Assembly: GCF_000377505.1 (NCBI RefSeq) | Contig: NZ_KB898187.1 | Location: forward strand, 1-64,000 | Length of the DNA stretch: 64,000 nt | Origin: Paenibacillus massiliensis 2301065 = DSM 16942 | GTDB lineage: Bacteria > Bacillota > Bacilli > Paenibacillales > Paenibacillaceae | Reading direction: 5' to 3' | Shown here: positions 1 through 64,000 of the stretch, one piece after another | Position numbering within the stretch: position 1 is the first letter of the stretch | Layout of the letters: the number at the start of each line of letters is the position of its first letter | Position numbers and translations under genes: made by a program | The notes under the pieces: generated by a model | The model's database searches: none | The model's input: only the letters and a program-made list of their open reading frames with translations | Told to the model about the DNA's origin: nothing

Positions 1-1
1 G

Positions 2-187
2 ATTCAAGGATGGAGAAATTACTACTACACGAACCACAGCCAAAAGAGATTAGCCAAGCTGGATTGGTATATTCTGCAGCGATTAACCCGGTGGTATGCA
101 AAGAAGAGGCAGCGCAGGAGTTGGATGAGTTCAGGACCTGAAGTCAAGTATATTGCTAACATGTATGGACTAAAAACGTTATTGTGA
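2..187 (+). CDS. Group II intron reverse transcriptase/maturase, C-terminal fragment
   Basis: The frame is open at the left edge and ends at TGA 185-187, leaving 61 residues. It starts with IQGWRNYYY, the typical start of the maturase-specific (GIIM, domain X) helix bundle, and continues with a basic stretch (WYAKKRQRRSW) and the ending YGLKTLL. Domain X binds the intron RNA and promotes splicing and retrohoming. The stop is about 30 bases before domain V, the usual arrangement. No HNH zinc-finger endonuclease follows. The reverse transcriptase core lies outside the window, so whether the element is intact is unknown. Confidence 0.85.
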   Translation: MQGWRNYYYTNHSQKRLAKLDWYILQRLTRWYAKKRQRRSWMSSGPEVKYIANMYGLKTLL

Positions 188-216
188 TCTGCATGCCCAT
201 GAAAGACGAACATCGG

Positions 217-289
217 AAAGCCGTATGAGGGAAAACCTCATGTACGGTTTGATGAGGAGGGGCTGGTTTGAATCCAGCCCTTTACTCTA
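217..289 (+). ncRNA. Group II intron domains V and VI
   Basis: Bases 217-250 form a 34-nt hairpin matching the domain V pattern: AAAGCCGUAUGAGG, then a GAAAA loop, then CCUCAUGUACGGUUU, with the AGC triad region and the two-base bulge before UACGG. Domain V is the catalytic core that binds the active-site metals. Bases 252-289 form a second helix (GGGCUGG paired with CCAGCCC) consistent with domain VI, which carries the branch-point adenosine near the 3' end. Confidence 0.85.
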
Positions 290-315
290 GAGAAATAATG
301 CTTCATTTTTTATAT

Positions 316-345
316 TTGACAATGAGAATCATTATCAAATATGAT
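316..345 (+). promoter_or_regulatory. Sigma-A promoter overlapped by a Fur box
   Basis: TTGACA (316-321) and TATGAT (340-345), spaced 18 bp, form a near-consensus promoter for the flavodoxin at 391. Bases 318-336 are a 9-1-9 inverted repeat, GACAATGAG-A-ATCATTATC, with two differences from the classical 19-bp Fur box. The operator covers the -35 and most of the spacer, so Fur binding should block polymerase. This predicts induction under iron limitation, when flavodoxin replaces ferredoxin. Confidence 0.85.
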
Positions 346-390
346 GGATATAGAATATGGATCATGAGCCAGAAAGCGAGGATTATATAG

Positions 391-840
391 ATGAAATTTA
401 TCATTGTGTACGCAAGCATGACAGGAAATACCGAGGAGATTGCCGAGCTGATTGCGGAGGGGATTCGTCAGGAGGGGCATGAAGTCGTATTGAAGGAATC
501 CCATGAGTGCAGTGCTTCACAGTTGCTGGAGTATGATGGATACATTATGGGATTGTACACATGGGGCGACGGAGAGCTTCCTGATGAATTTGAGGATTTC
601 TTCGAGGAGCTGGATGAAGTGGATCTCGCGGGTACGCGCACTGCACTGTTCGGCAGCGGAGATACATCCTATGCGGAATTCTGTGGAGCCGTAGATTTGC
701 TCGAAAATAAGATCAAGGAGCGCGGAGCTACTGTGGTGCAGGAGAGTCTGAAGCTTGAATTCAATCCAAGGGATGATGAGAAGGAGACTTGCCGCTCCTT
801 TGGACGTCAGTACGTACAACATAGCAAAGAACCGGTATGA
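391..840 (+). CDS. Flavodoxin (iron-regulated, short-chain)
   Basis: A 149-residue cytoplasmic FMN electron carrier that substitutes for ferredoxin when iron is scarce. The N-terminus has strand beta-1 followed by the phosphate-binding loop (ASMTGNTEEIA, residues ~9-19). A second FMN loop contains the stacking tryptophan (YTWGDGELPDEF, ~56-67). A third is GSGDTSYAEFCGAVD (~88-102). The length fits short-chain flavodoxins such as Bacillus YkuN/YkuP. ATG 391 has an SD-like GCGAGG about 8 bases upstream. The upstream promoter carries a Fur box, which supports an iron-starvation role. The next gene starts 28 bp downstream and may be co-transcribed. Which of the ykuN/ykuP paralogues it matches is not decided. 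Confidence 0.93.
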   Translation: MKFIIVYASMTGNTEEIAELIAEGIRQEGHEVVLKESHECSASQLLEYDGYIMGLYTWGDGELPDEFEDFFEELDEVDLAGTRTALFGSGDTSYAEFCGAVDLLENKIKERGATVVQESLKLEFNPRDDEKETCRSFGRQYVQHSKEPV

Positions 841-867
841 CACATGTCAAGAGGGGAGTGAAGCTGG

Positions 868-1650
868 ATGAAGAATGCTGATCAGGAATCGGTCTCCCTT
901 CCGCTGCTGATGGACTATCAGATCGAGCATTTGTGGCGTTGCCCTTATCGGCTTCAGAAGGCGGAGCAGAAATCGAACCGCAGACAAAGCTGGGACTGGG
1001 AGCATCATGTGCAATACGCGGTTGGTCACGCTCTTAGTGAGTACTATCACCTGCGCCCTGAGGTCAGGAATGAAATTCCGCTGCAATATATGCTGGAGAA
1101 ATGGTGGCCCAAGCGGCCAGATGGCTTCGAATCCGTAACGCATTATTGGGAGATGAAGGAGCAAATCACTGCGGGAATCTACAAAGTAGGGACCTCGAAT
1201 CAGGACCTGGGCGTACCAGTCCTATTATACGAGCAATTCCGTACACCAATCCCAGACTTGGCAATCGAGCTGTCAGTTATTATTCAAGCGATGTGGCAGC
1301 AGGCTGATCAAGGGCAGCCGATGCTGGTACAGAAATATTTGGTCAGCTACCATGAAGCTGTAGTTGAGGCTTACCGCCATCTGGTGACCGTCTTTTGTTA
1401 CTATGCCTTTGGTCGGCTTCCTTCCAGCATTGAGGTTTTTTGCTTGCTGGAGAATCGTAGATTGACCTTCTTTACGCATCGCCAGTCCTTAAGTCAGGCT
1501 ATGGATTATGTAGCTTTGCTGCGCGATTCCTTGAAGGATGTCCAGCGGAGCAGCCGCGAATGCCAGTGCGCATCGTGTGTGTCCCGGCGAATGAGCTATT
1601 TGAATCGAGTGGAGTCAGCAGGGGAAGGGCCAGGTAGACTACTGAGCTGA
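868..1650 (+). CDS. Hypothetical protein, possibly a degenerate PD-(D/E)XK nuclease-fold protein
   Basis: 260 residues, no signal peptide or membrane segment. The N-terminal segment IEHLWRCPYRLQ resembles the start motif of PDDEXK_1 (AddB/Cas4-like) proteins. The C-terminus has a cysteine cluster, CQCASCVSRR (~residues 231-240), reminiscent of the Fe-S or zinc cysteines of that group. I cannot see the catalytic D...ExK core, so activity is doubtful and the family link is a suggestion only. ATG 868 has GAGGGGAG upstream. It lies 28 bp behind the flavodoxin gene and is followed by a terminator, so the two probably form one Fur-controlled transcript. Confidence 0.6.
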   Translation: MKNADQESVSLPLLMDYQIEHLWRCPYRLQKAEQKSNRRQSWDWEHHVQYAVGHALSEYYHLRPEVRNEIPLQYMLEKWWPKRPDGFESVTHYWEMKEQITAGIYKVGTSNQDLGVPVLLYEQFRTPIPDLAIELSVIIQAMWQQADQGQPMLVQKYLVSYHEAVVEAYRHLVTVFCYYAFGRLPSSIEVFCLLENRRLTFFTHRQSLSQAMDYVALLRDSLKDVQRSSRECQCASCVSRRMSYLNRVESAGEGPGRLLS

Positions 1651-1696
1651 GTAGGTATTTGAGCTTTTCAAATATGGTTATTGTGAAAGTACATAT

Positions 1697-1749
1697 AACG
1701 GTTGTTTCAGGCTTTGCGGCATTTCGCCAGTCCTGAGCAACCGTTTTTT
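1697..1749 (+). terminator. Rho-independent terminator after the flavodoxin unit
   Basis: AACGGTTG...CAGG pairs with CCTG...CAACCGTT around an inner GCGGC/GCC loop and is followed by TTTTTT. It closes the transcript that starts near 350. The remaining bases 1750-2022 hold only AT-rich DNA and the candidate operator described next. Confidence 0.75.
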
Positions 1750-1952
1750 GTTGTGATTCATACAGAATATTTTGGTATTGAGCAAATTTTGTTATTGATT
1801 ATTTGAAGAATACTTATATAATATATCATTAGTTTCATATGTTAAAATTGTAATATGGTTCTTCATGACTAGGTGTAAGAGACAGTCAGAACAACAGGAG
1901 ATCGCACATGATGTAGAGCAAATAAGGGGATGAGGGACATGTTGATTAGGTA

Positions 1953-1990
1953 AAAATGTAAAATGTTTCAAATTGTTAATGTTACATTTT
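1953..1990 (+). promoter_or_regulatory. Candidate operator upstream of the efflux genes (imperfect inverted repeat)
   Basis: AAAATGTAAAATG (1953-1965) and AATGTTACATTTT (1978-1990) are 13-bp arms that match as an inverted repeat at 11 of 13 positions, separated by 12 bp and centred about 50 bp before the GTG start at 2023. The shape suits a dimeric TetR- or MarR-type repressor. No regulator gene is adjacent in the window. The region is AT-rich, so chance symmetry is possible. Confidence 0.4.
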
Positions 1991-2022
1991 CATAATAAAT
2001 ATAGAACTGGAGTGGAAAGGCA

Positions 2023-2676
2023 GTGAGCAAGAAGACAATATTGCCGGTGTTAGTCATTTTATTGATTCTCAGCGGCGGAACAATCGGATTCTATTACTGG
2101 TATCAGGGTTCTCATTTTGTGAAGAGTGAGGATGCTCGAATTCAGGCGGATGCCTACAAGGTTATGCCCTTGATCTCAGCGGAAATTACACATATTGATG
2201 TGGAAGAAGGCGACGAATTGCTCAAGGATGAGCCTGTGGCAGAGCAGGACGTTAGTGGACTGGATTCCAGCATGATTAACAAATCCGTTCTCCATGCCCC
2301 GATCAGTGGCACCGTCATCAAGGTGCATGCCAAGGAGCATGAAATGGGGACATCTGGGCAGGCTGTAGTGACGATGGCCGACATGAATAGTTTGTACGTA
2401 TCAGCGAACATTGAAGAGACAGACATTAGTCGCATCGCGGCTGGGCAGCTAGTGGACGTTACGCTGGATGCAGCAGGCAACCGTTCGATTCAAGGGAAGG
2501 TCAGAACCATTGGCCAAGCTACGAACTCCGTCTTCTCCTTGATCTCTTCCGTCAATACGAGTGGTAACTATAATAAGGTAACACAGCGAATTCCCATTGA
2601 AATTGAATTGAACGTTCCCGAAGGCATGAAGCTCATCCCTGGCTCGAACGTTGAAGTGAAAATCCATACAAAATAG
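2023..2676 (+). CDS. HlyD/EmrA-type membrane fusion protein (short)
   Basis: 217 residues starting at GTG 2023 behind GGAGTGGAAAGG. Residues ~6-26 form a single N-terminal membrane anchor followed by an extracytoplasmic domain. Residues ~45-65 and ~85-110 are two half-motifs of a biotinyl-lipoyl-like barrel-sandwich domain (APISGTVIKVHAKEHE), followed by a beta-barrel region. The long coiled-coil hairpin normally inserted between the lipoyl halves is nearly absent, so this is a minimal adaptor. It lies 11 bp before the MFS pump gene and should work with it, linking the pump to the cell wall space. Substrate unknown. Confidence 0.85.
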   Translation: MSKKTILPVLVILLILSGGTIGFYYWYQGSHFVKSEDARIQADAYKVMPLISAEITHIDVEEGDELLKDEPVAEQDVSGLDSSMINKSVLHAPISGTVIKVHAKEHEMGTSGQAVVTMADMNSLYVSANIEETDISRIAAGQLVDVTLDAAGNRSIQGKVRTIGQATNSVFSLISSVNTSGNYNKVTQRIPIEIELNVPEGMKLIPGSNVEVKIHTK

Positions 2677-2687
2677 GAGGGGTAAAC

Positions 2688-4199
2688 GTGGCTGATACGG
2701 AAATCACGACCTCTCCACCAGGTGCTGACAAGGAAAGCTGGCTGGCATTTATGGCCATTGTACTCGGAGCGTTCGTCGCTATCCTTAATAACAGTCTGAT
2801 TAATGTCGCGATTCCAAAGCTGACTACGGATCTCGGCTCAACGACCTCCCGTATTCAATGGGTAATAACTGGTTATACCCTGGCTTCGGGGGTGATCGTT
2901 CCGATTACCGGGTACATGGAGCAGAAGATTGGCTACAAGAAATTTCTCATCCTTGCGCTGAGCATCTTCGCGATCGGAACGGCTATTTGTGCTTTGGCGT
3001 GGAGCGACAGCTCCTTGATTGCGGCACGCGTGCTGGCTGGCTTGGGTGGAGGCGTCATCATGCCGCTGAGCATGACAATTGTCTACAAGATCATTCCACG
3101 ACATCAGATCGGTATGGCACTTGGAATATGGGGGATTGCAGCGATGGCTGCTCCTGCCGTAGGTCCGACGCTCAGTGGTTATTTGATCGAGTGGGTCAAC
3201 TGGAGATTCCTGTTCATCGTGTGTCTGCCTGTAACGGTATTGGCGATTCTGCTAGTGGTCTTCCTGATCAAGGAGCCAGAGAAGGGGACGCCGAGGGCGT
3301 TTGACCTGCCCGGCTTTGTACTGGCTGCGACTTGTGCAGGAACACTCCTGTATGCTCTATCCAACGGACAGAGTGACGGCTGGACTTCTTTCAAGATCGT
3401 AGGTCTGTTATTCATAGCTGTCTGGTCCTTGATTTTCCTGATTTATGTGGAGAGTGGCAAGGAGAACGCAGTGATTGAGATTTCCTTGTTCAAAAATTTT
3501 AAATACAGCATTAGCGTAGTGGCCTCCAGCTTGGTCATGATGGGGATGTATGGCGGGACCTTCCTGACTCCGTTGTTTTTGCAAAATATTCAGGGTGTCT
3601 CACCGATTGAGACAGGTATCATACTCATTCCCCAAGCGGTGGCGATGGCTGTCATGATGCCGATTGCTGGACGTCTATTCGATAAATACGGCATCGTGCC
3701 GCTCGGACTGGTGGGGCTGACACTCACAAGCTTCATGACTTATCACTTGCATCTGCTTACACCAGATACATCCCATGCATGGCTAGAGACCGTCATGGCG
3801 CTACGCGGCATCGGAATCGGCATTTGTATGATGCCTCTATCGACAGTAGGGATGAACGCCGTTCATCCAAGCAAGGTAGCCAACGCCTCCACGGCCTCTA
3901 ACTTGGTGCGTACGGTATCGGCTTCGATGGCGATTGCGGTCTTTACATCCATTATGCAGAGCCGATCGGCAGTGCATGCACAGCATGTATCCGAGTCGAT
4001 TACTGCAGATGCGGCTCACACTTTTCAGAGTATGCTGGGCAGTGGCTGGACCTCTACGGTCTCCAAGCTGATTCAGTTGGATGCTGCATCACGAGGTATT
4101 GCGGATACGTTTTTGATCTCATCGGTTCCGTTATTTTGCGCGATACCGCTTATTTTGCTGTTCATCGGTCAGCGTAAGCAGCGTGAGCAGGCTTCATAA
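2688..4199 (+). CDS. MFS drug-efflux transporter, DHA2 (EmrB/QacA) family
   Basis: 503 residues starting at GTG 2688 with AGGAGGGG just upstream. The length and hydrophobic pattern fit a 14-TM proton-driven multidrug exporter of the cytoplasmic membrane. Family motifs are visible: NVAIPKLTTDLG and WVITGYTLASG in TM1-TM2, GYKKFLILAL with the motif A region, RVLAGLGGGVIMPLSM, and the antiporter motif C region GIAAMAAPAVGPTLSGYL with WRFLFIVCLP after it. It is coupled to the short adaptor upstream. Substrates cannot be read from sequence; lipophilic drugs, dyes or a self-made metabolite are typical. Confidence 0.92.
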   Translation: MADTEITTSPPGADKESWLAFMAIVLGAFVAILNNSLINVAIPKLTTDLGSTTSRIQWVITGYTLASGVIVPITGYMEQKIGYKKFLILALSIFAIGTAICALAWSDSSLIAARVLAGLGGGVIMPLSMTIVYKIIPRHQIGMALGIWGIAAMAAPAVGPTLSGYLIEWVNWRFLFIVCLPVTVLAILLVVFLIKEPEKGTPRAFDLPGFVLAATCAGTLLYALSNGQSDGWTSFKIVGLLFIAVWSLIFLIYVESGKENAVIEISLFKNFKYSISVVASSLVMMGMYGGTFLTPLFLQNIQGVSPIETGIILIPQAVAMAVMMPIAGRLFDKYGIVPLGLVGLTLTSFMTYHLHLLTPDTSHAWLETVMALRGIGIGICMMPLSTVGMNAVHPSKVANASTASNLVRTVSASMAIAVFTSIMQSRSAVHAQHVSESITADAAHTFQSMLGSGWTSTVSKLIQLDAASRGIADTFLISSVPLFCAIPLILLFIGQRKQREQAS

Positions 4200-4368
4200 G
4201 CACGCATTATAATGATGGATTGTAATTCCGGCTTTGTAAGTAGGGATGTTCATCACGGATTCTAAGCAACGCGTTACACAAAACGGCATTCAGATGAAGG
4301 GCTATGAAGTACCAGGTCTGTCTGTCGTACAACAGATTATGATGTCATCAGTAAAGAAGGGAATAGCT

Positions 4369-5835
4369 ATGATAAAAATGCAAATGCAGCGGGCATTGCC
4401 TGTCCTAATAGTAACAACTGCCCTCCTGTCGGGCTGCGCAACAAGTACGCCAGCAACAGGGGAAATGGTTGTGCCTGTGAAGGTGTACCAGTCGCAAGAA
4501 GGCATCCTTGGTCACGGAAGCCAATATACGGGCACGATTACACCTGCCGAAACGGTAAACATCGTACCGAAAATATCCGGTCGCGTGGCGGCTCTTCAAG
4601 TCGATGTAGGGTCCGAGGTCAAGAAGGGACAAGTGCTCTTCACACTGGAGGATCAGGACCTGCGCAATAATGTGGCTAAAGCCGAGGCAGCAGCTACCGC
4701 AGCAGCAGCGGGTGTAGAGACGGCGACCGTCTCGCATGAATCCAGCATGGTCCAAGCACAGTCAGGGGTAGTGCAGTCCAAGAGCGGTGTTATTCAATCC
4801 CGCAATGGGCTCAGCCAGGCTAGCAATGCAGTCACACAAGCCGAGTCTGCCGTTAAGCAGAGTACGAATGGAGTGACCACGGCAAAAAATGCAGTTAAGC
4901 AGACCCAGCAGGCTTTGGAGGATTCGCAGCGGAATCTTAGTCGAATCCAGACCTTGTTCGAAGAGGGAGCGGCTACAAAATCCCAGCTGGAGCAGGCTCA
5001 AACAAGCATGACTGCTGCCGAAACGGCACATAGCAATGCTGAGAACGCACAAGCGAATGCCGAGCAGCAGCACATCGCGGCCCAGAAGGCGCTGGAGACA
5101 GCTCGTCAAGCCTATGCGAATGCCAATAGCTCATTTAGCAATGCCTCCAGTGGATACGGAAATGCTGAGCATCAGCTTGAGGTATCACGCAGTACGGCAG
5201 CTATTACTGCAAGTCAGGAATCGTTGAAGCAGGCACAGATTAACAAGGATATTGCACAAAATGCCCTGAAGGACAGCGTCATTACCTCGCCAATTAACGG
5301 TGTAGTAGGGGCCCGAAATATGGAAACGGGAGAGATGGTATCTCCTCAGGCAGCGGCATTAGTAGTGACGAATCTGAGCAAGGTCAATACCTTGATCTAT
5401 GTGCCATCCGAGGACATTAATCAGATTAAGCCAGGCGACCGCGTTCAGGTACGAGCTACCGCCTTCGATTACGTAACCTCAGGGACGGTCAAGACGATCA
5501 GCCCGCTAAGCCAGAATGGAAAAGGCTACCCGGTGAAGATTGAAGTGGATAATGCTGATATGAGCTTTAAGGCAGGGATGCTGGCAGCCGTCAGCTTCGC
5601 AGATCATGATGCCGAGTCCGGGATTCTGGTTCCTAGCTCTGCCGTACAGCACGTAGATGAGCATGATTATGTGTATGTTGCTCAAGAAGGGGTAGCTGTA
5701 CGTAAAGAGGTCAAGATCGGGCAAACAGCCGGTTCGCAGACACTGTTAACAGGCGGAATTGGAAAGGGAGAGTCCGTTATTACCAATAAACTGGCTTTGC
5801 TGGAGGACCATACTCCAATTCGTGTTTCCCAATAA
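4369..5835 (+). CDS. Efflux periplasmic-adaptor-type lipoprotein with a long heptad coiled coil
   Basis: 488 residues when started at ATG 4369, chosen because AGAAGGGA lies upstream and the protein then begins with a lipoprotein signal peptide ending in the lipobox LLSGC. An upstream in-frame ATG at 4246 would bury that signal. The RND-type adaptor fold is visible: lipoyl half (VVALQVDVGSEVKKGQVLF-like, ~65-95), a long coiled coil (~110-300), second lipoyl half (SPINGVVGARNMETGEMV) and a beta-barrel. The coiled coil is built of about 20 regular heptads of the type V-x-Q-S-x-x-G. It is the third gene of the efflux group, after a 170-bp gap. It may extend the MFS pump complex or serve another transporter. 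Confidence 0.85.
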   Translation: MIKMQMQRALPVLIVTTALLSGCATSTPATGEMVVPVKVYQSQEGILGHGSQYTGTITPAETVNIVPKISGRVAALQVDVGSEVKKGQVLFTLEDQDLRNNVAKAEAAATAAAAGVETATVSHESSMVQAQSGVVQSKSGVIQSRNGLSQASNAVTQAESAVKQSTNGVTTAKNAVKQTQQALEDSQRNLSRIQTLFEEGAATKSQLEQAQTSMTAAETAHSNAENAQANAEQQHIAAQKALETARQAYANANSSFSNASSGYGNAEHQLEVSRSTAAITASQESLKQAQINKDIAQNALKDSVITSPINGVVGARNMETGEMVSPQAAALVVTNLSKVNTLIYVPSEDINQIKPGDRVQVRATAFDYVTSGTVKTISPLSQNGKGYPVKIEVDNADMSFKAGMLAAVSFADHDAESGILVPSSAVQHVDEHDYVYVAQEGVAVRKEVKIGQTAGSQTLLTGGIGKGESVITNKLALLEDHTPIRVSQ

Positions 5836-5876
5836 GTTGTAATATGCAGTTGTTATAATTGTTGTTGCTGTATATA

Positions 5877-5912
5877 AGCGGTGTTGCCGATAGTCGGTAG
5901 CACCGTTTTTTG
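5877..5912 (+). terminator. Rho-independent terminator after the efflux operon
   Basis: GCGGTG...GCCGA/TCGG...CACCG hairpin followed by TTTTTTG. Downstream, 5913-6132 holds the leader of the next operon. It includes a perfect 13-bp palindrome GTCAAATTTTGAC near 6056 and no convincing -35/-10 pair that I can settle on. Confidence 0.85.
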
Positions 5913-6132
5913 TTCTGCAAATTCAAGTGCTAATTGCGGCAAGGTTGTAGAACGAGCTAAATAAGCATGAAAGCGGCTGGAGGTCCAAACGTTCACCATA
6001 GTTGCGCGGACCCGAGCTCTGAACATCTTCAGTTCAATCTATATAGTGTGAATTGTCAAATTTTGACGAGAAGCAGGTCGGTCATTTACACTAAGAGTGG
6101 CCTTTTTCATATGATAAATGGAGGGATTCACG

Positions 6133-6972
6133 ATGGAAATCAAGTTATCCTTGGATTATGAAGCCTATGAAGGTGGAGCAGTAATGGTGGACCTGGTTCG
6201 TGAGCTGGCGGGGAAGCCGGAGAGCACAGAGGTGACCTCATTGATCATTGGTGACTGGGGCGGAGCCTATGAGCAGGGCCCAGAGGATTTTGTGGAAGAG
6301 CTGATTGCACAAAAGGAACAGTTCCCGCAATTAAAGAAGCTGTTTATTGGAGACATGGGCTACGAGGAATGTGAGGTATCCTGGATCAATCAAGCGAATC
6401 TGGGGCCGCTGCTGCAGGCTTTTCCCCAGCTGGAGTCGTTCACGGTCAAGGGAAGTACAGATCTGGAGCTTGACCCGCTGAATCATGACCATTTACAGGA
6501 GCTCGTCATTATTTGTGGTGGACTTCCAAAAAGAGTCCTTCATCAAATCCATGCAGCCTCTCTACCGGAGCTACGGAAGCTGGAGCTGTATCTTGGGGTT
6601 GAGGACTATGGCTTTGATGGACAAATGGAGGATATCTTACCATTTCTGAACCAGAATCCTTTTCCGAAGCTGACTTATCTTGGGCTCAAGGATAGTGAGC
6701 TACAGGACGAGATTGCAATCGCTGCTGCACAGTCCCCGGTGCTGAGTCAATTGGAGTTGCTTGACCTCTCCATGGGCACGCTATCGGATCAAGGAGCTGA
6801 GGCTCTGCTGGCAAGCGAGAGTGTGCGTAAGCTCAAGCATCTGAATCTAAGCTACCATTACATGTCGGATGAGATGCTGCTGAAATGGAAACAAAGTGGA
6901 CTGTCTGTAGATGTAAGTGAACAGCAAGAGTCTGATGAGGATGATTGGCGTTATCCGGCATTGACCGAATAG
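6133..6972 (+). CDS. STM4015-family leucine-rich-repeat protein
   Basis: 279 residues from ATG 6133, chosen over ATG 6118 because GGAGGGA (6120-6125) is correctly spaced only for 6133. No signal peptide. From ~residue 75 the protein shows leucine-rich repeats of ribonuclease-inhibitor type (LESFTVKGSTDLEL, LRKLELYLGVEDYG, LTYLGLKDSELQDE, LELLDLSMGTLSDQG, LKHLNLSYHYMSDE). It is the first gene of the operon whose later members match the Salmonella STM4014-STM4011 set. LRR folds bind proteins, so it may scaffold the enzymes or present a substrate. The function of the whole family is not established to my knowledge. Confidence 0.85.
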   Translation: MEIKLSLDYEAYEGGAVMVDLVRELAGKPESTEVTSLIIGDWGGAYEQGPEDFVEELIAQKEQFPQLKKLFIGDMGYEECEVSWINQANLGPLLQAFPQLESFTVKGSTDLELDPLNHDHLQELVIICGGLPKRVLHQIHAASLPELRKLELYLGVEDYGFDGQMEDILPFLNQNPFPKLTYLGLKDSELQDEIAIAAAQSPVLSQLELLDLSMGTLSDQGAEALLASESVRKLKHLNLSYHYMSDEMLLKWKQSGLSVDVSEQQESDEDDWRYPALTE

Positions 6973-7029
6973 GATGTGCCATAGACATTAGTGAATGTAG
7001 CTGATGAACGTAGCAAAGGTGGGATCATC

Positions 7030-8373
7030 ATGAATCGCGCGACATGTAGGCAGGTAGGCGAGGGGATGCCTGACATCTATGCAGACAGCCCTCATGTGGA
7101 CAACATCGCCTGGATGAGGAATGTGCCTTACATTGTCATCGGTAATTCAGGCAATAAGCGCATACTCGGTATTCAACAAGCCAGAGACAGTCTCGGATTG
7201 CAACCACCCATAGTGCTGAGCTACCTTGAACTGCTGGAATGGAAGCGTAGGGGGCGACACCTGTCGGAAATGCCTGAGTTGATGGCGGTGCATGTTAATC
7301 GTTCAGCCAGCGCCAGAGGCCCAGTCCTGCGTCTTGATGCTCCAGGTGATCATTTTGGTGTAGAAATGGAGCTTATCGCTCTAGGCGCTGAAGAGAGCAT
7401 AGGCGACGATAGCCTGCTGCCCATGAAGGGCAGTCTAGCTACGGGAAGAATGCTCTTGGCAGAGCAGGCCAGAGCATTGCAGCCGCATCCAGGGCGTATT
7501 TGGTATCCTGCGCAGTGGTTCAAAGGCTACTGCCGATTGCTGGCATGGCTTCGCTCGGAAATGCTACTACTATGGCCTGAACACCACTGGATCAATGATC
7601 CTGTGGAGATTCCAGTCATGTTCGACAAGCGTTGCACCAGTATCCGTCTGTCTTCAGCAGGGGTGAGAGTCCCTCAATCGCTGCATGGGCACTCATTAAG
7701 GCCTTCTGCGAAGCATTGCCCTGCGGATGTTGCGATTCCAGGAAGCGGTGAGGAACTGAGAGAGAACTTGCAGAATGCAGGCATGCATCGCGCATTCATC
7801 AAGCTGTTCTGCGGCTCTGCTGCTTCGGGTGTGATTGCCTATCAATTTCATCCGGTGACGGGGAAAGAAATTGCCCAGACGACGATTGGAATGGAGCAAA
7901 GCAGAGGTGAGCTCGTATTCTACAACTCTGGCCGCCTACACAAGTATACCGACGCAGCAAGCATCGGGCGACTATTAGACTGGCTATGTCACGAGGGAGT
8001 ACATGTGGAGCGCTGGATTCCCAAAGCTTCCATTCACGGGAAAGCCTTCGATGTCCGGCAGCTAGTACACCGGGGCAAGGCCTGCCATGCCGTGCTACGT
8101 GCAAGCCGAACACCGATTACCAATCTTCACCTGCGCAACGAACGTCTTCAGCCTGAGGAGGCAGGGCTAGCCAATCCTATCCTGCAGAAGGTGGCAGCAA
8201 CAGCCGAGCAAGCTCTTGCGGCGTTTCCACATTCCACGACAGCGGGAGTGGATGTATTGGTTCCTGCGGACGGCAGCGCACCCTATGTGGTGGATATGAA
8301 TCCTTATGGTGATCTGCTGTATCATGTTCGCTATGAAGGCATGGACACGTATACGTGGGAAATGGCGCATTAA
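7030..8373 (+). CDS. STM4014-family ATP-grasp protein
   Basis: 447 residues from ATG 7030, preferred over GTG 6991 because AAAGGTGGG lies 6 bases upstream. The C-terminal half has ATP-grasp features: a region with a lysine-containing strand (HRAFIKLFCGSAASGVIAY), the GKAFDVRQLVHRGKA strand, and the metal-binding end AGVDVLVPADG followed by VVDMNPYGDLL, where the Asp and Asn coordinate Mg. ATP-grasp enzymes join a carboxylate to an amine or thiol through an acyl phosphate. Substrate unknown. Expected to act in the cytoplasm with its operon partners. Confidence 0.85.
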   Translation: MNRATCRQVGEGMPDIYADSPHVDNIAWMRNVPYIVIGNSGNKRILGIQQARDSLGLQPPIVLSYLELLEWKRRGRHLSEMPELMAVHVNRSASARGPVLRLDAPGDHFGVEMELIALGAEESIGDDSLLPMKGSLATGRMLLAEQARALQPHPGRIWYPAQWFKGYCRLLAWLRSEMLLLWPEHHWINDPVEIPVMFDKRCTSIRLSSAGVRVPQSLHGHSLRPSAKHCPADVAIPGSGEELRENLQNAGMHRAFIKLFCGSAASGVIAYQFHPVTGKEIAQTTIGMEQSRGELVFYNSGRLHKYTDAASIGRLLDWLCHEGVHVERWIPKASIHGKAFDVRQLVHRGKACHAVLRASRTPITNLHLRNERLQPEEAGLANPILQKVAATAEQALAAFPHSTTAGVDVLVPADGSAPYVVDMNPYGDLLYHVRYEGMDTYTWEMAH

Positions 8374-8417
8374 ATATAGAGTAAGATAGACAACTGCAAT
8401 GACAAGGAGGGTGCCGA

Positions 8418-9200
8418 ATGCCAGATATGAATGAGATTGTAGGTACCCATGACATCCTGATGATTACACTGGATACGCTGCGTTATGATGTAGCCAAGCT
8501 GGAGGAGGAGCATTGTCCGAACCTGTGTGCGGACGGCCCCTGGGAGAAGAGACATACACCAGGAAGCTTTACCTATGCGGCTCACCATGCCTTCTTTGGT
8601 GGATTTCTACCGACGCCAGCGAACACCGACAAAGCCTCACATGTAAGGCTGTTTCATACGAAAAATACAGGACTGCCCACGCACCCCCATAGCTGGTTGT
8701 TTGATGCCCCTGACCTGGTAACAGGACTACAGCAGGAAGGGTATCGGACCATTTGTATAGGTGGTGTCATCTTCTTCACCAAAAAGAACAAGCTGGCCAA
8801 GGTTCTGCCATCATACTTTATGGAAAGCTACTGGCGGATGACCTTCGGTGTAACGAACCCGAGATCCACGGAGCATCAAGTAAATCATGCGCTAAAGCTT
8901 CTAGCTGATGCTGATCCTGCGCAGCGGCTATTTATGTTTTTGAATGTGTCGGCTCTGCATGGCCCCAATCATTATTTTGTACCGGGTGCGAAGAAGGATT
9001 CCATCGAGACCCAGAGAGCGGGGCTTCGATATGTGGATGAGCAATTGGGGCCACTGTTCGAAGCGATGCGCAGACGCTCCAAGACCTTCTGCATGGTGTT
9101 CTCGGATCATGGAACGGCCTACGGAGAGGATGGCTATGAAGGGCATCGGCTAGCACACGAGGTCGTCTGGAATGTGCCATATCGCGAATTCTTCCTGTGA
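8418..9200 (+). CDS. STM4013/SEN3800-family hydrolase (alkaline phosphatase/sulfatase fold)
   Basis: 260 residues from ATG 8418 with AAGGAGGG upstream. The N-terminal ITLDTLRYD is the metal- and nucleophile-bearing motif of the alkaline phosphatase/sulfatase superfamily (Asp plus catalytic Thr). Further metal ligands are seen in SALHGPNHYF and near the C-terminus in VFSDHGTAYGEDGYEGHR. The protein lacks a signal peptide, so it should hydrolyse or transfer a phosphate or sulfate ester inside the cell. In a cluster with an APS kinase, a sulfo- or phospho-ester intermediate is plausible. Intergenic distances before and after are 44 and 88 bp. Confidence 0.88.
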   Translation: MPDMNEIVGTHDILMITLDTLRYDVAKLEEEHCPNLCADGPWEKRHTPGSFTYAAHHAFFGGFLPTPANTDKASHVRLFHTKNTGLPTHPHSWLFDAPDLVTGLQQEGYRTICIGGVIFFTKKNKLAKVLPSYFMESYWRMTFGVTNPRSTEHQVNHALKLLADADPAQRLFMFLNVSALHGPNHYFVPGAKKDSIETQRAGLRYVDEQLGPLFEAMRRRSKTFCMVFSDHGTAYGEDGYEGHRLAHEVVWNVPYREFFL

Positions 9201-9288
9201 TGAGAAATATCGTGCAGCAGACAGCAGATTGAAGTATGAACAGGGGCTTGATGTCCTGATGGAGCATAAATGAGAGGAGGGAGCATTA

Positions 9289-10713
9289 ATGAGTACCGTG
9301 CCCGAGGAACCGGCTCTGTCCATGAATCGTGGCGGCTCTACACATCAGAGTAAGAGGCCACAGCGAATGAACAGAGCAGATTGGCCGCAGCACTGGATCG
9401 AATGGGAGGCAGGACTACGGGAGGCCCCCTATCGTTCTTATTTATACTCTTATCCACATAAGACGGCATATCATGAGATTAATCCACCGATTCCATTATC
9501 CACCCTATGGAGTAAGGAGAAGCTGGAGAGCTATTTTTTGTACATGCATATCCCGTTTTGCGGTGCGAGATGCGGCTTCTGCAATCTCTTCACGCTCCCG
9601 GATCGAAGAGCTGATGTCCATGTGGAGTACGTGGATGCGCTTGAGCGTCAGGCACGTGAATGGGCTCCATTTGTGAAGGGAAGTCCGTTCTCTCGCTTTG
9701 CGATTGGTGGTGGAACACCTACTTTGCTGTCAGCGGAGCTGCTGGAGCGGGTATTCCATATTGCCAAGCAAGAGATGGGGCTGGATACGGAGCAAGTCTC
9801 CATTTCGGTGGAGACCTCACCAGATACAGTTACTCCCGATCGGCTGGAGGTGCTGAAGAAGCACCGTACCGATCGAATCAGCATGGGCATTCAGAGCTTT
9901 GTAGAAGAGGAGAGCATAGCCATTCATCGACCGCAAAAGCCCGCTCTGGTCCGACAGGCATTGGGTATGCTACAAGAGTATCGTTTCCCGCTACTAAATG
10001 TAGACCTGATCTATGGACTACCTGGGCAGACGGTAGAGTCGTGGCTGTATTCGCTGGAACAGGCTCTGTCGTACAATCCCGGTGAAATTTTTATTTACCC
10101 ACTATATATTCGTGAGAATACCATTCTCAAGCCTGGACAGACAGGTCTAGAGAAGGATATTCGCCTTGAGCTATACAAGGCCGCGAGTCAACGGCTTCTG
10201 CAGGCTGGCTATAAGCAGTTCTCCATGCGACGCTTTGCACGTGAGGGTGCAGGTACCACGAAATCACTGCTTCCCTACAGCTGTCAGGAGGAAGGAATGG
10301 TAGGTCTGGGCTGCGGCGCACGCTCGTATACTCAGGGCGTTCATTACGCTTCCAGATACGGTACGAGCATTGCAGCAACACGGCATATTCTTGCAGATTA
10401 TGTGGCAGCCAAGCGACATGATGCCGTGGACTACGGCTTCATCTTGAATGAAGAGGAGCGGCAGCGTCGTTTCATCCTGAAGGCACTTCTCCATGCAGAG
10501 GGGCTGGAGCTTGCAGCCTATAGTGAGCGCTTTGGCGCAGAGCCCTTCGTTCACGTACCAGAGCTGTCGATGCTGGTCGGTACTGGAGTTGCATATATTG
10601 AAGAGAACGTTCTTCGGCTGACAGAGGAGGGCATGGGCTACTCGGATGCCATTGGGGATTGGTTGATTTCATCCGATGTTCGTAACCGAATGGAAGGATA
10701 TGTACACGCATGA
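9289..10713 (+). CDS. STM4012-family radical SAM protein (HemW-like)
   Basis: 474 residues from ATG 9289 with AGGAGGGAG upstream. Residues ~86-99 contain HIPFCGARCGFC, the CxxxCxxC motif binding the [4Fe-4S] cluster that cleaves S-adenosylmethionine. Further SAM-binding motifs are GGGTPTLL and the HemW-like IYGLPGQT. The fold resembles the coproporphyrinogen oxidase-like/HemW group, some of which bind haem or act as methyltransferases. The stop codon overlaps the start of the next gene (ATGA), so the two radical SAM enzymes are translationally coupled. Reaction unknown. Confidence 0.9.
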   Translation: MSTVPEEPALSMNRGGSTHQSKRPQRMNRADWPQHWIEWEAGLREAPYRSYLYSYPHKTAYHEINPPIPLSTLWSKEKLESYFLYMHIPFCGARCGFCNLFTLPDRRADVHVEYVDALERQAREWAPFVKGSPFSRFAIGGGTPTLLSAELLERVFHIAKQEMGLDTEQVSISVETSPDTVTPDRLEVLKKHRTDRISMGIQSFVEEESIAIHRPQKPALVRQALGMLQEYRFPLLNVDLIYGLPGQTVESWLYSLEQALSYNPGEIFIYPLYIRENTILKPGQTGLEKDIRLELYKAASQRLLQAGYKQFSMRRFAREGAGTTKSLLPYSCQEEGMVGLGCGARSYTQGVHYASRYGTSIAATRHILADYVAAKRHDAVDYGFILNEEERQRRFILKALLHAEGLELAAYSERFGAEPFVHVPELSMLVGTGVAYIEENVLRLTEEGMGYSDAIGDWLISSDVRNRMEGYVHA

Positions 10714-11600
10714 GGGCGACTTTATATTATCGAGGGACACTATCCTCTTGTAATTATACTTGTCCATATTGTCCTTTCAGCAAGACGAAGGATTCGCGTG
10801 AGACACTAATGCTTGATCGCAGACAGCTGGCGGAATTTGTAGACTGGGTTGAAGCACAGCAGGAGCAGGGGCATACGCTGTCGATCTTTTTTAATCCCTA
10901 TGGCGAGGCGTTGATTCATTCCTGGTATCGCGAGGCTCTGGTACGTTTATCCCATATGCCTCATATCGAGAAGTTATCCATTCAGACGAATCTATCCGTG
11001 AAGCTGGACTGGACAGAGCAATTGCAGCCAGGGAAAATGTCATTCTGGGCGACTTATCATCCAGGTCAGACACAGGAAGACCACTTTCTGTCTCAATGTC
11101 AAGCCATCCACAGCCGTGGGCTTGGACTCAGTGTTGGGACGGTGGGGATTCGTCAGTCGTTTCCAGCTATTCGCACCCTCCGGGCCCAGCTTCCGAAGGA
11201 GGTCTATATGTGGGTGAATGCCTTCAAAGACCGCCCACACTATTATACGCCCGCGGAGATAGAGGAATTAACCGCTCTTGATCCTCACTTTGGATGGAAT
11301 GTACAGGATTATCCGAGTCAGGGCAAGGCTTGTGCAGCAGGAGAGACGGTCTTCTACGTGCAGGGGAATGGGAATGTCAAACGATGCTACAAGGATCGGC
11401 AAGTCATCGGCCATCTCTATCGGCAAGGACTTGAGGGATTGGCTGCTGAGCGAAGCTGTCGCATGAAGATGTGCGGCTGTCACATCGGATATATCCATAT
11501 GAAGGGGCATCCGATTGGTGAGCAATTCGGCGGAGGACTGCTGGAACGGATTCCAGGTCGACCGATACCGCAAGAGGACAGGGAGGTGCAGCAGGCATGA
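10710..11600 (+). CDS. STM4011-family radical SAM protein
   Basis: 296 residues. ATG 10710 overlaps the previous stop by 4 bases. CNYTCPYCPFSKT (~residues 15-27) is the radical SAM CxxxCxxC motif. The C-terminal ~80 residues hold further cysteines (CAAGE, VKRCYKD, SCRMKMCGCH), a layout like a SPASM/twitch auxiliary Fe-S cluster domain found in peptide-modifying radical SAM enzymes. The protein is short for a full SPASM enzyme. The family is known only as a neighbour of STM4012-STM4015. Auxiliary-cluster binding is inferred from cysteine spacing. Confidence 0.88.
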   Translation: MRATLYYRGTLSSCNYTCPYCPFSKTKDSRETLMLDRRQLAEFVDWVEAQQEQGHTLSIFFNPYGEALIHSWYREALVRLSHMPHIEKLSIQTNLSVKLDWTEQLQPGKMSFWATYHPGQTQEDHFLSQCQAIHSRGLGLSVGTVGIRQSFPAIRTLRAQLPKEVYMWVNAFKDRPHYYTPAEIEELTALDPHFGWNVQDYPSQGKACAAGETVFYVQGNGNVKRCYKDRQVIGHLYRQGLEGLAAERSCRMKMCGCHIGYIHMKGHPIGEQFGGGLLERIPGRPIPQEDREVQQA

Positions 11601-12208
11601 TACAGGCTCGTACGCCGCTTCTGAGACGAGACAAGGAACAGCTTAACGAGCATACAGCAGCCGTAATCTGGTTAACGGGTCTGCCCGGTGCAGGCAAATC
11701 CACGCTTGCTATAGAGCTTGAGCATATCTTGCATGAGAAGGGCATTCGAACGGCCCTCTTGGATGGGGATGTATTGCGCCAAGGCCTTAATCGTGATCTG
11801 GGGTTTACTGCCGAGGCACGAGCAGAGAATATTCGAAGGACAGCCGAAGCCGCACGTCTACTAGCGAATGCGGGAGTGGTCACCATCTGTGCTCTGATTT
11901 CACCCTACGAAGCAGATCGTCACCAGGCCAGAGAGATCATCGGGCCCATTCCGTTCTGCGAGGTGTATGTGGATTGTGACCTTGATATTTGCGAAAGTCG
12001 TGATCCTAAGGGAATGTATCGGAAGGCACGAAGTGGAGATATTCCGAATTTTACAGGAGTCAGCGCACCCTATGAGGTGCCCACTCACCCAGAGCTGCGA
12101 ATTGCGACTGGGCACAACGATGTGAAGCAATCGATCGATGAGCTGCTGTCCGGGCTGTCCGCACTGCAGTTGATTCGAAACGTGAGATTGGATAACGTTC
12201 ATCACTAG
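11597..12208 (+). CDS. cysC: Adenylyl-sulfate (APS) kinase
   Basis: 203 residues. ATG 11597 overlaps the previous stop by 4 bases. APS kinase makes PAPS from APS and ATP. Seen here: the P-loop WLTGLPGAGKST, the DGDVLRQGLNRDLGF motif that binds APS, ENIRRTAEAARLLANAG, and the lid region RDPKGMYRKARSGDIPNFTG. No ATP sulfurylase or sulfite-producing reductase accompanies it. It is fused translationally to an STM4011-4015 operon rather than to a cysteine pathway, which suggests the operon needs PAPS as a sulfo or phospho-adenylyl donor. A changed substrate range cannot be excluded. Confidence 0.92.
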   Translation: MIQARTPLLRRDKEQLNEHTAAVIWLTGLPGAGKSTLAIELEHILHEKGIRTALLDGDVLRQGLNRDLGFTAEARAENIRRTAEAARLLANAGVVTICALISPYEADRHQAREIIGPIPFCEVYVDCDLDICESRDPKGMYRKARSGDIPNFTGVSAPYEVPTHPELRIATGHNDVKQSIDELLSGLSALQLIRNVRLDNVHH

Positions 12209-12286
12209 AGCCATTTGAATTTTGAACATTAGAGACAATCAAATTCAGCGATGCAGAAAAGATGGGTCTGATTCTAGCTTATGTGC

Positions 12287-12332
12287 AAAAAGGGGATTCC
12301 CCGGTTCATGGAACCATCGGGAATCCCCTTTG
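12287..12332 (-). terminator. Terminator shared by convergent units
   Basis: AAGGGGATTCCC...GGGAATCCCCTT forms a long perfect stem. On the minus strand it is followed by TTTTT, serving the genes at 12363-13103. On the plus strand only TTT follows, so it is a weaker terminator for the six-gene operon. Confidence 0.85.
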
Positions 12333-12362
12333 CTATTAACGTATATCTATTCGGTGTTCAGA

Positions 12363-12641
12363 CTACGTGCGAATATGAGCTGTGATCTCTTCATCCAAAT
12401 GCAGCGTCAAATCCTCACGATAGGCCCGAATCTGATATTCGGTATGCACGTATCTCAGGATAGCTTCAGTAATGTTGGACTCGACCAGATACTGACTTCT
12501 GCCATGAACCCATACTTCAGCAGTGTAGCCTGTGTCCTCATCCCAGCTAAGTTCGACCGAAATATCGGTCGGGCTTACTTGCTTGCGTTCAGCCATATGA
12601 AGGCAGACCGCGTTTATAATTTCATCCATGCTAATAACCAT
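12363..12641 (-). CDS. DUF2653 family protein (YxcD-like)
   Basis: 92 residues, acidic, no signal peptide. The sequence matches the DUF2653 pattern I know from Bacillus YxcD: MDEIINAVCLHMAERKQV, ELSWDEDTGYTAEVWVHGR and NITEAILRYV. Function unknown. It lies 6 bp behind the membrane protein gene at 12648-13103, with an AAGGAC ribosome site overlapping that gene's end, so the two are co-transcribed and probably act together. Confidence 0.8.
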   Translation of the reverse strand: MVISMDEIINAVCLHMAERKQVSPTDISVELSWDEDTGYTAEVWVHGRSQYLVESNITEAILRYVHTEYQIRAYREDLTLHLDEEITAHIRT

Positions 12642-12647
12642 AGTTTA

Positions 12648-13103
12648 TCAACGTCCTTGGTGAGAATCATTGACTTTGCGGCGATTTTTGAAGTTGCGAT
12701 ACAGTGCGAATGCAGCTACCACAATCAGATAAATAACGAGCAGGTTCACTGCAAGACCCAGGATCTCACCCAGTCCACCCATACCAGCGAACAGTCCGCC
12801 AAACAGCAAGCCTGCAATACCGCCGATCATCAGGCCCTTCATGAGTCCGCCACCACCGAACATGCCACCACCCGTAGTACGGTTTGCCGTGTTGGAAGCA
12901 GCGCCATTCGTGTTGTTCGTGCCGCTGTCGCTCTTGTTGACGTTACTGCTGTTGTTGGCTTTGTTAGGTGTCTGCTGGTAGCTCTTGACTCCGGATTTGA
13001 AGCCGCCTCGTCTAGCATCTGCCGTGGAAGGCGCAGCCAAGGCAAAGATTAAGGTGAAGGCCATCATAATCATGGTGAATTTTTTAAGTGAGAATGCTTT
13101 CAT
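12648..13103 (-). CDS. Small secreted/membrane protein with Tim44-like glycine-rich region
   Basis: 151 residues. Residues 1-30 are a signal peptide ending ...APSTADA. Next come RRGGFKSG, an Asn/Ser/Thr-rich linker (~40-75), a Gly/Met-rich segment (GGGMFGGGGLMKG) and two hydrophobic spans (~87-110 and ~113-135) ending in a basic tail. The layout resembles small bacterial proteins annotated as Tim44-like, which pair with YxcD. Function is unknown. GGAGGT lies 14 bases before the ATG on the minus strand. The 240-bp region to the next gene holds only its AT-rich promoter area. Confidence 0.7.
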   Translation of the reverse strand: MKAFSLKKFTMIMMAFTLIFALAAPSTADARRGGFKSGVKSYQQTPNKANNSSNVNKSDSGTNNTNGAASNTANRTTGGGMFGGGGLMKGLMIGGIAGLLFGGLFAGMGGLGEILGLAVNLLVIYLIVVAAFALYRNFKNRRKVNDSHQGR

Positions 13104-13345
13104 TAATATCGAATACCTCCATTTAATTTAAATTAATCATCTTACTCAGCCGCTTACACATGTTATACGAATCAGCTGGAGAAGGGTTTCAAAAATAATT
13201 AATAAAAAAATGATAATTTTATGCGTGCAATACGAACGAGTAATTCAATGCCTCTTTTTTTACCGCAGAGCACTAATGTGATCTGAAACAGTTCTGAATG
13301 GCAGATCAGCTCGGGAGTAATCAGGTCCAAATTCCGATTAAGTTA

Positions 13346-13915
13346 CTAGCTGTTGAGCGTCAAGAATGGATTGTTATCAGCTCTTACATCACCCGTAGCG
13401 AGCATGCGAAGCACCATCTGGCACCATTCCAGACCAGCCTTGGCATTCAAGAGACCCTTCTGTACCAGAATGAAATCGCCGAAGGAAGGGCTGCCGAAAT
13501 GCAAATTATCTGTCGGGATGTTCTCCAGAATCTTTTCGAAATATTGAATGCGTCCTGTAAAATGCCGTTTGCGTTCTTCCAGCATACGGACGGCACTGCC
13601 CTGATCAGCAAGCCATAGACAGAATAGGCGAAGACTCAGCTCATCCCTCGTAACGGGTGGGGCTGCAGACTCTTGAGTCCATTGCTGCAAAGTATGAATA
13701 CCTTTGTCTGTAATGGAATACATTTTCTTGTCGGGTTTGTCCGATTGCTGAATCCAACGGGAGGACAGAAGTCCGTTCTTCTCCATACGTGATAGCAACG
13801 GGTAGATCTGACTGTGCTTGGCTTGCCAAAAAGGCTGAATCTCCAGCATCAGATCGTAGCCCGAGGATTCCCGTCTAGCGAGCAATCCTAATAAACCATA
13901 GGATAGCAAATTCAT
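13346..13915 (-). CDS. PadR-family transcriptional regulator
   Basis: 189 residues. Residues ~1-85 form the PadR winged helix-turn-helix (LLGLLARRESSGYDLMLEIQPFW, HSQIYPLLSRMEKNGLL, KKMYSITDKGIHTLQQW). The remainder is the helical Vir_act_alpha_C-type dimerisation domain (ERKRHFTGRIQYFEKIL). PadR proteins are ligand-responsive repressors, often of efflux or phenolic-acid genes. The gene has AAGGAGA upstream of its ATG and stands alone between two intergenic regions. The target is unknown. Confidence 0.9.
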   Translation of the reverse strand: MNLLSYGLLGLLARRESSGYDLMLEIQPFWQAKHSQIYPLLSRMEKNGLLSSRWIQQSDKPDKKMYSITDKGIHTLQQWTQESAAPPVTRDELSLRLFCLWLADQGSAVRMLEERKRHFTGRIQYFEKILENIPTDNLHFGSPSFGDFILVQKGLLNAKAGLEWCQMVLRMLATGDVRADNNPFLTLNS

Positions 13916-13947
13916 ATTGAATAGTCTCCTTCATCCAATTTGCGAAC

Positions 13948-13958
13948 ATGTTGTACAT
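13948..13958 (-). promoter_or_regulatory. Possible PadR operator half-sites
   Basis: ATGTTGTACAT lies about 33 bp upstream of the padR-like start. It combines the ATGT and ACAT half-sites typical of PadR operators, although the usual spacing is larger. A second palindrome, AGTGTACACT, lies near 14130. The rest of the 327-bp gap (13916-14242) shows nothing else I can name. Confidence 0.3.
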
Positions 13959-14185
13959 TTGAATCGGCGGCTGAGCGGTCTGCTGCATACGAGCAGCCAC
14001 TTTTTCAGCGTTTTGCACATCCCATTACAGCGTCATCAAGCACAATATTATACGCAAAGTATTGAACTGCACTATAAATATTGTTCGTTGAAAATCACTT
14101 ATTGGATTGATGCAAAAGGCTTATATAAAAGTGTACACTGAAACTGTATGGTTTGACAACTTGTGCTCTGAATTGCTTATGTAAC

Positions 14186-14225
14186 AGAAAGAGGCCGATT
14201 CCATATGTTTCCTGAAATCGGCCTC
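14186..14225 (-). terminator. Terminator of the carbonic anhydrase gene
   Basis: GAGGCCGATT (14191-14200) pairs perfectly with AATCGGCCTC (14216-14225). On the minus strand it is followed by TTTCT. It lies just behind the stop of the gene at 14243-14821. Confidence 0.75.
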
Positions 14226-14242
14226 TCAAGTGTAGAGGGAAC

Positions 14243-14821
14243 TTATGCTTTTTCCTGCTCGTAACCGTCTACTACTAAGGTAAGCTCACCTGTCTCTGGG
14301 TGAATAATCATGCCATGCACGGGCACTTCCGCAGGTAGTAACGGATGGTTCTTGATGACTCCCACAGTGCTTGTCACGCCTTCTGTGACATTTTCGAAGC
14401 CACGTAGCCATTTCTTAAGCTTGATACCTGAATTTTCTAGCGTACTTAGGACCTCTTGTGATATTCCGCGCTCCAGCATGTGTCCGATCATGACATCTGA
14501 GTTCAAGGCAGCCATGCCACATTCATGATGTCCGACGACAACGACTTCATCGGCGCCTAGCTCATAGATGGCTACCAGCACGCTCCGCATGACACTTCCG
14601 AAGGGTTGAGAGATGATCGCTCCGGCATTCTTGATGACTTTAACGTCTCCGTTACGAAAATTCATAGCACTATGCAATAACTCTACCAAACGGGTGTCCA
14701 TACAAGTGATTAACACCATTTTTTTGTTGGGGAATTTGCCAGTCTTGAAGCTCTCGTATTCTTTTTTTTCCACGAAGGCTTTGTTATGTTCTAGTATTTG
14801 CTGGATCTGATTCACGTTCAT
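14243..14821 (-). CDS. Beta-class carbonic anhydrase
   Basis: 192 residues, cytoplasmic. It interconverts CO2 and bicarbonate. The zinc-site motifs are present: CMDTRL (~residues 40-45, Cys, Asp and Arg) and HHECGM (~98-103, His and Cys). The length fits the small beta-CA subgroup with YtiB of Bacillus. AGGAGGA precedes the ATG. Monocistronic, with its own terminator. Confidence 0.93.
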   Translation of the reverse strand: MNVNQIQQILEHNKAFVEKKEYESFKTGKFPNKKMVLITCMDTRLVELLHSAMNFRNGDVKVIKNAGAIISQPFGSVMRSVLVAIYELGADEVVVVGHHECGMAALNSDVMIGHMLERGISQEVLSTLENSGIKLKKWLRGFENVTEGVTSTVGVIKNHPLLPAEVPVHGMIIHPETGELTLVVDGYEQEKA

Positions 14822-14963
14822 TCCTCCTACATTTGCAAGTGATCTTAAAGCGGTGAATTACTTATTTCAAAATTTAGCTTTTGAAGCGGAATTGAATTTG
14901 ATTATACGTAACTATAGAAGTATCATCAAGTAGTAAGCAAAAAAATGAAATGAGGTGGATAGT

Positions 14964-16481
14964 ATGGCACAAGCACCAGCTGAGCGGCTCGAAGAGCTGA
15001 AGGAACTGGTTCGCAAGATTAAAAGCTATGTGGAGGCAATCGGACTCATGCATTGGGATCTAAGAACGGGAGCTCCCCGCAAAGGAGTCGATATCCGCTC
15101 GCAGACGATCGGAATGCTCACTACAGAATGCTTCAAGCTGCAGGTGTCGCCACAGATGGGCGAGCTGCTGAAGTATTTTGCTGATCCAGGAATCATGGCA
15201 GATCTTAGCGATACAGATCGACGACTGATTGAAGAATGCCGCACAGAATACGAGCGTAATCTTTCCGTTCCGGCGGACAAGATCAACGAGTACAGCATTC
15301 TCGCCGCGCAATCCGAGAGCTATTGGGAAGAAGCGAAGGCTAATAACGACTTTGCTGGCTTTGAACCCTACCTTACGAAGATTGTAGCCTTCAAGCAGGA
15401 ATTTATTGAATACTGGGGCGTGAAGGATACTCGTTATGATACGCTGCTGGATATGTACGAGCCTGAGCTGACGGTTGCAAAGCTGGACGATGTGTTCGGA
15501 AGGCTTAAGAAAAGACTGGTACCACTATTGGAGCGTATTCAGGCATCTCCGCACCAGCCGACACACGATTTCTTACATAAGGACTATGATGTCAAGCAGC
15601 AAGAAGCATTCGGACTGTTCCTGCTCAAGGAAATGGGCTACGACTTCGAAGCGGGACGACTTGATGAGAGTGTGCATCCTTTTGCTACTGGACTGAATCC
15701 CGGGGATGTTCGCATCACGACTCACTACATGCCGAATGATGTCCTCAGTGCGATCTTCAGTTCTCTCCATGAAGGAGGGCATGCGCTGTATGAGCAAAAT
15801 ATCTCGCAGGAGCTGGCAGGTACGCTACTGGCTGAAGGAACCTCGATGGGGATTCACGAATCGCAGTCCCGTCTATGGGAAAATATGATTGGCCGAAGCA
15901 AACCATTCTGGCAGCGCTACTATAACGATCTGCAGAAGCATTTCCCAGAGCAATTGAAGGACGTGACGATGGAGCAGTTCTATCTGGCAGTGAATCGGGT
16001 GGAGAATTCCTTGATCCGGATTGAAGCTGATGAATTGACCTACAATCTTCATATTATTATCCGTTATGAGATCGAGAAGATGCTGTTCAACGAAGGTCTT
16101 GAGGTCAGTAAGCTACCAGAAGTATGGAATGAGAAGTACAAAGCGTATCTGGGGCTCACACCTCCAAGCAACAGTCAGGGAGTGCTACAGGACGTGCATT
16201 GGTCTGGCGGTGATTTTGGATATTTCGCCTCGTATTCTTTAGGAAATATGTATGCCGCACAAATTTTGGCGACGCTGCGTAAGGAAATGCCAGAATTCGA
16301 TCATTATATCGCGCGTGGTGAGCTGCTGCCCATCAAGGAGTGGCTGACGGACAAAATTTATGTGTACGGCAAGAGCCGCACGCCTTCCGAATTGATCGAA
16401 GCTATTACAGGTGAGGAATTGAATCCGGATTATCTGGCTGATTATCTGGAGCAGAAGTATACTGAGATTTATAAGCTCTAG
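14964..16481 (+). CDS. M32 (Taq-type) metallocarboxypeptidase
   Basis: 505 residues from ATG 14964. A GTG at 14955 is in frame, but the GAGGTGG ribosome site overlaps it. The HExxH zinc motif is HEGGHALYE (~residues 270-278), followed about 25 residues later by IHESQSRLWEN, which supplies the third ligand Glu as in the family. The family has about 500 residues, so this is full length. It removes C-terminal residues from peptides in the cytoplasm. Single-gene unit with a strong terminator downstream. Confidence 0.93.
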   Translation: MAQAPAERLEELKELVRKIKSYVEAIGLMHWDLRTGAPRKGVDIRSQTIGMLTTECFKLQVSPQMGELLKYFADPGIMADLSDTDRRLIEECRTEYERNLSVPADKINEYSILAAQSESYWEEAKANNDFAGFEPYLTKIVAFKQEFIEYWGVKDTRYDTLLDMYEPELTVAKLDDVFGRLKKRLVPLLERIQASPHQPTHDFLHKDYDVKQQEAFGLFLLKEMGYDFEAGRLDESVHPFATGLNPGDVRITTHYMPNDVLSAIFSSLHEGGHALYEQNISQELAGTLLAEGTSMGIHESQSRLWENMIGRSKPFWQRYYNDLQKHFPEQLKDVTMEQFYLAVNRVENSLIRIEADELTYNLHIIIRYEIEKMLFNEGLEVSKLPEVWNEKYKAYLGLTPPSNSQGVLQDVHWSGGDFGYFASYSLGNMYAAQILATLRKEMPEFDHYIARGELLPIKEWLTDKIYVYGKSRTPSELIEAITGEELNPDYLADYLEQKYTEIYKL

Positions 16482-16599
16482 TCGAAATTGATCAGACCGA
16501 AATCGTTCTTAACGATAACGAATGTATGCTGCTGCGTTCCCATTAAGCTTGTTAGCAACTATGGGATAACACCGTTTGTCATGGCTGCATGTAGCACAA

Positions 16600-16627
16600 A
16601 AGGCCCTCCCAAGGAGGGCTTTTTTGT
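16600..16627 (+). terminator. Rho-independent terminator
   Basis: GCCCTCC-CAA-GGAGGGC followed by TTTTTTG. It ends the M32 peptidase transcript. The rest of 16482-16863 shows no gene and no recognisable riboswitch; in particular I find no TPP box in front of the transporter operon. Confidence 0.9.
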
Positions 16628-16863
16628 CGTTATCTCTGCGCGAAGCTTGCCCCAGTAGAAGGAGACATTGTTGCACAGTTTGTAACTTAAGCAATCATGG
16701 TAATCCCTGTCGAGATGCGTGCATGAATGGATAGTGTAGTGTATGTATTAAGTGCGGTGTGCATTGTAGAAAGATGGATGTAGCGTGGTATGTGCGATTA
16801 ACCATTCCTGAAACATCTGCATAGTTATATAGAAAGTTTGAAGGTGAATTGGGAGGAATGGGG

Positions 16864-17865
16864 ATGAGAACAGCCGGCTGGATCAAGACGGGAATGGCAG
16901 CAGTGCTGTGCGGGCTATTGCTCGGTGGCTGCGTGCCAAAGCAGCAAGGGATCGAGATACAACTAGGCGAGGTTGCGCGGACAATATTCTATGCACCGCA
17001 ATATGTAGCACTGAGTCAGGGCTTTTTTGAAGAAGAGGGGCTAAATGTAGAGCTTACGACGATTCCCGGAGGGGATAAATCCATGACGGCTCTATTATCC
17101 AATCAATCGGATATTGCGCTAATCGGAGCAGAGACCTCTATATATGTAGCGCAGCAGGGGACAGAGGACCCTGTCATGAACTTTGCACAGCTAACGCAGA
17201 CGGATGGGACCTTCCTGTTCGCGCGACATGCTGAAGGGCCCTTCGATTGGAACTCCCTGGTTGGGTCCAAGTTTTTGGGTCAACGCAAAGGCGGCATGCC
17301 GCAAATGGCGGGAGAATTTACATTGCGTAAGCAGGGGATTGATCCCCATCAGGATATGGAACTGATTCAGAACATAGATTTTGCGAATATTGCCTCGGCG
17401 TTCGCTTCAGGCACTGGCGATTATGTGCAGCTGTTCGAGCCACAGGCTTCGATCTTTGAACAGGAGGGCCGAGGCAAGGTGGTTGCTTCCTTTGGAGAAG
17501 AGAGTGGACAATTACCGTATACGGTCTACATGGCTAAACAGAGTTATATGAAGAAACATCCAGAGGCCATTCAGAAATTCACGAACGCAGTACACAAAGC
17601 CCAGCTGTGGGTAGACACGCATACAGCAGAGGAGATTGCCGAAGCGATCCTGCCATTCTTCAAGGATACCGACAAAGCAATTGTGGTCAGCAGTGTCAAA
17701 CGGTACAAGGAGCAGGGGACATACGCCGTTAGCCCGGAAATCGACGAAGCAGAGTGGAATAATCTGCTGGATGTGCTGGACGGGGCTGGAGAGCTTCAGC
17801 GTCGGGTACCACTTACCGAGATTGTAGACAACAGTCATGCGCTGCAAGCCGCTTCGACCGAATAA
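16864..17865 (+). CDS. ABC transporter substrate-binding lipoprotein (NMT1/THI5/SsuA-like)
   Basis: 334 residues from ATG 16864, where GGGAGGA has proper spacing; ATG 16858 is too close to it. A lipoprotein signal ends in LLLGGC. The mature part matches the NMT1/SsuA solute-binding pattern: GEVARTIFYAPQYVALSQGFF, EEEGLNVELTTIPGGDKSMTALLSNQSDIALIG. It would deliver substrate to the ATPase and permease encoded next. Related systems import aliphatic sulfonates, nitrate, or thiamine precursors; substrate cannot be decided here. Confidence 0.9.
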   Translation: MRTAGWIKTGMAAVLCGLLLGGCVPKQQGIEIQLGEVARTIFYAPQYVALSQGFFEEEGLNVELTTIPGGDKSMTALLSNQSDIALIGAETSIYVAQQGTEDPVMNFAQLTQTDGTFLFARHAEGPFDWNSLVGSKFLGQRKGGMPQMAGEFTLRKQGIDPHQDMELIQNIDFANIASAFASGTGDYVQLFEPQASIFEQEGRGKVVASFGEESGQLPYTVYMAKQSYMKKHPEAIQKFTNAVHKAQLWVDTHTAEEIAEAILPFFKDTDKAIVVSSVKRYKEQGTYAVSPEIDEAEWNNLLDVLDGAGELQRRVPLTEIVDNSHALQAASTE

Positions 17866-17892
17866 ATCATCGCTGAAAGGGGGCGACCTGCC

Positions 17893-18669
17893 TTGAACCG
17901 AATGGTAGAGCTCAGACATGTGACCCATGTATATGTGACGGATCGTCAGGCCTCTCTGGCGGTAGAGGACTTGAATCTATCGGTCGCTGCCGGCGAATTC
18001 ATCAGTCTTGTAGGCCCCAGCGGATGTGGCAAGACGACTATACTATCCATGATTGCGGGTCTGCTGCAGCCAACTACGGGGGAGGTCCTGCTCCGCGGCA
18101 AAGCGGTAGAGGGCCCTAGCAGCATGGTTGGGTATATGCTGCAGCAGGACTATTTATTTCCTTGGCGGACGATTCTTGATAATGCGCTGCTGGGCTTCGA
18201 ATTGAATGGCCGTGTGGACGAGGAAGCAAAGGAACGGGCACAGCTCCTGCTGCGGGGCATGGGACTAGGTGGTACAGAGCAGCTGTACCCATCGCAGCTG
18301 TCCGGTGGGATGAGGCAGCGTGTGGCACTGGTCCGAACACTTGCGACCAACCCCAGCCTTCTGCTCCTGGATGAGCCGTTCTCGGCTCTGGATTATCAGA
18401 CGAAGCTGCAGCTGGAGGATTTGATTGCCGAGACGCTCCGTGAACGGGGCAAGACAGCGATTCTGGTCACGCATGATCTGGCGGAGGCGATCGCAGTCAG
18501 TGATCGTGTCATTGTATTGGGCCGAAATCCTGGTCATCTTCGACGCATGTTCCGGGTACCGGTGCAGATTCGCGACACACAACCGTTTTATGCCAGGGAG
18601 CAGCCGGGCTTTAACGAGCTGTTCCACGAAATCTGGGCCGAGCTGGAAGACTCGGGCGGAAGGGAGTGA
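17893..18669 (+). CDS. ABC transporter ATP-binding protein (SsuB/ThiZ/TauB-like)
   Basis: 258 residues from TTG 17893, with AAAGGGGG about 10 bases upstream. Walker A is GPSGCGKTT, the Q-loop is MLQQDYLFPWRT, the signature is LSGGMRQR, Walker B is LLLLDEPFSALD, and the H-loop is ILVTHDLAEAI. The FPWRT Q-loop is typical of the SsuB/TauB group. It energises the permease whose gene follows, with overlapping ribosome-binding sequence. Confidence 0.93.
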   Translation: MNRMVELRHVTHVYVTDRQASLAVEDLNLSVAAGEFISLVGPSGCGKTTILSMIAGLLQPTTGEVLLRGKAVEGPSSMVGYMLQQDYLFPWRTILDNALLGFELNGRVDEEAKERAQLLLRGMGLGGTEQLYPSQLSGGMRQRVALVRTLATNPSLLLLDEPFSALDYQTKLQLEDLIAETLRERGKTAILVTHDLAEAIAVSDRVIVLGRNPGHLRRMFRVPVQIRDTQPFYAREQPGFNELFHEIWAELEDSGGRE

Positions 18670-18674
18670 CAGAT

Positions 18675-19505
18675 ATGGAGAAATCCGTTGTGAAGCGGGA
18701 TTCATCCTGGCTGAAGACTCTGCACCGGGAGCATCTGAGACGTAGTCGACAGTTAACCCGACGTGTGCTGTCCGTGCAGCTCGTAATATTATTTGCATCC
18801 CTTGCCCTATGGGAGATCGCAGCTCGACTGCGTTGGATTGATGTACTGCTGTTCAGCTACCCCACCAAGGTGGTGCTTCAGATTGTCGGTGATGCACTCA
18901 GCGGCGAGCTCTGGGGTCATCTGGGCGTGACTGTCGGGGAGACCATCGCGGGCTTCTTGCTGGGAACACTACTCGGGACGCTGCTGGCAGTTCTCATTTG
19001 GTGGTCACCTTTCCTCTCCAGAGTGCTGGACCCGTACATGGTTGTATTTAACAGCATGCCCAAGGTGGCTCTCGGTCCGATATTTATAGTTATGTTTGGA
19101 GCAGGCTTCATGGCCATTCTGATGACGACATTGTCCATCACGGTCATCGTTACAACGCTTGTCGTGTACAACAGCTTTCGGGAAGTCAATGATCATTACA
19201 TTAAGGTGGTCAGGACACTTGGGGGGAGCAAGCGCGATATTTTTGCGAAGGTCATCCTGCCCGCCTCTTTTCCTACTATTATCTCTTCGCTCAAGGTGAA
19301 TGTGGGTATGGCATGGGTTGGTGTCATCGTAGGTGAATTCCTGACAGCCAAGAGCGGACTGGGATATTTGATTATTTACGGCTTTCAAGTGTTCAATTTC
19401 ACGCTGGTGATGTCCAGTCTCCTGATTATTTCGGTGGTGGCTACGTTGATGTATCAGGGGGTGGCCTATCTGGAGCGCAAGCTGCTGGCGGGCAGGCCAC
19501 AATGA
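18675..19505 (+). CDS. ABC transporter permease (SsuC/ThiX-like)
   Basis: 276 residues from ATG 18675. An in-frame GTG at 18666 overlaps the previous stop, but GGAAGGGA fits ATG 18675 better. Around six hydrophobic segments span the membrane. The EAA loop that docks on the ATPase is seen as VRTLGGSKRDIFAKVILPASFPTII. It completes the three-gene importer with the preceding binding protein and ATPase. Confidence 0.92.
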   Translation: MEKSVVKRDSSWLKTLHREHLRRSRQLTRRVLSVQLVILFASLALWEIAARLRWIDVLLFSYPTKVVLQIVGDALSGELWGHLGVTVGETIAGFLLGTLLGTLLAVLIWWSPFLSRVLDPYMVVFNSMPKVALGPIFIVMFGAGFMAILMTTLSITVIVTTLVVYNSFREVNDHYIKVVRTLGGSKRDIFAKVILPASFPTIISSLKVNVGMAWVGVIVGEFLTAKSGLGYLIIYGFQVFNFTLVMSSLLIISVVATLMYQGVAYLERKLLAGRPQ

Positions 19506-19539
19506 AGAACCATAATATAGGGCATAAGTTGGTCATAAG

Positions 19540-19582
19540 AGAGGGGTTCCAGGAGGCTATATCCTGAGAAGTCCTCTTTTTG
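19540..19582 (+). terminator. Rho-independent terminator after the ABC operon
   Basis: AGAGG...CAGGA/TCCTG...CCTCT bulged stem followed by TTTTTG. Confidence 0.75.
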
Positions 19583-19719
19583 TTAGCACTGGCTGAGTGA
19601 TCGTTACGCATAGAACTGATGCTGATATGAGATTATAGTCATGAAAATAGCGAATGTGTTATTTCTAAAAAAATGATGTATGATGAAAATGCATCAAAAT
19701 GACTTTCAGAAGGGATTAT

Positions 19720-20706
19720 GTGAATGGCATGGGTTTTCGGGTGATTAAGACAGCGATTGCAGCGCTAATGGCTGTCCTCATCGCAGACGGTCTCGGAGTA
19801 CATGGAGCGACTTCGGCCGGGTTGCTGGCGATATTGGGGGTGGACGTAACCCGTAAAAGGAGTATCCGCTCTATTTCGGCCCGATTTTTTGCATCAGTGG
19901 TAGGCCTATTGTTTGCAAGCGTACTCTTTCTCTTGTTTGGTCTGCATTACTGGGTGCTGGCGCTATATATTTTGACTGCCTTCCCGATCATTGTAAGGGC
20001 TGGTTTCAAGGAAGGGATTGTAACAGGCTCGGTTGTCGTCTTCCGGGTGTTCAGCGAAGGGGTCGTGGACACGCATACACTGCTGACCCAGCTGTACCTT
20101 CTGCTTATTGGACTGGGCTCAGCAATGGTTGTGAATCTGATCTATATGCCGCGTACGGATAATACGATGCTGGAGATTCGGCATCATATTGACGAGACAT
20201 TTTCCATCATCTTCAGTAATATCTCCCGGACATTGCGCGAGCCTGGCTTCGTCTGGAATGGTCAGGAGATTATTGATGCTGAGATGGCGATTGCCAAGGG
20301 GATCACGGAGGCTGGACGTTCCCTGGAGAATCAGGTGATTAATCCGAAAGAGGATTGGAAGATCTATTTCTATATGCGAAAGCAGCAGCTGGAATCCATT
20401 CAATATATGCTTCAGCTTGTCTCGCAGATGTACGAGCATATGCCACAGGGCGACCTGATGGCTGAATTGTTCGAGCAGCTTAGTAAGGATGTCCTCACGG
20501 AGCACTATACCGGAAGAACGGAGAAGCTATCCGAACTGGTAGGGAACAAGTTCAAGGAAATGGAGCTGCCAAATTCGCGTGAGGAGTTTGAGGTCCGCTC
20601 GGCTATTTTGCAGCTAAACCGCGAGCTGGAGCGTTTTTTGAAGATAGCCAAAAAGGATAAGGCTCCTGCCCCAACAGAGCATCGTGCTTCTCCTTTTCCT
20701 TCCTAA
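19720..20706 (+). CDS. Aromatic acid exporter family protein (ArAE_1-like)
   Basis: 328 residues if started at GTG 19720, which has AGAAGGGA 5 bases upstream. An ATG at 19699 is in frame but lacks a ribosome site. Residues ~1-140 form about four to six membrane helices with the family pattern GFRVIKTAIAALMAVLIAD and GLLAILGVDVTRKRS. The C-terminal ~180 residues form a cytoplasmic helical domain (ArAE_1_C type). Homologues in Bacillus (YqjA) are poorly characterised and thought to export aromatic acids. Its own unit precedes cotE. Confidence 0.82.
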   Translation: MNGMGFRVIKTAIAALMAVLIADGLGVHGATSAGLLAILGVDVTRKRSIRSISARFFASVVGLLFASVLFLLFGLHYWVLALYILTAFPIIVRAGFKEGIVTGSVVVFRVFSEGVVDTHTLLTQLYLLLIGLGSAMVVNLIYMPRTDNTMLEIRHHIDETFSIIFSNISRTLREPGFVWNGQEIIDAEMAIAKGITEAGRSLENQVINPKEDWKIYFYMRKQQLESIQYMLQLVSQMYEHMPQGDLMAELFEQLSKDVLTEHYTGRTEKLSELVGNKFKEMELPNSREEFEVRSAILQLNRELERFLKIAKKDKAPAPTEHRASPFPS

Positions 20707-20752
20707 GAGTGCTTCCAGATAAATAATCTCATTTTCTCTATATCTATTTACT

Positions 20753-20780
20753 CAACATTCGCCCACATCCTGCATACATA
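20753..20780 (+). promoter_or_regulatory. Candidate mother-cell (SigE-type) promoter of cotE
   Basis: CAACATT (20753-20759) and CATACATA (20773-20780), 13 bp apart, resemble SigE -35 and -10 boxes. In Bacillus subtilis cotE is transcribed first by SigE and then by SigK. The spacing is one to two bases short of the consensus. Confidence 0.4.
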
Positions 20781-20813
20781 TGTATGGAATGATTGTATGG
20801 AGGAGGTTCAAGA

Positions 20814-21368
20814 ATGTCATTGAGTCATAAACAACATCGTAGAGAAATTATTACCAAAGCGATCTGCGGCAAAGGTCGCAAATTCTCTACCGTAACACAT
20901 ACCGTGACTCCGCCACATAATCCGACCAGCATTCTGGGGGCATGGATTATCAACCACCAGTATGAAGCGGTCTCCGCCGGCGATGGAATTGAGGTTGTGG
21001 GAACCTATGATATTAACATATGGTATTCCTACAACAAAAACTCTCAAACCGATGTGGCGAAGGAAACGGTATCGTATGTAGAGCAGGTTGGTCTGTCTTA
21101 TGTAGATCCGAAGCACCGGGCTTCTACAGTGGAGGTGTCTGCGGATGCAACGCAGGAGCCTAGCTGTGTGGAAGCGACGGTGTCCTCGGCAGGCAACAGT
21201 GTCGTGATTCGTGTAGAGCGTGAATTCGCAGTAGAGCTAATCGCTGAGACCAAGGTCGTTGTACGTGTGTATGACACTGCCGATGAGGAGGATAAGGATT
21301 ACGAATTCCTCTCCGATGAAGGCGAGTTAGAGGATCTCGACTTCGAATTGCTGGATGATGAGCTGTAG
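20814..21368 (+). CDS. cotE: Outer spore coat morphogenetic protein CotE
   Basis: 184 residues from ATG 20814 with GGAGGAGGT upstream. CotE organises the outer coat of the endospore in the mother cell. The family core is clear: REIITKAICGKGRKFS, PTSILGAWIINHQYEA, YDINIWYSYNKNSQT and EREFAVELIAETKVVVRVYD, ending in a very acidic tail (last ~30 residues, Asp/Glu-rich) as in Bacillus CotE. Its place before mutS-mutL is conserved in Bacillales. This shows that the host forms endospores. Confidence 0.95.
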   Translation: MSLSHKQHRREIITKAICGKGRKFSTVTHTVTPPHNPTSILGAWIINHQYEAVSAGDGIEVVGTYDINIWYSYNKNSQTDVAKETVSYVEQVGLSYVDPKHRASTVEVSADATQEPSCVEATVSSAGNSVVIRVEREFAVELIAETKVVVRVYDTADEEDKDYEFLSDEGELEDLDFELLDDEL

Positions 21369-21485
21369 AGAGAGAAGCATATAGAGCGACTGGCGCTTAG
21401 ATCAGAGGGGTGATGGTACAGAGCCCTTGTAGGATGCCCTTGCGTGTGACTATGGGATAATATATGCGCCGACAGCGGCTAAGTA

Positions 21486-21515
21486 GAGGGCGGATGCCCT
21501 CCTTTTTATTTTTTT
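21486..21515 (+). terminator. Rho-independent terminator after cotE
   Basis: GAGGGC-GGAT-GCCCTC followed by a run of thymines interrupted once (CTTTTTATTTTTTT). Confidence 0.9.
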
Positions 21516-21570
21516 AGAGGAATTAAAGGGGGCAAGACGAGGTTGTGACGCGAGTGAGGGAGCTGAGCAA

Positions 21571-22803
21571 ATGGTGAAGACCTTAGGAGATCCTTCTCTA
21601 TATGCAGGGCTAAGCGAACAGCAGAAGCTTGCACGTCTTTTGCGCAGTGGTATTCGAGCCAATTGGGAGCCATCCCGCACGAAGGGCTTCGCGCTGGGCT
21701 ACGCTGTGCAGATTCGTGAGCTGGAGCTTCTCGAGGTGAGCAGACGAGGAACTGCGGCACGTATGAGGATCATGGCCGTGGAAGGGCAGGATGAGTCGAT
21801 AAGTTCTGTCTTGATGAAAAAGCTGGAGCGAGCGGCTGTCCGAACGTTGTACACACTGGGATTGGACAGCGGTGAGGTAATACTGATGCCAGCAATGGAC
21901 GCAGGGTACGAGGTGCGGTCCGTAAGGGAGGCGCCATGGATGGAAGATTCACGTCTGCAACGCATGTATCAGTCCAGGGAATCTGCTCATGCGCAGGAGA
22001 AGGCTGAACGTGACATTGCCGGGTATGGGAGAGCCCTCGTAGGGATGGACCCGGAGTTCATCCTGGTCCGACGTGACCAAGGGAAGGTGGTTCCTGCCTC
22101 ACGATTTCTGGAGCGGTGGGGGGAAGCTGGATGTGATGCGGTGACGAGAAGAGAGCGTACACTTTTTCCGATTGCAGAACTCAGGCCAGCACCCAGCAGT
22201 GAGCCTGAACGGTTACTGCGGCATTTACGAAAGGCACTTGCAGCGGCATCTTCTCGAATCACGGATCGTTCCTTATTGTGGAGAGCTGGTGCCATGCCAC
22301 AGCCAGGTCTTCCTCTAGGGGGGCATCTGCATTTTAGCCGTGTACGCCTGGAGGCAGAGGTACTGCGTGCATTGGATAACTATCTGGCTTTACCTATTGC
22401 CACCTTGGAGGACCCAAAATCCACAGCGAGACGCCCGCGGTATGGTATCTTGGGGGATTTCAGACGGAAGGAGCATGGAGGCTTCGAGTATCGGACCTTG
22501 CCCAGCTTTCTGATTTCACCCTTGCTGGCCAAAGGCGTCATTGGTGCAGCGTACCTGATTGCGGAGCATTATCGGGAGCTACACCTCAGGCCACTGGACC
22601 AGGAAGAGATCCACGCCGCATTTTATGCAGCTGATCGTGACCGCTTGTATACCTGCTTGGAACCATTGCTGCAAGGGATGGAGAAGGTGGTAGATTATGA
22701 GCGTTATGAGCCCTTTACAGGACCGCTCTTTCGGGAGCTGCGTTCAGGCGGTCATTGGGATGAGATGAGAGACATTCGTCCTCTATGGCGGCTTCCTACG
22801 TAG
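21571..22803 (+). CDS. Putative amidoligase (phiEco32-like COOH.NH2 ligase, type 2)
   Basis: 410 residues from ATG 21571. Family features from ~residue 155: VGMDPEFILV, then a PA segment, IAELRPAPSSEPERLL, GGHLHFS, LALP, RRPRYGILGDFRRKEHGGFEYRTLPS. These are the ATP/metal and substrate residues of the glutamine-synthetase-like ATP-dependent carboxylate-amine ligases. The first ~140 residues are a separate domain I do not recognise. The location between cotE and mutS is striking: an amide-forming ligase next to a coat gene could modify wall or coat material. That link is inference from position only. Confidence 0.8.
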   Translation: MVKTLGDPSLYAGLSEQQKLARLLRSGIRANWEPSRTKGFALGYAVQIRELELLEVSRRGTAARMRIMAVEGQDESISSVLMKKLERAAVRTLYTLGLDSGEVILMPAMDAGYEVRSVREAPWMEDSRLQRMYQSRESAHAQEKAERDIAGYGRALVGMDPEFILVRRDQGKVVPASRFLERWGEAGCDAVTRRERTLFPIAELRPAPSSEPERLLRHLRKALAAASSRITDRSLLWRAGAMPQPGLPLGGHLHFSRVRLEAEVLRALDNYLALPIATLEDPKSTARRPRYGILGDFRRKEHGGFEYRTLPSFLISPLLAKGVIGAAYLIAEHYRELHLRPLDQEEIHAAFYAADRDRLYTCLEPLLQGMEKVVDYERYEPFTGPLFRELRSGGHWDEMRDIRPLWRLPT

Positions 22804-22905
22804 GGAAGAGAACACAACGGAAGCATGCTAGCAACAGTTGGCATGTTTTGAGCTGGCTTTTTTGATATAATGAACCTCTAGGATTGTTCGAATAGATGAT
22901 ATAGG

Positions 22906-23019
22906 GCATTTTGCATAAATCCAAGAAACGACTTATATCCAGCAATTTATTGATCAAATTGATTTTATTTGTCAATAATTTGTATCCGAAAGTGATTAAA
23001 ATCGAATTATGCAAAATGC
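22906..23019 (+). promoter_or_regulatory. Structured leader upstream of mutS (13-bp perfect inverted repeat)
   Basis: GCATTTTGCATAA (22906-22918) and TTATGCAAAATGC (23007-23019) are perfect inverted arms 88 bp apart. Nested inside are a shorter pair, TTATTGA (22947-22953) and TCAATAA (22972-22978). The right arm ends 54 bp before the mutS start, so the stem would form in the mRNA leader if transcription starts upstream. Function unknown. No known riboswitch class is recognised. Confidence 0.45.
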
Positions 23020-23073
23020 TGAAATAGCAATATTGGAGACAGTATACAGATTGATGTAATTTTGGAGGTTGTC

Positions 23074-25980
23074 ATGGCCAATTATACGCCAATGATTCAG
23101 CAATATTTACAGATTAAGGAACAGGCGCAGGATGCTTTTCTTTTCTTTCGATTGGGTGATTTCTATGAGATGTTCTTTGATGATGCCGTTCTGGCTTCCA
23201 AGGAGCTGGAGATAACACTGACTGGACGTGAAGGAGGCGGCGAGGCCAAAATTCCTATGTGCGGAGTGCCTTACCATTCTGCCGACAACTATATTCAGCG
23301 CTTGATTGAGAAGGGCTATAAGGTAGCGATCTGTGAGCAAATGGAAGACCCTTCTGTGACAAAAGGGATGGTCCGGCGCGAAATCGTACGGGTCATTACA
23401 CCAGGAACGGTGATGGATGGGAAGAACCTCGGCGATCGGGCCAACAATTACGTTGTATGTGTGACAGAGGCTTCAGGGATGTTGGCCCTAAGCGCGAGTG
23501 ATCTGTCCACTGGTGAGTTGTACGTTACTTCGGTACCGTACGCCGAGGAGTGGCTGATGGATGAGATTAATATTTATGAGCCATCAGAGATTATCGGAGA
23601 TGCTCGACTGCTGACACTTATATCCTCTAGAACGCTCCCTACTAGCAGGAAGATCGTCTATACCGAGTGGGACAAATCCAAGGACGATCTCGTGCGAAGC
23701 CAATTCGGGGAGCCTGTGTGGGCCCGTATGCCTGAGGAGCGTCGTCAGTGCGTCTCACGCTTGCTGGCTTACTATCATGAGACGCAAAAGCGCTCCTTAG
23801 GTCAATTGACCCAGATCTCATCCTATGAACCGAACCATTTCATGATTCTGGACCCGTTCACCCGCCGGAACCTGGAACTGGTAGAGACTGTGCGTGAGCG
23901 CTCCAAGAAAGGCTCGCTTCTGTGGCTGCTTGATCGAACCGAGACCTCTATGGGAGCTCGGATGCTGCGCCGCTGGATTGACAAGCCTCTAATCTCGAAG
24001 CAAGCGATAGAGGATCGTCTGGAGGCTGTGGACAAGCTATATCACCAGTTCATTCTCCGTGAGGATATCCGTGAACAATTGAAGGAGATCTACGATCTAG
24101 AGCGTCTGGTGGGACGTATTGCCTTTGGCAGTGCCAATGCCCGTGATCTGATCGCGCTGCGTGCTTCTCTGGAGCGCATTCCTGAGCTTCAGCAACTGTG
24201 TGCTGCTTCACCATCCATCACATTACAGCAGATTGCCAGCAATCTGGACCCATGTACAGATCTGTATCAGGAGATCGAACAAGCTATCATGGAGGAACCT
24301 CCTGTATCGGTGCGGGAAGGTGGCATGATCAAGCAGGGCTATCATCAGCGACTGGATGAGCTGAGGGAGGCAAGCACGAACGGCAAACGGTGGATTGCTG
24401 AGCTGGAGGCGAAGGAGCGTGAAGCGACAGGCATTCGTTCCCTCAAGATCGGCTATAACAAGGTGTTCGGCTATTATATAGAAGTAACCAAATCGAATCT
24501 GGCTTCTCTTCCAGCTGGACGTTATGAACGGAAGCAGACGCTGGCAAATGCAGAACGGTACATAACACCAGAGCTGAAGGAGAAGGAGACTCTGATTCTG
24601 GAAGCTCAGGATCAGATGGTCGATCTGGAGTACAGTTTGTTTGCTGCCTTGCGTAGCAGACTGAATGAAGAGATTCCCCGCCTGCAGAGCTTGGCGGAGC
24701 GAATTGCGGAGATGGATGTCTATCAATCCATGGCGACGGTCAGCAGTGAGCGTGGATTCGTTAAGCCTGAGATCAACGATGGCTATGATCTAATGGTGGA
24801 GCAGGGGCGTCATCCAGTCGTGGAAGCGGTAATGAAGGATGTTGGCTTTATTGCTAATGCGACCAGGCTGGAAGAGGACAAGGCACGTATATTGCTGATT
24901 ACCGGTCCAAATATGGCTGGCAAGAGCACCTACATGCGTCAGGTCGCACTGATTAGCATTATGGCTCAGATTGGCTGTTTCGTTCCGGCAGAGCAGGCCA
25001 AGGTGCCTCTGCTGGATCGAATATTCACACGGATCGGTGCTGCTGATGATCTGATTGGTGGTCAGAGCACATTTATGGTTGAGATGGCGGATATTCAGGT
25101 CATGACCGAAAAGGCCACCCCACGCAGCTTGATTATTATTGATGAGCTGGGACGTGGGACCTCGACTAGTGAAGGGATGGCTATTGCTCAGGCTGTCATT
25201 GAATATGTGCACGACCATATCGGATGTAAGGCACTGGTATCCACTCATTTTCACGAGCTGGCGCACCTGGAGGACAGCCTTCATTCATTGTGCAACTATT
25301 CTATGGCGGTGCAGGAGAGTGGGGACAAGGTTCATTTTCTTCGCAAGCTGGTGGCGGGGGCTGCAAGCAGCAGCTATGGCATTTATTGTGCTCGCCTGGC
25401 CGGCCTTCCTGGATCCATTATAGAGCGTGCCAATGGTCTTCTGGATGGTTTTGAGAATGCTGCGTCACGGGTGACCGCTGGTGTGGAGCGTGATGCACAG
25501 GCTTATAAGCCTTCCGAAGGTGATAGTCACCTGAAGGAGACGGAGAAGGGGCTCGCGCTGCGCGAAGTCTCTGTGACGTCCGAGATGAAAGCGAGCGAGA
25601 CCTGGAACAGCCCGCTTACACATCAACAAGCTCGGCAAGATGAATCACAGAATCAGCATCCTCATCAGCATATTAGCCAAGACAATAACACGTACAATGA
25701 TCAATCTAATGTTCAGCATCCGGACCAGCAAAGTGATCGAGAAGAAAAGATAGCAGCAATAGCAAAAGAACATTCGCCGCAGTCAGATGGCAAGGGTGTG
25801 TACCAGCTATCGCTCTTTGGCGAACAGGATATTACACCAGTCAAGACTGTGTCCCGTGAAGATGCTGCTGTGGAGCAATTTATCCAGCAGGTCAAGCGTG
25901 CGGATGTTATGAATATGACGCCTCTGCAAGCGATGCAGCTACTAAATGAGCTGAAGCTGAGGGCTACGGAGCTGTCGTAA
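23074..25980 (+). CDS. mutS: DNA mismatch repair protein MutS (extended C-terminus)
   Basis: 968 residues from ATG 23074 (TTTGGAGGTT upstream; an in-frame TTG at 23062 overlaps it). MutS binds mismatches and recruits MutL. The N-terminal mismatch-binding FFRLGDFYEMF carries the Phe-x-Glu-type wedge. The ATPase has P-loop ITGPNMAGKSTYMRQ, Walker B LIIIDELGRGTSTSEG and STHFHEL. Typical MutS has ~850-870 residues; here ~100 extra polar residues rich in Gln, His and Asn lie at ~830-905. QLSLF (911-915) is a beta-clamp-binding motif, followed by the C-terminal dimerisation helices. Confidence 0.97.
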   Translation: MANYTPMIQQYLQIKEQAQDAFLFFRLGDFYEMFFDDAVLASKELEITLTGREGGGEAKIPMCGVPYHSADNYIQRLIEKGYKVAICEQMEDPSVTKGMVRREIVRVITPGTVMDGKNLGDRANNYVVCVTEASGMLALSASDLSTGELYVTSVPYAEEWLMDEINIYEPSEIIGDARLLTLISSRTLPTSRKIVYTEWDKSKDDLVRSQFGEPVWARMPEERRQCVSRLLAYYHETQKRSLGQLTQISSYEPNHFMILDPFTRRNLELVETVRERSKKGSLLWLLDRTETSMGARMLRRWIDKPLISKQAIEDRLEAVDKLYHQFILREDIREQLKEIYDLERLVGRIAFGSANARDLIALRASLERIPELQQLCAASPSITLQQIASNLDPCTDLYQEIEQAIMEEPPVSVREGGMIKQGYHQRLDELREASTNGKRWIAELEAKEREATGIRSLKIGYNKVFGYYIEVTKSNLASLPAGRYERKQTLANAERYITPELKEKETLILEAQDQMVDLEYSLFAALRSRLNEEIPRLQSLAERIAEMDVYQSMATVSSERGFVKPEINDGYDLMVEQGRHPVVEAVMKDVGFIANATRLEEDKARILLITGPNMAGKSTYMRQVALISIMAQIGCFVPAEQAKVPLLDRIFTRIGAADDLIGGQSTFMVEMADIQVMTEKATPRSLIIIDELGRGTSTSEGMAIAQAVIEYVHDHIGCKALVSTHFHELAHLEDSLHSLCNYSMAVQESGDKVHFLRKLVAGAASSSYGIYCARLAGLPGSIIERANGLLDGFENAASRVTAGVERDAQAYKPSEGDSHLKETEKGLALREVSVTSEMKASETWNSPLTHQQARQDESQNQHPHQHISQDNNTYNDQSNVQHPDQQSDREEKIAAIAKEHSPQSDGKGVYQLSLFGEQDITPVKTVSREDAAVEQFIQQVKRADVMNMTPLQAMQLLNELKLRATELS

Positions 25981-26041
25981 TCGAACATGGTGCTGTGCTA
26001 CTGTTTGTATAAGTCTGCCTGAGCTGTAAGGAGGTAATGCT

Positions 26042-28402
26042 ATGGCTAGAATTAAAGTGCTTGATGAGCATATCGCGAACCAGATTGCTGCTGGCGAGGT
26101 CGTGGAACGCCCTGCATCCGTAGTCAAAGAGTTACTGGAGAATTCGATTGATGCGGGAAGTACTCGAGTGGAAGTATCCGTGGAAGAAGGGGGCCTCCAG
26201 AGCATTCGTGTAACTGACAACGGTGGCGGTATCGACCCGGAGGATGTGGAGACAGCCTTCTACCGACACGCGACGAGCAAGATCGTCCACGGACGGGATC
26301 TCTTCCAGATCACGAGTCTGGGCTTCCGTGGAGAGGCTTTGCCAAGTATAGCTGCCGTATCCAAGGTAGAGCTCCTGACAGCCTCTGGAGATGATGGCAA
26401 GGCCCGCAGAATCGTTATTGAAGGCGGTAAGCTGGTGACCCATGAGGAAGCGGCTGCACAGCAAGGAACGGATTTCATAGTGCGAGAGCTGTTTTATAAT
26501 ACTCCGGCCAGGTTGAAATATATGAAGACGATTCAGACGGAGCTGGGCCACATCTCGGATGTGCTGTATCGTATGGCCTTATCACATCCAGAGATTGCGT
26601 TCACGCTGCGTCATAATGGCAATACGTTGCTAAGGACTCTGGGAAATGGTGACTTATTGCAGGTCATCGCCGCAGTCTACGGTACAGCCGCCGCGAAGGC
26701 TATGATTCCGCTAGAGGATGAAAGTTTGGATTACCGACTCTATGGCTATGTCAGCCGCCCCGAGTGGACTCGCTCCAGTCGGAATGCCATCTCAACCGTT
26801 GTGAATGGTCGTTATATTCGTGGCTACGGTCTGAATCAAGCTTTGCTGAAGGCTTACCATACGTTGCTGCCTATTAATCGTTATCCGCTTACGGTATTGT
26901 GTCTGGACATGCATCCATCATTGGTGGATGTGAATGTACATCCCGCTAAGCTGGAGGTGCGATTCAGTAAGGAGCCCGAGCTCTATCAATTCGTGGAGCA
27001 GGCTGTACGGAGTGCTTTGCATCGGGAAGTGCTGATTCCGAAGGCTGTGAAGCGAGAGATTGGCAGTCCTACCAGCAGAGCCTTCATCCAAGAGCAGTTT
27101 CGCTTCGGGTCTGCAGAGCAGGGAGCGAGTACCTTGCCAGATTCGTCTTCGGCGTTACAGCAGACCTCCGAAGCTGTGACGATGGAGCAGGCAGCAGCTA
27201 GTAGCCAGACACATCTGGTAGCTGAGGACGAAGAACTCGATGCCCCAGCACCTGATGTGATCGCTGAAGCTACGAAACAGGAGGGAGCGTCCAATTCCAT
27301 TCCTGAGCAGGCTTCCAAGACGTCAGGAAGGGATGCTGGAGCCAGCTCCGAGTCGGCTCTCAGCGAGCAACTCAGCGGTGAGCCAAGTCAACAACTTAGC
27401 ACAAGAACAGAATTACAGTCCGAAGATACGGCGCATGGAGGCAAGTCATCGTCATCAATGAATCACCAGGGCACAGGCCAATCTGGCAATGTCTATACGG
27501 CACCGGCATATTCAGACAAGTCTGACCTAACAGAGCAGACAGCTGCACAAAATGCCGTAAAGAAGCCGGGAAATAGGGAGTATGCTTCAGGCATAGCTGG
27601 AATAAAAGATTCAACGACTTCCAAAATGGCCTCGAGTACAGTGGTTAAGAATGCAAGCGTGGCGCCGACAGCTTATAGCAATGGAAGCATCGTACGTGAG
27701 ACGTCAAGCCGCGGAGCCGGGAGCTATCAGTCAGGTCGGGGGTCCAGTTCGAATCGTGCTTCCATGAGCTGGACACCAGAGCAGCTATCATCGGTAGCGG
27801 GATCTGTACCTGAAATTCCGGCTTTTCCTGAGCTCAGTGTCATTGGTCAGCATCATGGGACCTATCTGATTGCGCAAAATGATAGTGGCCTGTATCTGAT
27901 TGATCAGCATGCGGCTCATGAGCGTATTAATTACGAGTACTATTACGAGAAATTTGGTAAGCCTGAGCAGGCCTCGCAGGAGCTTCTTTTGCCCATTACG
28001 CTGGAATTCACCCCGTCGGAGTCTGACAAACTTAAGGACCGCTTGAGCTGGTTCGCTCAGGTCGGGGTACATTTGGAGCATTTCGGCGGTCAGACGTTCC
28101 GCGTAACCTCTTATCCCTATTGGTTGCCCAAGGGGGAGGAGCAGGATGTTATTGAAGAGATGGCAGAGTGGGTGCTTGACGAAAAATCCATCGACCTTGC
28201 CAAGCTGCGCGAGGCCAGCTCGATTATGTGCTCCTGCAAAGCCTCCATTAAGGCTAACCAGAAGCTTACGTTACAGGAGGCGGATGTGCTGCTGAAGCGT
28301 CTCGCGGCCTGTAAGCAGCCGTATACATGTCCTCATGGTCGCCCCATCGTGATTTCCTTCTCGACATATGATTTGGAGAAGATGTTCAAGCGAGTTATGT
28401 AG
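26042..28402 (+). CDS. mutL: DNA mismatch repair endonuclease MutL (long linker)
   Basis: 786 residues from ATG 26042 with AAGGAGGT upstream. The GHKL ATPase domain is at ~1-330 (IAAGEVVERPASVVKELLENSIDAGS, GFRGEALPSIA). The C-terminal domain has the metal-binding endonuclease motif DQHAAHERINYE (from residue 621), SCKASI and CPHGRP. It therefore nicks DNA, as in bacteria lacking MutH. The linker between domains (~350-600) is a long Ser/Ala/Glu/Gln-rich sequence, making the protein about 150 residues longer than Bacillus MutL. It lies 61 bp behind mutS. Confidence 0.97.
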   Translation: MARIKVLDEHIANQIAAGEVVERPASVVKELLENSIDAGSTRVEVSVEEGGLQSIRVTDNGGGIDPEDVETAFYRHATSKIVHGRDLFQITSLGFRGEALPSIAAVSKVELLTASGDDGKARRIVIEGGKLVTHEEAAAQQGTDFIVRELFYNTPARLKYMKTIQTELGHISDVLYRMALSHPEIAFTLRHNGNTLLRTLGNGDLLQVIAAVYGTAAAKAMIPLEDESLDYRLYGYVSRPEWTRSSRNAISTVVNGRYIRGYGLNQALLKAYHTLLPINRYPLTVLCLDMHPSLVDVNVHPAKLEVRFSKEPELYQFVEQAVRSALHREVLIPKAVKREIGSPTSRAFIQEQFRFGSAEQGASTLPDSSSALQQTSEAVTMEQAAASSQTHLVAEDEELDAPAPDVIAEATKQEGASNSIPEQASKTSGRDAGASSESALSEQLSGEPSQQLSTRTELQSEDTAHGGKSSSSMNHQGTGQSGNVYTAPAYSDKSDLTEQTAAQNAVKKPGNREYASGIAGIKDSTTSKMASSTVVKNASVAPTAYSNGSIVRETSSRGAGSYQSGRGSSSNRASMSWTPEQLSSVAGSVPEIPAFPELSVIGQHHGTYLIAQNDSGLYLIDQHAAHERINYEYYYEKFGKPEQASQELLLPITLEFTPSESDKLKDRLSWFAQVGVHLEHFGGQTFRVTSYPYWLPKGEEQDVIEEMAEWVLDEKSIDLAKLREASSIMCSCKASIKANQKLTLQEADVLLKRLAACKQPYTCPHGRPIVISFSTYDLEKMFKRVM

Positions 28403-28445
28403 TATGTGCCAATATCAACAGTTCAGCAAGATATAGCGAGGAAGT

Positions 28446-29264
28446 ATGCCAGTGAGCAGTTATAATCCAATCCAAGATATGATCGTGACTACGGGGGACA
28501 CCCCTTCCCCCGCGGTCATTGCGCGAGCAGAGGAGTTCGCGTATACGCATAAGCTCAAATATGCACCAAGAGGGCGCTTGTCCATCGCCAGGCTGGCGGA
28601 GGTCCATGAAGCCGTGGACGTGCTTGTTATATTGCACGAAGCTGTACGGCTGATTCGGCCGGGCCGAACACCCATGTCGTTCCATCCCAGCATGGGGCTC
28701 ATTCGCGCCAAGCGCGTGCTGAAGCAGGAATCAGATCCACTGCTGACCATTGCGAGAGTGGCTCCAGGCGATCAGATCCTGGATTGCACAGCGGGTATGG
28801 GCTCCGATGCGTTGGTTCTCTCGATGGGAGCTGGTCGCACCGGACAAGTCACTGCGCTGGAAAGCTCTTTCCCGGTGTATGCTCTTTTGCGTGAAGGGAT
28901 GAGTGAGTATCAGTCGGGTGTACCCGAGATTGATGAGGCGTTACGGAGAATTGATGTGCGCCATACGGGGCATCTGGAATGGCTCAGCCAATTGGAGGAT
29001 CGCAGCGTGGATGTGGTCTATTTTGATCCAATGTTCCGAGACCCCTTGCTGGACTCAGATTCCATCGGTCCGTTGCGTAGTTACGCCAATCCAGATCCGC
29101 TGAGCGAAGTCAGCATTCAGCAAGCCTGCCGGGTAGCGAGAAAGACGGTTATTTTAAAGGAGAAACGCAGCAGTGCTGAGTTCAGACGTCTTGGCTTTGA
29201 GGCGGAGACACGCGGACAGAAGAAAACAGTGTACGGAGTGATTAACATTGACAGCGCTACATAA
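28446..29264 (+). CDS. Class I SAM-dependent methyltransferase (RsmJ-like fold)
   Basis: 272 residues from ATG 28446. FHPSMGLIRAKRVL, DQILDCTAGMGSDALVLSMGA and TALESSFPVYALLREGM match the SAM-binding part of the PF04445 (RsmJ/YhiQ-like) group, and VVYFDPMFRDP is the catalytic D-P-M-F-type motif IV. RsmJ methylates 16S rRNA G1516 in enterobacteria; whether this Firmicute protein has that target is unknown. It overlaps miaA by 17 bp, so the two are coupled. Confidence 0.82.
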   Translation: MPVSSYNPIQDMIVTTGDTPSPAVIARAEEFAYTHKLKYAPRGRLSIARLAEVHEAVDVLVILHEAVRLIRPGRTPMSFHPSMGLIRAKRVLKQESDPLLTIARVAPGDQILDCTAGMGSDALVLSMGAGRTGQVTALESSFPVYALLREGMSEYQSGVPEIDEALRRIDVRHTGHLEWLSQLEDRSVDVVYFDPMFRDPLLDSDSIGPLRSYANPDPLSEVSIQQACRVARKTVILKEKRSSAEFRRLGFEAETRGQKKTVYGVINIDSAT

Positions 29265-30228
29265 GCCACCACTATTGGTGCTGGTCGGCCCAACAGCGGT
29301 CGGCAAGACCAAATCAAGCATCGACACGGCCAAGACCTTCGGCTGTGAGATTATATCCGGAGATTCCATGCAGGTCTACAGACATATGGACATTGGTACT
29401 GCGAAAATATCCGAAGCGGAGATGGAGGGCATCCCCCACCATTTGATCGATATTCATGAGCCGGAGTACCCTTATTCTGTGGCGGAATTTCAGTCGGAAT
29501 GCCGGCGGCTGATTCAGGATATTCAAGGTCGCGGCAAGCTTCCATTTATCGTAGGTGGTACGGGACTCTATGTAGAGTCGGTATGTTATGAATATCAGTT
29601 CTCAGAGGTGGGTGCTGATGAGGCTTTCCGGGAGGAGCAACTGGAATTTGCGCAGCAACATGGTGCCGATGCCCTTCATGCCAGACTGGCACAAATTGAT
29701 CCAGAGAGCGCACAGCGATTGCACCCGAATGATCTTCGCCGAGTGGTCAGATCTCTTGAGGTGTACCATGTCAGCGGTCAGACGCACAGCTCCCTTCTGG
29801 CGGCACAAACGAAGGAATCTCCTTATCATCTGTGCATTGTGGGTTTGACAATGGATAGGGAAATGCTATATAAACGTATTGAAGACCGCATCGACGGTAT
29901 GCTGAGGCAAGGGCTTGTAGAAGAAGTGTCCGCGCTAATGGAGCGTGGTGTGCGTAGTGATGCAATATCCATGCAAGGACTGGGCTACAAGGAGATTTCA
30001 GCCTACCTGCGTGGTGAGATGACTCTGGATGCAGCAGTTACGTTGCTCAAAAGAGACACCCGCCATTTTGCAAAACGGCAGCTTTCCTGGTTCCGGCACA
30101 TGAAGGACATTGAATGGATTGATGTCACGCACGCATCATCTGTTCAAGAGACATCTCGGAAAATCCGAGACATTGTTGCAGGAAAGTACGGGACAGACCT
30201 TGAATATACTTCAGAACAACTCAAATGA
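29248..30228 (+). CDS. miaA: tRNA dimethylallyltransferase MiaA
   Basis: 326 residues from TTG 29248, which overlaps the preceding gene. It attaches a dimethylallyl group to A37 of tRNAs reading UNN codons. Visible motifs: P-loop VLVGPTAVGKTKSSID, the catalytic ISGDSMQVYRHMDIGTAK, PHHLIDIHEP, FIVGGTGLYVESV and RRVVRSLEVY, then SMQGLGYKE and the C-terminal KRDTRHFAKRQLSWFR. Full length. Immediately followed by hfq, as in many bacteria. Confidence 0.97.
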   Translation: MTALHKPPLLVLVGPTAVGKTKSSIDTAKTFGCEIISGDSMQVYRHMDIGTAKISEAEMEGIPHHLIDIHEPEYPYSVAEFQSECRRLIQDIQGRGKLPFIVGGTGLYVESVCYEYQFSEVGADEAFREEQLEFAQQHGADALHARLAQIDPESAQRLHPNDLRRVVRSLEVYHVSGQTHSSLLAAQTKESPYHLCIVGLTMDREMLYKRIEDRIDGMLRQGLVEEVSALMERGVRSDAISMQGLGYKEISAYLRGEMTLDAAVTLLKRDTRHFAKRQLSWFRHMKDIEWIDVTHASSVQETSRKIRDIVAGKYGTDLEYTSEQLK

Positions 30229-30247
30229 TAATTGGGGGTACGGCTAA

Positions 30248-30493
30248 ATGAACAAGTCCATCAACATCCAAGATACGTTCTTGAACCAACTGCGCAAAGA
30301 AACGATTCCTGTAACTGTGTATCTGGTGAACGGATTCCAAGTACGTGGGATTATTAAGGCCTTTGACAATTTCACAATTATTATCGACTCCGATGGACGT
30401 CAGCAAATGATCTACAAACACGCTATTTCGACCTTCACGCCACAGCGCAATGTCTCCTTGATGCAGCAGCAGGATTCCAGCAACGAGGGATAA
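30248..30493 (+). CDS. hfq: RNA chaperone Hfq
   Basis: 81 residues from ATG 30248 with TTGGGGGT upstream. Hfq is a hexameric Sm-like ring that pairs small RNAs with mRNAs. Sm1 is [21 protein letters not shown], with the Sm2 signature IYKHAIST. The C-terminal tail is short, as in Gram-positive Hfq. Confidence 0.97.
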
Positions 30494-30553
30494 GTAGGTC
30501 ATTTCTGAAACTTTCTAGCTTCACATTGCGTTTAAAAGAATAACAATGAATCC

Positions 30554-30585
30554 GGAGCAACCTGAAACAAGGTTGTTCTTTTCAT
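30554..30585 (+). terminator. Rho-independent terminator after hfq
   Basis: GAGCAACCT-GAAAC-AAGGTTGTTC followed by TTTTC. It closes the cotE-hfq region before ponA. Confidence 0.75.
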
Positions 30586-30671
30586 TCGGAAGTCATTGTC
30601 TGTGCTAATCGACATGGATTGGAGCAGCAGAGAGAGAGACATATTTTGTATAGCGAAAGGGAGTCAGGGTA

Positions 30672-33305
30672 ATGTCAAATGATTCATTGTCCAGATCCGG
30701 AAATCGCAACAGACCCAGAACACCTGCCAACCCGAAGCCGAAGGCTAAGAAAAAGAAGATTACAGGCAAACGTGTGATGTGGACGCTGTTTTTTACAACA
30801 GCCTTTGCGGTATTCTGTGCACTGGCCGGATATCTGTTTTTGACCGTAAATGGGGAGAAGCTATACCAGGCTAACCTGGACAAAGTCACGGTGAATCCAC
30901 CTACGGAGATCTACGATCGAAACGGTAAGCTGATGACAGAGCTATCATACGAAAAAAGTGATCCCGTCGAGGGGGATGAGATACCTCAGCTATTGAAGGA
31001 TGCGTTCGTAGCTACTGAAGATAAACGATTTTATGAGCATCAGGGCGTCGATATTTGGGCCATCGGCCGTGCGGCCGTGCGGGACGTTGTGGCAAGAGCT
31101 GCGGTAGAGGGTGGTAGTACGATCACGCAGCAACTCGCCAAGAACCTGTTCCTGACCCGGGACAAAACCTTTTTCCGTAAAGCAACCGAGGTCTCCATTG
31201 CGATGGCACTGGAACGGGACATGGAGAAGGATCAAATTCTGACTCTGTACCTGAACCGGATCTTCTTCGGTCATCAGCGGGTAGGTATCAAGGCAGCATC
31301 GGAGTACTACTTCGGTAAGAGCGACCTCAATCAGCTGGAGCTGTGGGAGATGGCGACATTGGCCGCAATGCCAAAAGGACCATCCAAATACAATCCATTG
31401 TCGAATCCGCAAGAATCCAAGGATCGCAGAGCTGTCGTGCTTACATTGATGCAGGAGCAAGGCTATATCACCAAGGAGCAGATGGATGAGGCCAAGGCTG
31501 TAGATTATGCATACGAGCCTCCAGCAAGAGAGCAGAAATACCAGCCTTTCATTGAATATGCTCTGGACGAGGCAGAGGATGTGACGGGGCTTACCCGTGA
31601 TGATCTGACTGTCGGTGGATACAAAATCTATACGACGATGGATGCCCAGGCGCAGACCGCGCTGGAAAAGGCCTTCAAGGACGATGATTTGTTCGAGAAG
31701 AGCAGGGACGAGCAGCCTGTACAGGGCTCCATGGTTATTATGAATAATCAGAACGGTTCTCTGGCTGCCATTCTAGGGGGGCGTGACTATCAGCGTGGTA
31801 ATCTGAATCGGGCTACAAGTGTGCGCAGACAGCCTGGTTCGGCACTGAAGCCGATTGTCTCCTATGCACCTGCACTGGAGACAGGCAAGTTCAATTCCAA
31901 CTCCCTGCTGAACAATGAGAAGCAGTGCTTCGGTAACTATTGTCCGAAGAACCTTCATGGATACTCGCCAACTGTAGGTATGAAGGAAGCCATTACCAAA
32001 TCGGAAAATATTCCAGCGGTATGGCTGTTGAATGAAATTGGTGTGAACACAGGCTATACGTTCGCCCAGAAGCTGGGGATTCAAATGGGCGAAAATGATA
32101 AGACCTTGGCCATCGCCTTGGGCGGTATGGAGAAAGGGACCAACACCCTCGAAATGGCGCAGGCGTACAGCGCATTTGCCAATAAGGGGAAATATCAGCC
32201 CGCTTATGCTATTAAGGAAATACGGGATAGCTCTGACTCTGTGCGCTATAAGCATGAATCGAGCCTGACCGAGGTCATGTCTCCAGCAACGGCTTACTAC
32301 ATGACTGAGATGATGCAGGATGTCGTGAATACAGGCACAGGCAGAAGAGCTAAGATTGATTGGCCAGTTGCAGGTAAGACGGGTACAACTCAAAGTGGCA
32401 TTTCGGGCAATAGCGGCAACCGGGATGTATGGTTTGTCGGCTACACACCTGAATACACGGGAGCTGTGTGGATGGGGTATGATCAACCTGACCGTAACCA
32501 TATGCTGAAGAACAGTAGTGGTCTGACAGCCCAGTTCTTCGGTCGTGTCATGAGCGAGGCGCTCAAAGGTCATCCAGTGACTTCCTTTGAGAAGCCGGAT
32601 GGACTGGAGCCGCCGGAACCCGTGGTAGAAGAGCCGCTGGTGTCCCCGGTTAGCGGACTTGCGGCAGATTATCGCCCTGAGACACAAATTGTCAACCTGT
32701 CTTGGAATTCGTCCGAGACGGAGCAGGTACAATACCGTGTCTACCGGAAGGCTGAGACCGAATCGGATTTCCGGGGGATTATTGAGGGATTGTCAGTTAC
32801 CAATACAGAGGATATTGATGTACCTGAGGGTATGACCTTTGATTACTATGTCGTCGCTTACGATGCGCAAGGCAATGAGTCTGATCCGTCCAATACGGTT
32901 CGTGTTCAGATTACAGCTGCCGAACCACCTGCACAGGAGCAGCCTGGCGATCTCGAACCGGACCCTGAGAACCCTATTCCAGGTGATGGGACACAGCCTG
33001 GTAACCCGGAGTGGCCGGGAGTGCCTGAGGACCCGAATAACGGAGACGGAACTGGCGTAGAGCAGCCAGGGGGTACGAATGGGAATGATCCCGTGACTCC
33101 TGGTTCCGATAGCGAGGTTCCAAGTGATCAGCAAGAGATTCCTCCAGTAGATCCGGGGAGCACGAATCCATCCAATGAGCCTGTTCAGGGGACTCCGGAT
33201 GCAACGATCAATCCCGGGCTAGAGAATAGCGGCAATCACGGAAATGGTAATGGTAACGGAAGAAGTAACGGAAATGGGAATCAGGGGAATGGCTTCGGGG
33301 GCTAA
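30672..33305 (+). CDS. ponA: Class A penicillin-binding protein 1A
   Basis: 877 residues from ATG 30672 with AAAGGGAG upstream. A basic cytoplasmic tail and one TM helix (~35-58) precede the GT51 glycosyltransferase (EDKRFYEHQGVD with the catalytic Glu, EGGSTITQQLAKNLFL). The transpeptidase has the SxxK serine in QPGSALKP, SEN and KTGTT. After it comes a fibronectin type III domain (~663-755) and a Pro/Glu/Gly/Asn-rich tail ending in GN repeats (~755-877). The enzyme polymerises and cross-links peptidoglycan outside the membrane. The tail could pass through or bind the wall. Length is close to Bacillus PBP1. Confidence 0.95.
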   Translation: MSNDSLSRSGNRNRPRTPANPKPKAKKKKITGKRVMWTLFFTTAFAVFCALAGYLFLTVNGEKLYQANLDKVTVNPPTEIYDRNGKLMTELSYEKSDPVEGDEIPQLLKDAFVATEDKRFYEHQGVDIWAIGRAAVRDVVARAAVEGGSTITQQLAKNLFLTRDKTFFRKATEVSIAMALERDMEKDQILTLYLNRIFFGHQRVGIKAASEYYFGKSDLNQLELWEMATLAAMPKGPSKYNPLSNPQESKDRRAVVLTLMQEQGYITKEQMDEAKAVDYAYEPPAREQKYQPFIEYALDEAEDVTGLTRDDLTVGGYKIYTTMDAQAQTALEKAFKDDDLFEKSRDEQPVQGSMVIMNNQNGSLAAILGGRDYQRGNLNRATSVRRQPGSALKPIVSYAPALETGKFNSNSLLNNEKQCFGNYCPKNLHGYSPTVGMKEAITKSENIPAVWLLNEIGVNTGYTFAQKLGIQMGENDKTLAIALGGMEKGTNTLEMAQAYSAFANKGKYQPAYAIKEIRDSSDSVRYKHESSLTEVMSPATAYYMTEMMQDVVNTGTGRRAKIDWPVAGKTGTTQSGISGNSGNRDVWFVGYTPEYTGAVWMGYDQPDRNHMLKNSSGLTAQFFGRVMSEALKGHPVTSFEKPDGLEPPEPVVEEPLVSPVSGLAADYRPETQIVNLSWNSSETEQVQYRVYRKAETESDFRGIIEGLSVTNTEDIDVPEGMTFDYYVVAYDAQGNESDPSNTVRVQITAAEPPAQEQPGDLEPDPENPIPGDGTQPGNPEWPGVPEDPNNGDGTGVEQPGGTNGNDPVTPGSDSEVPSDQQEIPPVDPGSTNPSNEPVQGTPDATINPGLENSGNHGNGNGNGRSNGNGNQGNGFGG

Positions 33306-33408
33306 GTTGCCGAGCGATTTTTGATCATATTCACTGAGTTCAGTTTCTTCAGTCCGTGTGGAGCAAAATAAGAAGTGATGAAAAGACCATAGATATTAAA
33401 TCAACGCA

Positions 33409-33449
33409 CAGAGCCTGTCTTCCTCACCGGAGATGGGCTCTGTTTTTTT
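33409..33449 (+). terminator. Terminator behind ponA
   Basis: CAGAGCC...GGCTCTG stem followed by TTTTTTT. It separates core chromosome from the tail-like locus. The rest of 33306-33617 shows no gene, tRNA or attachment-site duplication that I can detect. Confidence 0.88.
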
Positions 33450-33617
33450 GAAGATAACTGAGTGTAGAGGCTTTCAGCAGAGCTGAACAATTCGATTAGC
33501 GCAAGAAAAAAAGACTGAAAACTTAAAAGGCTTAAGAAAGGCAGCATCTTTTTCGGGGGATTAAACGACTATCAAACTGGGGGTGTACCCGCAAACATAC
33601 CAAGGGAGAGATATAAC

Positions 33618-33854
33618 ATGCTAGATAACCTGTTTGAAATGCTTGATGAGGTGTATGGGAAGGCAACTTTATTTATGGGGCTTGCTTTCAAATTCGAGAC
33701 CGGAATAGCCATTATCGACAAGCACTCCGGCCAAGGTGTGACAGATGGATTCATTATAGACTGGGTAAGCTTCGGGGACATTGAGCAGTATGTATCTGTA
33801 ATTTGCAAGGATATGGATGAGTTGAAAGAGGTAATTCGAGAATTTGCCTTGTGA
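33618..33854 (+). CDS. Small hypothetical protein, first gene of the tail-like locus
   Basis: 78 residues from ATG 33618 with AAGGGAGAG upstream. No signal peptide, no membrane helix, no family recognised. Acidic C-terminal helix (KDMDELKEVIREF). The gap to the next gene (33855-34051) contains short GATAGATA direct repeats near 33880-33900 and nothing clear. Assignment to the tail locus is by orientation and position only. Confidence 0.6.
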   Translation: MLDNLFEMLDEVYGKATLFMGLAFKFETGIAIIDKHSGQGVTDGFIIDWVSFGDIEQYVSVICKDMDELKEVIREFAL

Positions 33855-34051
33855 CATGCAGGGCTTTTTTTAGATTTTAGATAGATACCTCGATAGATAT
33901 TTCCTTATATATCAGATTCTATCGGTCCGAGCTGTTTATGCCATCCTCTCCCATGTCTAATAGACGTTCTATCCTTTGAAAAAGGTGTGTAGCACTTATG
34001 AAGGCTTGATCGGGGTGAAAATTGCTTATATTGATCATTGGGGTGAGCGTA

Positions 34052-34273
34052 TTGAAATGTCATTGCGGAAGATTCATAACACAGCAGGCAAAATTTCTGG
34101 CTAACGTATACAAGGCTGAGGGTGGCAGGTGTATTCACTGTCTGTCTGATGTGCTCAGTGTTCCCTATCAGGAACTTATGGATAGATACATGGGAATATA
34201 CGAGTGTCGTCCTTGTGCTCAAGATAACAAGAAAGCTGAACTCCGAAGAAAGCTCTTGGGACTTGGAGGATAA
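34052..34273 (+). CDS. Small zinc-ribbon-like protein A
   Basis: 73 residues from TTG 34052, chosen because GGGGTGA lies 7 bases upstream; in-frame TTG 34022 and GTG 34043 are alternatives. Cysteines fall in three pairs, MKCHCGRFIT, CIHC and CRPC, a pattern that could bind one or two zinc ions. The neighbour at 34306 has the same three-pair layout and similar flanking residues (CGFRYVT, CLHC, CRPC), so the two are probably diverged paralogues. Role unknown; small zinc proteins in phage modules may regulate late genes or assist assembly. Confidence 0.6.
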   Translation: MKCHCGRFITQQAKFLANVYKAEGGRCIHCLSDVLSVPYQELMDRYMGIYECRPCAQDNKKAELRRKLLGLGG

Positions 34274-34276
34274 CAG

Positions 34277-34309
34277 ATGACATTGATCAGAAAGCAGAAC
34301 AGATCATGA
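34277..34309 (+). CDS. Mini-ORF translationally coupled to the next gene
   Basis: A 10-codon frame (MTLIRKQNRS). Its ATG is preceded by GGAGGATAACAG, the only good ribosome site here. Its TGA overlaps the ATG of the next gene as ATGA, and that gene lacks its own ribosome site. The arrangement suggests that ribosomes initiate on the mini-ORF and reinitiate. Confidence 0.4.
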   Translation: MTLIRKQNRS

Positions 34310-34569
34310 GTGACCTTGTAAAGTGTGTCAAGTGCGGTTTTCGCTACGTGACGGATAAGGCGAGAGAAAACTACCAGGCAGAGGAACTTAAGGGGGAGCC
34401 CTTGCTTTGTCTTCATTGTATCGGTGAAATGACAGGCAAAGTCATGAACAAATTTGGCTATTTGGTGTATCCGGAGGAAGTGGAGCTATCCAATACAAGA
34501 GCACAGATTATACCCAAATCCACACTTGCAGGATGCAGGCCATGTATGAAAAAAAGAGGATTCATTTGA
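34306..34569 (+). CDS. Small zinc-ribbon-like protein B
   Basis: 87 residues from ATG 34306. Three CxxC pairs: KCVKCGFRYVT, LLCLHCIGE and GCRPCMKK. These resemble protein A just upstream, which suggests duplication and divergence. No known family. Translation is probably coupled to the mini-ORF at 34277. A metal-binding regulator or structural accessory is possible but unproven. Confidence 0.62.
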   Translation: MSDLVKCVKCGFRYVTDKARENYQAEELKGEPLLCLHCIGEMTGKVMNKFGYLVYPEEVELSNTRAQIIPKSTLAGCRPCMKKRGFI

Positions 34570-34593
34570 ACAACTATCAACGAAAGAGGATGG

Positions 34594-34929
34594 ATGAAGA
34601 GTATGAGGGTAGAAAAAGAAACTAAGAAAACATTAGCTGATCAAGATGAACCTGTTACCGTAGAAGAGCTGAATGGAGAGATTATATCAGAGTTTGTACA
34701 ACAGCTTTCCTCCTACGGTCAATTCATCTACAACACGCGCAATGAAGGTGTCACTCTAGTTGTTGAGAATCTGGGCTATGGTGACGTCTATGTTAGCACG
34801 AACCCGGAAGTAAAGGTTGGAGTCGAAGAGCAGCGTCTGTTGATGAAAGAGCAGAAAGCATTCAAAGTAGACCGTGTGTTCTTTACTGCAGCCAGTGAGC
34901 CTGTGGTGCAGATCCTTGAAATATTGTGA
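34594..34929 (+). CDS. Probable small virion/tail structural protein
   Basis: 111 residues from ATG 34594 with AAAGAGGA upstream (ATG 34603 is an alternative). The second half is a predicted beta-rich segment, ENLGYGDVYVSTNPEVKVG then a KAFKVDRVFFTAASEPVV-type end, a pattern I associate with small phage surface or neck proteins. The N-terminal 35 residues are charged. It precedes the tail-completion-like gene by 90 bp. Confidence 0.55.
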   Translation: MKSMRVEKETKKTLADQDEPVTVEELNGEIISEFVQQLSSYGQFIYNTRNEGVTLVVENLGYGDVYVSTNPEVKVGVEEQRLLMKEQKAFKVDRVFFTAASEPVVQILEIL

Positions 34930-34976
34930 AGTACCAGTGACTGTACACAATCCGGTTAAAGCTGTCCCTCTTGCGT

Positions 34977-34985
34977 CTTATATTG
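34977..34985 (+). promoter_or_regulatory. Recurrent CTTATATTG motif (candidate late promoter -10)
   Basis: CTTATATTG, 34 bp before the start at 35020. The same 9-mer, with A or T at one position, precedes four other starts in the locus (42182, 47426, 59430, 60788). It contains a TATAWT-like -10. No consistent -35 was found. Confidence 0.45.
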
Positions 34986-35019
34986 AGTTACGAAGCCGTC
35001 AGCAGAGGATGTGATACGC

Positions 35020-35472
35020 ATGGCTAAGATTAGCATCTCTGACGTATACGACATCATCCATGCTAATCTTCGGGAAGACCCGGAGATTCTGGAGATGCTT
35101 GGATTAGAAGGGGATGCTTCGCCTCAAAAACTGGCTGTTAGGATTCAGAAACGAAGGAATCCAAAAGAGCTGGAAGCAGACAATCTGCCTCTCATCTCGT
35201 TTTTTAAAATTCCGGGAGAGCGCGGGAAAAGCTATCTTGAGTACAGGTTCAGCGTCGTTTTTATCGTCCACACTCAGGATGATGTGGGGCTGGCTGTTCG
35301 GATCGCCGACAGAATCACAGAACTCTTTGATGACAGGTTCATGAGAGGGTTGAAGCAAGTCAGCTTTTTCGGGCAATACATTACGAGTGCAGAGGATGTA
35401 TCTAACCCTGGAAAAGGCTACAAGTATTTTACCCAAATTGGTTTTACCATTGGGATAGATGAGGATGAATAA
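35020..35472 (+). CDS. Probable tail completion / tail terminator protein
   Basis: 150 residues from ATG 35020 (AGAGGA 10 bases upstream; GTG 35011 is too close to it). No signal or membrane segment. The position directly before the tail tube gene, the length and the beta/alpha pattern (LISFFKIPGERGKSYLEYRFSVV, VRIADRITELFDD) suit the small tail-completion proteins that cap the tube at its head end. Sequence identity to a named family was not recognised. It ends 13 bp before the tube gene start. Confidence 0.55.
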   Translation: MAKISISDVYDIIHANLREDPEILEMLGLEGDASPQKLAVRIQKRRNPKELEADNLPLISFFKIPGERGKSYLEYRFSVVFIVHTQDDVGLAVRIADRITELFDDRFMRGLKQVSFFGQYITSAEDVSNPGKGYKYFTQIGFTIGIDEDE

Positions 35473-35485
35473 GGAGGTCTTTTTA

Positions 35486-36544
35486 ATGGCAAACACCAAG
35501 AATAAAAAAATGATTATCAAGGGTGCCGGCAAATTCATGGCTAAAATTCCGAATTGTGATGACCTGGTTACAATCGGTACCTTGAATAACATGCGTCTGG
35601 ATGTCCAGCTTGATATGCAGGATATCGAGGGAGGCGACTCCAGCGTAGCGCTCGATACATTACTGCGCAAGAAGACGATCGATGTCACCGCTGAATCGGC
35701 CAAATTCGATCTGAATCTTGTTCGTCTGGTCCTCGGCTCCAAGCTACGTGAAGGTGTCTCGGGTGCGGCATTCAATATGGTTACAGAAACGGTTGTAGTC
35801 CCTTCAAGTTCACCTTACCAGGTTGAATTATCGCAGCTACCAATCACCACCCCAGCTCCTAAGGCTTATGAAAACCGAGTGGGCGGCAATGATGTGACTG
35901 CTAGCGTATCCATCACGGGAAAAGATAAAACGGTCATTTTTGATATGGCTCTTGCCGGTGCTACGGTTGTGATTGTGTATGCTGTCGCTCTGCCAGGTGT
36001 AACACCGGACCCTGACGGCTTTGTATGGGTGCTGGAAGAGAAGCACACCATTACGCAAAAGGGAAGTAGCTTCGAGGTCGACCTGGTTTATGCTTCTTCA
36101 CTGCATAGTGAGCCGCAAATTTCTGTCCGCACACTGAATGGAAACAAGCTGCTGAAGAAGACGGCGAGCGCTTCTCCTGGCGAGGACCAATATGTTGTTG
36201 AAGGCGGCAAACTGAAGTTTAACTCTGCGTTGAAGGACGTAAACATCTACGTGAACTACAAGCGTAACGAAGTGGTAGACGTTCTCGATATTACCACGCA
36301 GGATATGCCACTGACTGTACATGTCGTGCATGATGGACAATTCGAGCAAAAAGACGGCACTATTCAAGGCTACCAGACCGAGTTGTTCCAATGCCGCGTG
36401 AAGTCTAACTTTACTCTGGATGCGCAACGCCAGCAGGCTTCTACACACTCGGTGACCCTGACGGTGATCGATCCTGAGCGTCCTGATGGAAAACTTGGAA
36501 GCATTAAACGTTACGAGGTAGCGAGCACAGGAACCGTGTGCTAA
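35486..36544 (+). CDS. Probable major tail (tube) protein
   Basis: 352 residues from ATG 35486 with AAGGAGG 8 bases upstream. The N-terminal ~110 residues and the final ~90 (ITTQDMPLTVHVVHDG, FTLDAQRQQASTHSVTLTVI) form a beta-rich core suited to a tail tube subunit. Between them is an inserted beta-module with IVYAVAL and IYVNYKR ends. The single gene has the best ribosome site of the group and is followed at once by a strong terminator, as expected for the most abundant virion protein. No contractile-sheath features are seen. Identity rests on order and fold pattern. Confidence 0.68.
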   Translation: MANTKNKKMIIKGAGKFMAKIPNCDDLVTIGTLNNMRLDVQLDMQDIEGGDSSVALDTLLRKKTIDVTAESAKFDLNLVRLVLGSKLREGVSGAAFNMVTETVVVPSSSPYQVELSQLPITTPAPKAYENRVGGNDVTASVSITGKDKTVIFDMALAGATVVIVYAVALPGVTPDPDGFVWVLEEKHTITQKGSSFEVDLVYASSLHSEPQISVRTLNGNKLLKKTASASPGEDQYVVEGGKLKFNSALKDVNIYVNYKRNEVVDVLDITTQDMPLTVHVVHDGQFEQKDGTIQGYQTELFQCRVKSNFTLDAQRQQASTHSVTLTVIDPERPDGKLGSIKRYEVASTGTVC

Positions 36545-36574
36545 TTGATGAAAAAACAAGTACTATCTTGAATA

Positions 36575-36602
36575 GAAAAAACCCTCCATGGAGGGTTTTT
36601 TC
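36575..36602 (+). terminator. Terminator directly after the tube gene
   Basis: GAAAAAACCCTCC-ATG-GAGGGTTTTTTC is a near-perfect palindrome with A- and T-tracts, able to terminate in either direction. It probably gives the tube gene an excess of transcript over the chaperone and tape measure genes. Confidence 0.92.
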
Positions 36603-36740
36603 TTCTGTACAGCCTCTTCTGTTACATAACCAATAGATTTACTTAGAATGAGTTACGAGTTGACTGACAGGATGTCCCCCGCCTGTTGGTCGCCCTCGTT
36701 TCACTGCAATTGGGGGAAACACCTAAAGGGGGCTATTTTC

Positions 36741-37199
36741 ATGAATGAAAGAGATTTGGTTATTCCTAGAGCAAATGACGAAACGATTCAGCCTGAAGAA
36801 GCCGGGCAGGGAGAAGCTGCTTCTACAGTACAGGAAAATCCTCCAATGACTCAGGCAGAAGCAGATCAACGTGAGAAGGTCTACTTTGAAGAGGATGAGA
36901 AGGTTCGTCTTAGAGACGGTTTTACTTATTCCATTCCACCTCTGGGACTGAAAGACGCTCGTCAGCTGATCCAGAAACTGAACACGATTGATTCTGGCGT
37001 CATTATTGCTAACTTGATTCCCGAAGGTGAGGAAGAGGAAGACCGTTTCGACGAATTAATGGAGATTTTACATATGGCCTTCAAGCCATATTACAAACAT
37101 ATCACAGTGGAGTACCTCGAAGAATTTATAGACCTGGATACGGCTAAGACGATCATCGACTGCATGATCGGGTTGAATGGCTTAAAAAAGTCACTGTAA
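36741..37199 (+). CDS. Tail assembly chaperone, gpG-like (zero-frame product)
   Basis: 152 residues from ATG 36741 with AAAGGGGG upstream; upstream in-frame starts lack a ribosome site. Acidic N-terminus, then RLRDGFTYSIPPLGLKDARQLIQKLNTI and a helical end. It lies between tube and tape measure genes and ends in a slippery sequence, both hallmarks of the lambda gpG/gpGT chaperone pair, which coats the tape measure protein during tail assembly and is absent from the finished tail. Lengths (152 and 262 for the frameshift product) are close to lambda's 140 and 279. Confidence 0.85.
   Translation: MNERDLVIPRANDETIQPEEAGQGEAASTVQENPPMTQAEADQREKVYFEEDEKVRLRDGFTYSIPPLGLKDARQLIQKLNTIDSGVIIANLIPEGEEEEDRFDELMEILHMAFKPYYKHITVEYLEEFIDLDTAKTIIDCMIGLNGLKKSL
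37184..37190 (+). other. Programmed -1 ribosomal frameshift site (A AAA AAG)
   Basis: In the zero frame the codons are TTA AAA AAG, so the heptamer A AAA AAG has X XXY YYZ phasing, the most efficient bacterial -1 slip. It lies three codons before the zero-frame stop (TAA 37197-37199). After slipping, the -1 frame stays open to TGA at 37526-37528. Confidence 0.88.
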
Positions 37200-37528
37200 C
37201 CACTTCGAAGGAAGAAGAGGAATATGACAGTCAACCGCCAGTAGACTGGGCGAATATCTTCTTCAAGCTCGCGCATTACTGCAACTTTAAGAAGCAGGAT
37301 GTGTGGGATTTAACCCTTCCGCAGCTAGGTTACTATCTCGAGCAGTGCAATGAGCACATCCAGTTCACAGTCAAAATATCAACGATGTCACTTGGCGGTC
37401 TTGGATTGTTTAGTGGAGGCGTTGCTGCTGACGAACAAGGTGAAGTCGTAAAAGCCGATGGAACATATGTGGATGGATACAAAGTCGCTGACCAGGGAGA
37501 TATGGACTTCCTCGCAAGTCTGCTGTGA
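37190..37528 (+). CDS. Frameshift extension of the tail assembly chaperone (T part of gpGT)
   Basis: 112 residues in the -1 frame, joined to residue 150 of the upstream gene to give a 262-residue fusion. It begins VTVTTSKEEEEYDSQPP and includes DWANIFFKLAHYCNFKKQDV, WDLTLPQLGYYLEQCNEH and a Gly-rich stretch. It has no good ribosome site of its own; an internal GTG at 37301 has only weak SD-like bases. In lambda the T part binds the tube subunit while G binds the tape measure protein. Confidence 0.82.
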   Translation, partial: VTVTTSKEEEEYDSQPPVDWANIFFKLAHYCNFKKQDVWDLTLPQLGYYLEQCNEHIQFTVKISTMSLGGLGLFSGGVAADEQGEVVKADGTYVDGYKVADQGDMDFLASLL

Positions 37529-37595
37529 TCCGAGACTCCTGTCTGCTCCAGAATGGAGGGGCGGGAGTTTTATTATAATCAAGGTGGTGACAGTC

Positions 37596-40500
37596 TTGGA
37601 CAATATTCAGACCGGATTACTTTCGGGCTTTAAACAATCCATAGCCAGCATCAAGAAATTTGGAGAGGAGCTTGAAGGCTTGGATAGCCGTTTTGGGCGG
37701 CTTGACCAGCGCGTTCAGGCAATGCAGTCCTCTCTTGGCGCGTTGGATTCTCAAATGATTGAGCGTAGGGACGAGATAGAAAACATTATCAAAGCCATTA
37801 ATGATGTTAAGATACTTCCTTCGGAGAAGCTGAAGCGTTATTTGGTTGAGCAGATCAATCTCATGAATAAAAAGATCATTGATAAGGTAAGAGAGCAGAT
37901 TAACCTGCAGGTACAGTCCATCATGCAAGAGGTCAGCACGGGCCAGGTGGGCCCTCTAAATCTGACCAGGAATGGGCTCATACCAAATGTAAAAAGCTCA
38001 ACGAATAGTGGAGACCCTGGAGCGAAGAGCGGCGGCGTCAGCGGGTCAGGCAGTGTCTCAAGCAGTAGTGATCAGGGGGCTGCAAGCAGCAGTAAAAGAT
38101 CCGGGCTGACGGATGCAGTTATCAAGTCCTTCGGTGGTATGTTGGGCAAAAATTCAGATATTCCGGTACAACTGCTCTCCAATGCTGTCGATACCTTCAA
38201 GACAGTTCAGAATGAGCAGATCAAGATGATGCAGACAATGATGATGAAAAACCATGCCCTAAGCACAAAGCCCAAGGATAATGTGTCCGATGCGGGTAAA
38301 ACAATGGCTACAACAGCGGACATCCCGGACATTCAGAAGTTTGTCAGACAGCAATCCATCTATTATGGCACGGATTACGGGACGCTGACAAAGGTGGCTG
38401 GTATTGGTGTTCAGCAGTTCGATGACCCTACGGAAATCAAGAAATTTGTCCAGCTTGCTGCTCAGCTTCAGACCCTTGAACCGGGTAGTGATATCATCAA
38501 AATCGCTAGCGGGCTTGGATCTGTTATATCGCAGTTTGATCTGGCACTGGCAGACGTGCAGGAGAAGGTAGCACAGCCTCTAGCGGCAGTAACCGAAATT
38601 ACTCGTACTCCATCAACTAAGATCATAGAGGAAATGAGACGTTTTGACGCTGCGAATAAGGGTGGCAATATGGATCCGGATACAGCGATTGTTATGGCGG
38701 CCACCTCAATCAAGTCTGCGGCGACCGAAGGTGTAGATATCAATACATTCTACAACAATGCTCTGAAAAGTTTGCAATCCGATCATGCGCTGAGCCGTCT
38801 GGCCAAGCTTGGAGTGGACCCCTACAAGGCAGATGACATTACTGGTGCGAAAACACTTCGCCCTACAAATGAGCTGTTCACAGAGGTAGCAAGAGCTCTG
38901 ACTCGTATGGACTCCTCCACTCGAAGCGACACGTACCGGGATCTGTTCGGATCAGAACAGATATCCAAAGAGGCGGGGAGCATGTCCCGCATCATGAACA
39001 ATTTCGTAGAGACAATGAACAAGGTGGATCAGTTTAATCAAGGGCAGTATGAGAATACGATCAAAGCCTCTCTAGATAATCCTATGGTTAATGCGAATCG
39101 GGCGCACACAAGTATTAGCGTAGCGTTGGATGCACTTACCCAGGAATTCACTCCGGCCATTAATAAAGTGTCTTATATGCTGATGAATATGGCTGGCGGA
39201 ATAGAGAAGAATGCGGCAATCCTGGCTGACCTCGGTGGAATATTTGCAACAATGCTTACAGGCTTAATGGCGTGGCGTGGAATCAAGTGGGTGGGAAATA
39301 AACCTGGCGTGAATCTTCTTGAAAATGTAGAAACGCAGCGAACTCGAACTGGATTTATTAATTCTGTCGGCGGCTTACGTACAGATGGGCTGTTGTCAAG
39401 TGCTTTCGGAAATCTGAGTCGCCAACAGGTTGGGGAGATGCAGAAAAATCCTCTTCTTGAAGGTTACATTCGCAAGTTGGATGGTATGACCGAGGAGCAA
39501 AGGAATCATTTCAAAGCTTATTTGTCCGATAAGCGGATTGATGTTAAAGATTTACCGACGCTCTTCACTGCGATGGACGAAGCTCCGAATTGGGAAAAAA
39601 GGCCCGACTTAACTAATGTGGAGAAATACTCGCGAATCAGACAGTACAATAATCGTCTATCCACACGCCCGGAAGTGGCAAGTGCCCTTAGTTCTGGTTT
39701 CCTCGGTACACTAAATAGTAGTACAGCTAGTATGGGTGCATTTAACAGCCATCGAACGAATGCGGAATACAGTAACGTATCAGACCGGATGAGCCGCATG
39801 ACTCAGAAAGAGTTTGCTGGTTTTGAGAACAGCTTGGTGGAGCGCCAGCGTAACGGACTTCCGCCGATCCATGACATCACTTCACTCTCAAGAGCACTCG
39901 ATCACTACAGCAATAGTATACGGGAGTCGGAATCCGCGGCACGAAGGGCTACACCAACCTACGGCAGCCTTTCTAATGCGATCCGTTCGCTGAACTCTAG
40001 CACATCCAGTGCAGGTGGTATTCGCGAGAGATTCAGAAATTTCTTGAAAGATATCCCGAATTTAGCACGTGGGGCAGGCAGCTCTATTGTAGGGCTTACC
40101 AAGAACATCGCCAAAATGGGAGTGCAGATGGCTGCTATGTATGCGCTTGGGAAGGTTGTACAAGGAGTTACCGAAGGCATGACAACGACTGAGAGTGAAA
40201 AAAAACTCGCAGCTGCAGAGGGCAGGGAGAAGCAAAGCACCTATACTGCCAATATGTTAGAGGAAATGAGTGGAGGTGGTCTGCAGCCTCTTCTTAATCC
40301 AGCCTATTGGGGTGGTGTAGTCCGTGGCATGCTCGGGAGCGCAGGGAATGGCATTAGTAAATTTTTTGGTGGTAACGGTGATGATGTTGGTGTTGGTAAA
40401 TTGATGGATGATTTTAAATCTATGTCAGCGTACTACGGTTACAATGGTACAGCCCCGGATATGGCAAAGTGGCTCAAGGAAACAAAAGGTTTGACGATGG

Positions 40501-41903
40501 AGCAGGCAGTAAACCAGTGGTACGAAAATTCTGGGGAAGCCAAGAAGAACGAACAAATGAGACAAGAGGGCATCAACGAGCAATATAAGCAAGCCCAATT
40601 GAAAGCTGCAGAGGAGAATAGTCTCCAAGAGAATGCTAAAAAAGAATATGAGAAGCAATATAAAGAGGGGCAGCTTAACTCTTCTAGCATCAATTCGAAT
40701 GACCTCAGTCAACGTATTGATAGCGAGCTGACAAAGGTAAAGGAGGAGCACTCACAAAAGATTTCGGACGCACTCATGGGTGGGTTGTCTTCTTATGATC
40801 CCAAATACATTGAAATGCGTAAAGCACAGGTGGAAGCGGAACGCCAAGTTCTTGAGGATGAGCTAGCGATTATTGATAGCTACATTAACAGGGCTAAGAA
40901 GATCCTTGAAACTGCTGATCCTAACTCGGAAGAATACAAGAATGCGCAGAAAACGCTTGAAAATATGAAGTCTGTCCGGGATGAGGTAAAGGAGAAGGGC
41001 GAAAAAGTAATCAAGAATGACAACAATGAGGTCATTCTTGAGAAGTATCAGAAGCAGACAGGTGCCTCTGACATGAGAATGCAGCGTATTGAGCTCATGT
41101 CGCAGGCGAAGGAGCTTGAGGCTTCCTATTACATGGATACTCAGTCCAAAGAATATTACGATGCTATGAAGAGCATCACGCAGAACAAGATATCGCAAAT
41201 GCAGGCAGAGCTGGAGAACCTGAAGGCTATCGAGGTACAGGGTGAACAGACTGAGGAGCATGCGACGAAGATACTGCAAACGCAGAACAACATTGCACAG
41301 GAGCGGGTTAATCTCAAGCAATTACGACTGGATTCCATCACACTGGGAAGACAACGCATCTCGGATAATATGTCTGATCGTGAAAATGAGCTTCTTGCTC
41401 TTCAAGTTCGATCAGGGATTACAGATGAGAGCTCCCCGATTCTGCGTAACAAGCGGATTGCGAACTACAAGTCGGAAATTTCGGATATCAACGAGCTAAT
41501 CTCCCAGCATCAATCCAATTTGAAAACAGCCGGTGCGGGAGAGGCAGTGAAAATTCAACAGGAAATCCGGGACTTGCAGAAGCAGTCCTTACAGGCCCAA
41601 TTAGGAATCTTGCAGGAGGTTAAGACGGGGGCTGGCACGTTTAATATGCCACAGGGCGTGACGGCCATGTCGCGATATGAATATTTGACCCGTAATGGTA
41701 CACACACGTCAACTACGGTAGGAATGGGCGATGTGACGGTCAATATTACTTTGCCTAACGTCACTAGCGCAACCTCGGCAGAGCAATTGCAGCAGATCGG
41801 AGCTGGTCTAGGACAAGGGCTGGCGCAAGGACGTGTGGGTGGTATTCGACAGCAACTGGGCGGAAATCCGCAAACAGGCTACCGCAGTCGGTACGGCAGA
41901 TAA
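37596..41903 (+). CDS. Tail tape measure protein
   Basis: 1435 residues from TTG 37596. AAGGTGGTGA upstream makes this the best start; longer in-frame starts run into the chaperone gene. It sets tail length: the family rule of about 0.15 nm per residue would give roughly 200 nm. N-terminal coiled coil (~1-110), Ser/Gly linker, a helical TP901-type segment, a hydrophobic stretch near residue 545 (LADLGGIFATMLTGLMAW), a second hydrophobic region around 830, and long charged coiled coils at ~960-1400. No lysozyme or peptidase domain is seen in it. Confidence 0.9.
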   Translation: MDNIQTGLLSGFKQSIASIKKFGEELEGLDSRFGRLDQRVQAMQSSLGALDSQMIERRDEIENIIKAINDVKILPSEKLKRYLVEQINLMNKKIIDKVREQINLQVQSIMQEVSTGQVGPLNLTRNGLIPNVKSSTNSGDPGAKSGGVSGSGSVSSSSDQGAASSSKRSGLTDAVIKSFGGMLGKNSDIPVQLLSNAVDTFKTVQNEQIKMMQTMMMKNHALSTKPKDNVSDAGKTMATTADIPDIQKFVRQQSIYYGTDYGTLTKVAGIGVQQFDDPTEIKKFVQLAAQLQTLEPGSDIIKIASGLGSVISQFDLALADVQEKVAQPLAAVTEITRTPSTKIIEEMRRFDAANKGGNMDPDTAIVMAATSIKSAATEGVDINTFYNNALKSLQSDHALSRLAKLGVDPYKADDITGAKTLRPTNELFTEVARALTRMDSSTRSDTYRDLFGSEQISKEAGSMSRIMNNFVETMNKVDQFNQGQYENTIKASLDNPMVNANRAHTSISVALDALTQEFTPAINKVSYMLMNMAGGIEKNAAILADLGGIFATMLTGLMAWRGIKWVGNKPGVNLLENVETQRTRTGFINSVGGLRTDGLLSSAFGNLSRQQVGEMQKNPLLEGYIRKLDGMTEEQRNHFKAYLSDKRIDVKDLPTLFTAMDEAPNWEKRPDLTNVEKYSRIRQYNNRLSTRPEVASALSSGFLGTLNSSTASMGAFNSHRTNAEYSNVSDRMSRMTQKEFAGFENSLVERQRNGLPPIHDITSLSRALDHYSNSIRESESAARRATPTYGSLSNAIRSLNSSTSSAGGIRERFRNFLKDIPNLARGAGSSIVGLTKNIAKMGVQMAAMYALGKVVQGVTEGMTTTESEKKLAAAEGREKQSTYTANMLEEMSGGGLQPLLNPAYWGGVVRGMLGSAGNGISKFFGGNGDDVGVGKLMDDFKSMSAYYGYNGTAPDMAKWLKETKGLTMEQAVNQWYENSGEAKKNEQMRQEGINEQYKQAQLKAAEENSLQENAKKEYEKQYKEGQLNSSSINSNDLSQRIDSELTKVKEEHSQKISDALMGGLSSYDPKYIEMRKAQVEAERQVLEDELAIIDSYINRAKKILETADPNSEEYKNAQKTLENMKSVRDEVKEKGEKVIKNDNNEVILEKYQKQTGASDMRMQRIELMSQAKELEASYYMDTQSKEYYDAMKSITQNKISQMQAELENLKAIEVQGEQTEEHATKILQTQNNIAQERVNLKQLRLDSITLGRQRISDNMSDRENELLALQVRSGITDESSPILRNKRIANYKSEISDINELISQHQSNLKTAGAGEAVKIQQEIRDLQKQSLQAQLGILQEVKTGAGTFNMPQGVTAMSRYEYLTRNGTHTSTTVGMGDVTVNITLPNVTSATSAEQLQQIGAGLGQGLAQGRVGGIRQQLGGNPQTGYRSRYGR

Positions 41904-41937
41904 ACTAAATTCGAAGCTCCCCGCCTTATAGTGCGAG

Positions 41938-42175
41938 TTCAAAAAGTCAGGTTTTCAGCACCGAAGCCTATGCTTCCGAAGTGCGTTTTTTCAAAACGCT
42001 GGAGTTGAATGAAGCTAGGGACTGAGGAGTGAAGCGTACGTGGGGTACGAGAGCACCTGAAATGTTTCCGTAGGAAACATGCTTCGGAAGCATCCGCTTA
42101 GGCCCGGCTGAATTCAAGATTTGATGTCGAGTCCGCTTCCTGACTTCCTTCGTGATCAAAAGATGACTTTTTGAA
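41938..42175. repeat. Structured palindromic repeat element (MITE- or RNA-like), 238 bp
   Basis: Perfect 12-bp terminal inverted repeats TTCAAAAAGTCA (41938-41949) and TGACTTTTTGAA (42164-42175), extendable to 16 of 18 matches. Inside is a second perfect 12-bp pair, ATGCTTCCGAAG (41970-41981) and CTTCGGAAGCAT (42082-42093). Local hairpins include GTTTCC-GTA-GGAAAC and CGTAC...GTACG. There is no open frame of note. It fills most of the 319-bp gap between tape measure and baseplate genes. An interspersed repeat family is likely but cannot be proved from one copy. Confidence 0.6.
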
Positions 42176-42181
42176 GAGCCT

Positions 42182-42190
42182 CTTATAATG
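42182..42190 (+). promoter_or_regulatory. Recurrent CTTATAATG motif (candidate late promoter -10)
   Basis: CTTATAATG includes a perfect TATAAT. It is 32 bp before the start at 42223 and directly abuts the palindromic repeat, which may provide or replace upstream promoter elements. Confidence 0.45.
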
Positions 42191-42222
42191 AGGTGGGGAT
42201 TCTTTTTAAGGAGGTTATACCC

Positions 42223-42843
42223 ATGACCCAACAGAATGTCATCTTGAATGAAGACTCTATATATAAGAAGAAGCTGTTCTACGATAACGGAATCGGGTAT
42301 CAGCAGATTCAGGCAAAATTGATAACGGAATACAAGCCCCCAACACCGACCATGAAATCACAGGTCAATCAAACAATATCTTCTTCTGCGGGCATGATCC
42401 AGGCGGGGACCTCCCACTACACGGCCACGATAACCCTGCTGTTCTACTCCAAGAAGGAGTATGCGGATTGGCTGCAGTTCATTGGATCTCAACATAAATA
42501 TTACGACGAAAAAGGAACCGTCTACGTTGGTGTTGTAGTTGGGGAGCCGGACATTAAGAATGCAGAGATGGAGACAAAGTACATTATCACCATCGAGCTG
42601 GCTCTGATCCGTAAGCAGGATTTTGAGTACAGGTATATGACGAACTTCCTCGATATTGATGACCACTGGGCCAAGGATTATATCAATGAGATGCAGCAGA
42701 TGGGGCTCGTTGCGACGAACTGGTCTTCTGACGGCAGCAATGTGGACTACTTCAGACCCAATGACCCCATCACCCGCTCGGAGTCCGTGACCCTGCTGAT
42801 GAGATCTTATCGTTACATCGACAAGCTATTGAGGGGGTATTAA
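42223..42843 (+). CDS. Baseplate/distal-tail protein with C-terminal SLH domain
   Basis: 206 residues from ATG 42223 with AAGGAGGT 6 bases upstream. Residues ~1-140 form a beta-rich domain of the type seen after tape measure genes (Dit-like position). Residues ~143-206 are an S-layer homology domain: FLDIDDHWAKDYINEMQQMG, then FRPNDPITRSESVTLLMRS. SLH domains bind pyruvylated secondary cell wall polysaccharide in Gram-positive bacteria, so this part would anchor the tail tip to the wall surface. The fusion of an SLH domain to a tail-tip protein is unusual. Confidence 0.75.
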   Translation: MTQQNVILNEDSIYKKKLFYDNGIGYQQIQAKLITEYKPPTPTMKSQVNQTISSSAGMIQAGTSHYTATITLLFYSKKEYADWLQFIGSQHKYYDEKGTVYVGVVVGEPDIKNAEMETKYIITIELALIRKQDFEYRYMTNFLDIDDHWAKDYINEMQQMGLVATNWSSDGSNVDYFRPNDPITRSESVTLLMRSYRYIDKLLRGY

Positions 42844-42844
42844 G

Positions 42845-43885
42845 GTGGAGCGCTGGATTGATGTAGACCCACTGGACTGGTTCTACCGGGATACACTGGA
42901 GATGACAAGACTAAAAACAAACCTGAACGGTGACGAAGTCCTTGCAGGCAAGACTTATAACGTATTTGCGGCGGGGCACGAAAGAATAGTCAGAAGGTTT
43001 ATTACAACCGAGGGCCAGCTGGAATTCCTGCTACCTGGCTACACCTATGATGCTAACGACCCCGTATATGTGATCGTCAATGGAGTAGAGGTTCTCCCGG
43101 AAAAGGTAGAGAACGGCAAAGTAACCATGTCCAATCCGTTGTCTGCAGGTATTGAGGTTGTATGTGTTGCGTACGGTATTCCGGATATCAAGCGTATTGG
43201 CTGCGTGGAGTCACCATACGAGGGTTGTTCAGACAGGGTACATCCCTGGGCAGACCTCAAATATAAGTCAACGTATTTCTTCAGCATGAATCACAAGCCG
43301 GAAACATGCACGGTGCTTGGCAAAAAACTGAAAAGGATCACAGTGAAAATTAATCCGGGAGACAATGTTGAGGACAAAATTGAGGCTGTCATTGGAGACA
43401 GGAAGGATGCCTTCACCATTTACAAAGGGCGAGTCTATCTCCCTTATATGTACAAGGATTTTCCTGCGAAGATCGGATACAATGCCGTTATTAACAGAAC
43501 CAGGAAGCATACATCGGAGACTGTCGTGGTTCAGTCAAGGTGTGTAAGGTACAATGACAGGTTTTTTCCAGGGGTCCGCCTACTTCGCGGTGAATTCTTT
43601 GCATTGATGGGCAGATTGCTGGAAAATATCCACAATCGGTTCACGGATAGAACTTTCCAGATCAATCCTCATCCGACGAGACACGTAGCCGACAGAGCTT
43701 CATGGGAGAAGAGGTGGTATGGAGGTCTTGTCCTATCCATGCTGAATGAAAAATTTGCTGACGGATGCTACGTGTTCCCGTTGTATAAGGATGAGAGGTT
43801 TGAGGCGGAGGAGTGCATGACAAGAGCTGAAGCCGTTACCTATTTGAACCGATTCATTGAATGGGTTACGGAAGTATATAGATAA
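42845..43885 (+). CDS. Baseplate-type protein with C-terminal SLH-like domain
   Basis: 346 residues from GTG 42845, two bases after the previous stop, with GAGGGGG upstream. It begins WIDVDPLDWFYRDTLEM and contains a small beta-module (EGQLEFLLPGYTYDA, VYVIVNGVEVLPE). The last ~65 residues resemble an SLH domain (ADRASWEKRWYGGLVLSML, then MTRAEAVTYLNRFIEW), less canonical than its neighbour. Two successive SLH-bearing tail proteins suggest cooperative wall binding. No enzymatic motif seen. Confidence 0.65.
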   Translation: MERWIDVDPLDWFYRDTLEMTRLKTNLNGDEVLAGKTYNVFAAGHERIVRRFITTEGQLEFLLPGYTYDANDPVYVIVNGVEVLPEKVENGKVTMSNPLSAGIEVVCVAYGIPDIKRIGCVESPYEGCSDRVHPWADLKYKSTYFFSMNHKPETCTVLGKKLKRITVKINPGDNVEDKIEAVIGDRKDAFTIYKGRVYLPYMYKDFPAKIGYNAVINRTRKHTSETVVVQSRCVRYNDRFFPGVRLLRGEFFALMGRLLENIHNRFTDRTFQINPHPTRHVADRASWEKRWYGGLVLSMLNEKFADGCYVFPLYKDERFEAEECMTRAEAVTYLNRFIEWVTEVYR

Positions 43886-43899
43886 GGCGGGTGTATGAA

Positions 43900-46800
43900 A
43901 TGGCCCAGGTATCGGATTTGAATTACCCATCTGAGCGTCTGCTGCAGGGGATCAGGGACAGGATAAACGCTTTCGGAAATTCACCGAAGGTATATATTGA
44001 ATTGGATAAAATGACATACGTGGACGGCTTCCGCCGCAAGTATGATGCGGTCAAGTATGTGGCGGAAAGCGTTACAGGTGATCTGCTATCCATTGATAAG
44101 GCCCAGAAGCTGACGGAGTATCAGGGCGGTGAGTTGATTGAAATTCCAACAGAGCTTCGCAATGCTAATATGTCCATGCCCATCCTCTCCAGTTCTACAA
44201 TGCACGGTAAAGAAAATGGCAAGAGAACCATTCAAGGAATGTATATTACAGACTGGTTCGAGACAGACCCTCGTTGCTCCCGCAAGCGGCATAAAGGAAT
44301 TGACCTTGATTTGGCCATAGGAGACGGGGTCCATGCCGTATGGAGTGGTACTGTACGTGTAGCAAGTTATCTTAAAGGATACGGAAATGTAGTTTATCTC
44401 GACCACGGCAACGGGTGGCAGACGAGGTATGCACATTTGAGTAAAATACAGGTTAATGTAGGGGATACGGTATCCGTGGGGAAGCAGGTTGGACTTGGAG
44501 GGAATAGCGGCCGCAGCATTTCCAGTGGAGGAGGAGATGGGTCTCATTTGCACTTTGAGGTTCGCAAGGATGATGTGGCACTGAATCCTGAACCCTTCCT
44601 TAGAGGGACGAAGACGATCCAGACCCCTACAAAGACCTCGACATCATCGAGCCCCGGTTCTTCCAGCGATGTGGAAATGAATATTGAAGCTACAGCTTAT
44701 GTAGCAACTTGCCCCGGATGCATCGGGATCACTCGGGGCGGAACGGACGTGAGGACTTGGAAAGACTGGAAGATTATCGCCGTTGATCCTTCGGTAATCC
44801 CACTGAAAAGCAGGGTCGAACTAATTGTAGATGGCGTAAGCTGGGGAGAATATCTGGCGGATGACACTGGGGGCGACATTAAAGGAAACCGCCTGGATAT
44901 CCTGATGGAGACCAAAGCTAAGGCGTTAAATTTTGGCCGTAAAAATGTACTTGTGCGTGTGAAGAGCTGGGGGGACGGTAAGGAAAGGACTTCGGCAGGA
45001 GGGGGTGGCACGACATACGAGATTACACCCGCAAAGGAGATCGTCACCTACCAGGTCAACAAGACGATAGCGCAGCAGTCCTTCTATAAGGACTTCTCCA
45101 AGCGTTCTGCGTTGGACAAGCTCAAATTCCCTGTTCAGGACGGATCTGAGCAGTTTTTCGTCAAAGATGGTGATAATCAGATTAACGTACTCGGCTTCAA
45201 AGGAACGTCGGGAGCTGGAAGTGAGAAGAAGCTGGTATTTGAGCACACTTGGACGAATAATGGAAATTTGGGGTGGGCGTACTATGCCGATTTTGAGCTG
45301 GATGATGTGGTTACAGTTAAAGTGGACAATTATTTGCTCGTTACCCTTAAGGGAAACAGCGCAAAGCATGGTATAGCTTATCCTGCTTCCATACCTGTGC
45401 CCAAGGGCAAGCATAAAATAGAGTTTAGCTTTGCCAATTCTACCAAGGCTTCGGTCGGCCAATTTGGTTTGCTTGATTTGCGAGCCAAGGAGTTTACGGT
45501 ATCTACTGTTGAACAAAAACAGGTGTGGGAGTTCGAGGACCCTATGAACTCTGTAAATAACTGGACACCCTACGGAACGGTATCTCAAGCAGACGGAGGC
45601 TCCTTCCAGGCGATCTCAACAAAAGGTAGCGAAGCAGGCATACAGCGCCTCGACCAGATCAAAAAGTTCCCGTTTACCATTAACTTCAGGGTCAAGATGA
45701 CCCCGGATTCCCAAGGAAAGCTTGTTGTGGGCGACGGCAAAAAGGCCTTTGTATTGAATCTGACCCATGACACGGTATATTCACAAGGCGGCGGACAGTA
45801 CAGCACGAACAACACTGATGATTTCGTGGAATACACAATGGTATGTCATGATGACACGGATATGGACTTGTATGTGAAACGGATTGGAGCAGATGAGGCA
45901 GGAACCTGGGTGAACACAGGTATTCGCGGAGCCGCAATCCAATACCCTTATCAAAGTCGCATTCTGTTCTCGGTCACGAAAGGGCAGATGAAGCTGGATA
46001 GCGTCAAATATGCTGCTAGCGACTATGCTATTGAGCAGCTTGCCACGCACATTGCTGAAAATTATTCAGAGCTGTGGTATGAGGTTGGTGATTTTGTGTT
46101 CGAGGAAACCTTCACCATTGAGTCGGACATCATGGAGTGGGAAGTAAATACCCATATGGATATGGCCTCCGCGACGGCGCGGGTGACATTGAACAACAGC
46201 TCAGGCTTGTACTCCCCGACATGGGAGCGCTCACCAGAGTTCCCCGAAGCGTATCGCAGCCCTGATTCGGCTATGTCCTATTACGAGGAAGGGGAGGTTC
46301 GCCACGTAGTCAGTGAAGGTACTCCGATCCGAATCTATGCAGGCTATGGTGAAGAGGTTGTACGTGTGTTCACTGGAATGATACAAGGTGAAATCCAGGA
46401 GGATTCGAAGAAAAAAACGATCTCCTTTAGCTGTGTTGATATGTACGATTTGCTGGAGGAATTTGTTTTCTACAAGCCCATGAATTATCCGCCTGATGAG
46501 GCCTATGCTGGTGATGGAGGGGCATATGCGTGGATCAAATCCTCGATCGTAGAGGATATTGTGGTGGCCGCAGGGTTAGCTAACTGGAGATTTCATGCAG
46601 AAGACCTGAAGCATGCTGACTACGAGATTGAGGATACAGTGTATATTGATGTCAATAAGGGCGAGAACACCTTCATGAAATTTAACCGTGAGACGGGAGA
46701 ACTGGAGGCTGTTAATCAGCAGGACATCATGAAGGTAGGTGGCTGGGAGAATCCTTTTGTAGCCAGCGTAACGTTTCCAATCGGCACCAGGGCCACAGAC

Positions 46801-47367
46801 GCCATACAGTCTCTGATCCAGGACATTCCTTACCACACTCGTTGTGACCGATATGGCACATTTTTGATGCATCGCATGGACTTTCTGGACTACCCGGACT
46901 GGCAAGTTCAGGATGGTGCCCGTTGGGAGTTTATTGACGGGGAGAACCTGATCTCCCTGGCATCCTCGACTGACTATTCTGGTGTCAGGAACCACTTGAT
47001 GATCTCAGGTTCTGCTGGTAACGTGGAGCATTTCTTCGATAAAAGTCTGATTGTGGCCACCAAAGGCAACATCCGTACAGCAGGCATACAGGCGGACTAT
47101 ATTGATGAACAAGATGGGGCTGCGATGAGAGGAGCGAAGGAGCTGGTAGCCAGCAAGGTATTCTTTGATATCAAAAGGCAGGCCAGAACCAAAAACGTCG
47201 TCGTAAAAGGGAATCCATTAATCGAGCTGCTAGATGCCGTATATGTGTACGACGCGAATACCTATACCGCCAATTACTTCATTGTGAAAGGGAACCGAAT
47301 GGTAGGCAATGGACAAGGGATCCAGAATTATCTGGAGCTCACCTGGCAGACGCTCACGAAATCCTAA
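43900..47367 (+). CDS. Tail hub / tail-associated lysin with M23 endopeptidase and 3D domains
   Basis: 1155 residues from ATG 43900 with AAGGCGGG upstream (GTG 43891 is the alternative). After ~110 residues of hub-like sequence comes an M23 peptidase: HKGID (His131, Asp135), RYAHLSK and SHLHFE (His216, His218) bind zinc and cut peptidoglycan peptides. After a Ser/Thr linker lies a 3D domain (~260-357) with AVDPSVIPL and the acidic run DDTGGD, related to glycan-cleaving MltA-type enzymes. Next are two lectin-like beta domains (~400-700). The remaining ~450 residues (FEETFTIESDIMEWEVNTHM onward) look like a prophage-tail hub core. Confidence 0.85.
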   Translation: MAQVSDLNYPSERLLQGIRDRINAFGNSPKVYIELDKMTYVDGFRRKYDAVKYVAESVTGDLLSIDKAQKLTEYQGGELIEIPTELRNANMSMPILSSSTMHGKENGKRTIQGMYITDWFETDPRCSRKRHKGIDLDLAIGDGVHAVWSGTVRVASYLKGYGNVVYLDHGNGWQTRYAHLSKIQVNVGDTVSVGKQVGLGGNSGRSISSGGGDGSHLHFEVRKDDVALNPEPFLRGTKTIQTPTKTSTSSSPGSSSDVEMNIEATAYVATCPGCIGITRGGTDVRTWKDWKIIAVDPSVIPLKSRVELIVDGVSWGEYLADDTGGDIKGNRLDILMETKAKALNFGRKNVLVRVKSWGDGKERTSAGGGGTTYEITPAKEIVTYQVNKTIAQQSFYKDFSKRSALDKLKFPVQDGSEQFFVKDGDNQINVLGFKGTSGAGSEKKLVFEHTWTNNGNLGWAYYADFELDDVVTVKVDNYLLVTLKGNSAKHGIAYPASIPVPKGKHKIEFSFANSTKASVGQFGLLDLRAKEFTVSTVEQKQVWEFEDPMNSVNNWTPYGTVSQADGGSFQAISTKGSEAGIQRLDQIKKFPFTINFRVKMTPDSQGKLVVGDGKKAFVLNLTHDTVYSQGGGQYSTNNTDDFVEYTMVCHDDTDMDLYVKRIGADEAGTWVNTGIRGAAIQYPYQSRILFSVTKGQMKLDSVKYAASDYAIEQLATHIAENYSELWYEVGDFVFEETFTIESDIMEWEVNTHMDMASATARVTLNNSSGLYSPTWERSPEFPEAYRSPDSAMSYYEEGEVRHVVSEGTPIRIYAGYGEEVVRVFTGMIQGEIQEDSKKKTISFSCVDMYDLLEEFVFYKPMNYPPDEAYAGDGGAYAWIKSSIVEDIVVAAGLANWRFHAEDLKHADYEIEDTVYIDVNKGENTFMKFNRETGELEAVNQQDIMKVGGWENPFVASVTFPIGTRATDAIQSLIQDIPYHTRCDRYGTFLMHRMDFLDYPDWQVQDGARWEFIDGENLISLASSTDYSGVRNHLMISGSAGNVEHFFDKSLIVATKGNIRTAGIQADYIDEQDGAAMRGAKELVASKVFFDIKRQARTKNVVVKGNPLIELLDAVYVYDANTYTANYFIVKGNRMVGNGQGIQNYLELTWQTLTKS

Positions 47368-47373
47368 TCCGAT

Positions 47374-47425
47374 AGGGACAGCAAGGGATGATTACGTCGA
47401 TGACGATAATTGTCCCTTTCTTTTA
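47374..47425 (+). terminator. Probable terminator after the hub gene
   Basis: AGGGACA (47374-47380) pairs with TGTCCCT (47411-47417), with an inner CGTC-GAT-GACG stem, followed by TTCTTTT. Confidence 0.6.
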
Positions 47426-47434
47426 CTTATAATG
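47426..47434 (+). promoter_or_regulatory. Recurrent CTTATAATG motif (candidate late promoter -10)
   Basis: CTTATAATG lies directly behind the terminator hairpin and 22 bp before the start at 47457, a terminator-promoter junction. Confidence 0.5.
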
Positions 47435-47456
47435 CTATTGGAGCGAGGTGGTTTAA

Positions 47457-47882
47457 ATGGCTGATGATCGCAACTATATTAACTCTAATGAAGTATTCCC
47501 CATCATTGATATGATTCGGCGAGAGATGGGCAGGCAGGGACTATACGCCGGTAACGGTACAGATGGGAGTCTGATCACCCAACTGCTGCCTGAGCCGAAC
47601 GTAATTAATATCGAGTGTCTGAGAGAGCTGCCGAGCCACCCTACACTGGTTACTACTGTGATCTACACCTACGACAATGGGAGCATGGAGCAGTTAACCC
47701 TTCAAAGAGATGACAGCTTGCTGGTTACCGGATTTCTGATTGAAATTTCGAGCCGATCACTCGTAAACGAGCAGTTGGAGGAGGAGACCGATATGGCAGG
47801 TTTCTCCACCATCCAAGGTACGCTCATTAGAGAAAACGGATTATTTAAGAACTTGCTACTAGAGTACACAAAGGCGGTGTAA
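47457..47882 (+). CDS. Hypothetical tail-locus protein
   Basis: 141 residues from ATG 47457 with GGAGCGAGGTGG upstream. Beta-rich middle (TLVTTVIYTYDNGSMEQLTLQ) and no known domain. It starts a new transcription unit behind a terminator and a CTTATAATG motif. Likely a small structural or fibre-attachment protein by context. Confidence 0.6.
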   Translation: MADDRNYINSNEVFPIIDMIRREMGRQGLYAGNGTDGSLITQLLPEPNVINIECLRELPSHPTLVTTVIYTYDNGSMEQLTLQRDDSLLVTGFLIEISSRSLVNEQLEEETDMAGFSTIQGTLIRENGLFKNLLLEYTKAV

Positions 47883-47886
47883 TCGA

Positions 47887-48273
47887 TTGTCTAGCGGAGC
47901 TAATTTCGCAAGTTATATGGTTGGCGGCAGATTCGACCCTCCTTTTATGCCTACCAAAACGAAGCCTTTTATCGTGGGTAGTATGGTTGAATCAGAGAGG
48001 ATAGGCAAGGTTGAGAGCAAGGTTGTAGTTGAGGAGCCCTGTGAGCTGTTGTCTGTTGCTGTCGGCGTGTCTAACTATGAGCCGAAAGATTACTGGAACT
48101 TGTATGTAGGGAATGAGCTGGTATGCAAAAACATTTATACGAAAGATGTCCCGGAGGGCATGTATCTGACTGCTATCATTCCATGTGAGATCGGAACACT
48201 GTTTCACCTTGAGTTTTTTAATGAGGGAGGGAAACAGAAATACGTATGGGTCAATTATCAGATGCTGAAATAG
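47887..48273 (+). CDS. Hypothetical tail-locus protein
   Basis: 128 residues from TTG 47887, with AAGGCGGTG 6 bases upstream and overlapping the end of the previous gene. Pattern of beta strands (ESKVVVEEPCELLSVAVGV, YWNLYVGNELVCKNIYT, LFHLEFFNEGG) suggests a jelly-roll-like receptor or decoration domain. Not assigned to a family. Confidence 0.6.
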   Translation: MSSGANFASYMVGGRFDPPFMPTKTKPFIVGSMVESERIGKVESKVVVEEPCELLSVAVGVSNYEPKDYWNLYVGNELVCKNIYTKDVPEGMYLTAIIPCEIGTLFHLEFFNEGGKQKYVWVNYQMLK

Positions 48274-48288
48274 AAGGAAGGTGAGGAC

Positions 48289-50958
48289 ATGGGGGACACA
48301 GCATACCAGCCGACACCTTGGATTGATACATTAGTCAACGAGAAAAGTCTTATGGACAGTATTGCGGGCATCTGTATGAATAACGGGTGGACAAAGGTGA
48401 AAGAGTTTACCAAAATTGCCTATCGTAGCACACTTACGAAGCCTGTAATTAAGCGATTTTACTTGCCACTGGCAAACCCAATCGTAGAGATCACAAGGCC
48501 ATTGAACAACGATTTCTATGTCTACCTTGATGGAGAGATTTGCCCGAGTTCCTACTACACCGTAACGGAGAATGGGGACAAGCTCAGTTTTCTATTTGAA
48601 GCAGGGGTCAGCGGTATGGCAGCTATTTATTATAGCGCAGTGGAGGGAACGGATACCTTTGATTTCTATGTTGCGAAGCACTACATCATAAAGAATGCTT
48701 CAGGGAATTTGTTCGGAATGGCACAGGTGGCGCACATCCATGAGCAGATTGGTAATACAGGCAATCATGTACCCTTTGCCATATATGATCCTGATGCCGA
48801 TTATGGGACCCAGTTGAGGCCCCAGGATGAGGGGATATTCTCTTGGGCTGTTCAGAAGGCAGAAGAGGACAATCTGTACGAGCTACACACCCTTTATTTT
48901 TACCAGCTGGAGAAGTGGATCGGCAACGGAAAAATGATCACTGGATGGAATAGCGCAAGCGCTGAAGAGTTGAAGCGTCTGGTATTGGACGTGGAAATGC
49001 AGACATCCATGTGGGGACTGCAAAATGATACGAACTCCCTTCAGTTCCAGGTAACTGACAAGTTCCCTCAGATGTACCAATCGCCCATCGTAGTCTCACG
49101 TACGAGAGTACCTCAGCTTGAACGTTTCGAGAAGATGGGTGGTATCGACATTAAGTACACGAACTGGTGGGATGACAGCAAGGTCATGCTCAAGGGGTTC
49201 GTTGATGGCAAATCACTTATGTTCGTCATCCTTTCAGACACAGCTCCGGTGTGGGATAACAACGTCGTTCCTGCGATTCCCTTGTATATGGGTGACTTCG
49301 ATACCGAAGAAACCTCAGAGGAGGTCGTACATAGGGAAATCATATTTGACTTTTCCGGTACGACTACAAAGTCATCTACGGTCATTTCTAACAGACCTAT
49401 GGCCAATGCACAATCATATGTTGATGTATGGCTGATGGGAGATGTGAACGGTGATTTTGATAATGAGTGGGTGAAGCTCACCATCGCAGGACAGGAGATC
49501 AAGACATTTAATGTCAGTGGAGATCACAGGCCAACGGATGATCGAAACGATGCTGAATATATGGGCAGGTTCGATATCACTGAGATTCAGGGTAAGAACT
49601 CCATCATCATTGAAGCATCCAGTGGAGAGGGTGTAAGCGGCTATACTCCAGTCGGTGCAAGGATGTGGCTAGAGCTTGTCATCCAGACGGACAAGGGTGC
49701 AGATGGAGCCCCAGCCGCGTTATTTGCAGGAACAGCACTGAGTAAGGAAGGGGCGGATGTAGAAGCCGCGATGAATGCTTCCGGAAAGTTTGATTTCGAT
49801 GATGCTGCAGTGAAGCAAGAGGTGCTTCTTCCCATCATGAAGGAGTACACTCATTATCCAAGCAATGGTGTAGATTCCGTCATGGTGAAGCAAACGAAGC
49901 ACGGCGCAAGATATCAAGCTCACTACATTGCGTGGGCTGTACCAGCCAACTCGATGCCTCCTTTAAGGCAGGATCAGAAGGACAGGAATTATCCACGGGC
50001 ATGGAACAACTACATGAACGACCAGTATAAATTTCAGTTCAATCCTTCCCGTTACAGTGGCAAGGCTCATTCTTCAAGGGCTACGGTAGTACATCCCGAA
50101 GATGGTAAGTTCGGTACACTACGGAACGTTATTTTAGTCTCCCCCTTAACTATAATGAATGGTGATGAGCTGCAGGCGACAAGAAATAACTGTGCTCCTG
50201 ACGAGGAAGATCGTTATGAAATCTACTCTTACTACTTGGTAGAAGGGATATCGCCACTTACGAAAAGACCTGCAACGGCGTATAGACCTGCGGGGCTAGG
50301 GATTCTGAAGGAAGGATATGTACTCCCTGAGATACCGCTTCCAGAGCCTGAACCGCCAGAGTTGAACGTATCGATCGCCCCGGCTTTCTCTGTGATCGAA
50401 GAAGGTCAGAGCATCAAGTTTACAACAGCTTACAGTAAGCATTCTCCACTGACGAACTTCAGATGGAACGCGGCGAGCAGCTTGACGAAGGGAAGTTACT
50501 CGGCAGAGAGTGCAATCTATACATTTAACACAGCTGGGACTTACACGGTGAGCTTTACAGTATGGAATGAACTGGGTCAGTCAGGGACGGCCTCGGCAAC
50601 GATCACTGTGAACGCCAAGCCAGTTCCACCGCCGCCCCCACCGCCGCCGCCTCCACCTAACACATTGCAGTGCGGTGTATCGAATAATACAGGTGGGGGG
50701 GCTCACTATGAGAAACACCATGAGATGGGCGCTAGTGCAGGCATGGTCAAGATTACTTATAACATGTTCACTGCAGCCGATAAGATGGAGGTTTTCTACA
50801 TGGGTCAACTGCTAGCGACTACACACATGGAGGTATCGGGAAAAGGTGAACTGAAGTTCTCGTATAATCCAGTTGCTGGTGTGACGCAGATTAAGGTTGT
50901 CTTGACCTCAAACGATCAAAGATCGGCTTGGGAGTATTTGGTGGATTGCCCCGTGTAA
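48289..50958 (+). CDS. Large tail fibre/structural protein A with PKD domain (paralogue 1 of 3)
   Basis: 889 residues from ATG 48289 with AAGGTGAGG upstream. The first ~690 residues share a scaffold with the next two genes: an N-terminal GW region, YTNWWDDSKVMLKG, VPAIPLYMG, then NPSRYSGKAHSS, VVHPEDG and EGISPLTKRPATAYRPAG. About 125 residues (~360-480) are inserted relative to paralogue 2. Beyond lies a PKD domain (~695-775), a polyproline hinge, and a C-terminal beta domain (MVKITYNMFTAADKMEVFYMG) of a type common in adhesive proteins. Probably a surface-exposed fibre component. Confidence 0.68.
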   Translation: MGDTAYQPTPWIDTLVNEKSLMDSIAGICMNNGWTKVKEFTKIAYRSTLTKPVIKRFYLPLANPIVEITRPLNNDFYVYLDGEICPSSYYTVTENGDKLSFLFEAGVSGMAAIYYSAVEGTDTFDFYVAKHYIIKNASGNLFGMAQVAHIHEQIGNTGNHVPFAIYDPDADYGTQLRPQDEGIFSWAVQKAEEDNLYELHTLYFYQLEKWIGNGKMITGWNSASAEELKRLVLDVEMQTSMWGLQNDTNSLQFQVTDKFPQMYQSPIVVSRTRVPQLERFEKMGGIDIKYTNWWDDSKVMLKGFVDGKSLMFVILSDTAPVWDNNVVPAIPLYMGDFDTEETSEEVVHREIIFDFSGTTTKSSTVISNRPMANAQSYVDVWLMGDVNGDFDNEWVKLTIAGQEIKTFNVSGDHRPTDDRNDAEYMGRFDITEIQGKNSIIIEASSGEGVSGYTPVGARMWLELVIQTDKGADGAPAALFAGTALSKEGADVEAAMNASGKFDFDDAAVKQEVLLPIMKEYTHYPSNGVDSVMVKQTKHGARYQAHYIAWAVPANSMPPLRQDQKDRNYPRAWNNYMNDQYKFQFNPSRYSGKAHSSRATVVHPEDGKFGTLRNVILVSPLTIMNGDELQATRNNCAPDEEDRYEIYSYYLVEGISPLTKRPATAYRPAGLGILKEGYVLPEIPLPEPEPPELNVSIAPAFSVIEEGQSIKFTTAYSKHSPLTNFRWNAASSLTKGSYSAESAIYTFNTAGTYTVSFTVWNELGQSGTASATITVNAKPVPPPPPPPPPPPNTLQCGVSNNTGGGAHYEKHHEMGASAGMVKITYNMFTAADKMEVFYMGQLLATTHMEVSGKGELKFSYNPVAGVTQIKVVLTSNDQRSAWEYLVDCPV

Positions 50959-51005
50959 CTGGGGGCTTCTCATATAAATGCAATTACGCAAAGGGGTGCT
51001 ATAAA

Positions 51006-52448
51006 ATGCCATTCATTGATACAACTCCTGCCAATTTTACACCAAAGATCAGGGAGAATGAACTACAGCCGTTGTTGGGTACGTTGCTCGAAACGGCAGG
51101 ATGGGAACGTGCGGCAGATTTCAAGAAGGTCGTATTCAACGCCGATACGCTCAGACCAAACTACCCTAACAATGCAGTTGCTGCGTTCCCTATTTGTGTA
51201 GCGGAGCACTTCATTTACAAGAATAAAGAAGGCCGCATGTTTGGTCTAGCTCTGGTAGGTCAGTGGAATACAACTAACGGTGAGATTGACGCGCTGGGCA
51301 AATCACCGGTAAAAGGTAAGACGCCTCTACCGATCTTCGCAGAGTGGGCCACTCAGGAATTTCGTAAGTACCGTTCTCCGCAGACTCTGTATTTTTACAT
51401 GGTGGAGAATTTGAATGGTCTGACACGTGCAGGAGATGACATTTGTCTACCTTGGACTGACAGCTCTGAAGCGGGGCTGAAGAGAGCAGCCTTGGATATC
51501 GAAGTGGAAGGGACGGCATGGGTAACCTCGGGAAGCTCTTCCAATGGTGTATTCACCATTACGAAGGCTGATGGTGATCGTATGCAGTCTCCGATCATGC
51601 AAGCAGGTCTGCGGGCAAAGTTCATGGAATCTTACCGGGATGAAAAATACAACTCCTCCGTCATGTACACCAACTGGTGGAGTGACTCTGAAATTTCAAT
51701 AAAAGGGACTCTGACAGATACTAGCTTGTGCTTCATCCTTCAGGCTGATAACGTACCTGCCCCAGAAGGGAACCTGGTTCCTACGATACCTCTGTATTTC
51801 GGTAAGCTGGATTCTGTGGAGGAAGGTGACGAGGCGTATGCCATGTTTGTAGGCAGCGTCCCGATGCTGGATACGGTAGATGGTGTAGCCAAGTATGACT
51901 TCGATAACACGGCGACACGTCAGCCTAACATTATGCCGTTACTGAAGACGTACCCGAAAAACCCTGCGAACGGTCTGGACAACGTGATGGTTCACCGAGC
52001 TAAGTTGGGAGCAAGATATCAGGCGCACTACCTGTCTTGGAACTCTCCACCTAACGCAATGCCACCTGCACGTACGACCAGTGACGGAAGGGATTACCCA
52101 CGTGCTTGGAACAACGCAGAGAACCCTCTGTATAAGTACAATTTCAACCCTTCTCGTTATAGTGGCAAAGTACACACCTCGAAGGTTTACGTAGTACATC
52201 CGGAGGAAGGTGTGAGAGGCACTCTTAAAGATACAATCGCACTTTCAGCATTCTCGTTCAATGCGAACAAGCTGCGTGTGAAGAGAGCGAATTGTCCTGA
52301 TGAATTTGACATTTATCGTTACTTTATGATTGAGGGGATCTCTCCATTCACCAAGAGACCGGGAACGCAGTTCCGTCCAGCGGGGATCGGTCTGTATCTC
52401 AACACAGTAGACGATGAGGATAAGGAAATTACTACTACCACCCCGTAA
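51006..52448 (+). CDS. Tail structural protein B (paralogue 2 of 3)
   Basis: 480 residues from ATG 51006 with AAGGGGTG 7 bases upstream; an upstream in-frame start overlaps the previous gene and lacks a ribosome site. It is the minimal form of the paralogue scaffold: GWERAADFKKVVF, YTNWWSDSEISIKG, VPTIPLYFG, NPSRYSGKVHTSKV, VVHPEEG and EGISPFTKRPGTQFRPAG. No PKD or C-terminal adhesive domain. Probably forms part of the same baseplate periphery or fibre as its neighbours. Confidence 0.65.
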   Translation: MPFIDTTPANFTPKIRENELQPLLGTLLETAGWERAADFKKVVFNADTLRPNYPNNAVAAFPICVAEHFIYKNKEGRMFGLALVGQWNTTNGEIDALGKSPVKGKTPLPIFAEWATQEFRKYRSPQTLYFYMVENLNGLTRAGDDICLPWTDSSEAGLKRAALDIEVEGTAWVTSGSSSNGVFTITKADGDRMQSPIMQAGLRAKFMESYRDEKYNSSVMYTNWWSDSEISIKGTLTDTSLCFILQADNVPAPEGNLVPTIPLYFGKLDSVEEGDEAYAMFVGSVPMLDTVDGVAKYDFDNTATRQPNIMPLLKTYPKNPANGLDNVMVHRAKLGARYQAHYLSWNSPPNAMPPARTTSDGRDYPRAWNNAENPLYKYNFNPSRYSGKVHTSKVYVVHPEEGVRGTLKDTIALSAFSFNANKLRVKRANCPDEFDIYRYFMIEGISPFTKRPGTQFRPAGIGLYLNTVDDEDKEITTTTP

Positions 52449-52484
52449 AGGGTGTAGGGAGATTAATAGAAGAGGTGATTAGTC

Positions 52485-54320
52485 GTGGCATGGTTTGATG
52501 GAGATTCTACGATTCAGTTGTTTCCTGACGAGCTTGAAAATAAATTCAACACCTACGGTTGGAACACATATATTAAATACCGTGCGGTTACAGGAGATCC
52601 AAGGAAGACTACCACTAAATTTGCCGATGTACGTCTGTTCCGTTCCATTGGCAGTGATGGTCAAATGCGTAACTTTGGCATGGTGTTTGGTTGGGGCAAC
52701 AAAAAGAAACAGCCTGGCGAGTTAGATTTCATATCTCAGAATTCTGTGCTCGGTGAAGCTGCGGCGGTGGCAGGAACAAAGAATAAGTTCCAGGTTCTTG
52801 TCCATCCGATTGATTCAGGTTCTGAGCTGATATACAAAAATGGTGTGTCTGTTGGTGAGAGTGAGTACACCATGGATTATTTCACTGGACAGTTCACCAT
52901 GAATGAAGAGCCTGACCCGACAGACAAATTCACGGTCTCGTATGCACCTGCGGTAAATGCTCCTGAAATGCCGAAGCGGTTGTTCTTCTTCACCTTTGAT
53001 GATGTCCGTTCTGAGAAGATTGTAGAAGGTATAAATGGTGGTGTAAAGGTGGGCGATCCTGAATCGATTCTGCCAGATGGCGACGGCACTAGACGGGTCT
53101 TCAGAATTCCAACTGTGGCTACCATTAATGAGGGATCTGTTCGCCTGTTTGTCAACTTAGCTGAGGCATCTCCTGATGATTTCACGGTTGACTACACAAA
53201 TAACACCATCACGATCAAGGATACCATCCCAGCCCCGTTTGCTGGTGCAGAGCTTAACTGCTCCTACGTTCGTGTTCTGGCAGGAACGGGGACAAGCACA
53301 ATCAACTATGGTGATATCATGACCCGTGATTTTACACCAGATGATGCCAAGAGGATGATGGATGCTGTCTACTCCTGCATGTATTACATCTACCCTTCGT
53401 TACCGACAGCCTTATCCTTTACTCCATTGGACAACTTCGATCGTGGCTGGCAGAGGGACAGCACGATGTATTTTTGGGGCAACTTTACAAAAGACCGCAT
53501 CGTCATGTTCTTGCGTCCCGACCCGACATCAGGACCAGAGAACACTTACTATGCACCACTGTACATTGGTCGCATGACGACGATCGGCAAGTCTCCCCGA
53601 AAGAATCATGTGCTTCTATCGGGCTGCCGTGAGAAGGATGAGGTCGTGTGGAAGAAGGATATGAAGCTTGGAGCGACCTTCGTGGACTATGGAAACAACA
53701 CGTCCAATGGGAATAGCTCTGTACAGCTTCAGCAGTCGATCGGCGGCACGTATTACCAGAAACACTATCTGGCATTCATCACGCATGATAAGGAAATCGA
53801 CGCGGGTGAATCCCGATTTAATCCATCTGTATACAGTGGTAAATATCATATTTCTCCGATGTATGTCGTTCACCCGAATGATGGATTTGTTGGCAAGCTG
53901 GATGAGGTATACGCTGTACATCCTAAGAATATCTCGCAGTTGGATGAGTTGGAGGTTATCGAGACGTCTACTGATGAGGACCTGGGCAAAGGCGACGGCA
54001 CTAACCGGATATTCCACCTTTCCCATCAACCTTCCATGAAGGATGATGGGACGCCGTTCCGCCTAGTGGTCAAGGTGGATTGTGAATCCCAGATTTACAA
54101 TACAGACTACACAATCGACTATACGACCAAGATGATTACGTTCGCGGCGGGCAAAGAACCTGCGGTTGGCGCTGAGGTTCTTGCAACTTACGAGTACAAG
54201 CAAATCTATCGCTATACTCTTGCTGATACGCCTGTCTCCCCTCTGACATTGGCTACGATCAGCCCGTTCGCTCCAATCGGTCTCGGAATCCTTAAAAAGA
54301 CCCTTGTGAAGAACAGTTAG
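52485..54320 (+). CDS. Tail structural protein C (paralogue 3 of 3) with three inserted beta-modules
   Basis: 611 residues from GTG 52485 with AGAGGTGA upstream. It keeps the scaffold in weaker form (YAPLYIGRM, NPSVYSGKYHISP, VVHPNDG, SPFAPIGLGILKK). It adds three copies of a ~65-residue beta-module at ~97-155, ~196-265 and ~501-572, the last two starting GDGTxRxF and all containing a Y-T-x-D-Y core and ending in a Y-x-Y-like strand. Related modules occur in other proteins of the locus. Probably an extended, surface-exposed structural protein. Confidence 0.65.
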   Translation: MAWFDGDSTIQLFPDELENKFNTYGWNTYIKYRAVTGDPRKTTTKFADVRLFRSIGSDGQMRNFGMVFGWGNKKKQPGELDFISQNSVLGEAAAVAGTKNKFQVLVHPIDSGSELIYKNGVSVGESEYTMDYFTGQFTMNEEPDPTDKFTVSYAPAVNAPEMPKRLFFFTFDDVRSEKIVEGINGGVKVGDPESILPDGDGTRRVFRIPTVATINEGSVRLFVNLAEASPDDFTVDYTNNTITIKDTIPAPFAGAELNCSYVRVLAGTGTSTINYGDIMTRDFTPDDAKRMMDAVYSCMYYIYPSLPTALSFTPLDNFDRGWQRDSTMYFWGNFTKDRIVMFLRPDPTSGPENTYYAPLYIGRMTTIGKSPRKNHVLLSGCREKDEVVWKKDMKLGATFVDYGNNTSNGNSSVQLQQSIGGTYYQKHYLAFITHDKEIDAGESRFNPSVYSGKYHISPMYVVHPNDGFVGKLDEVYAVHPKNISQLDELEVIETSTDEDLGKGDGTNRIFHLSHQPSMKDDGTPFRLVVKVDCESQIYNTDYTIDYTTKMITFAAGKEPAVGAEVLATYEYKQIYRYTLADTPVSPLTLATISPFAPIGLGILKKTLVKNS

Positions 54321-54341
54321 TATAAATGAGGGAGGTCGGCG

Positions 54342-57300
54342 GTGAATATGCTGAATGGTAATAAATCTTACCTTATCAGTTTCACCGCCCTTTTTAATAA
54401 AAAGGGCTATGAACTGGCTATTGGTATAGACACGATATTTGATGACGTGCGCACTACCCAATACCATCTTACAGCCCCTGCAATAAGTACCTACCGGACA
54501 CTGAAAATGGACGTGATGAAAACCGCCACGAAATCCCCATACTCTGCTTCCAGCCTTTTTGGGAATAGGCTGCGGGAAGCCGCTAACGTTACTGAGTTTG
54601 AAGCTGTGGAGATTCAAACGGTTTATGCCAATGTCGTTTCCTACCTTTCAGATATTCAAAGGTACTTCAGCGGGGAGAGCAGGGTGGATAGTATAAGGCT
54701 CAAAACAGCCGAAGGGAAGCGCACAGCGGTTGAAACAGAGCGTAGCGGACAGAGTGAAGGTGAAGTTTTTCATAACGTCCGGTTAGATTTCACAGTTCAA
54801 GCAGAGAATTTATTGGAAGCGTACCGCGAATCGACGGAGTCAGCAGAAAACATAGTCAGAGCAGCAGCTGAAGAGCTCATTTTCTCTGAGAATACAAAAA
54901 CAATCCAGCTTCACAGTCTCTCGAATTCTGACAACATATCTAACATAAGTGGTACCGCCGTCCAAGAGCACACATATGGAGACATTAGTCTAATCTATAA
55001 TATGCTCTCACTGAAGTTCGCGGAAGCAGAGAACATTAGGCCGGCGCTCAATATCAGCTTGGACATGCTCTCAGACAGCTTCGATATGGCTCCAATTACA
55101 GAAGTATTGATGCAGACGGTGGCGGATAACGTTGTGACAACAGATATTGAACAATTTACTGGTACACACCTGACCACGGACATTAAGGATGCGAGTTTCA
55201 TTCTCTTTACGTCTTCGGTGCGTGATGACGAGCTCGACTCAGCACCTATTGAGTGTGCAGTTGAGGGAGAACTGTCCAAGCTAGCAGAGATCGAAGAGTT
55301 TACTAGTGTAGGCAGGACCAAAGATTGGGAACATACCGACGTCGAGTATTTTGTTGCGGCATCTGATGGTAGGGACGAACATGCCACCGAGATTCATAAC
55401 GCGGTAGGGTCTCGTGGACTGTCTGATATGTTCGATGGTCTGATTGAAGAAGCTGCAGGAGTCAGCTCCGTATACGGTAATGAACTGGAGATCCTGGAAT
55501 TCCTTGACGGTCAGACACAAGATAGTGGGGAAGTTGTAGTAGAGCACATGACAGGCGCGGCAAACCAGTTAGCAAATGAACTGATGGGCCCAATTGAGCT
55601 TGTACAGGCGGAGCATGATACCCAGCAGATCGAGTCTGCAATTGATGGAGCCCTAACAGCTGAAATGATTAAGGGTATGGTCACAAAATCTCCCGAAGTC
55701 AGCAGAATGGCAAGGTTGATGGAGATTACGTACGGACACAGAGCCATGGAACTGGTCTATGCAGGTATGGATGGGATCATTCAGGACACGTTGAGCCAAG
55801 AAGCTACGTTAGCTGACTCAGGATCCATCACGGATGCCATAATCGCCAGGATGACCAAAGCCCTAAACGCACGAACGCTTGAAGTGGAAATGGCTGATGG
55901 AATGTCTAAGGGTACTTTAGAGTACTTTGATGACGCAGTGGAGGTCAAACCTGAGTACGGTAACGTCGAGAGCTATGGTGAAGCAGACAACAGTATCCGA
56001 CCTGAGCACGGGTCTGTTGACTTTACTGTCAATGCAGTAGAAAGCGAGCATGAGCACGGGATGTTAGATAACCTCGGCGAAGGGATTCTAAGTGAACCAG
56101 CACACGGTAAGATGGACAGCTCTGCAGAAGGGGCGAATAGCTTAACAGAGCATGGACGAGTAGACACCTACATGGAAGGTGTTGACTCCAAGCCAGTGCA
56201 CGGTAATGCCTTAACATTCGGTGAAGGTATGTACCACTTCATGGAAGCGGGAGAGCGCAATATCGGATACGATGGCGTCATACATGATATCGGAAAGGCT
56301 ATTGTCGAGGCGAACAAAAAGCTTGTCACGGTGGAAGTACCTGAGCAGGGGGAGATCATTAGCATGGATAAGGGAGTTCTTGAACAGCCTGAACACGGTA
56401 CAAGAGACCGTCTTGTGGATGTGGAGCTTACTTCAACCGAGCATGGAGAGCCAACTATTGTGCCTGAAAGCTACTTTACTAATGTTACAGAAACGAGCAT
56501 TCGCGATATTCGTTATGAAGGCATGGATCAGCCAATTGAAACAGCATCTCGAAAGATGGAACTTGAAGCAGTCAATTCCAATCCTGAATACGCCGATTGG
56601 ATCGATCAGGACATTGGTTTTGAACACTCGACAGAGTATGCAGATCGGTTCGGAGGAACATACGAAGGTATGTACGAGACGCCTACGCTGGCCAGCAGCG
56701 AGGGTTTCACCAACGATGCTGTTGCGCATGAGGCTGAGGGCGGTGCAGGGAATGAGGGTACGATAACTACCATAGTCGCAAGTAATGAGTGGGCTGATAA
56801 TCACAGCTCTGGTGAAGGTATTCTTGATAACGAGGCGGGACTTGGCTCGGCAGATCTGGTACTTGATGCTATACAGAGCACGACCGAGGGAGGCACAGGC
56901 GAGCTAATCCTTGACGCTGTTAATAACAACGGTGAGACAGCTCGTGTTGGAGACTTCCATATGATCTCCGATAATCAAGAGATGATACTAGCGGAATTGA
57001 ACGGAGGAACCGTTGAGTCTGAGGTTGGAGAGGACACGGAAGCCGATTCTGTACTTATAACTAGAGGCACTGACATAGGTGAAATCACGGATAGCATCCG
57101 TAAAAAGAAAGTAATCCCAACTGATGTTATGCACAGCGTAGACTCTCAACGGAAGAAGAAAGTGAACGAGATGGTCATTACAGAAACTTTTGACTCGACA
57201 AGGAAAAAGAAGATCATCGACACCAGGGTTGAGAACGGGGAGCGGAGCAACCGGATCAAGGAGGTTGTCAGCGTGAATATAGAAGAGTCTGATCATGCAA

Positions 57301-57449
57301 CCAGACCTAAAAGAGTTATTGAGACGGCAATCGAAAAACCTTCCGAAGCTACACACAAAACTCCGCCAAAACCTAAGAAGGGTCGTATATGGCTCATCTT
57401 GGGCAAGGTTGCTTCCTGGAGTATCTGGAACTGGAAGAAGACGAGGTAG
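54342..57449 (+). CDS. Large acidic repeat protein with 16- and 17-residue repeats
   Basis: 1035 residues from GTG 54342 (GGGAGGT upstream; ATG 54348 is an alternative). Very acidic for most of its length. From ~residue 537 it has 16-residue repeats centred on (E/A/V)HG; Gly codons recur exactly every 48 bp at 56010, 56058, 56106, 56154 and 56202. Near the C-terminus are 17-residue repeats with RKKK(V/I); Arg codons recur every 51 bp at 57099, 57150, 57201, 57252 and 57303. The tail is Pro/Lys-rich (PPKPKKGRIW). No known family. The regular period suggests a solenoid or fibrous shaft. Confidence 0.65.
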   Translation: MNMLNGNKSYLISFTALFNKKGYELAIGIDTIFDDVRTTQYHLTAPAISTYRTLKMDVMKTATKSPYSASSLFGNRLREAANVTEFEAVEIQTVYANVVSYLSDIQRYFSGESRVDSIRLKTAEGKRTAVETERSGQSEGEVFHNVRLDFTVQAENLLEAYRESTESAENIVRAAAEELIFSENTKTIQLHSLSNSDNISNISGTAVQEHTYGDISLIYNMLSLKFAEAENIRPALNISLDMLSDSFDMAPITEVLMQTVADNVVTTDIEQFTGTHLTTDIKDASFILFTSSVRDDELDSAPIECAVEGELSKLAEIEEFTSVGRTKDWEHTDVEYFVAASDGRDEHATEIHNAVGSRGLSDMFDGLIEEAAGVSSVYGNELEILEFLDGQTQDSGEVVVEHMTGAANQLANELMGPIELVQAEHDTQQIESAIDGALTAEMIKGMVTKSPEVSRMARLMEITYGHRAMELVYAGMDGIIQDTLSQEATLADSGSITDAIIARMTKALNARTLEVEMADGMSKGTLEYFDDAVEVKPEYGNVESYGEADNSIRPEHGSVDFTVNAVESEHEHGMLDNLGEGILSEPAHGKMDSSAEGANSLTEHGRVDTYMEGVDSKPVHGNALTFGEGMYHFMEAGERNIGYDGVIHDIGKAIVEANKKLVTVEVPEQGEIISMDKGVLEQPEHGTRDRLVDVELTSTEHGEPTIVPESYFTNVTETSIRDIRYEGMDQPIETASRKMELEAVNSNPEYADWIDQDIGFEHSTEYADRFGGTYEGMYETPTLASSEGFTNDAVAHEAEGGAGNEGTITTIVASNEWADNHSSGEGILDNEAGLGSADLVLDAIQSTTEGGTGELILDAVNNNGETARVGDFHMISDNQEMILAELNGGTVESEVGEDTEADSVLITRGTDIGEITDSIRKKKVIPTDVMHSVDSQRKKKVNEMVITETFDSTRKKKIIDTRVENGERSNRIKEVVSVNIEESDHATRPKRVIETAIEKPSEATHKTPPKPKKGRIWLILGKVASWSIWNWKKTR

Positions 57450-57457
57450 GTGAGACG

Positions 57458-58546
57458 ATGGGAATTTATAAAAAGTGGAGCGGTTTAATCTTCGACGATA
57501 AGTTTGATGGTGCAAGCATTGACTCCCGTTACGACTTATCACCTGCGGATGCGTTCACTTTAGATACAGGACTTAACCGATTAATGATGTCACATACAGA
57601 ACTGGAGTCTATGGTTCTGTTCGATGTTCCAGAGGATGAGCCTACACTGATGTTCGAGGTCACTGCCGATTATATTCCGACTGTGCTGGGGGACGAGGGG
57701 GGCATCGTAATCTGGCAGGACGGGTACCACCGACTTGAGTTCCTGGAAAGTAGAGACACGACTACAAGGGAATATAGCAGATGGCGGGCGCACAAGCATA
57801 ATAATACCTGGACATTCTATGCTAATCGTGGCGAAGGATGGGAGCTATTCGATTCTGCCAATATTGCAGCCCACAAGATGGGCGTAGTGCTTAAGAACCC
57901 CGATAGTCAGGGATTCGTTACCTTGAATCTTGACCGGTACGTAGTGTGCAAGAGTAGTAAAGTCACCATTGGGAACCTGCCTGAAGGGTACTCCGTTTAC
58001 CTGTGCGATTCTGATGGTAATTCGGTTGCTTCGGCCACGGTTCAGCCTTTATGGACCGGGGTTGAGTTAGAGCTTCCAGTTCTTCCCTATACCGGCATTC
58101 TCCGTGTCTACGATGAGCGTGGAGTGCTGTTGTCAAGCTTAGGTGCATTCGATATCTACGGTGGGGACACATACCTTTATGGCACAGACTTACGGGTTCT
58201 ATGGAAGGGTGTGGAATTGAATCTTACAAAAGAGACCTACCTGGGGACGATGTATGATGATTTGATACAGGTACAGATGGAGCTGCATAACCCGAGCAAT
58301 CATAAGACCGCGAATAATGTGACTATGGGCATCCTCAAGTACCTTGAAGAATTCGGCTACGAGTGGGCAGATATTTGTCACGACGATGGTATGGATAGCC
58401 CTGTAGGCGATTATGCAAAGACTGCCCTGGACATGGGTTCACTTGAACCTCTAGGTAGTAAGAAGTTTTGGATGAAAGTAGAAAGAAGCTCGGAGCACTT
58501 CGGAATCAAGCCGATTCACTTTATCCTTGATATTACTCATACGTAA
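57458..58546 (+). CDS. Tail fibre protein with lectin-like (concanavalin-type) N-terminal domain
   Basis: 362 residues from ATG 57458 with GAGGTAGGTGAG upstream, overlapping the end of the previous gene. Residues ~8-180 look like a DUF1349/laminin-G-type beta-sandwich (LIFDDKFDGASIDSRYDL, GIVIWQDGYHRLEFLESRD, GEGWELFDSANI). The middle has a repeated beta motif (YSVYLCDSDGNSVASATV). The C-terminus is LGSKKFWMKVERSSEHFG. Carbohydrate binding is a reasonable guess. Confidence 0.62.
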   Translation: MGIYKKWSGLIFDDKFDGASIDSRYDLSPADAFTLDTGLNRLMMSHTELESMVLFDVPEDEPTLMFEVTADYIPTVLGDEGGIVIWQDGYHRLEFLESRDTTTREYSRWRAHKHNNTWTFYANRGEGWELFDSANIAAHKMGVVLKNPDSQGFVTLNLDRYVVCKSSKVTIGNLPEGYSVYLCDSDGNSVASATVQPLWTGVELELPVLPYTGILRVYDERGVLLSSLGAFDIYGGDTYLYGTDLRVLWKGVELNLTKETYLGTMYDDLIQVQMELHNPSNHKTANNVTMGILKYLEEFGYEWADICHDDGMDSPVGDYAKTALDMGSLEPLGSKKFWMKVERSSEHFGIKPIHFILDITHT

Positions 58547-58560
58547 GGGGGTGTTAGACT

Positions 58561-59394
58561 ATGGCAGGTACTAAAATGACGCTCCGCAGGTACGGTAATG
58601 AAATAACCTACTGGAACGAGCAAGAGATTATCGTTGACCCAGCATTCCTTGATACGAATAATGGCTTGTACATCACTCTGACACACCCTTACGTGGTGGG
58701 GAGCAAGATGCTGGATGTGTACTTTAACGGTCAGCTTTTATCTGAAGGTGGCGGCTATGAAGAGATTGACGAGACTCATATTCGCCTTGATCTTGGCGTG
58801 TATCCTCCTGAGCATCCGTTCATGGGGCAAGCAGTCCTTCTTATGGCTGGAGACGAGATTTACATTCGGACTTGGAAGGCGGAATACCGTCAAGGAAATG
58901 GTAGCGGTATTGATGATCTTCGATTCAAGAGACTTGAGGAAGAGGTCATCAATGCTCGCAAGTACAAAGATGGTGACATTCCATTCTACCGTCTCGACGA
59001 CAGACTTGATTACATTCAGCAGCGGGCAGAATCGAAGACAATGGTCTTCGTCCTGAACCGTGTGTTCAGTGGGGTAGCCAAGCTGGAGATTCGCTTTCCG
59101 TATGAGGGACAGATTACTGAGGTGTACGGATCAGCGATGAAGCCCGGAACAACGAGAACGGTGTTTAAAATCGAGAAGTGCTCTCAAGAAAACTACGACA
59201 CTACACCCGTATGGACGGATATCTTGGGTAAAGATCTAACTCTTGACCCCGACGAGAAATCCTCGAATACTGCTGCTAGCCCATATGCAATTGCCATCCC
59301 GAAGATTGAGAAGAATGACCATTTCAGGATTAACGTTGCAGAGCTTGGTGAGGGAATAGAGGGAGTCACAATTGAACTTGTGGTTATTATCTAA
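58561..59394 (+). CDS. Tail fibre/structural protein
   Basis: 277 residues from ATG 58561 with AAGGGGGTG upstream. The N-terminal ~110 residues contain the recurrent small beta-module (LDVYFNGQLLSEGGGYEE to GDEIYIRTWK). A short helix with LRFKRLEEEVINARKY may trimerise. The C-terminal ~115 residues (LNRVFSGVAKLEIRFPYEGQI) form another beta domain. A fibre or fibre-adaptor by context. Confidence 0.6.
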   Translation: MAGTKMTLRRYGNEITYWNEQEIIVDPAFLDTNNGLYITLTHPYVVGSKMLDVYFNGQLLSEGGGYEEIDETHIRLDLGVYPPEHPFMGQAVLLMAGDEIYIRTWKAEYRQGNGSGIDDLRFKRLEEEVINARKYKDGDIPFYRLDDRLDYIQQRAESKTMVFVLNRVFSGVAKLEIRFPYEGQITEVYGSAMKPGTTRTVFKIEKCSQENYDTTPVWTDILGKDLTLDPDEKSSNTAASPYAIAIPKIEKNDHFRINVAELGEGIEGVTIELVVII

Positions 59395-59400
59395 TTCTAC

Positions 59401-59438
59401 ATTGGGCGGCTAAAAAGCCGTCCAATGAACTTATATTG
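59401..59438 (+). promoter_or_regulatory. Hairpin plus CTTATATTG motif between fibre genes
   Basis: ATTGGGCGGCT-AAA-AGCCGTCCAAT (59401-59426) is a strong stem without a U-tract. CTTATATTG (59430-59438) follows, 37 bp before the start at 59476. It may be an mRNA-processing or partial terminator site next to a promoter. Confidence 0.45.
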
Positions 59439-59475
59439 TATATGCAGTAACCATTTCAAATAGAGGTGAAAATAT

Positions 59476-60708
59476 ATGGCAGGAACTAGAGGCATTGCAA
59501 GATTCCGTGGTGAACAGCTTAACAATAAGCTGATGCGCGATAACCACTTTGATGTCAACAACAAGATTAACGAGAATAAGGTCGATATTCTGTGGCGTAG
59601 CCACCGCGAGATTCTGGAAGATACGAAAATCGACGTGTTCGTTCAAAAGAACGATGTAAATGTAAGTGCAGGTACAAAATCTATTGAAATTACCCCGGAT
59701 ATCCTGAACCCTGTGGTAGCCACGGATGTTAACACCGAGGGTACGGTTGTCAATACTGTCATTGATCTTCGCAAGAACGGTACAGAAGACTTCCCGTTCA
59801 TTGATGAAGATGGCGATAGAGTATATGGTAAGGTACGCGAGGATGCAGGCAAGTTTTATCTGGATTTCTACAGTGAGGTTGCAGGTGCGGAAGCTCCTTA
59901 TACCTTCCCCGAAGTAGCTATTCTCGACTACAAATATATCACTCGTACGAATCTGTCTGTCATCCCTGTAGACGCAATCGTGTCTGGCGGGGGAGGTCTT
60001 GTAGCCGATGCGGTTGACGCTAAAGCTTACATGAATCTTATCCAGCTGATGAAGGACCTTTACGGAGCAGCAGGTCATCTTGACAATGATGGTAATGCCA
60101 ATCTTACCAAGCCAGTAACTCAGATGATTGTTGATGAAGGCACTGCAAGAGCAGAAGGTGATAACGAAATCCGTAATGACCTGGCTTCGACTGCATCGGC
60201 TAAAGGGGCAAGTCTCATCGGGGTAGTCGCTGATCCGAACTACACTGGTGTTACTGTTCAGGATATATTGGCAAATCTGGCACAGCGTCTCGTTGATGCT
60301 GAAGATTTGACTTCGGGTATATCTGATCGTGATGCTGACTCCGCTAACGGATATTTCAAGGCCGGCGATTTTGGAACGGCAGAAGGACGTATCGTTGATC
60401 TTGAGACTGCGGCTGACAACGCGTTTAAGAACCATGAAGAGCGTGTTCATAAGCTGGAGACGGAGGACGAGGAGGAGGTCTTCGAAGCCGTAGGCGGAGA
60501 GGCAGAGTATACCCTTGTGAAAGGGGTAGCCAAGCCCAAGACGGTAGCCCTGTTCATCAATGGTCAAGCTCAAGCTCCTGGAATCAACTATGCGTTCAAA
60601 ATGGATGCTAACGGTAACATTACAGGCTTCGATTTTGCTCCAGATAGTCTAAAAGTCACTGAAGGTATCCCTGACGTTGTGTACGTGAAATACAAGAAGG
60701 TTCTGTAA
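59476..60708 (+). CDS. Tail fibre protein with coiled-coil/trimerisation segment
   Basis: 410 residues from ATG 59476 with AGAGGTGA upstream. The N-terminal ~150 residues may attach to the baseplate (BppU-like in position: VDVFVQKNDVNV-type strands and VIDLRKNGTEDFPF). The middle has helical coiled-coil patches and TASAKGASLIGV followed by TVQDILANLAQRL, a segment often found at the start of tailspike shafts. The last ~80 residues are the recurrent beta-module (LFINGQAQAPGINYAFKMD to VVYVKYKKVL). Followed by a strong terminator. Confidence 0.68.
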   Translation: MAGTRGIARFRGEQLNNKLMRDNHFDVNNKINENKVDILWRSHREILEDTKIDVFVQKNDVNVSAGTKSIEITPDILNPVVATDVNTEGTVVNTVIDLRKNGTEDFPFIDEDGDRVYGKVREDAGKFYLDFYSEVAGAEAPYTFPEVAILDYKYITRTNLSVIPVDAIVSGGGGLVADAVDAKAYMNLIQLMKDLYGAAGHLDNDGNANLTKPVTQMIVDEGTARAEGDNEIRNDLASTASAKGASLIGVVADPNYTGVTVQDILANLAQRLVDAEDLTSGISDRDADSANGYFKAGDFGTAEGRIVDLETAADNAFKNHEERVHKLETEDEEEVFEAVGGEAEYTLVKGVAKPKTVALFINGQAQAPGINYAFKMDANGNITGFDFAPDSLKVTEGIPDVVYVKYKKVL

Positions 60709-60719
60709 GAACCTGTCTG

Positions 60720-60749
60720 AGACCCCTTGATTCAAAGGGGTCTTTTTTA
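60720..60749 (+). terminator. Rho-independent terminator
   Basis: AGACCCCTT-GATTC-AAAGGGGTCT followed by TTTTT. It ends the fibre unit. Confidence 0.92.
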
Positions 60750-60787
60750 ATTCGTACAATCCATGTGTTAAGTTTGCTATCGAGATT

Positions 60788-60796
60788 CTTATATTG
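60788..60796 (+). promoter_or_regulatory. Recurrent CTTATATTG motif (candidate late promoter -10)
   Basis: CTTATATTG, behind a terminator and 50 bp before the start at 60847. A small hairpin, TGACC-GAA-GGTCA, lies between motif and gene. Confidence 0.5.
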
Positions 60797-60846
60797 TATT
60801 TACCAATGACCGAAGGTCATGGACAAATTTAAGAGGGGGCTATAAA

Positions 60847-61338
60847 ATGCCAGCACCAGCAGTCTCTTGGTATAAATCAGACAACGTAACGTCACTGCCT
60901 AGATGGGATATCGGTACGATTGACGCAGGTTCTACTTCTCCGGCATTGGGAGTTCTCATTTGGAACAACCGTGGAGGTACCGCAGACCTGTCTACTATGA
61001 CCAACTGTACGATCACTACTAAAGATAGTGCGGGCGGGGACACAGGAGAGCTTGTTCTTAACGTCTGGATTGAGGTGCGTGTCGATAGTATGGCTGAGTC
61101 AGGGTTTACTAAGGTCGGCGGTACGAAGACAAAAATCATTCAGGCGGGCGGCAACACAACCAATACTTCAGGTACGTACTCTCCGAACAACAAAGAAATT
61201 CTTGGAGCAATGAATGATGGTTCTAAAACCAATTCGAAAGGAAACTTTGCAGAAGTGACCCTTCAAGCCAATGTACCTCCGACAGCAACAGCAGGTAACG
61301 TTAACTTCCTTACACGGGTAGCCTACCAATACGTGTAA
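60847..61338 (+). CDS. Small beta-rich tail-locus protein
   Basis: 163 residues from ATG 60847 with AAGAGGGGG upstream. Thr/Gly/Asn-rich, beta-sandwich-like (LIWNNRGGTADLSTMTNCTI, VLNVWIEVRVDSM, VNFLTRVAYQYV). No signal peptide. It has its own promoter-like motif and a strong ribosome site, so it may be made in quantity as a decoration or fibre protein. Confidence 0.58.
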   Translation: MPAPAVSWYKSDNVTSLPRWDIGTIDAGSTSPALGVLIWNNRGGTADLSTMTNCTITTKDSAGGDTGELVLNVWIEVRVDSMAESGFTKVGGTKTKIIQAGGNTTNTSGTYSPNNKEILGAMNDGSKTNSKGNFAEVTLQANVPPTATAGNVNFLTRVAYQYV

Positions 61339-61371
61339 TCCATCAATCCAATACAATGGAGGGACTAACCA

Positions 61372-61995
61372 ATGTTTAGCCAATGTAACGGATACTCACC
61401 AGTATCCCAACAAGACTTCATTTGGTTAGGTGAGTACATAGACGGTACTCACCTAGCCGAATTTGATTTCCTGACACACCAAGAGAACAGCTTCTATTCT
61501 ATTAATCGCGAGAATCTATTGCGGTTCGGGCTTGTAGGTAGGGGGCAGAAGTTCTTTACTGAAGCGGATGGGACATTCAAATTGGCAGGCAAGATGGTAG
61601 ATTTGGTGTACTCTACACCAGAAACAGAATTTCGACTAACAGGAAATATTCGTTATTGTTATAGCGATGTTATTACTTATAAGGACGCACAAGCAAGTGG
61701 TCTGGCAAACTTTAGTTCGGTGGCGATAGGAGCTGGCGGTAACTTCAGCAGCTCCATCACCCAGTTTAACTTTGGATATAAGGCCATGTTCGAGATTGAC
61801 GGTGTGATGTTCCATTTAAGAGCCATCTGCATGATTCCTACCCATTCCTATGACCAAATACTCAAGGTTCGCTTAGTAGCAGACAAGGAATTGTGGGGTC
61901 ATTTGAAGTTCGTAGTGAATGGCTTGAATGTATACGAGTACGATGCACCGCTCAAGCCGAACGTTGGAGGTGAATTAAATTGGCTGATTCAGTAA
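61372..61995 (+). CDS. Hypothetical beta-rich tail-locus protein
   Basis: 207 residues from ATG 61372 with GGAGGGA upstream. Contains YTWLGEYIDG-like opening (FIWLGEYIDGTHLAEFDFLT), then a NSFYSINRENLLRFGLVG segment and a beta-rich C-terminus. No family recognised. It overlaps the next gene by 16 bp, so the two are coupled. This and the next protein may form one fibre tip. Confidence 0.6.
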   Translation: MFSQCNGYSPVSQQDFIWLGEYIDGTHLAEFDFLTHQENSFYSINRENLLRFGLVGRGQKFFTEADGTFKLAGKMVDLVYSTPETEFRLTGNIRYCYSDVITYKDAQASGLANFSSVAIGAGGNFSSSITQFNFGYKAMFEIDGVMFHLRAICMIPTHSYDQILKVRLVADKELWGHLKFVVNGLNVYEYDAPLKPNVGGELNWLIQ

Positions 61996-64000
61996 TCCGT
62001 AACTATACAATTGAAGTGGACAAGCGAAAGAATAAGTCAACCTTCAAGCTTTACTCATATCCAGTGGAAGTCCTCACTCCTGCCGGATGGGCTAACATTT
62101 ATGATGAGTATGCAGATCTCGTGGAGAAGTCGGCAACGCAAGAACTTACTGAAGTTGAAGCGCGTTCACTTCGTGAATACCAAGACCTCACCGTGGCATT
62201 TGAGGAAAACAAGCTTGCTGAGACAATCATCTTCGACACAGCAGACCCGAACGGTATTGAAATCCTTGGCCGAGATCGAGTGCAGCACGTCCTTGAAGCT
62301 GAGACTAAGGCAGAGATTCCGTTCTTGCGTGAGTTTGCTTATGTTCACGGAGCGTCCAATATCAGCGGTACCATTGTTCTGCCTTATGATGACTATTCTG
62401 ATGTGTACGTGGTCAGTGACGCAGACGAAGACGGCGTAGCTGAGTTGACGTTTGTTAAGGACAAGGAAGAAACTGGCGGGGAGCGTCCTTACTATGAGAA
62501 GAAGGGTGGTAAGACGTATATCTACGTTAACCACTTCTCTGGAGGCGGTGGTACGCAAGCATCCCCGTACATCGTTTCCAACGAGCAAGAGCTTAACAAG
62601 GTTCGTAACAATCTTGGAGCATGGTATAAACAAGACCGCGATATTGTCATGGGTAGCTTCCAGACAGGTGCAGGTTTTGTTCCAATTGGTACCACTTCAG
62701 CAGGTTGGATGGGGGAGTACGATGGTAACGGCTACTCTATTAAGAGCCTGTTCATCAACTCTACTGTGCAGTACACAGGACTGTTTGGGTATGTATACGG
62801 TGGAACAGTGAGAAACCTTCGTTTGGTTGACCCCAATATTACATGTTCAAGCAGTCGTGTTGGCTCGTTCATGGGCGGCGGGTATAATCCTGTGATTCAG
62901 AACTGTAACGTTATTGGTGGGTCAGTGACGGGCGTAGGCACAGTTGGTGGTATTGTTGGTTATGCTCTGGCAGATAATAGGTATAGTGGTAACGGCGTTG
63001 TAATCAACTTCTGCTATAGCTACAAATGTAACGTCAGAACGAGCGGAAACGTTGCTGGCGGAATTATCGGACAATTTCAATACGGCTACGCCGGAAGCAG
63101 TTACCTTGCTAATTGCTTCTCTACTGGTGTAGTTGAGGATATTACGCTTGCTATGGATAAAGCCAATATTGGTGGTCTCGCAGGCCTTGCTGATTCTAAT
63201 CAGTACATTTCCTATTATGATAATTATTGGGATATGGAGAAGTCCAAGTGCGGTAACAGCGCAGTCGGTATCGGCCTTTCGACAGCAGATGCCAAAAAAG
63301 CATCTTCATATGTGAACTGGAACTTCGATATTTACTGGTACATCGACGAAGAATACAACGAAGGATATCCTGAGCATAGACAGTTTGTATACTTCAAGCA
63401 CGGAAAAGGTACACAGGCAGAGCCTTTCGTTATCACGACCGAGTTTGAGCTGAATCAAATTCGATGGTGGAGAAAAGGGTTCTACTTCAGGTTCGAGGAC
63501 GATCTTAAGATGATTGACCATCAGACGGGTAAAGGGTTTTACCCCATCGGGTTCGCTCTTGTAGGCAAGGATAACAACTGCCAGGCATTCATCGACGGCG
63601 GCAACAGGAGTATTGCTAATCTATTTATCTCCCGTCTAGGTGATAGTCATGTCAGCTTGTTTGGTGCCATTACAAGTGGTTGGGTTAAGAATCTGGATAT
63701 TATAGATTGTAACATCTCAGGTGGACAGTTCACATCAGTCTTCGGCTCCGTTACAAACGCTACGATTAGCAATTGCCACTCTGATACATTTAATGCCAGC
63801 AAAGTGTCTGGAACTTATGTCGGAGGGCTCGTTGGAAATCTAACTACTGGCGCTGTGATTGAAGACTGCTCGGCCAATGTCGTCACATCAAGTTCCGACT
63901 GTGTCGGCGCGTTCGTCGGGAACATCTATAATAACGCGATTATCCGCAGATGCTATGCCTCAGGTAGGACAGAGAATACTGGAGGTTACTTGGGTGGATT
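61980..64000 (+). CDS. GLUG-repeat tailspike/adhesin, N-terminal part (runs off the window)
   Basis: At least 673 residues from TTG 61980, with GGAGGTGA 5 bases upstream; no stop before 64000. After a ~180-residue N-terminal domain, the protein contains two tandem copies of a ~230-residue unit. Each starts with a GTQA-x-P segment (GGGGTQASPYIVSNEQELN and GKGTQAEPFVITTEFELN), followed by an FxPIG strand and GLUG-type repeats (GTVGGIVGYAL, GGIIGQFQYG, GGLVGNLTTGAVIEDCSA). GLUG repeats form beta-helices in secreted adhesins. Here they would be the receptor-binding spike. The C-terminus is missing. Confidence 0.72.
   Translation, partial: MADSVIRNYTIEVDKRKNKSTFKLYSYPVEVLTPAGWANIYDEYADLVEKSATQELTEVEARSLREYQDLTVAFEENKLAETIIFDTADPNGIEILGRDRVQHVLEAETKAEIPFLREFAYVHGASNISGTIVLPYDDYSDVYVVSDADEDGVAELTFVKDKEETGGERPYYEKKGGKTYIYVNHFSGGGGTQASPYIVSNEQELNKVRNNLGAWYKQDRDIVMGSFQTGAGFVPIGTTSAGWMGEYDGNGYSIKSLFINSTVQYTGLFGYVYGGTVRNLRLVDPNITCSSSRVGSFMGGGYNPVIQNCNVIGGSVTGVGTVGGIVGYALADNRYSGNGVVINFCYSYKCNVRTSGNVAGGIIGQFQYGYAGSSYLANCFSTGVVEDITLAMDKANIGGLAGLADSNQYISYYDNYWDMEKSKCGNSAVGIGLSTADAKKASSYVNWNFDIYWYIDEEYNEGYPEHRQFVYFKHGKGTQAEPFVITTEFELNQIRWWRKGFYFRFEDDLKMIDHQTGKGFYPIGFALVGKDNNCQAFIDGGNRSIANLFISRLGDSHVSLFGAITSGWVKNLDIIDCNISGGQFTSVFGSVTNATISNCHSDTFNASKVSGTYVGGLVGNLTTGAVIEDCSANVVTSSSDCVGAFVGNIYNNAIIRRCYASGRTENTGGYLGG

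Follow-up and report, generated by a model that had tools for sequence, protein, structure and literature searches.

What do the STM4011-4015 proteins, families named only after locus tags, make together, and why does an APS kinase gene follow them in Paenibacillus massiliensis? The papers searched mention their gene names in passing only. In the window (the whole stretch of 64,000 nucleotides analysed), six close genes lie on the + strand, at the places and with the families given by the initial annotation, and all exceed their NCBIfam cut-offs. STM4015 (6133..6972; 284 aa from the first ATG at 6118) scores 360.9 bits with NF038076 (cut-off 275) and has weak Pfam LRR matches. STM4014 (7030..8373, or from an alternative GTG start at 6991), a predicted ligase in the LysX/RimK group of ATP-grasp folds, scores 397.6 bits with NF038074 (cut-off 175), and STM4013 (8418..9200), an alkaline-phosphatase-superfamily protein with Pfam Sulfatase/Phosphodiest matches, scores 406 bits with NF038075 (cut-off 250). 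These are followed by the HemN/HemW-like radical SAM protein STM4012 (9289..10713; NF006067, 588.6 bits, cut-off 380), the twitch/SPASM-like radical SAM protein STM4011 (10710..11600; NF038073, 401.4 bits, cut-off 200) and the APS kinase gene cysC (11597..12208; apsK family TIGR00455, 227.5 bits, cut-off 138.7). The ATGA overlaps reported among the last three genes are present at 10710..10713 (STM4012/STM4011) and 11597..11600 (STM4011/cysC), also on the + strand.

The order STM4015-4014-4013-4012-4011 was fixed in the window and in all 93 fetched Paenibacillaceae loci, and the same five-gene order was found in Salmonella, Deinococcus, Methylobacterium and Streptomyces. The families range from Salmonella to cyanobacteria, and STM4013 alone has relatives on at least 580 genomic stretches. 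Counts for distant loci include those whose clusters are incomplete, such as L131, L195 and L205. Among the Paenibacillaceae loci, no neighbour outside the six genes was conserved across genera, and no protease, exporter or transporter was conserved beside the five genes in these or in the distant loci. A defence system was considered and rejected, as PADLOC matches were weak or generic only. Taken together, the five genes appear to encode machinery for building on the very end of the LRR protein, and the activated-sulfate enzyme that accompanies them in this bacterium hints at protein-tethered chemistry of a new kind. In our overall reading, to which we give an even chance, the LRR protein would be a carrier loaded at its C-terminal Glu, the load would be tailored by the two radical SAM enzymes, and PAPS would be needed.

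STM4015 closes with a variable acidic linker and, after it, a tail of almost invariant pattern, R-[YF]-x-x-[VL]-x-Glu-COOH. In the window, the linker (the EQQESDEDDW region) spans 6919..6948 and the tail (RYPALTE and the stop codon, the proposed modification site) 6949..6972, both on the + strand. The protein thus ends DDWRYPALTE, and it was the sole match in its genome to the pattern R-Y-P-x-hydrophobic-T-E-stop; a match to the tail pattern in another genome, G481, belonged to a gene that is not STM4015. Glu is the last residue in 94/94 Paenibacillaceae proteins and in 74 of the 77 from elsewhere (three tails end otherwise), and the pattern [YF]xx[VLIMTA]xE-end was found in 93/94 and 72/77, respectively. 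Across the distant loci, the last residue of STM4011-4014 is far more variable than that of STM4015. Within the tail, Tyr is replaced by Asn in Salmonella and by Ser in Methylobacterium, and positions -4 to -1 differ between phyla.

STM4015-type proteins are about 280-450 aa long and can include WGR or HEAT domains, and several tail-bearing LRR paralogues per cluster occur in cyanobacteria, myxobacteria and actinomycetes, with up to five served by one enzyme set in a genome region. In 49 paralogue pairs, identity was 52% in the body and only about 16% in the linker, and reached 85% at the R, Y and E positions of the tail. By these patterns STM4015 behaves like the protein substrate of the cluster, a role proposed here for the first time, and its tail is probably the site of modification; alternatively, its conservation could reflect recognition or sorting, with the tail itself left unmodified. 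The initial annotation had listed the LRR protein without recognising it as a likely substrate, and had expected a modified small molecule or peptide; the evidence points instead to the C-terminus of the LRR protein, and no separate small precursor was found among ORFs of at least 80 aa.

In the proposed mechanism, STM4014 would couple a small building block, through its amino group, to this Glu. Its identification as an ATP-grasp protein is backed by profile search and a structure model, despite the lack of a Pfam match and of a direct PDB sequence match for ATP-grasp. The profile search gave a modest match to LysX (E 4.3e-4), and the model (pLDDT 86.7, pTM 0.86) matched LysX best in Foldseek (E 1.7e-10), then PsnB with its precursor, ArgX with LysW, and RimK with RpsF. 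A second structure comparison placed RimK best by Z, with LysX/ArgX at Z ~22. The modelled fold is thus closest to RimK/LysX/ArgX, ligases acting on a protein C-terminal Glu; only ~2-3 Z units separate glutathione synthetase, DcsG, D-Ala-D-Ala ligases and PPIP5K, and the fold as modelled leaves the acceptor unfixed. We consider LysX-like loading of the STM4015 Glu by STM4014 plausible, at a confidence slightly short of even.

The available text of PMC10433800 describes EDWGE in LysW with the C-terminal Glu as attachment site, and that of PMC9303977 gives acidic residues a role in recognition. STM4015 is like the carriers of the amino-group carrier protein systems (LysW/ArgW with LysX/ArgX; Vzb22) in the Glu that ends an acidic tail, and the modelled fold of STM4014 is of the RimK/LysX ATP-grasp type found in these systems. 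However, their carrier is a small zinc protein rather than an LRR protein, and EDWGE and LysZ/Y/J/K are absent from the STM cluster (the GSWGR motif is likewise absent from STM4014), which has radical SAM and alkaline-phosphatase-fold enzymes instead, plus the PAPS link. RimK with ribosomal protein S6 also offers an ATP-grasp ligase acting on a protein C-terminal Glu, but the STM operon includes radical SAM proteins and several substrate paralogues.

The tethered group would then be altered by STM4012 and STM4011. The former has radical SAM cysteines C91, C95 and C98, and its PDB sequence matches include 1olt (2e-31) and NocN (7e-15); for the coproporphyrinogen oxidase HemN itself it falls short, with 141.5 bits for TIGR00538 against a cut-off of 324.95. 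STM4011 has five further invariant cysteines (208, 226, 250, 255 and 257) in its C-terminal domain, as is characteristic of SPASM/twitch proteins, to which its sequence would assign it, and its eight cysteines are invariant in 113/113 proteins. Its C-terminal region matches SkfB (E 1.1e-3), BtrN was also matched, and its structure model is closest in fold to BlsE and viperin, whose substrates are small molecules or nucleotides. STM4013 may be the operon's best candidate for sulfo or phosphoryl transfer or hydrolysis. Conserved in it are D19, T52, H181, D207, D230, H231, H243 and H247, with Thr in 118/118 proteins at the conserved G-S-F-T52 site, which is the likely nucleophile position. The alkaline-phosphatase/sulfatase-fold hydrolase of the initial annotation is not supported as a formylglycine sulfatase, which was rejected: the C/S-x-P/A-x-R signature of formylglycine sulfatases is missing, and Thr52 takes its place.

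A ribosomal scaffold whose C-terminus carries a growing small molecule, with a radical SAM enzyme involved, is described for the pearlins TglA/TmoA in the available text of PMC9303977; there, however, a tRNA-dependent PEARL does the loading, and no member of that family was found among the six proteins of the window's cluster. With graspetides (PsnB) and SPASM RiPPs (SkfB) the cluster has the ATP-grasp and auxiliary-cluster radical SAM folds in common, but its putative substrate is a protein-sized LRR protein and not a short precursor. STM4015 could still be a RiPP-like precursor with a large leader, in which the radical SAM proteins crosslink or trim the tail Arg, Tyr and Glu, the ATP-grasp enzyme closes an ester or amide, and a distant protease frees a short peptide. 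The conservation of R, Y and E but not of the linker, the likeness of STM4011 to SkfB and the proximity of STM4014 to precursor-bound PsnB agree with this, but a precursor of such size with WGR or HEAT domains would make an unusual leader, the five genes have no conserved protease or exporter next to them, and positions -4 to -1 vary between phyla; we regard it as rather unlikely. Somewhat less likely still, the tail may be a docking tag of LRR chaperone or adaptor subunits that gather enzymes turning ordinary metabolites and PAPS into a free small molecule. From tail conservation alone, docking and modification look the same, and the best fold matches of STM4011 act on small molecules; yet several divergent paralogues per enzyme set are ill-suited to one adaptor, and a free terminal residue that is nearly always Glu suits a reactive carboxylate.

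Had the adjacency of cysC been unique to this strain, it would have spoken against the initial annotation by that annotation's own check. The check is passed: cysC lies directly downstream of the operon in 36/94 loci from five genera, with none beside STM4011 in the other 58. An APS kinase was present in 95/95 genomes with the operon vs 37/63 operon-free members of these genera, a comparison that leaves out 87 genomes of operon-free genera and includes related, thus not independent, genomes. Matches with E >1e-20 were counted absent; the operon-positive set leaves out G130, G188 and G212, where STM4011 is weak or broken, and takes in G082, which has part of STM4011 on a short contig and lies outside the neighbourhood set. 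ATP sulfurylase (sat) was found in 226/245 genomes, so sulfate assimilation does not explain the co-occurrence. In genus g13, an APS kinase was found in 21/21 genomes with the operon and 0/10 without; all ten of the latter have sat, and cysteine or sulfate assimilation was rejected there as the reason for cysC. The initial claim of an APS kinase without ATP sulfurylase or reductase holds for the cluster but not for the genome, where sat (C28:5804-6436) and cysH (C28:7153-7662) share another contig, C28, with no cysC beside them. This CysH carries CC...CxxC, the pattern of APS reductases. The window's cysC is the sole APS kinase found in its genome; the protein exceeds the TIGR00455 and PF01583 cut-offs, has the P-loop and DGDxxR, and is predicted to be an APS kinase.

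Elsewhere, a strong APS kinase was found in 19/20 distant genomes (the exception has a lone STM4013 in the fetched contig), a Myxococcales contig encodes an ATP sulfurylase-APS kinase fusion whose gene overlaps STM4013, and by hand tally 19/19 actinomycetes with the operon have an APS kinase vs ~153/197 overall, weak backing for the PAPS link. Judged from gene content, the link between APS kinase and operon is real, and the pathway probably needs PAPS; this much of the initial annotation, which is partly supported overall, gains from the co-occurrence. The linked sulfotransferase sought nearby was not identified, and PF00685 and PF13469, the two families searched, are absent from the window's genome. 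Linked genomes have PF13469 in 0/36 and PF00685 in 1/36, and 41/59 unlinked genomes have one of them, indicating that the cysC-linked operon does not need these two families (Sulfotransfer_1/3).

It is improbable, in our view, that cysC landed beside the operon several times merely for general PAPS supply. The 58 loci without it would fit, as would genus g1, where in the one case examined the unlinked cysC has a lasso-peptide sulfation cluster as its neighbour, which could by itself account for its presence; against this stand the 95/95 genomes, the operon-free, sat-bearing g13 members, the lack of PF13469 in linked genomes, the ATGA overlaps and the fused kinase in another phylum. Less probable again is a divergent kinase that phosphorylates a tethered intermediate and not APS. 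In the kinase tree, 35/36 linked kinases group in a single clade that leaves out most of the unlinked, which speaks for it, but the P-loop and DGDxxR are intact in 36/36, the Myxococcales case also brought along ATP sulfurylase, and the best tree places the window's kinase among ordinary unlinked ones. By that placement, the window's cysC may have been captured independently; one clade for all linked kinases was not rejected by the AU test (p 0.42; 0.063 for the strict set).

To return to the loaded carrier, STM4015 would act as a scaffold through its LRR domain, flexible acidic linker and exposed tail, with PAPS supplied by a linked or unlinked APS kinase. The product may well remain on STM4015, because no protease or transporter is conserved and several LRR paralogues share one tail. 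A joint and bolder version, which we think unlikely, is a new class of post-translational modification in which a repertoire of LRR proteins with diverse binding domains would all acquire one and the same PAPS-dependent, radical-tailored group on the C-terminal Glu and retain it as cofactor or warhead, with STM4013 as a PAPS-using sulfotransferase of alkaline-phosphatase fold. If the loaded-carrier reading holds, STM4011-4015 would gain a substrate, a modification site and a co-substrate, making a long-standing puzzle testable, and scaffold-tethered biosynthesis would extend to protein-sized, diversified LRR carriers. The ascamycin cluster (acm) likewise combines an APS kinase gene with sulfatase-like and radical SAM genes, but its product is a nucleoside, it has a sulfotransferase, and the available text of PMC4257720 notes no LRR protein or ATP-grasp. 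Among unlinked kinase genes, the cysC of G182 adjoins a PF09037 gene.

The six ORFs at 6133-12208 on the + strand of the window, encoding STM4015 (LRR protein), STM4014 (ATP-grasp), STM4013 (alkaline-phosphatase fold), the radical SAM proteins STM4012 and STM4011, and the APS kinase CysC, all scored over the curated NCBIfam cut-offs and confirmed the gene positions of the initial annotation, as did the DNA for the ATGA overlaps joining the last three genes. The STM4013 of the window is 100% identical to that of Paenibacillus massiliensis subsp. panacisoli DSM 21345 (locus L134). Across 245 sampled Paenibacillaceae genomes, STM4011 was above cut-off in 95. We compared the neighbourhoods of 93 of the 94 STM4011 loci besides the window's own, leaving out the partial STM4011 of genome G082. 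All 93, like the window, had the order STM4015-4014-4013-4012-4011 on one strand, and database annotations for Salmonella, Deinococcus, Methylobacterium and Streptomyces show the same five-gene order; these five genes are a fixed unit. A scan with an STM4013 alignment returned at least 580 STM4013 relatives among at least 593 stretches, from which 80 loci were retained for comparison. Some relatives stood alone: on a Streptomyces albidoflavus plasmid, with NUDIX and lasso B2 genes as neighbours (L131:7980-8774), and, at 25% identity, on Agrobacterium Ti plasmids (L133:5118-5864). STM4011 was in pieces, with an internal stop, in one Paenibacillaceae genome (G130:C9:312045-312669), and partly likewise in G188.

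STM4015 ends in a seven-residue tail (RYPALTE in the window) behind an acidic linker. The tail reads R-[Y/F/S]-P-x-[LI]-T-E in the Paenibacillaceae proteins, with R, P, T and E each present in 94/94. Among 77 STM4015 proteins from outside the family (43 from distant loci and 34 from actinomycetes), 74 had the terminal Glu and 72 the pattern [YF]xx[VLIMTA]xE, which five failed. The C-terminal ends of the other cluster proteins are widely different in distant loci. Cyanobacteria, myxobacteria and actinomycetes carry 2-5 LRR paralogues per cluster; in 49 pairs of paralogues, each pair from a single locus, identity was 52% in the body, 16% in the ten residues preceding the tail, and 85% at the R, Y and E positions of the tail. 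The N-terminal parts vary as well, being WGR in myxobacteria and HEAT-like in Calothrix. A free C-terminus that is conserved while the acidic linker before it drifts has the appearance of a recognition or modification site, and from its sequence STM4015 looks like the substrate of the pathway. One cyanobacterial paralogue (L202:6315-7601) has the tail RYCSVA plus six extra residues (DLAKYY), without terminal Glu.

STM4014 had no Pfam match and no direct PDB sequence match. The top match of its 30-row profile was an inositol phosphate kinase (E 3.9e-4, over 42 positions), followed by LysX (E 4.3e-4 and 6.2e-4) and RimK (0.011). With a confident structure model, Foldseek ranked LysX first, then PsnB with its precursor and ArgX with LysW, and VIA-align placed RimK, LysX/ArgX and ArgX at Z ~22, with glutathione synthetase, Asp1 kinase, DcsG and D-Ala ligases lower (Z ~20). 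LysX and ArgX load the C-terminal Glu of LysW with an amino group (PMC10433800; PMC9303977), and RimK acts at the C-terminus of S6 (work cited in PMC8939145). We infer that the terminal Glu of STM4015 would be the acceptor for STM4014.

The nearest PDB entries to STM4012 were HemN (2e-31) and then the radical SAM methyltransferase NocN (7e-15). STM4011 has three radical SAM Cys and five further Cys, each invariant (113/113); the C-terminal part of the protein resembles SkfB (E 1.1e-3), and its fold best matches BlsE and viperin, then anSME, BtrN and MoaA. STM4013 has eight invariant residues (D19, T52, H181, D207, D230, H231, H243 and H247; 118/118), T52 being presumably, by analogy with the superfamily, the nucleophile. 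Its best matches were nucleotide pyrophosphatases (E 1.2e-6), and it lacks the sulfatase signature.

In its working the operon is closest to the amino-group carrier systems, yet it is not a member, because the LysW motif, the zinc domain and the partner enzymes are missing; nor is it a pearlin, since it lacks a PEARL. Comparison with RiPPs identified no short precursor among ORFs of 80 aa or more. We place the operon with scaffold-tethered chemistry, as a new form of it. In the open-licence literature the STM gene names were met only in passing mentions, and among papers on LRR, radical SAM, ATP-grasp, RiPP, WGR or RimK-like proteins combined with sulfatase, no title or abstract opening described this system.

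The window's cysC is the sole APS kinase found in its genome, which has no PF13469 sulfotransferase; ATP sulfurylase and CysH genes lie side by side on another contig. The cysC adjacency pointed out in the initial annotation extends beyond this strain: of 94 loci, 36, spread over five genera, have cysC within 1.8 kb downstream of STM4011, often overlapping it. With E below 1e-20 as the threshold for a strong APS kinase, 95/95 operon-positive genomes had one, vs 37/63 operon-negative members of the same seven genera. For the 59 positives without linked cysC only, the product of the per-genus exact probabilities is 8e-10, an indicative value that retains kinship within genera. ATP sulfurylase occurs in 226/245 genomes. 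The ten operon-free members of genus g13 without APS kinase all have it, so sulfate assimilation does not account for the pattern in that genus. For genus g1 the count is weakened by a relative (G025) in which the unlinked cysC neighbours a lasso-peptide cluster that includes a sulfotransferase, and may be there for that cluster alone. This cluster (L324:2460-11734) comprises PqqD, B2, Asn synthase, HprK-like, nucleotidyltransferase-like and ABC genes with a PF13469 sulfotransferase, the APS kinase being on the opposite strand.

The 36 genomes with linked cysC had no PF13469 match and a single, weak PF00685 match, vs 41 of the 59 unlinked genomes with one or other sulfotransferase family (by-genus product for PF13469, 4.6e-4). 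A simple reading is that the operon brings along an APS kinase of its own in genomes where no other PAPS user maintains one. On a Myxococcales contig (L203), STM4013 shares 4 nt with the gene of a 560-aa ATP sulfurylase-APS kinase, a single case which argues that the need of the operon is PAPS rather than another phosphorylated compound. As for ancestry, 35 of the 36 linked kinases form one clade with three others, and the window's kinase groups with ordinary unlinked kinases in the best tree; since the AU test did not reject a single clade of linked kinases, the window's cysC may have been recruited separately or may share the origin of the others.

Immediately 5' of STM4015, a terminator-like stem-loop with a T run (6080-6110) is a candidate terminator or attenuator. 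Upstream of the operon (2688-5835) are a DHA2 MFS efflux gene and an RND-type adaptor gene, which also precede it on a Paenibacillus plasmid (L132); the pair is not kept across genera. In 25 loci of genus g1 (L047-L106), a probable asparagine synthase gene, so named from its start sequence, lies 3' of STM4011 on the opposite strand. A DUF6745-type protein, in some loci bearing LRR-like repeats, adjoins the STM cluster at L128:11031-12352, L129:4498-5823, L130:3171-4635, L197, L201 and L207, and in several of these loci so does a protein of ~100 aa. The hosts of these two neighbours are Deinococcus, Methylobacterium, Streptomyces, Nonomuraea and Chloroflexota.

What the first reader, a model, noticed from the sequence alone, without database searches (positions are those of the whole stretch)
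33618..64000. A headless, non-contractile tail-like locus directly behind ponA: candidate new tailocin-type system
About 30 kb of co-directional genes follow siphovirus tail order: tail completion, tube, frameshifted chaperone, tape measure, baseplate with hub lysin, then many fibres. The left border is a core gene (ponA) with its terminator, so there is no room upstream for head genes. No integrase, terminase, portal, capsid, sheath or AAA disassembly protein is seen. This suggests a flexible tail-like particle resembling F-type pyocins or Listeria monocin in plan, but with a much larger and novel fibre set and SLH-bearing tail tip. Many of the downstream proteins match no family I recognise.
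Basis: partly seen in the sequence, partly recalled or inferred. Interest (0 to 1): 0.88.

Follow-up and report, generated by a model that had tools for sequence, protein, structure and literature searches.

The report
Headless siphophage-tail locus in Paenibacillus
This bacterium carries the complete tail, cell-lysis and gene-switching parts of a large phage but none of its DNA-carrying head, and close relatives have repeatedly made the same cut from the same phage group, which points to a domesticated phage-tail weapon (tailocin) that should be tested in the laboratory.

Summary
Bases 33310-77770 of the contig (window = its first 64000 bases) are a 44.5-kb insert between ponA and the sanA/hflX region; a sister species (flanks 97.4% identical) lacks it. 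Gene for gene it matches the tail (gp160-139), lysis (gp137/135/134), sigma-factor (gp117, gp51) and gp75 virion genes of Brevibacillus phage Jenst, a 126-kb siphovirus. Terminase, portal, capsid, connectors, integrase and replication genes are absent; no Jenst-type, PF05065 or PF04860 head protein was found in the whole genome. New here: (1) many Paenibacillus species carry such loci without head genes; (2) head-bearing phages are scattered through their tree (at least 6 changes), and two loci keep deletion scars; (3) tail genes in headless relatives are under purifying selection; (4) a phage-type late promoter (GTTAA-N16/17-CTTATAWTG) and its likely sigma factor are retained. Best reading: a non-contractile (F-type-like) tailocin of a new lineage, formed by repeated head loss. 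Killing is inferred, not shown.

The parts
33310..64000 (+). In-window part of the 44.46-kb insert (contig 33310-77770); a sister species has 19 bp here instead. Beyond the window, in contig coordinates: fibre 64809-68765, lysis cassette 69034-70776, sigma-like 71119-71649, gp75 virion protein 71967-73082, sigma factor 76033-76995, late promoter 68817
   Evidence: Alignment with G022 empty site, flanks 97.4% identical; genes beyond the window
33618..33854 (+). Small first gene, shared with the P. dendrobii headless locus (56%)
34022..34273 (+). Jenst gp176 homologue, Cys-rich small protein
   Evidence: phrog_32445 E 1.5e-41; gene order as in Jenst
34306..34569 (+). Jenst gp174 homologue, Cys-rich small protein
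   Evidence: phrog_29009 E 2e-47
34594..34929 (+). Jenst gp164 homologue (55%), N-terminally shorter; predicted cupin-like jelly roll; in Jenst it follows the capsid gene
35020..35472 (+). gp160 homologue (60%), probable tail terminator by position
   Evidence: no PDB sequence match
35459..36544 (+). Tail tube protein (gp159, 82%)
   Evidence: best PDB matches are SPR-type tail tubes, E 2.5e-5
36648..37199 (+). Tail assembly chaperone G (gp158, 64%)
37200..37528 (+). Chaperone T extension (gp157, 69%), reached by a -1 frameshift at AAAAAAG just before the gp158 stop
   Evidence: Slip site and open frame conserved in own, Jenst, G058, G060
37590..41903 (+). Tape measure protein, about 1,436 aa (gp156, 44%); lacks about 226 residues present in Jenst
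42193..42843 (+). gp155 homologue (73%) with C-terminal SLH motif
   Evidence: Pfam SLH 5e-6
42845..43885 (+). gp154 homologue (58%)
43891..47367 (+). Tail hub with M23 peptidase and 3D domains (gp153, 66% over 99%)
47457..50958 (+). Baseplate/structural proteins gp152, gp151, gp150 (62-77%)
   Evidence: PKD domain in the gp150 homologue
50928..54320 (+). Structural proteins gp149 and gp148 (64%, 69%)
   Evidence: DUF2460
54342..61995 (+). Distal structural/fibre genes gp147-gp142
61980..64000 (+). Large fibre protein with GLUG motifs (only its C terminus resembles gp140/141); continues to contig position 64781
34025..34033 (+). Late-promoter element CTTATATTG before gp176
34977..34985 (+). 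Late-promoter element before gp160; same place in Jenst
42182..42190 (+). Late-promoter element before gp155; same place in Jenst
47426..47434 (+). Late-promoter element before gp152; same place in Jenst
59430..59438 (+). Late-promoter element before gp144
60788..60796 (+). Late-promoter element before gp143; same place in Jenst

Best explanation
The locus is a domesticated tail module of a Jenst-type siphophage that makes a long, flexible, non-contractile headless tail, used as a tailocin. A retained phage sigma factor (76033 product, perhaps with the 71119 product) switches on late promoters that drive tail and lysis genes. Tails assemble on a tape measure of about 1,436 residues (predicted length about 235 nm, scaling from Jenst) and are capped without a head. 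Holin and amidase lyse the producer and release the particles. Distal fibres bind a target surface, the hub's M23/3D peptidase cuts its wall, and the open tube would depolarise and kill it. Shown by sequence: gene content, empty site, missing head, conserved promoters, and recurrent head loss with selection on tail genes in relatives. Inferred: assembly, release, target range, killing and the trigger.
For: All main late tail and lysis genes are present with intact frames, most at 44-82% identity to Jenst, a siphovirus with a 286-nm sheathless tail (PMC4909266). Head, packaging, integrase and replication genes are missing here and no Jenst, PF05065 or PF04860 head protein was found anywhere in a 99.9%-complete genome. 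What is kept is what a tailocin needs: tail, lysis and sigma genes, including gp51, gp75 and gp117, which lie far from the tail module in Jenst. Seven CTTATAWTG elements lie on the locus + strand against 2 in the remaining 235.6 kb of strand searched (P 1.6e-7), with five at the same places in Jenst. In headless relatives tail genes have dN/dS mostly 0.03-0.3 while capsid-side and integrase scars reach 0.4-1.5. Head loss recurred: the head label needs at least 6 changes on the hub tree. G066/G016 keep terminase fragments beside gp164. Distal fibres are replaced fast (dN 0.5-0.7 versus about 0.05-0.1 for most core tail genes), as expected for target recognition.
Against: No experiment shows particles or killing. 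Selection could not be measured on this very locus: the closest relatives are about 70% identical in protein and synonymous sites would be near saturation. No LexA box lies at its 5' end, so the SOS induction seen for other tailocins is not apparent. Some headless relatives look decayed in part: gp160 is broken in P. dendrobii and P. amylolyticus, and clade b has a 286-aa tape measure under weak constraint and no recognisable endolysin. No immunity gene was identified.
Confidence: 0.74

Rival explanations
1. A prophage remnant in slow decay: head, integrase and replication genes happened to be deleted and the rest persists without function.
For: Defective prophages are common; some headless relatives show broken gp160, a shortened tape measure or lost endolysin.
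Against: All tail, lysis and sigma frames here are intact; promoters persist at the same places as in Jenst; tail genes of headless relatives are under purifying selection; the same subset was lost independently several times.
Confidence: 0.15
2. The tails serve a non-killing host purpose, for example wall remodelling, adhesion through SLH and sugar-binding domains, or controlled lysis.
For: SLH, PKD, Laminin_G_3 and CBM96 domains; clade b keeps hub and fibres but barely any tape measure.
Against: SLH, hub and lysis genes are ordinary parts of the Jenst virion and lysis system; fibre replacement fits target recognition.
Confidence: 0.07
3. A tail-donating satellite that borrows heads from a helper phage.
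For: Clade-a relatives keep helicase, primase, loader and polymerase under constraint although headless.
Against: This locus has no replication, terminase or integrase gene, and no PF05065/PF04860 head protein was found in the genome.
Confidence: 0.03
4. An ordinary prophage whose head genes lie just outside the window.
For: Automated tools call such regions intact Jenst prophages (PMC12643537); IMG/VR lists this locus as a virus (L133).
Against: 76 kb of the contig beyond the window was fetched and searched with Jenst proteins; the insert ends at 77.77 kb at host genes; no Jenst-type head gene in the genome.
Confidence: 0.01

Closest known systems
Brevibacillus phage Jenst / SecTim467 (Jenstvirus), siphovirus
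   Same: Collinear orthologues of tail, fibre, lysis, sigma and gp75 genes, same frameshift site, same late promoter at five places, SLH protein included
   Different: Jenst has terminase, portal, capsid, connectors, an annotated integrase, replication and partition genes; this locus has none
F-type pyocins of Pseudomonas, monocin of Listeria, rhizoviticin of Allorhizobium vitis
   Same: Headless non-contractile tail locus with lysis and regulatory genes
   Different: As known from the literature these derive from other siphophages (F-pyocin from lambda-like ones); here the source is a 126-kb Jenst-type phage, and the locus carries its own sigma factor and promoter set
'Intact Jenst prophages' reported by PHASTEST in the P. 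polymyxa group (PMC12643537)
   Same: Very probably the clade-b loci studied here (P. terrae, P. maysiensis and P. farraposensis appear to overlap)
   Different: They were called intact; the loci examined here lack head genes
Phage tail-like bacteriocin of Brevibacillus laterosporus 1821L (PMC9406221)
   Same: Related host family, tail-like particle
   Different: Contractile PBSX/XkdK type with a sheath protein; unrelated tail type

Membership tests
F-type (non-contractile) tailocin | Non-contractile siphovirus tail genes, no sheath | tested here: met
   Tube resembles SPR-type tail tube; no sheath gene found; collinear with a sheathless siphovirus
F-type (non-contractile) tailocin | No capsid, portal or terminase | tested here: met
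F-type (non-contractile) tailocin | Own lysis cassette and regulators | tested here: met
   holin-like, amidase, sigma factors, late promoters
F-type (non-contractile) tailocin | Headless particles released from cells | not testable with these tools
   needs electron microscopy
F-type (non-contractile) tailocin | Kills related strains | not testable with these tools
   needs spot assays
F-type (non-contractile) tailocin | SOS-inducible | tested here: inconclusive
   No LexA box at the 5' end; two perfect boxes inside genes fit chance
F-pyocin or monocin lineage | Descent from the same phage group | not tested
   No F-pyocin or monocin protein was compared directly; best matches are all Jenst-type
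Jenst-type (Jenstvirus-like) phage | Collinear tail and lysis genes | tested here: met
Jenst-type (Jenstvirus-like) phage | Head, packaging and replication genes | tested here: not met
R-type tailocin or eCIS | Contractile sheath | tested here: not met
   No sheath in the locus

The most novel reading that the evidence does not exclude
The ~68-kb clade-a relatives are a working stage between phage and tailocin: they lost only the head region (with terminase scars) but keep a constrained replication module, either to amplify their own tail genes before lysis (a self-amplifying tailocin) or to spread in borrowed helper heads (a tail-donating satellite). The 44-kb locus here would then be the streamlined end stage.
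Probability: 0.12. Interest if true: 0.88.

Novelty: new variant of a known kind. Interest (0 to 1): 0.66.

Why it matters
Few non-contractile tailocins are known, and how phages turn into them is mostly inferred from single end points. This phage group offers a series: intact ~120-kb phages, headless loci with replication genes and deletion scars, an intermediate keeping two connector genes, and streamlined headless loci with their own sigma regulon. That makes the route from phage to tailocin testable. It also suggests that automated prophage callers can mistake such loci for intact prophages.

Tried and rejected
Nucleotide search against phages found nothing, so comparison was by protein. 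LexA boxes at the 5' end: none. Attachment-site repeats at the borders: only chance 9-mers. The 160-170-kb inserts in G024 and G048 looked at first like insertions at the same site; they are unrelated large prophages nearer spoVK/hflX. gp164 as a known connector or decoration protein: only weak cupin-like fold matches. gp160 as tail terminator: no PDB sequence match, so position only. One protein (L005:7068-7334) was a wrong coordinate and is ignored.

Full report
What is there. The window is the first 64000 bases of a 553-kb contig of a 6.39-Mb, 99.9%-complete genome; its relatives are named Paenibacillus species. A co-directional block begins right after ponA and continues beyond the window. 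Against a sister species whose flanks are 97.4% identical, the insert is 33310-77770, 44.46 kb, in place of 19 bp. To the right come a diverged copy of the ponA terminator hairpin, a sanA-like gene, hflX, glnR and glnA.

Identity. Pfam recognises little, but PHROG hits and tblastn point to one phage group: the hub is 66% identical over 99% to Brevibacillus phage Jenst. Comparison with Jenst gives gp164, gp160-gp139, gp137, gp135, gp134, gp51, gp75 and gp117 in that order, most at 44-82% identity; the large distal fibres (gp147, gp141-139 equivalents) are only partly alignable, at 24-61%. gp161-163, gp165 (capsid), gp168 (portal), gp170 (terminase), gp138 (integrase) and the replication genes tested are absent. 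Jenst is a siphovirus with a 286-nm sheathless tail (PMC4909266). The SLH protein and the fibre set are Jenst features, so they are not new. The tube model (pLDDT 75, moderate) matches SPR-type tail tubes, supported by a sequence profile hit.

No head anywhere. Jenst capsid, portal and terminase find nothing in this genome, nor do PF05065 and PF04860. Other head families were not searched genome-wide.

Relatives. Of 75 genomes in the genus, 30 have a homologue of the gp154 gene and one (G031) has a Jenst-type capsid, next to portal and terminase. The other 29 show none. In G002 and G001 the distant portal matches lie far from the tail locus. Among named records, capsids occur in the B. tequilensis and B. 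pumilus contigs of 116-124 kb, in Jenst and in several IMG/VR contigs, and in none of the Paenibacillus or Brevibacillus genomes tested; short IMG/VR fragments are uninformative. Clade a (G058, G066, G016, G001) has loci that keep helicase, primase and polymerase but no head, about 68 kb long where both ends were read; G066 and G016 retain short terminase fragments, and clade-a loci a gp161 fragment. P. tengchongensis keeps two connector genes but no capsid. Clade b (P. polymyxa/terrae group) is 34 kb with a 286-aa tape measure. Clade c (17 genomes, about 33% identity; similar distance from miaA in many) has a more distant tail locus; the one examined in full, G002, is headless, while G031 is the intact phage of this type.

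Repeated head loss. On a tree of the hub protein, head-bearing phages are scattered and the label needs at least 6 changes. Rows without a detected capsid were scored headless, including a few contig fragments, so the number is approximate; but the P. amylolyticus locus is sister to a head-bearing contig (L143), and this locus groups with P. dendrobii and P. tengchongensis at 100/99 support.

Selection. Between G058, G066 and G016, tail genes mostly have dN/dS 0.03-0.3 and replication genes 0.06-0.28; the gp161 scar has 0.43 and the integrase scar 0.78-1.49 (short fragments, noisy). Between G001 and G066 the last three fibre genes have dN 0.5-0.7 against about 0.05-0.1 for most core tail genes.

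Regulation. The element GTTAA-N16/17-CTTATAWTG (first part loosely conserved) occurs 7 times on the + strand of the locus, all before genes, against 2 elsewhere (the exact 9-base core was counted). Five places match Jenst, where it also precedes head genes; orthologous places carry it in G058, G001, G060 and G013. The motif was found by enumeration in upstream regions of own and Jenst genes together, so the P value is somewhat optimistic; the orthologous positions in relatives not used for discovery are the independent check. The pairing with the gp117-type sigma factor is inference. No SOS box was found at the 5' end.

Verdict. Anatomy, origin and head loss are shown. That the locus makes a killing particle is inferred, at about 0.74. 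It works like an F-type tailocin; shared descent with F-pyocins or monocin was not tested.

Noticed in passing
G058:C1:4325466-4392787; G066:C13:52068-123340: Headless ~68-kb loci between glnA and lexA that keep phage helicase, primase, loader and DNA polymerase under constraint, with terminase scars in G066 and a tRNA-Pro beside the left end in G066 and G016.
   Followed up: partly
L055-L056 (G060:C1:1437092-1470947) and G013: Headless loci whose tape measure is only 286 aa and weakly constrained while hub and fibres stay conserved; no recognisable endolysin. Are tail tips made without a tail?
   Followed up: partly
L058-L060 (G002:C1:4130516-4175302): A more distant headless tail locus (clade c) with holin, amidase and two glycosyltransferase-like genes between scpA/scpB and spmA/spmB; its gp154-type gene sits at a similar distance from miaA in many species.
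   Followed up: partly
G024:C1 about 4400004-4567000; G048:C1 about 4064166-4221900: Very large (about 157-167 kb) SPbeta-like prophages near spoVK/hflX, the G048 one with a large serine recombinase at its edge.
   Followed up: partly
window 34594-34929: gp164, which follows the capsid gene in phages, is kept in many headless loci but with a shorter N terminus; predicted cupin-like fold, role unknown.
   Followed up: partly
contig C3 71967-73082 (L005:11967-13082): gp75 virion protein: an N terminus like gp151 joined to a HEIGH zincin-like region with no Pfam match; kept here although it lies far from the tail genes in Jenst.
   Followed up: no
L133 (IMGVR_UViG_2517572189_000001): IMG/VR already lists this locus (gp155 and hub regions 100% identical) as a 40-kb viral sequence although it has no capsid gene.
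   Followed up: no

Follow-up and report, generated by a model that had tools for sequence, protein, structure and literature searches.

The −1 frameshift in the tail genes of phage lambda, through which G and GT are made, is said to have been found conserved among phages by Xu, Hendrix and Duda in 2004, and the heptamer on which lambda slips differs from the dnaX-type A AAA AAG. The tape measure protein of lambda is bound by both gpG and gpGT and the tube subunit by the T part, the finished particle containing neither of the two; in E. coli, A AAA AAG ranks with the most slippery sites (PMC5009743). The phages related to the locus analysed here belong to the genus Jenstvirus and comprise Bacillus phage EZ-2018a and the Brevibacillus phages Jenst and SecTim467, the latter two being siphoviruses by microscopy (PMC4909266). 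In the records of Jenst and SecTim467 the frameshift is unannotated; G is labelled DNA polymerase III gamma/tau and its −1 partner appears as a separate hypothetical protein. Tails without head genes are known from the F-type tailocins, namely the F-pyocins, the Listeria monocins and rhizoviticin (PMC10811719), and a related bacterial family provides the PBSX-like phage tail bacteriocin of Brevibacillus laterosporus (PMC9406221). No description of a non-contractile tailocin from Paenibacillus was found in the literature searched, which does not show that none exists.

The window, that is, the whole stretch of 64,000 nucleotides that was analysed, covers the first 64 kb of contig C3 in a genome of 6.39 Mb. 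It carries a gene that, like lambda G/GT, lies between the tube and tape measure genes, encodes a short product and a −1 fusion, and has its slip site just before the G stop. Unlike lambda, the gene uses A AAA AAG, its sequence falls outside current Pfam models and it resides in a headless chromosomal element. The preliminary description had proposed that the locus reproduces lambda gpG/gpGT; this is correct for the arrangement, but the slip site itself is of the dnaX type and not the heptamer of lambda. With Jenst, SecTim467 and EZ-2018a the window shares a homologous tail module, in the same order and with the heptamer and the −1 frame (its G is 64% identical to that of Jenst and 56% to that of EZ-2018a), whereas these phages have heads, packaging and replication genes. 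The likeness to F-type tailocins consists of a non-contractile tail without head genes, the lysis genes and a chromosomal position; the difference is that the window element comes from another phage lineage, one that is Jenstvirus-like, and has phage-type sigma factors. The B. laterosporus bacteriocin is likewise a tail-like particle, but it is contractile, with the sheath protein XkdK, whereas the window element has no recognised sheath gene. Taken as a whole, it is highly probable that the locus encodes a chaperone of the lambda G/GT type expressed with −1 slippage, within a headless tail module that is most likely used by the bacterium. The frameshift adds one more example of a rule well known from phages, and its setting in a siphophage tail without a head is more interesting than the frameshift itself. 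The features are collected in Table 1.

Table 1. Location of the tail module genes and of the slip site (window coordinates; C3, contig coordinates)
Feature	Coordinates	Strand	Basis
Jenst gp27 homologue	34594..34929	+	tblastn
Tail terminator, probable	35011..35472	+	position and homology to Jenst gp31
Tail tube (major tail) protein, 82% identical to Jenst gp32 (AVV11_gp159)	35459..36544	+	
G, tail assembly chaperone, 152 aa, PHROG 25072 (unnamed)	36741..37199	+	sequence, PHROG match, fold
Slippery heptamer A AAA AAG, in phase	37184..37190	+	sequence, relatives
T, −1 extension, 112 codons; PHROG 36983 covers C-terminal part; GT 262 aa	37190..37528	+	
Tape measure protein, about 1435 aa	37596..41903	+	
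Tail protein with S-layer homology domain	42193..42843	+	
Tail protein, Jenst gp37 homologue	42845..43885	+	
Tail-associated cell wall hydrolase-like protein, Peptidase M23 and 3D domain	43891..47367	+	
Distal tail/adhesion proteins, homologous to Jenst gp39-gp47	47457..60708	+	
Large GLUG-repeat protein, runs past the window to C3:64781	61980..64000	+	
Holin-like gene	C3:69034-69381		
Amidase	C3:69429-70460		

The slip site and its two reading frames

The ATG of G at 36741 is preceded, with good spacing, by AAAGGGGG, and the end of the gene reads ...GGC TTA AAA AAG TCA CTG TAA (TTA, 37182-84; AAA, 37185-87; AAG, 37188-90; TAA, 37197-99). The heptamer is thus in X XXY YYZ phase and is followed by two sense codons and the G stop, matching to the base the earlier statement that G ends three codons after it. 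Entered with GTC at 37190, the −1 frame continues to the TGA at 37526-28, and the fusion is made of 150 + 112 residues; the 112 additional residues and the two product lengths given previously were recovered at the same coordinates. An in-phase A AAA AAG was present in none of the 14 other window genes scanned. Leucine codons ending in A account for 16% of leucine codons in the tail genes and lysine is encoded by AAA in 37% and by AAG in 63%; the share of ATA in the tail module is 12%. Because of these leucine and lysine codon shares, retention of the codon triplet by chance is expected in about 4% of cases per independent lineage.

By the proposed mechanism, most ribosomes would finish the short G product, and a minority would slip back one base on the heptamer, the two lysine tRNAs re-pairing with AAA AAA, to yield GT. 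G would coat the tape measure protein as in lambda, the T part would, by analogy with lambda, recruit the tube subunits to give a tube of defined length, and the headless tails would be released through the holin and the amidase.

Conservation of the signal among relatives

The chaperone is encoded in 30 of 75 genomes of the same genus. Further loci come from Paenibacillus, Brevibacillus and Bacillus species of a named genome collection and 45 more from IMG/VR; a search for near-identical phage DNA found none. In a first set, the in-phase heptamer and an open −1 frame were present in 31 of 32 relatives, where the 0-frame stop lies 0-2 sense codons past the heptamer and 107-119 open codons of the −1 frame follow that stop. 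In a second and larger set they were present in 76 of 78 loci, of which 73 were scored directly and three (L120-L122), in which the match began upstream of the stops, were added; L120 was read directly, and L121 and L122 were counted by their identical ending. Both sets overlap, some loci being one genome under two names, and the second search was seeded by peptide patterns, one of which (IGLNG[LI]KK) spans both lysines, which biases the set towards the amino acids, though not towards their codons. The codon before AAA was TTA, CTA or ATA in all cases read, despite the rarity of leucine and isoleucine codons ending in A. The slip site of one locus (L118) is A AAA AAA. In Paenibacillus sp. OVF10 (L088, on the same record and chromosome as L038) the A run is one base shorter, which severs the chaperone from its extension; this assembly is of lower quality (89% complete, 3% contamination) and a sequencing error is indistinguishable from a real loss. 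The comparison of homologous loci that the preliminary description had called for therefore shows that, apart from this record, neither the heptamer nor the −1 frame has been lost in close relatives.

Selection acting on both frames was analysed by pairwise dN/dS within groups (Nei-Gojobori). Finite values ranged from 0.01 to 0.28 for G and from 0.03 to 0.32 for T, and this low range includes groups whose tested members are headless; several wider comparisons were left out, being saturated at synonymous sites. Relative synonymous variation was computed in windows of nine codons for groups A, B and C. The minimum of group A falls at the junction, at 0.28 of the expected value. In group B the variation at the junction is zero, in a small number of sequences that have a second low spot at +85, and in group C it is 0.34, near the minimum, other windows being equally low. 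The heptamer and the short stretch read twice account for part of this dip, which in groups A and C extends downstream for about 15 codons. As judged from these comparisons, both frames are under purifying selection and the slip signal is real and selected. Given the extent of the dip, a downstream signal may exist; folding the 75 nt downstream of the site singly in each of 17 sequences yielded z values from −2.2 to +1.7 and no shared stimulatory stem. Because no stem stands out downstream, the efficiency of slippage cannot be judged.

Identity of the chaperone

For the window G all Pfam models stay below their cut-offs, and relatives of G give weak, chance-like matches only; the match to Phage_TAC_12 is sub-threshold, with an E value of 0.0099. 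PHROG 25072 (G) and PHROG 36983 (T) are both families of unknown function, and profile searches with the G and T sequences returned nothing convincing among solved structures. The AlphaFold model of G has a moderate mean pLDDT of 67, with residues 1-34 below 50, and consists of a beta hairpin followed by helices; the mean pLDDT of the T model is 68. Foldseek with the G model gave no significant match in the PDB, and many matches named tail assembly chaperone among viral models. Comparison with PDB candidates by VIA-align placed 3fgx, 5ir0, 2ob9 (HK97 TAC) and 3klu (YqbN) at the top with Z values from 5.3 to 3.9 (4.6 for 2ob9 and 3.9 for 3klu), unrelated rows scoring about 3; with a moderate model, Z values this low can arise by chance. 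The predicted fold of G weakly resembles solved tail assembly chaperones such as HK97 2ob9 and YqbN 3klu and, because the Z values are low, it serves as supporting evidence only. The identification is carried by the frameshift together with the order tube, G/GT, tape measure, which is conserved in the phages and in the elements. On these grounds the locus is assigned to the tail assembly chaperones of the G/GT type, a known kind, and is not covered by current Pfam models. A consequence of this assignment is that PHROG 25072 and PHROG 36983 can receive a name, each being one half of the same chaperone, and that the phage annotation as DNA polymerase III gamma/tau, a name that nothing in this analysis backs, is corrected.

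Setting of the gene in a headless element

The element extends from after pbp1A to before spoVK (79255 of the contig) and includes, beyond the window, an adhesin, the holin, the amidase and sigma factors. When Jenst proteins were compared by tblastn with 70 kb around the element, matches were found for the proteins from the tail terminator through the adhesion proteins and for the holin, the endolysin, gp134, gp075 and the sigma factor gp117; terminase, portal, capsid and integrase remained unmatched. The Jenst portal and major capsid protein (MCP) had no match in the whole of the element's own genome, and family scans of the tested ORFs recognised no sheath, terminase or capsid. The label ‘head and packaging’ given by these scans goes back to families of the type ‘virion structural protein’; their members in Jenst are encoded in or beyond the tail region. 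Among the 75 genomes of the genus, the tube is present in 30 and a Jenst-type capsid in a single one (G031), whose prophage is complete, terminase, portal and integrase included. Portals in other genomes of the genus are 29-41% identical and, where compared, lie far from the tail locus.

These results indicate that the element is probably a non-contractile tail that has been domesticated and whose frameshift persisted after the loss of the head. Its gene content suggests that it is most likely an F-type tailocin, a released non-contractile particle that would serve the bacterium by killing, by adhesion or in some other way. That the frameshift has been kept suggests that the tail is still built and used; its retention where virions are no longer produced provides good evidence that tail assembly continues and benefits the bacterium. 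The earlier claim of a functional rather than decayed tail pathway accordingly stands with respect to function, given the low dN/dS in both frames and the full-length tail genes, but the pathway belongs to a headless module. We infer from this setting that the tail is used as a tail-only particle and not as part of a virion.

Several features of the module deserve mention in their own right. The combination of an S-layer homology domain and a Peptidase M23/3D pair in its tail proteins fits an action on Gram-positive walls. About 85 residues of the window tube protein (around 101-187) are unmatched in the tubes of group C. The gene of gp27 adjoins the capsid gene in the phages and yet is kept in headless elements; gp27 may belong to the tail or have a regulatory role instead of being part of the head. 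Two sigma-factor-like genes are located late in the element (C3:71119-71649 and C3:76033-76995). The product of the second shares 61% identity with Jenst gp117 and is a possible activator of the tail genes.

Alternative explanations

The −1 frame could be a separate gene with its own start, the heptamer being incidental. Two ORFs are indeed annotated in Jenst and SecTim467 (the −1 frame is gp34 in Jenst), PHROGs keeps separate families for G and T, and the −1 frame of the window contains a GTG at 37301. This GTG is, however, the first usable start in that frame, the sole purine-rich stretch abuts it and it is not kept in relatives, in agreement with the previous observation that the −1 frame has no good ribosome site of its own. 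No T start with a ribosome site is shared among 31 sequences, in which the starts vary in codon and position and, in several, first occur at codon 45 or later. The conserved T residues W20, F24, F25 and L27 lie upstream of the candidate starts and the codons of the heptamer are conserved at synonymous positions, which makes a separate gene an extremely improbable reading compared with slippage into a GT fusion.

As for the element, the disappearance of head, replication and integrase genes, together with stretches matching terminase and portal that remain in related elements (e.g. L062, L065 and L097), would be expected if the whole tail module were what is left of a decaying Jenst-like prophage, with the frameshift as a relic. 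Decay is nevertheless hard to reconcile with tail genes that are mostly full length in the window from the tail terminator to the adhesion proteins, with a retained lysis pair and with low dN/dS in both frames of groups in which the members tested lack a head; the synteny of the flanks between species in two groups also points to long vertical maintenance, and we consider a remnant quite unlikely. It is also very unlikely that the element, instead of forming a tail-only particle, acts as a satellite or gene transfer agent with heads taken from another phage: other prophages with distantly related portals do exist in some genomes of the genus, but the family scans of the element recognise no terminase, packaging or replication gene, and its own genome is without a Jenst-type portal or capsid. 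A maintained tail-only element is the reading preferred here.

Variety and evolution of the elements

Comparison of the elements reveals differences in what is left upstream of the tail. In six of them (L062, L065, L096, L097, L101 and L102) the DNA upstream of the tube contains stretches matching the Jenst terminase and portal, as if the head module had collapsed by deletion. The window retains the gp27 homologue and the tail terminator, and groups B and C are mostly without a recognisable terminator. The related elements thus show grades of head loss. Head loss has probably occurred more than once, because the GT tree needs seven changes between the head and headless states, at least five of them forced by well-supported branches; the labels in this tree rest on 6 kb of upstream DNA, in which unlike heads could be missed. 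G013 and G063 share syntenic flanks of the element, as do G002 and G020, and the element has therefore been inherited in place in these two groups. We lean towards a scenario in which Jenstvirus-like tails gave rise several times, in Paenibacillus and Brevibacillus, to headless chromosomal elements at different fixed sites, with the frameshift kept, and which would represent an undescribed family of F-type tailocins.

The length of the tape measure varies widely among these tails: 1435 aa in the window, 1738 aa in Jenst and 3050 aa in G031. In the two group B regions that were read (G013 and G063) the tape measure ORF has 247-286 aa and the frameshift is kept. This series, from about 250 to about 3050 aa, would lend itself to testing whether a longer or shorter tail requires a different G:GT ratio. 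At about 0.15 nm per residue, the tape measure of the window would correspond to a tail of near 200 nm. If the headless family is real, the short-tape lineage (about 250-290 aa, two members read) would give a tail of about 40 nm. The short-tape group is of the P. terrae/P. maysiensis/P. farraposensis type (L070-L073 and the G013 and G063 regions, L045-L050), and its elements carry the same tail genes and the frameshift.

Follow-up and report, generated by a model that had tools for sequence, protein, structure and literature searches.

S-layer homology (SLH) domains are present in the products of two consecutive tail-tip genes of Paenibacillus massiliensis 2301065 = DSM 16942, above the level expected by chance and to a greater extent than was first described. 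The two genes, here called P1 and P2, belong to a phage-type tail island within a stretch of 64,000 nucleotides (NZ_KB898187.1, positions 1 to 64,000), referred to below as the window. SLH domains normally anchor the surface proteins of bacteria to their own cell wall, and in CsaB-bearing bacteria S-layer proteins are held via a pyruvylated secondary wall polymer. The explanation that best fits the observations as a whole, held with somewhat more confidence than doubt, is that P1 and P2 together serve as a tail-tip adhesin for pyruvylated wall polymer, which would also couple P2 to the tail hub.

SLH domain of the first tail-tip protein

P1 (206 aa; 42223–42843, + strand; phrog_32188), a tail-tip hub protein with a C-terminal SLH domain, is the first gene after the tape-measure gene (1481 aa; 37458–41903, + strand; phrog_32382), and P1 and P2 lie directly downstream of that gene. 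The coordinates given for P1 and P2 in the initial annotation are correct. The Pfam SLH model (PF00395) matched residues 142–187 of P1 with an E value of 4.7e-6 and 26.9 bits (curated cut-off, 20.8 bits) and was also matched in all 24 aligned P1 homologs, bearing out the clear C-terminal SLH domain originally reported for this protein. This domain, SLH-a, spans residues 140–206 (42640–42840, + strand). In the alignment of the 24 homologs W149 was invariant, as were T184, R185 and E187 of the TRSE motif, while the SLH-Gly29 position was occupied by T, V, I or A instead of glycine. A start at 42193, given in the ORF list, was discarded in favour of the ATG at 42223, which corresponds to the conserved MTQQ start. 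Searches of P1 and P2 against NCBIfam returned nothing useful.

Of the genomes searched within the genus, 30 had full-length P1 homologs, with identities of about 70% in group A, about 60% in group B and about 35% in group C. All named bacterial homologs were from Paenibacillus or Brevibacillus, bar one labelled Bacillus sp., and the phages Jenst, SecTim467 and EZ-2018a carried relatives of both P1 and P2.

SLH domains of the second tail-tip protein

P2 (346 aa; 42845–43885, + strand; phrog_29574) appears, from its homologs, HMM scores and a structure model, to contain two further SLH domains and a beta insert. Pfam SLH gave no match in the window P2 itself and matched 16 of the 23 P2 homologs at E<=1 (best 6e-5). 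With a host-derived HMM, for which 20 SLH domains were taken from this genome, the C-terminus of P2 scored 12–38 bits in 23/23 homologs and 19.5 bits in the window protein, and a comparison of the two profiles matched P1 146–197 to P2 289–341 (E 1.2e-5). These three results uphold the SLH-like C-terminus that had been suggested for the second protein. The domain, SLH-c, covers residues 272–346 (43658–43882, + strand) and includes W291, G307 (conserved in 22/23 P2 homologs) and a TRAE motif with R327 (23/23).

P2 appears also to begin with another SLH domain, SLH-b, which the initial annotation had missed and which is split by a beta insert of about 200 aa. In the P2 alignment the N-terminus (RWIDVDPLDWFYRD) reads as the first half of an SLH domain, and NDRFFPxVRxxRGEFFxLM, about 200 residues later, reads as the second half. 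The putative N-terminal half comprises residues 1–30 (WIDVDPLDWFYRD; 42845–42934, + strand); the C-terminal half, residues 236–270 (43550–43654, + strand), is indicated by the fused model described below and by the conservation of R248, which was found in 22 of 23 P2 homologs and replaced by K in one. When the two halves were spliced, group C and two metagenome homologs scored 16–22 bits with the SLH HMM, above all of their controls (other or shuffled N-halves; maximum 15.7 bits), and the signal was clear in such divergent homologs only. At 6.9 bits the spliced domain of the window P2 did not rise above its controls, and the majority of homologs in groups A and B likewise failed, so that SLH-b in the window protein rests on homology and the structure model.

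The beta insert (42950–43549, + strand) lies within SLH-b. In the model of the window P2, residues 48–110 resemble a fibre or tailspike adaptor domain, with matches to LME-1 (9efk_AE; Z 8.7, rmsd 1.6, 61 aa) and to TSP4 of CBA120 (Z 8.0). The P2 start in group C (L029–L045) was an apparent ATA codon after AGGAGG in most copies and ATG in others.

Predicted SLH trimer shared by P1 and P2

P1 and P2 are separated by 1–3 nt in groups A and B. In the homolog L004 (P1 73% and P2 64% identical to the window proteins) the stop codon of P1 is in frame with P2, and a P1–P2 fusion was obtained from the natural sequence by reading this TAA as a residue. The AlphaFold2 model of the fusion (32 rows) had a pLDDT of 78 and a pTM of 0.65. 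Its top nine matches in VIA-align were all SLH-trimer entries, the best being 3PYW (Sap; Z 14.8, rmsd 3.4, 161/178 residues, fused model 140–552), with SpaA entries at Z 12.9–13.6 and the next unrelated match at Z 9.0. The matched range spans the P1 SLH, as SLH1, and then the two SLHs of P2, as SLH2 and SLH3. Foldseek alone gave no SLH match for the fused model at E<0.001, and SLH trimers emerged only in the VIA comparison.

Structure prediction, which had been proposed as a check on the SLH domains, thus returned the SLH trimer fold in the fused homolog model and gave a weaker, incomplete match for the window P2 modelled alone (pLDDT 84.8, with a low-confidence N-terminus), where 3PYW reached Z 7.6 over 83 residues. 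The split trimer is a prediction and no proof, because the read-through fusion forces P1 and P2 into proximity. On the strength of this model it is likely that one canonical SLH trimer is divided between P1 and P2, which replaces the two separate SLH fusions envisaged in the initial annotation.

The N-terminal domain of P1 (42223–42636, + strand) is predicted with moderate confidence to have a baseplate-hub or Dit-like fold. Residues 6–137 of the fused model matched a Douge baseplate protein (Z 9.0), E217 (8.9), a p2 baseplate chain (8.1), the monocin tip (7.8) and SPP1 Dit (7.3), several hub folds being tied at Z 7–9 and parts of the model used for this comparison having low pLDDT. No sequence match to Dit was found for this domain.

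Predicted ligand groove and wall pyruvylation

A working groove in an SLH trimer is predicted by the combination of Gly29 of SLHn, Trp13 of SLHn+1 and Arg43 of SLHn+2 (Blackler 2018; PMC6081394). Grooves were named a for the P1 SLH and b and c for the P2 SLHs. Groove c is complete, with G307 (22/23), W149 of P1 (24/24) and R248 (22/23, K in one), and its Trp-to-Gly spacing is canonical. Groove a is without SLH-Gly29 (T/V/I/A at that position). In groove b, R185 of P1 (24/24) and an aromatic residue at 291 (22/23) are present, and the position of the insert makes the glycine ambiguous. The residues of groove c come from both P1 and P2, and the only complete groove therefore needs both proteins.

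The P. massiliensis genome itself encodes csaB (282 bits; cut-off, 213) and contains 77 SLH matches. A search for csaB in related genomes, advised in the initial annotation, found the gene above the cut-off in 75/75 genomes of the genus, and the wall-binding reading is therefore permitted by this result and not discriminated by it. A predicted SLH fold and wall-pyruvylation genes, the two features on which that reading had been made to depend, were both found. Phage EZ-2018a is recorded from Bacillus pumilus, and its related P1/P2 pair was counted against the wall-polymer reading. Judged from sequence, binding of pyruvylated wall polymer by the SLH module is moderately probable. We infer that the tail recognizes target walls, which is the favoured of the two roles first proposed for these domains.

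Proposed mechanism and alternatives

In the proposed mechanism, the N-terminal domain of P1 would be part of the hub ring that terminates a non-contractile tail. The P1 SLH and the two P2 SLHs, the first of them opened by the fibre-adaptor-like insert, would form one canonical trimer that links the arm protein P2 to this ring and offers one or more grooves to pyruvylated secondary wall polymer. The module would attach to the wall of Paenibacillus-type cells, either below the S-layer or inside it, with strain choice provided by variable fibres and peptidoglycan opened by the M23/3D hub protein. The chances are about even that the ligand groove exists only once the hub-ring and arm proteins meet, in which case assembly would create a wall-binding site that is borrowed from host S-layer anchoring and conserved in siphophages and headless islands.

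The main rival reading is that the split trimer acts only in assembly, as a clamp by which P2, adaptor insert included, is tied to the hub ring, and that wall polymer binding has been lost. This would suit an insert that takes the place of one groove's loop and resembles fibre-adaptor domains, as well as the loss of SLH-Gly29 in SLH-a, and trimer formation or structure alone could explain the conserved TRxE (TRAE) motifs. However, groove c keeps its three ligand residues and canonical Trp-to-Gly spacing in nearly all homologs, and SLH anchoring is used by the known hosts (csaB in 75/75, 77 SLH matches), which makes a clamp without ligand binding a serious but rather unlikely alternative.

The SLH domains might also act apart, with P1 homotrimers around the tail axis and the SLHs of P2 pairing elsewhere. 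Single SLHs form homotrimers in Deinococcus SlpA and are predicted to do the same in LysBT1 (PMC12285257), and the split-trimer model came from a forced fusion. Against such an arrangement, which is improbable, the SLHs number exactly three and follow one another canonically from P1 into P2, the fused model gives a canonical trimer and the P1 and P2 genes are strictly adjacent.

Gene content of the tail island

Upstream of the tape-measure gene, the island encodes a tail tube-type virion protein (35459–36544, + strand; phrog_2729) that is 82% identical to a virion protein of siphophage Jenst. The next gene after P2 (43891–47367, + strand) specifies a tail hub-type protein in which Pfam recognizes peptidase M23 (4.4e-27) and 3D (1.1e-11) domains. 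A variable fibre-type gene (54342–57449, + strand) is 26–30% identical between group A and B islands, whereas most of its neighbours are about 45–80% identical. The genes at 48289–50958 and 50928–52448 are tandem paralogs of virion family phrog_9258, the first with an extra C-terminal PKD region. A separate relative (phrog_28013, phrog_5955) of the window gene at 47887–48273 lies downstream of the island in genome G000 (contig 3, 71967–73082).

The flanks of the window island carry host PBP and miaA genes on the one hand and, by inspection, spoVK/hflX/glnR/glnA-type genes on the other. A sigma-like protein is encoded in the island. No sheath family was recognized among the scanned genes of the island, and Jenst-type TerL, portal and major capsid protein (MCP) were not found around it. 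The Jenst-type MCP and portal were also not found in the whole genome, where a very different head would escape such queries. The island is very probably of a headless, tailocin type. P1 and P2 of headless islands had dN/dS values of 0.05–0.20, indicating purifying selection.

Lysis genes of the island comprise an Amidase_2 endolysin (1.6e-21) and a hol-like protein or small holin-like genes, and particles are therefore probably released by lysis; an amidase and a holin are also present in group C. That the SLH domains tether the particle to the producer's own surface, the other role first proposed, is highly improbable: the csaB gene of the producer implies that the presumed ligand is present on it, but the amidase and holin-like genes of the island, the amidase and holin of group C and the occurrence of these tail genes in free phages all speak against it.

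Several islands differed in context. In group C, which is otherwise headless, a Jenst-like portal and capsid lie close to the tail in genome G009 (contig 18, near 413898–418209), which is therefore probably an intact prophage. The tape-measure ORF of one group B island (L052, 13411–14271) is only 286 aa compared with 1481 aa in the window, and its tail should therefore be very short. By eye, another group C context (L058/G016, 5231–7581) has glycosyltransferase-like genes that separate the tail tube gene from the lysis genes.

Relation to known systems

The trimers of Sap (B. anthracis, 3PYW/6BT4) and SpaA (P. alvei, 6CWI series) share with P1–P2 three ordered SLHs, a predicted spindle fold (Z 13–15) and the Trp/Gly/Arg ligand residues in one groove. 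Unlike Sap and SpaA, P1–P2 would consist of two polypeptides with a beta insert interrupting the middle SLH, and belongs to a phage-type tail instead of a secreted surface protein.

The closest phage counterparts are the Brevibacillus siphophages Jenst and SecTim467 (Jenstvirus), which have the same tail gene order as the window and proteins 73% (P1) and 57% (P2) identical. Both are complete phages with terminase, portal and capsid, whereas the window island is without these. Their siphovirus morphology was established by electron microscopy in a paper that makes no mention of S-layer or SLH (PMC4909266). With lysis genes and a non-contractile tail but no head, the cluster is most readily taken for an F-type tailocin, like F-pyocin, Listeria monocin and rhizoviticin, whose tail would presumably kill related bacteria. 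The monocin tip chain was among the fold matches of P1, and no description of an SLH module in F-type tailocins was found.

LysBT1 (PMC12285257) is a phage protein that, as is proposed for P1–P2, has an SLH for cell-surface binding; unlike P1–P2 it is no virion part but a prophage endolysin with one SLH, predicted as a homotrimer. Infection by the B. anthracis phages AP50c and Thrax1-2 needs wall pyruvylation or the S-layer held by it, and an SLH domain in their tails is not reported in the same source (PMC9703825). A phi29 review considered as a precedent for SLH in tails concerns Ig-like domains. The initial annotation knew of no well-described tail-like system with SLH domains, and the literature searched agrees, although RefSeq already lists gp155 of Jenst as an SLH protein. 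In a literature search of incomplete coverage, no account of SLH in tail proteins was found, nor any earlier report of tail proteins that share one SLH trimer.

If the proposed reading is true, Paenibacillus and Brevibacillus phages and tailocins would target the pyruvylated polymer that anchors the S-layer, an epitope whose loss comes at a high cost to these cells, and loss of csaB would be predicted to confer resistance, which can be tested. P1 and P2 would also clearly exemplify a tandem repeat module shared by two subunits, with the binding site formed on assembly.
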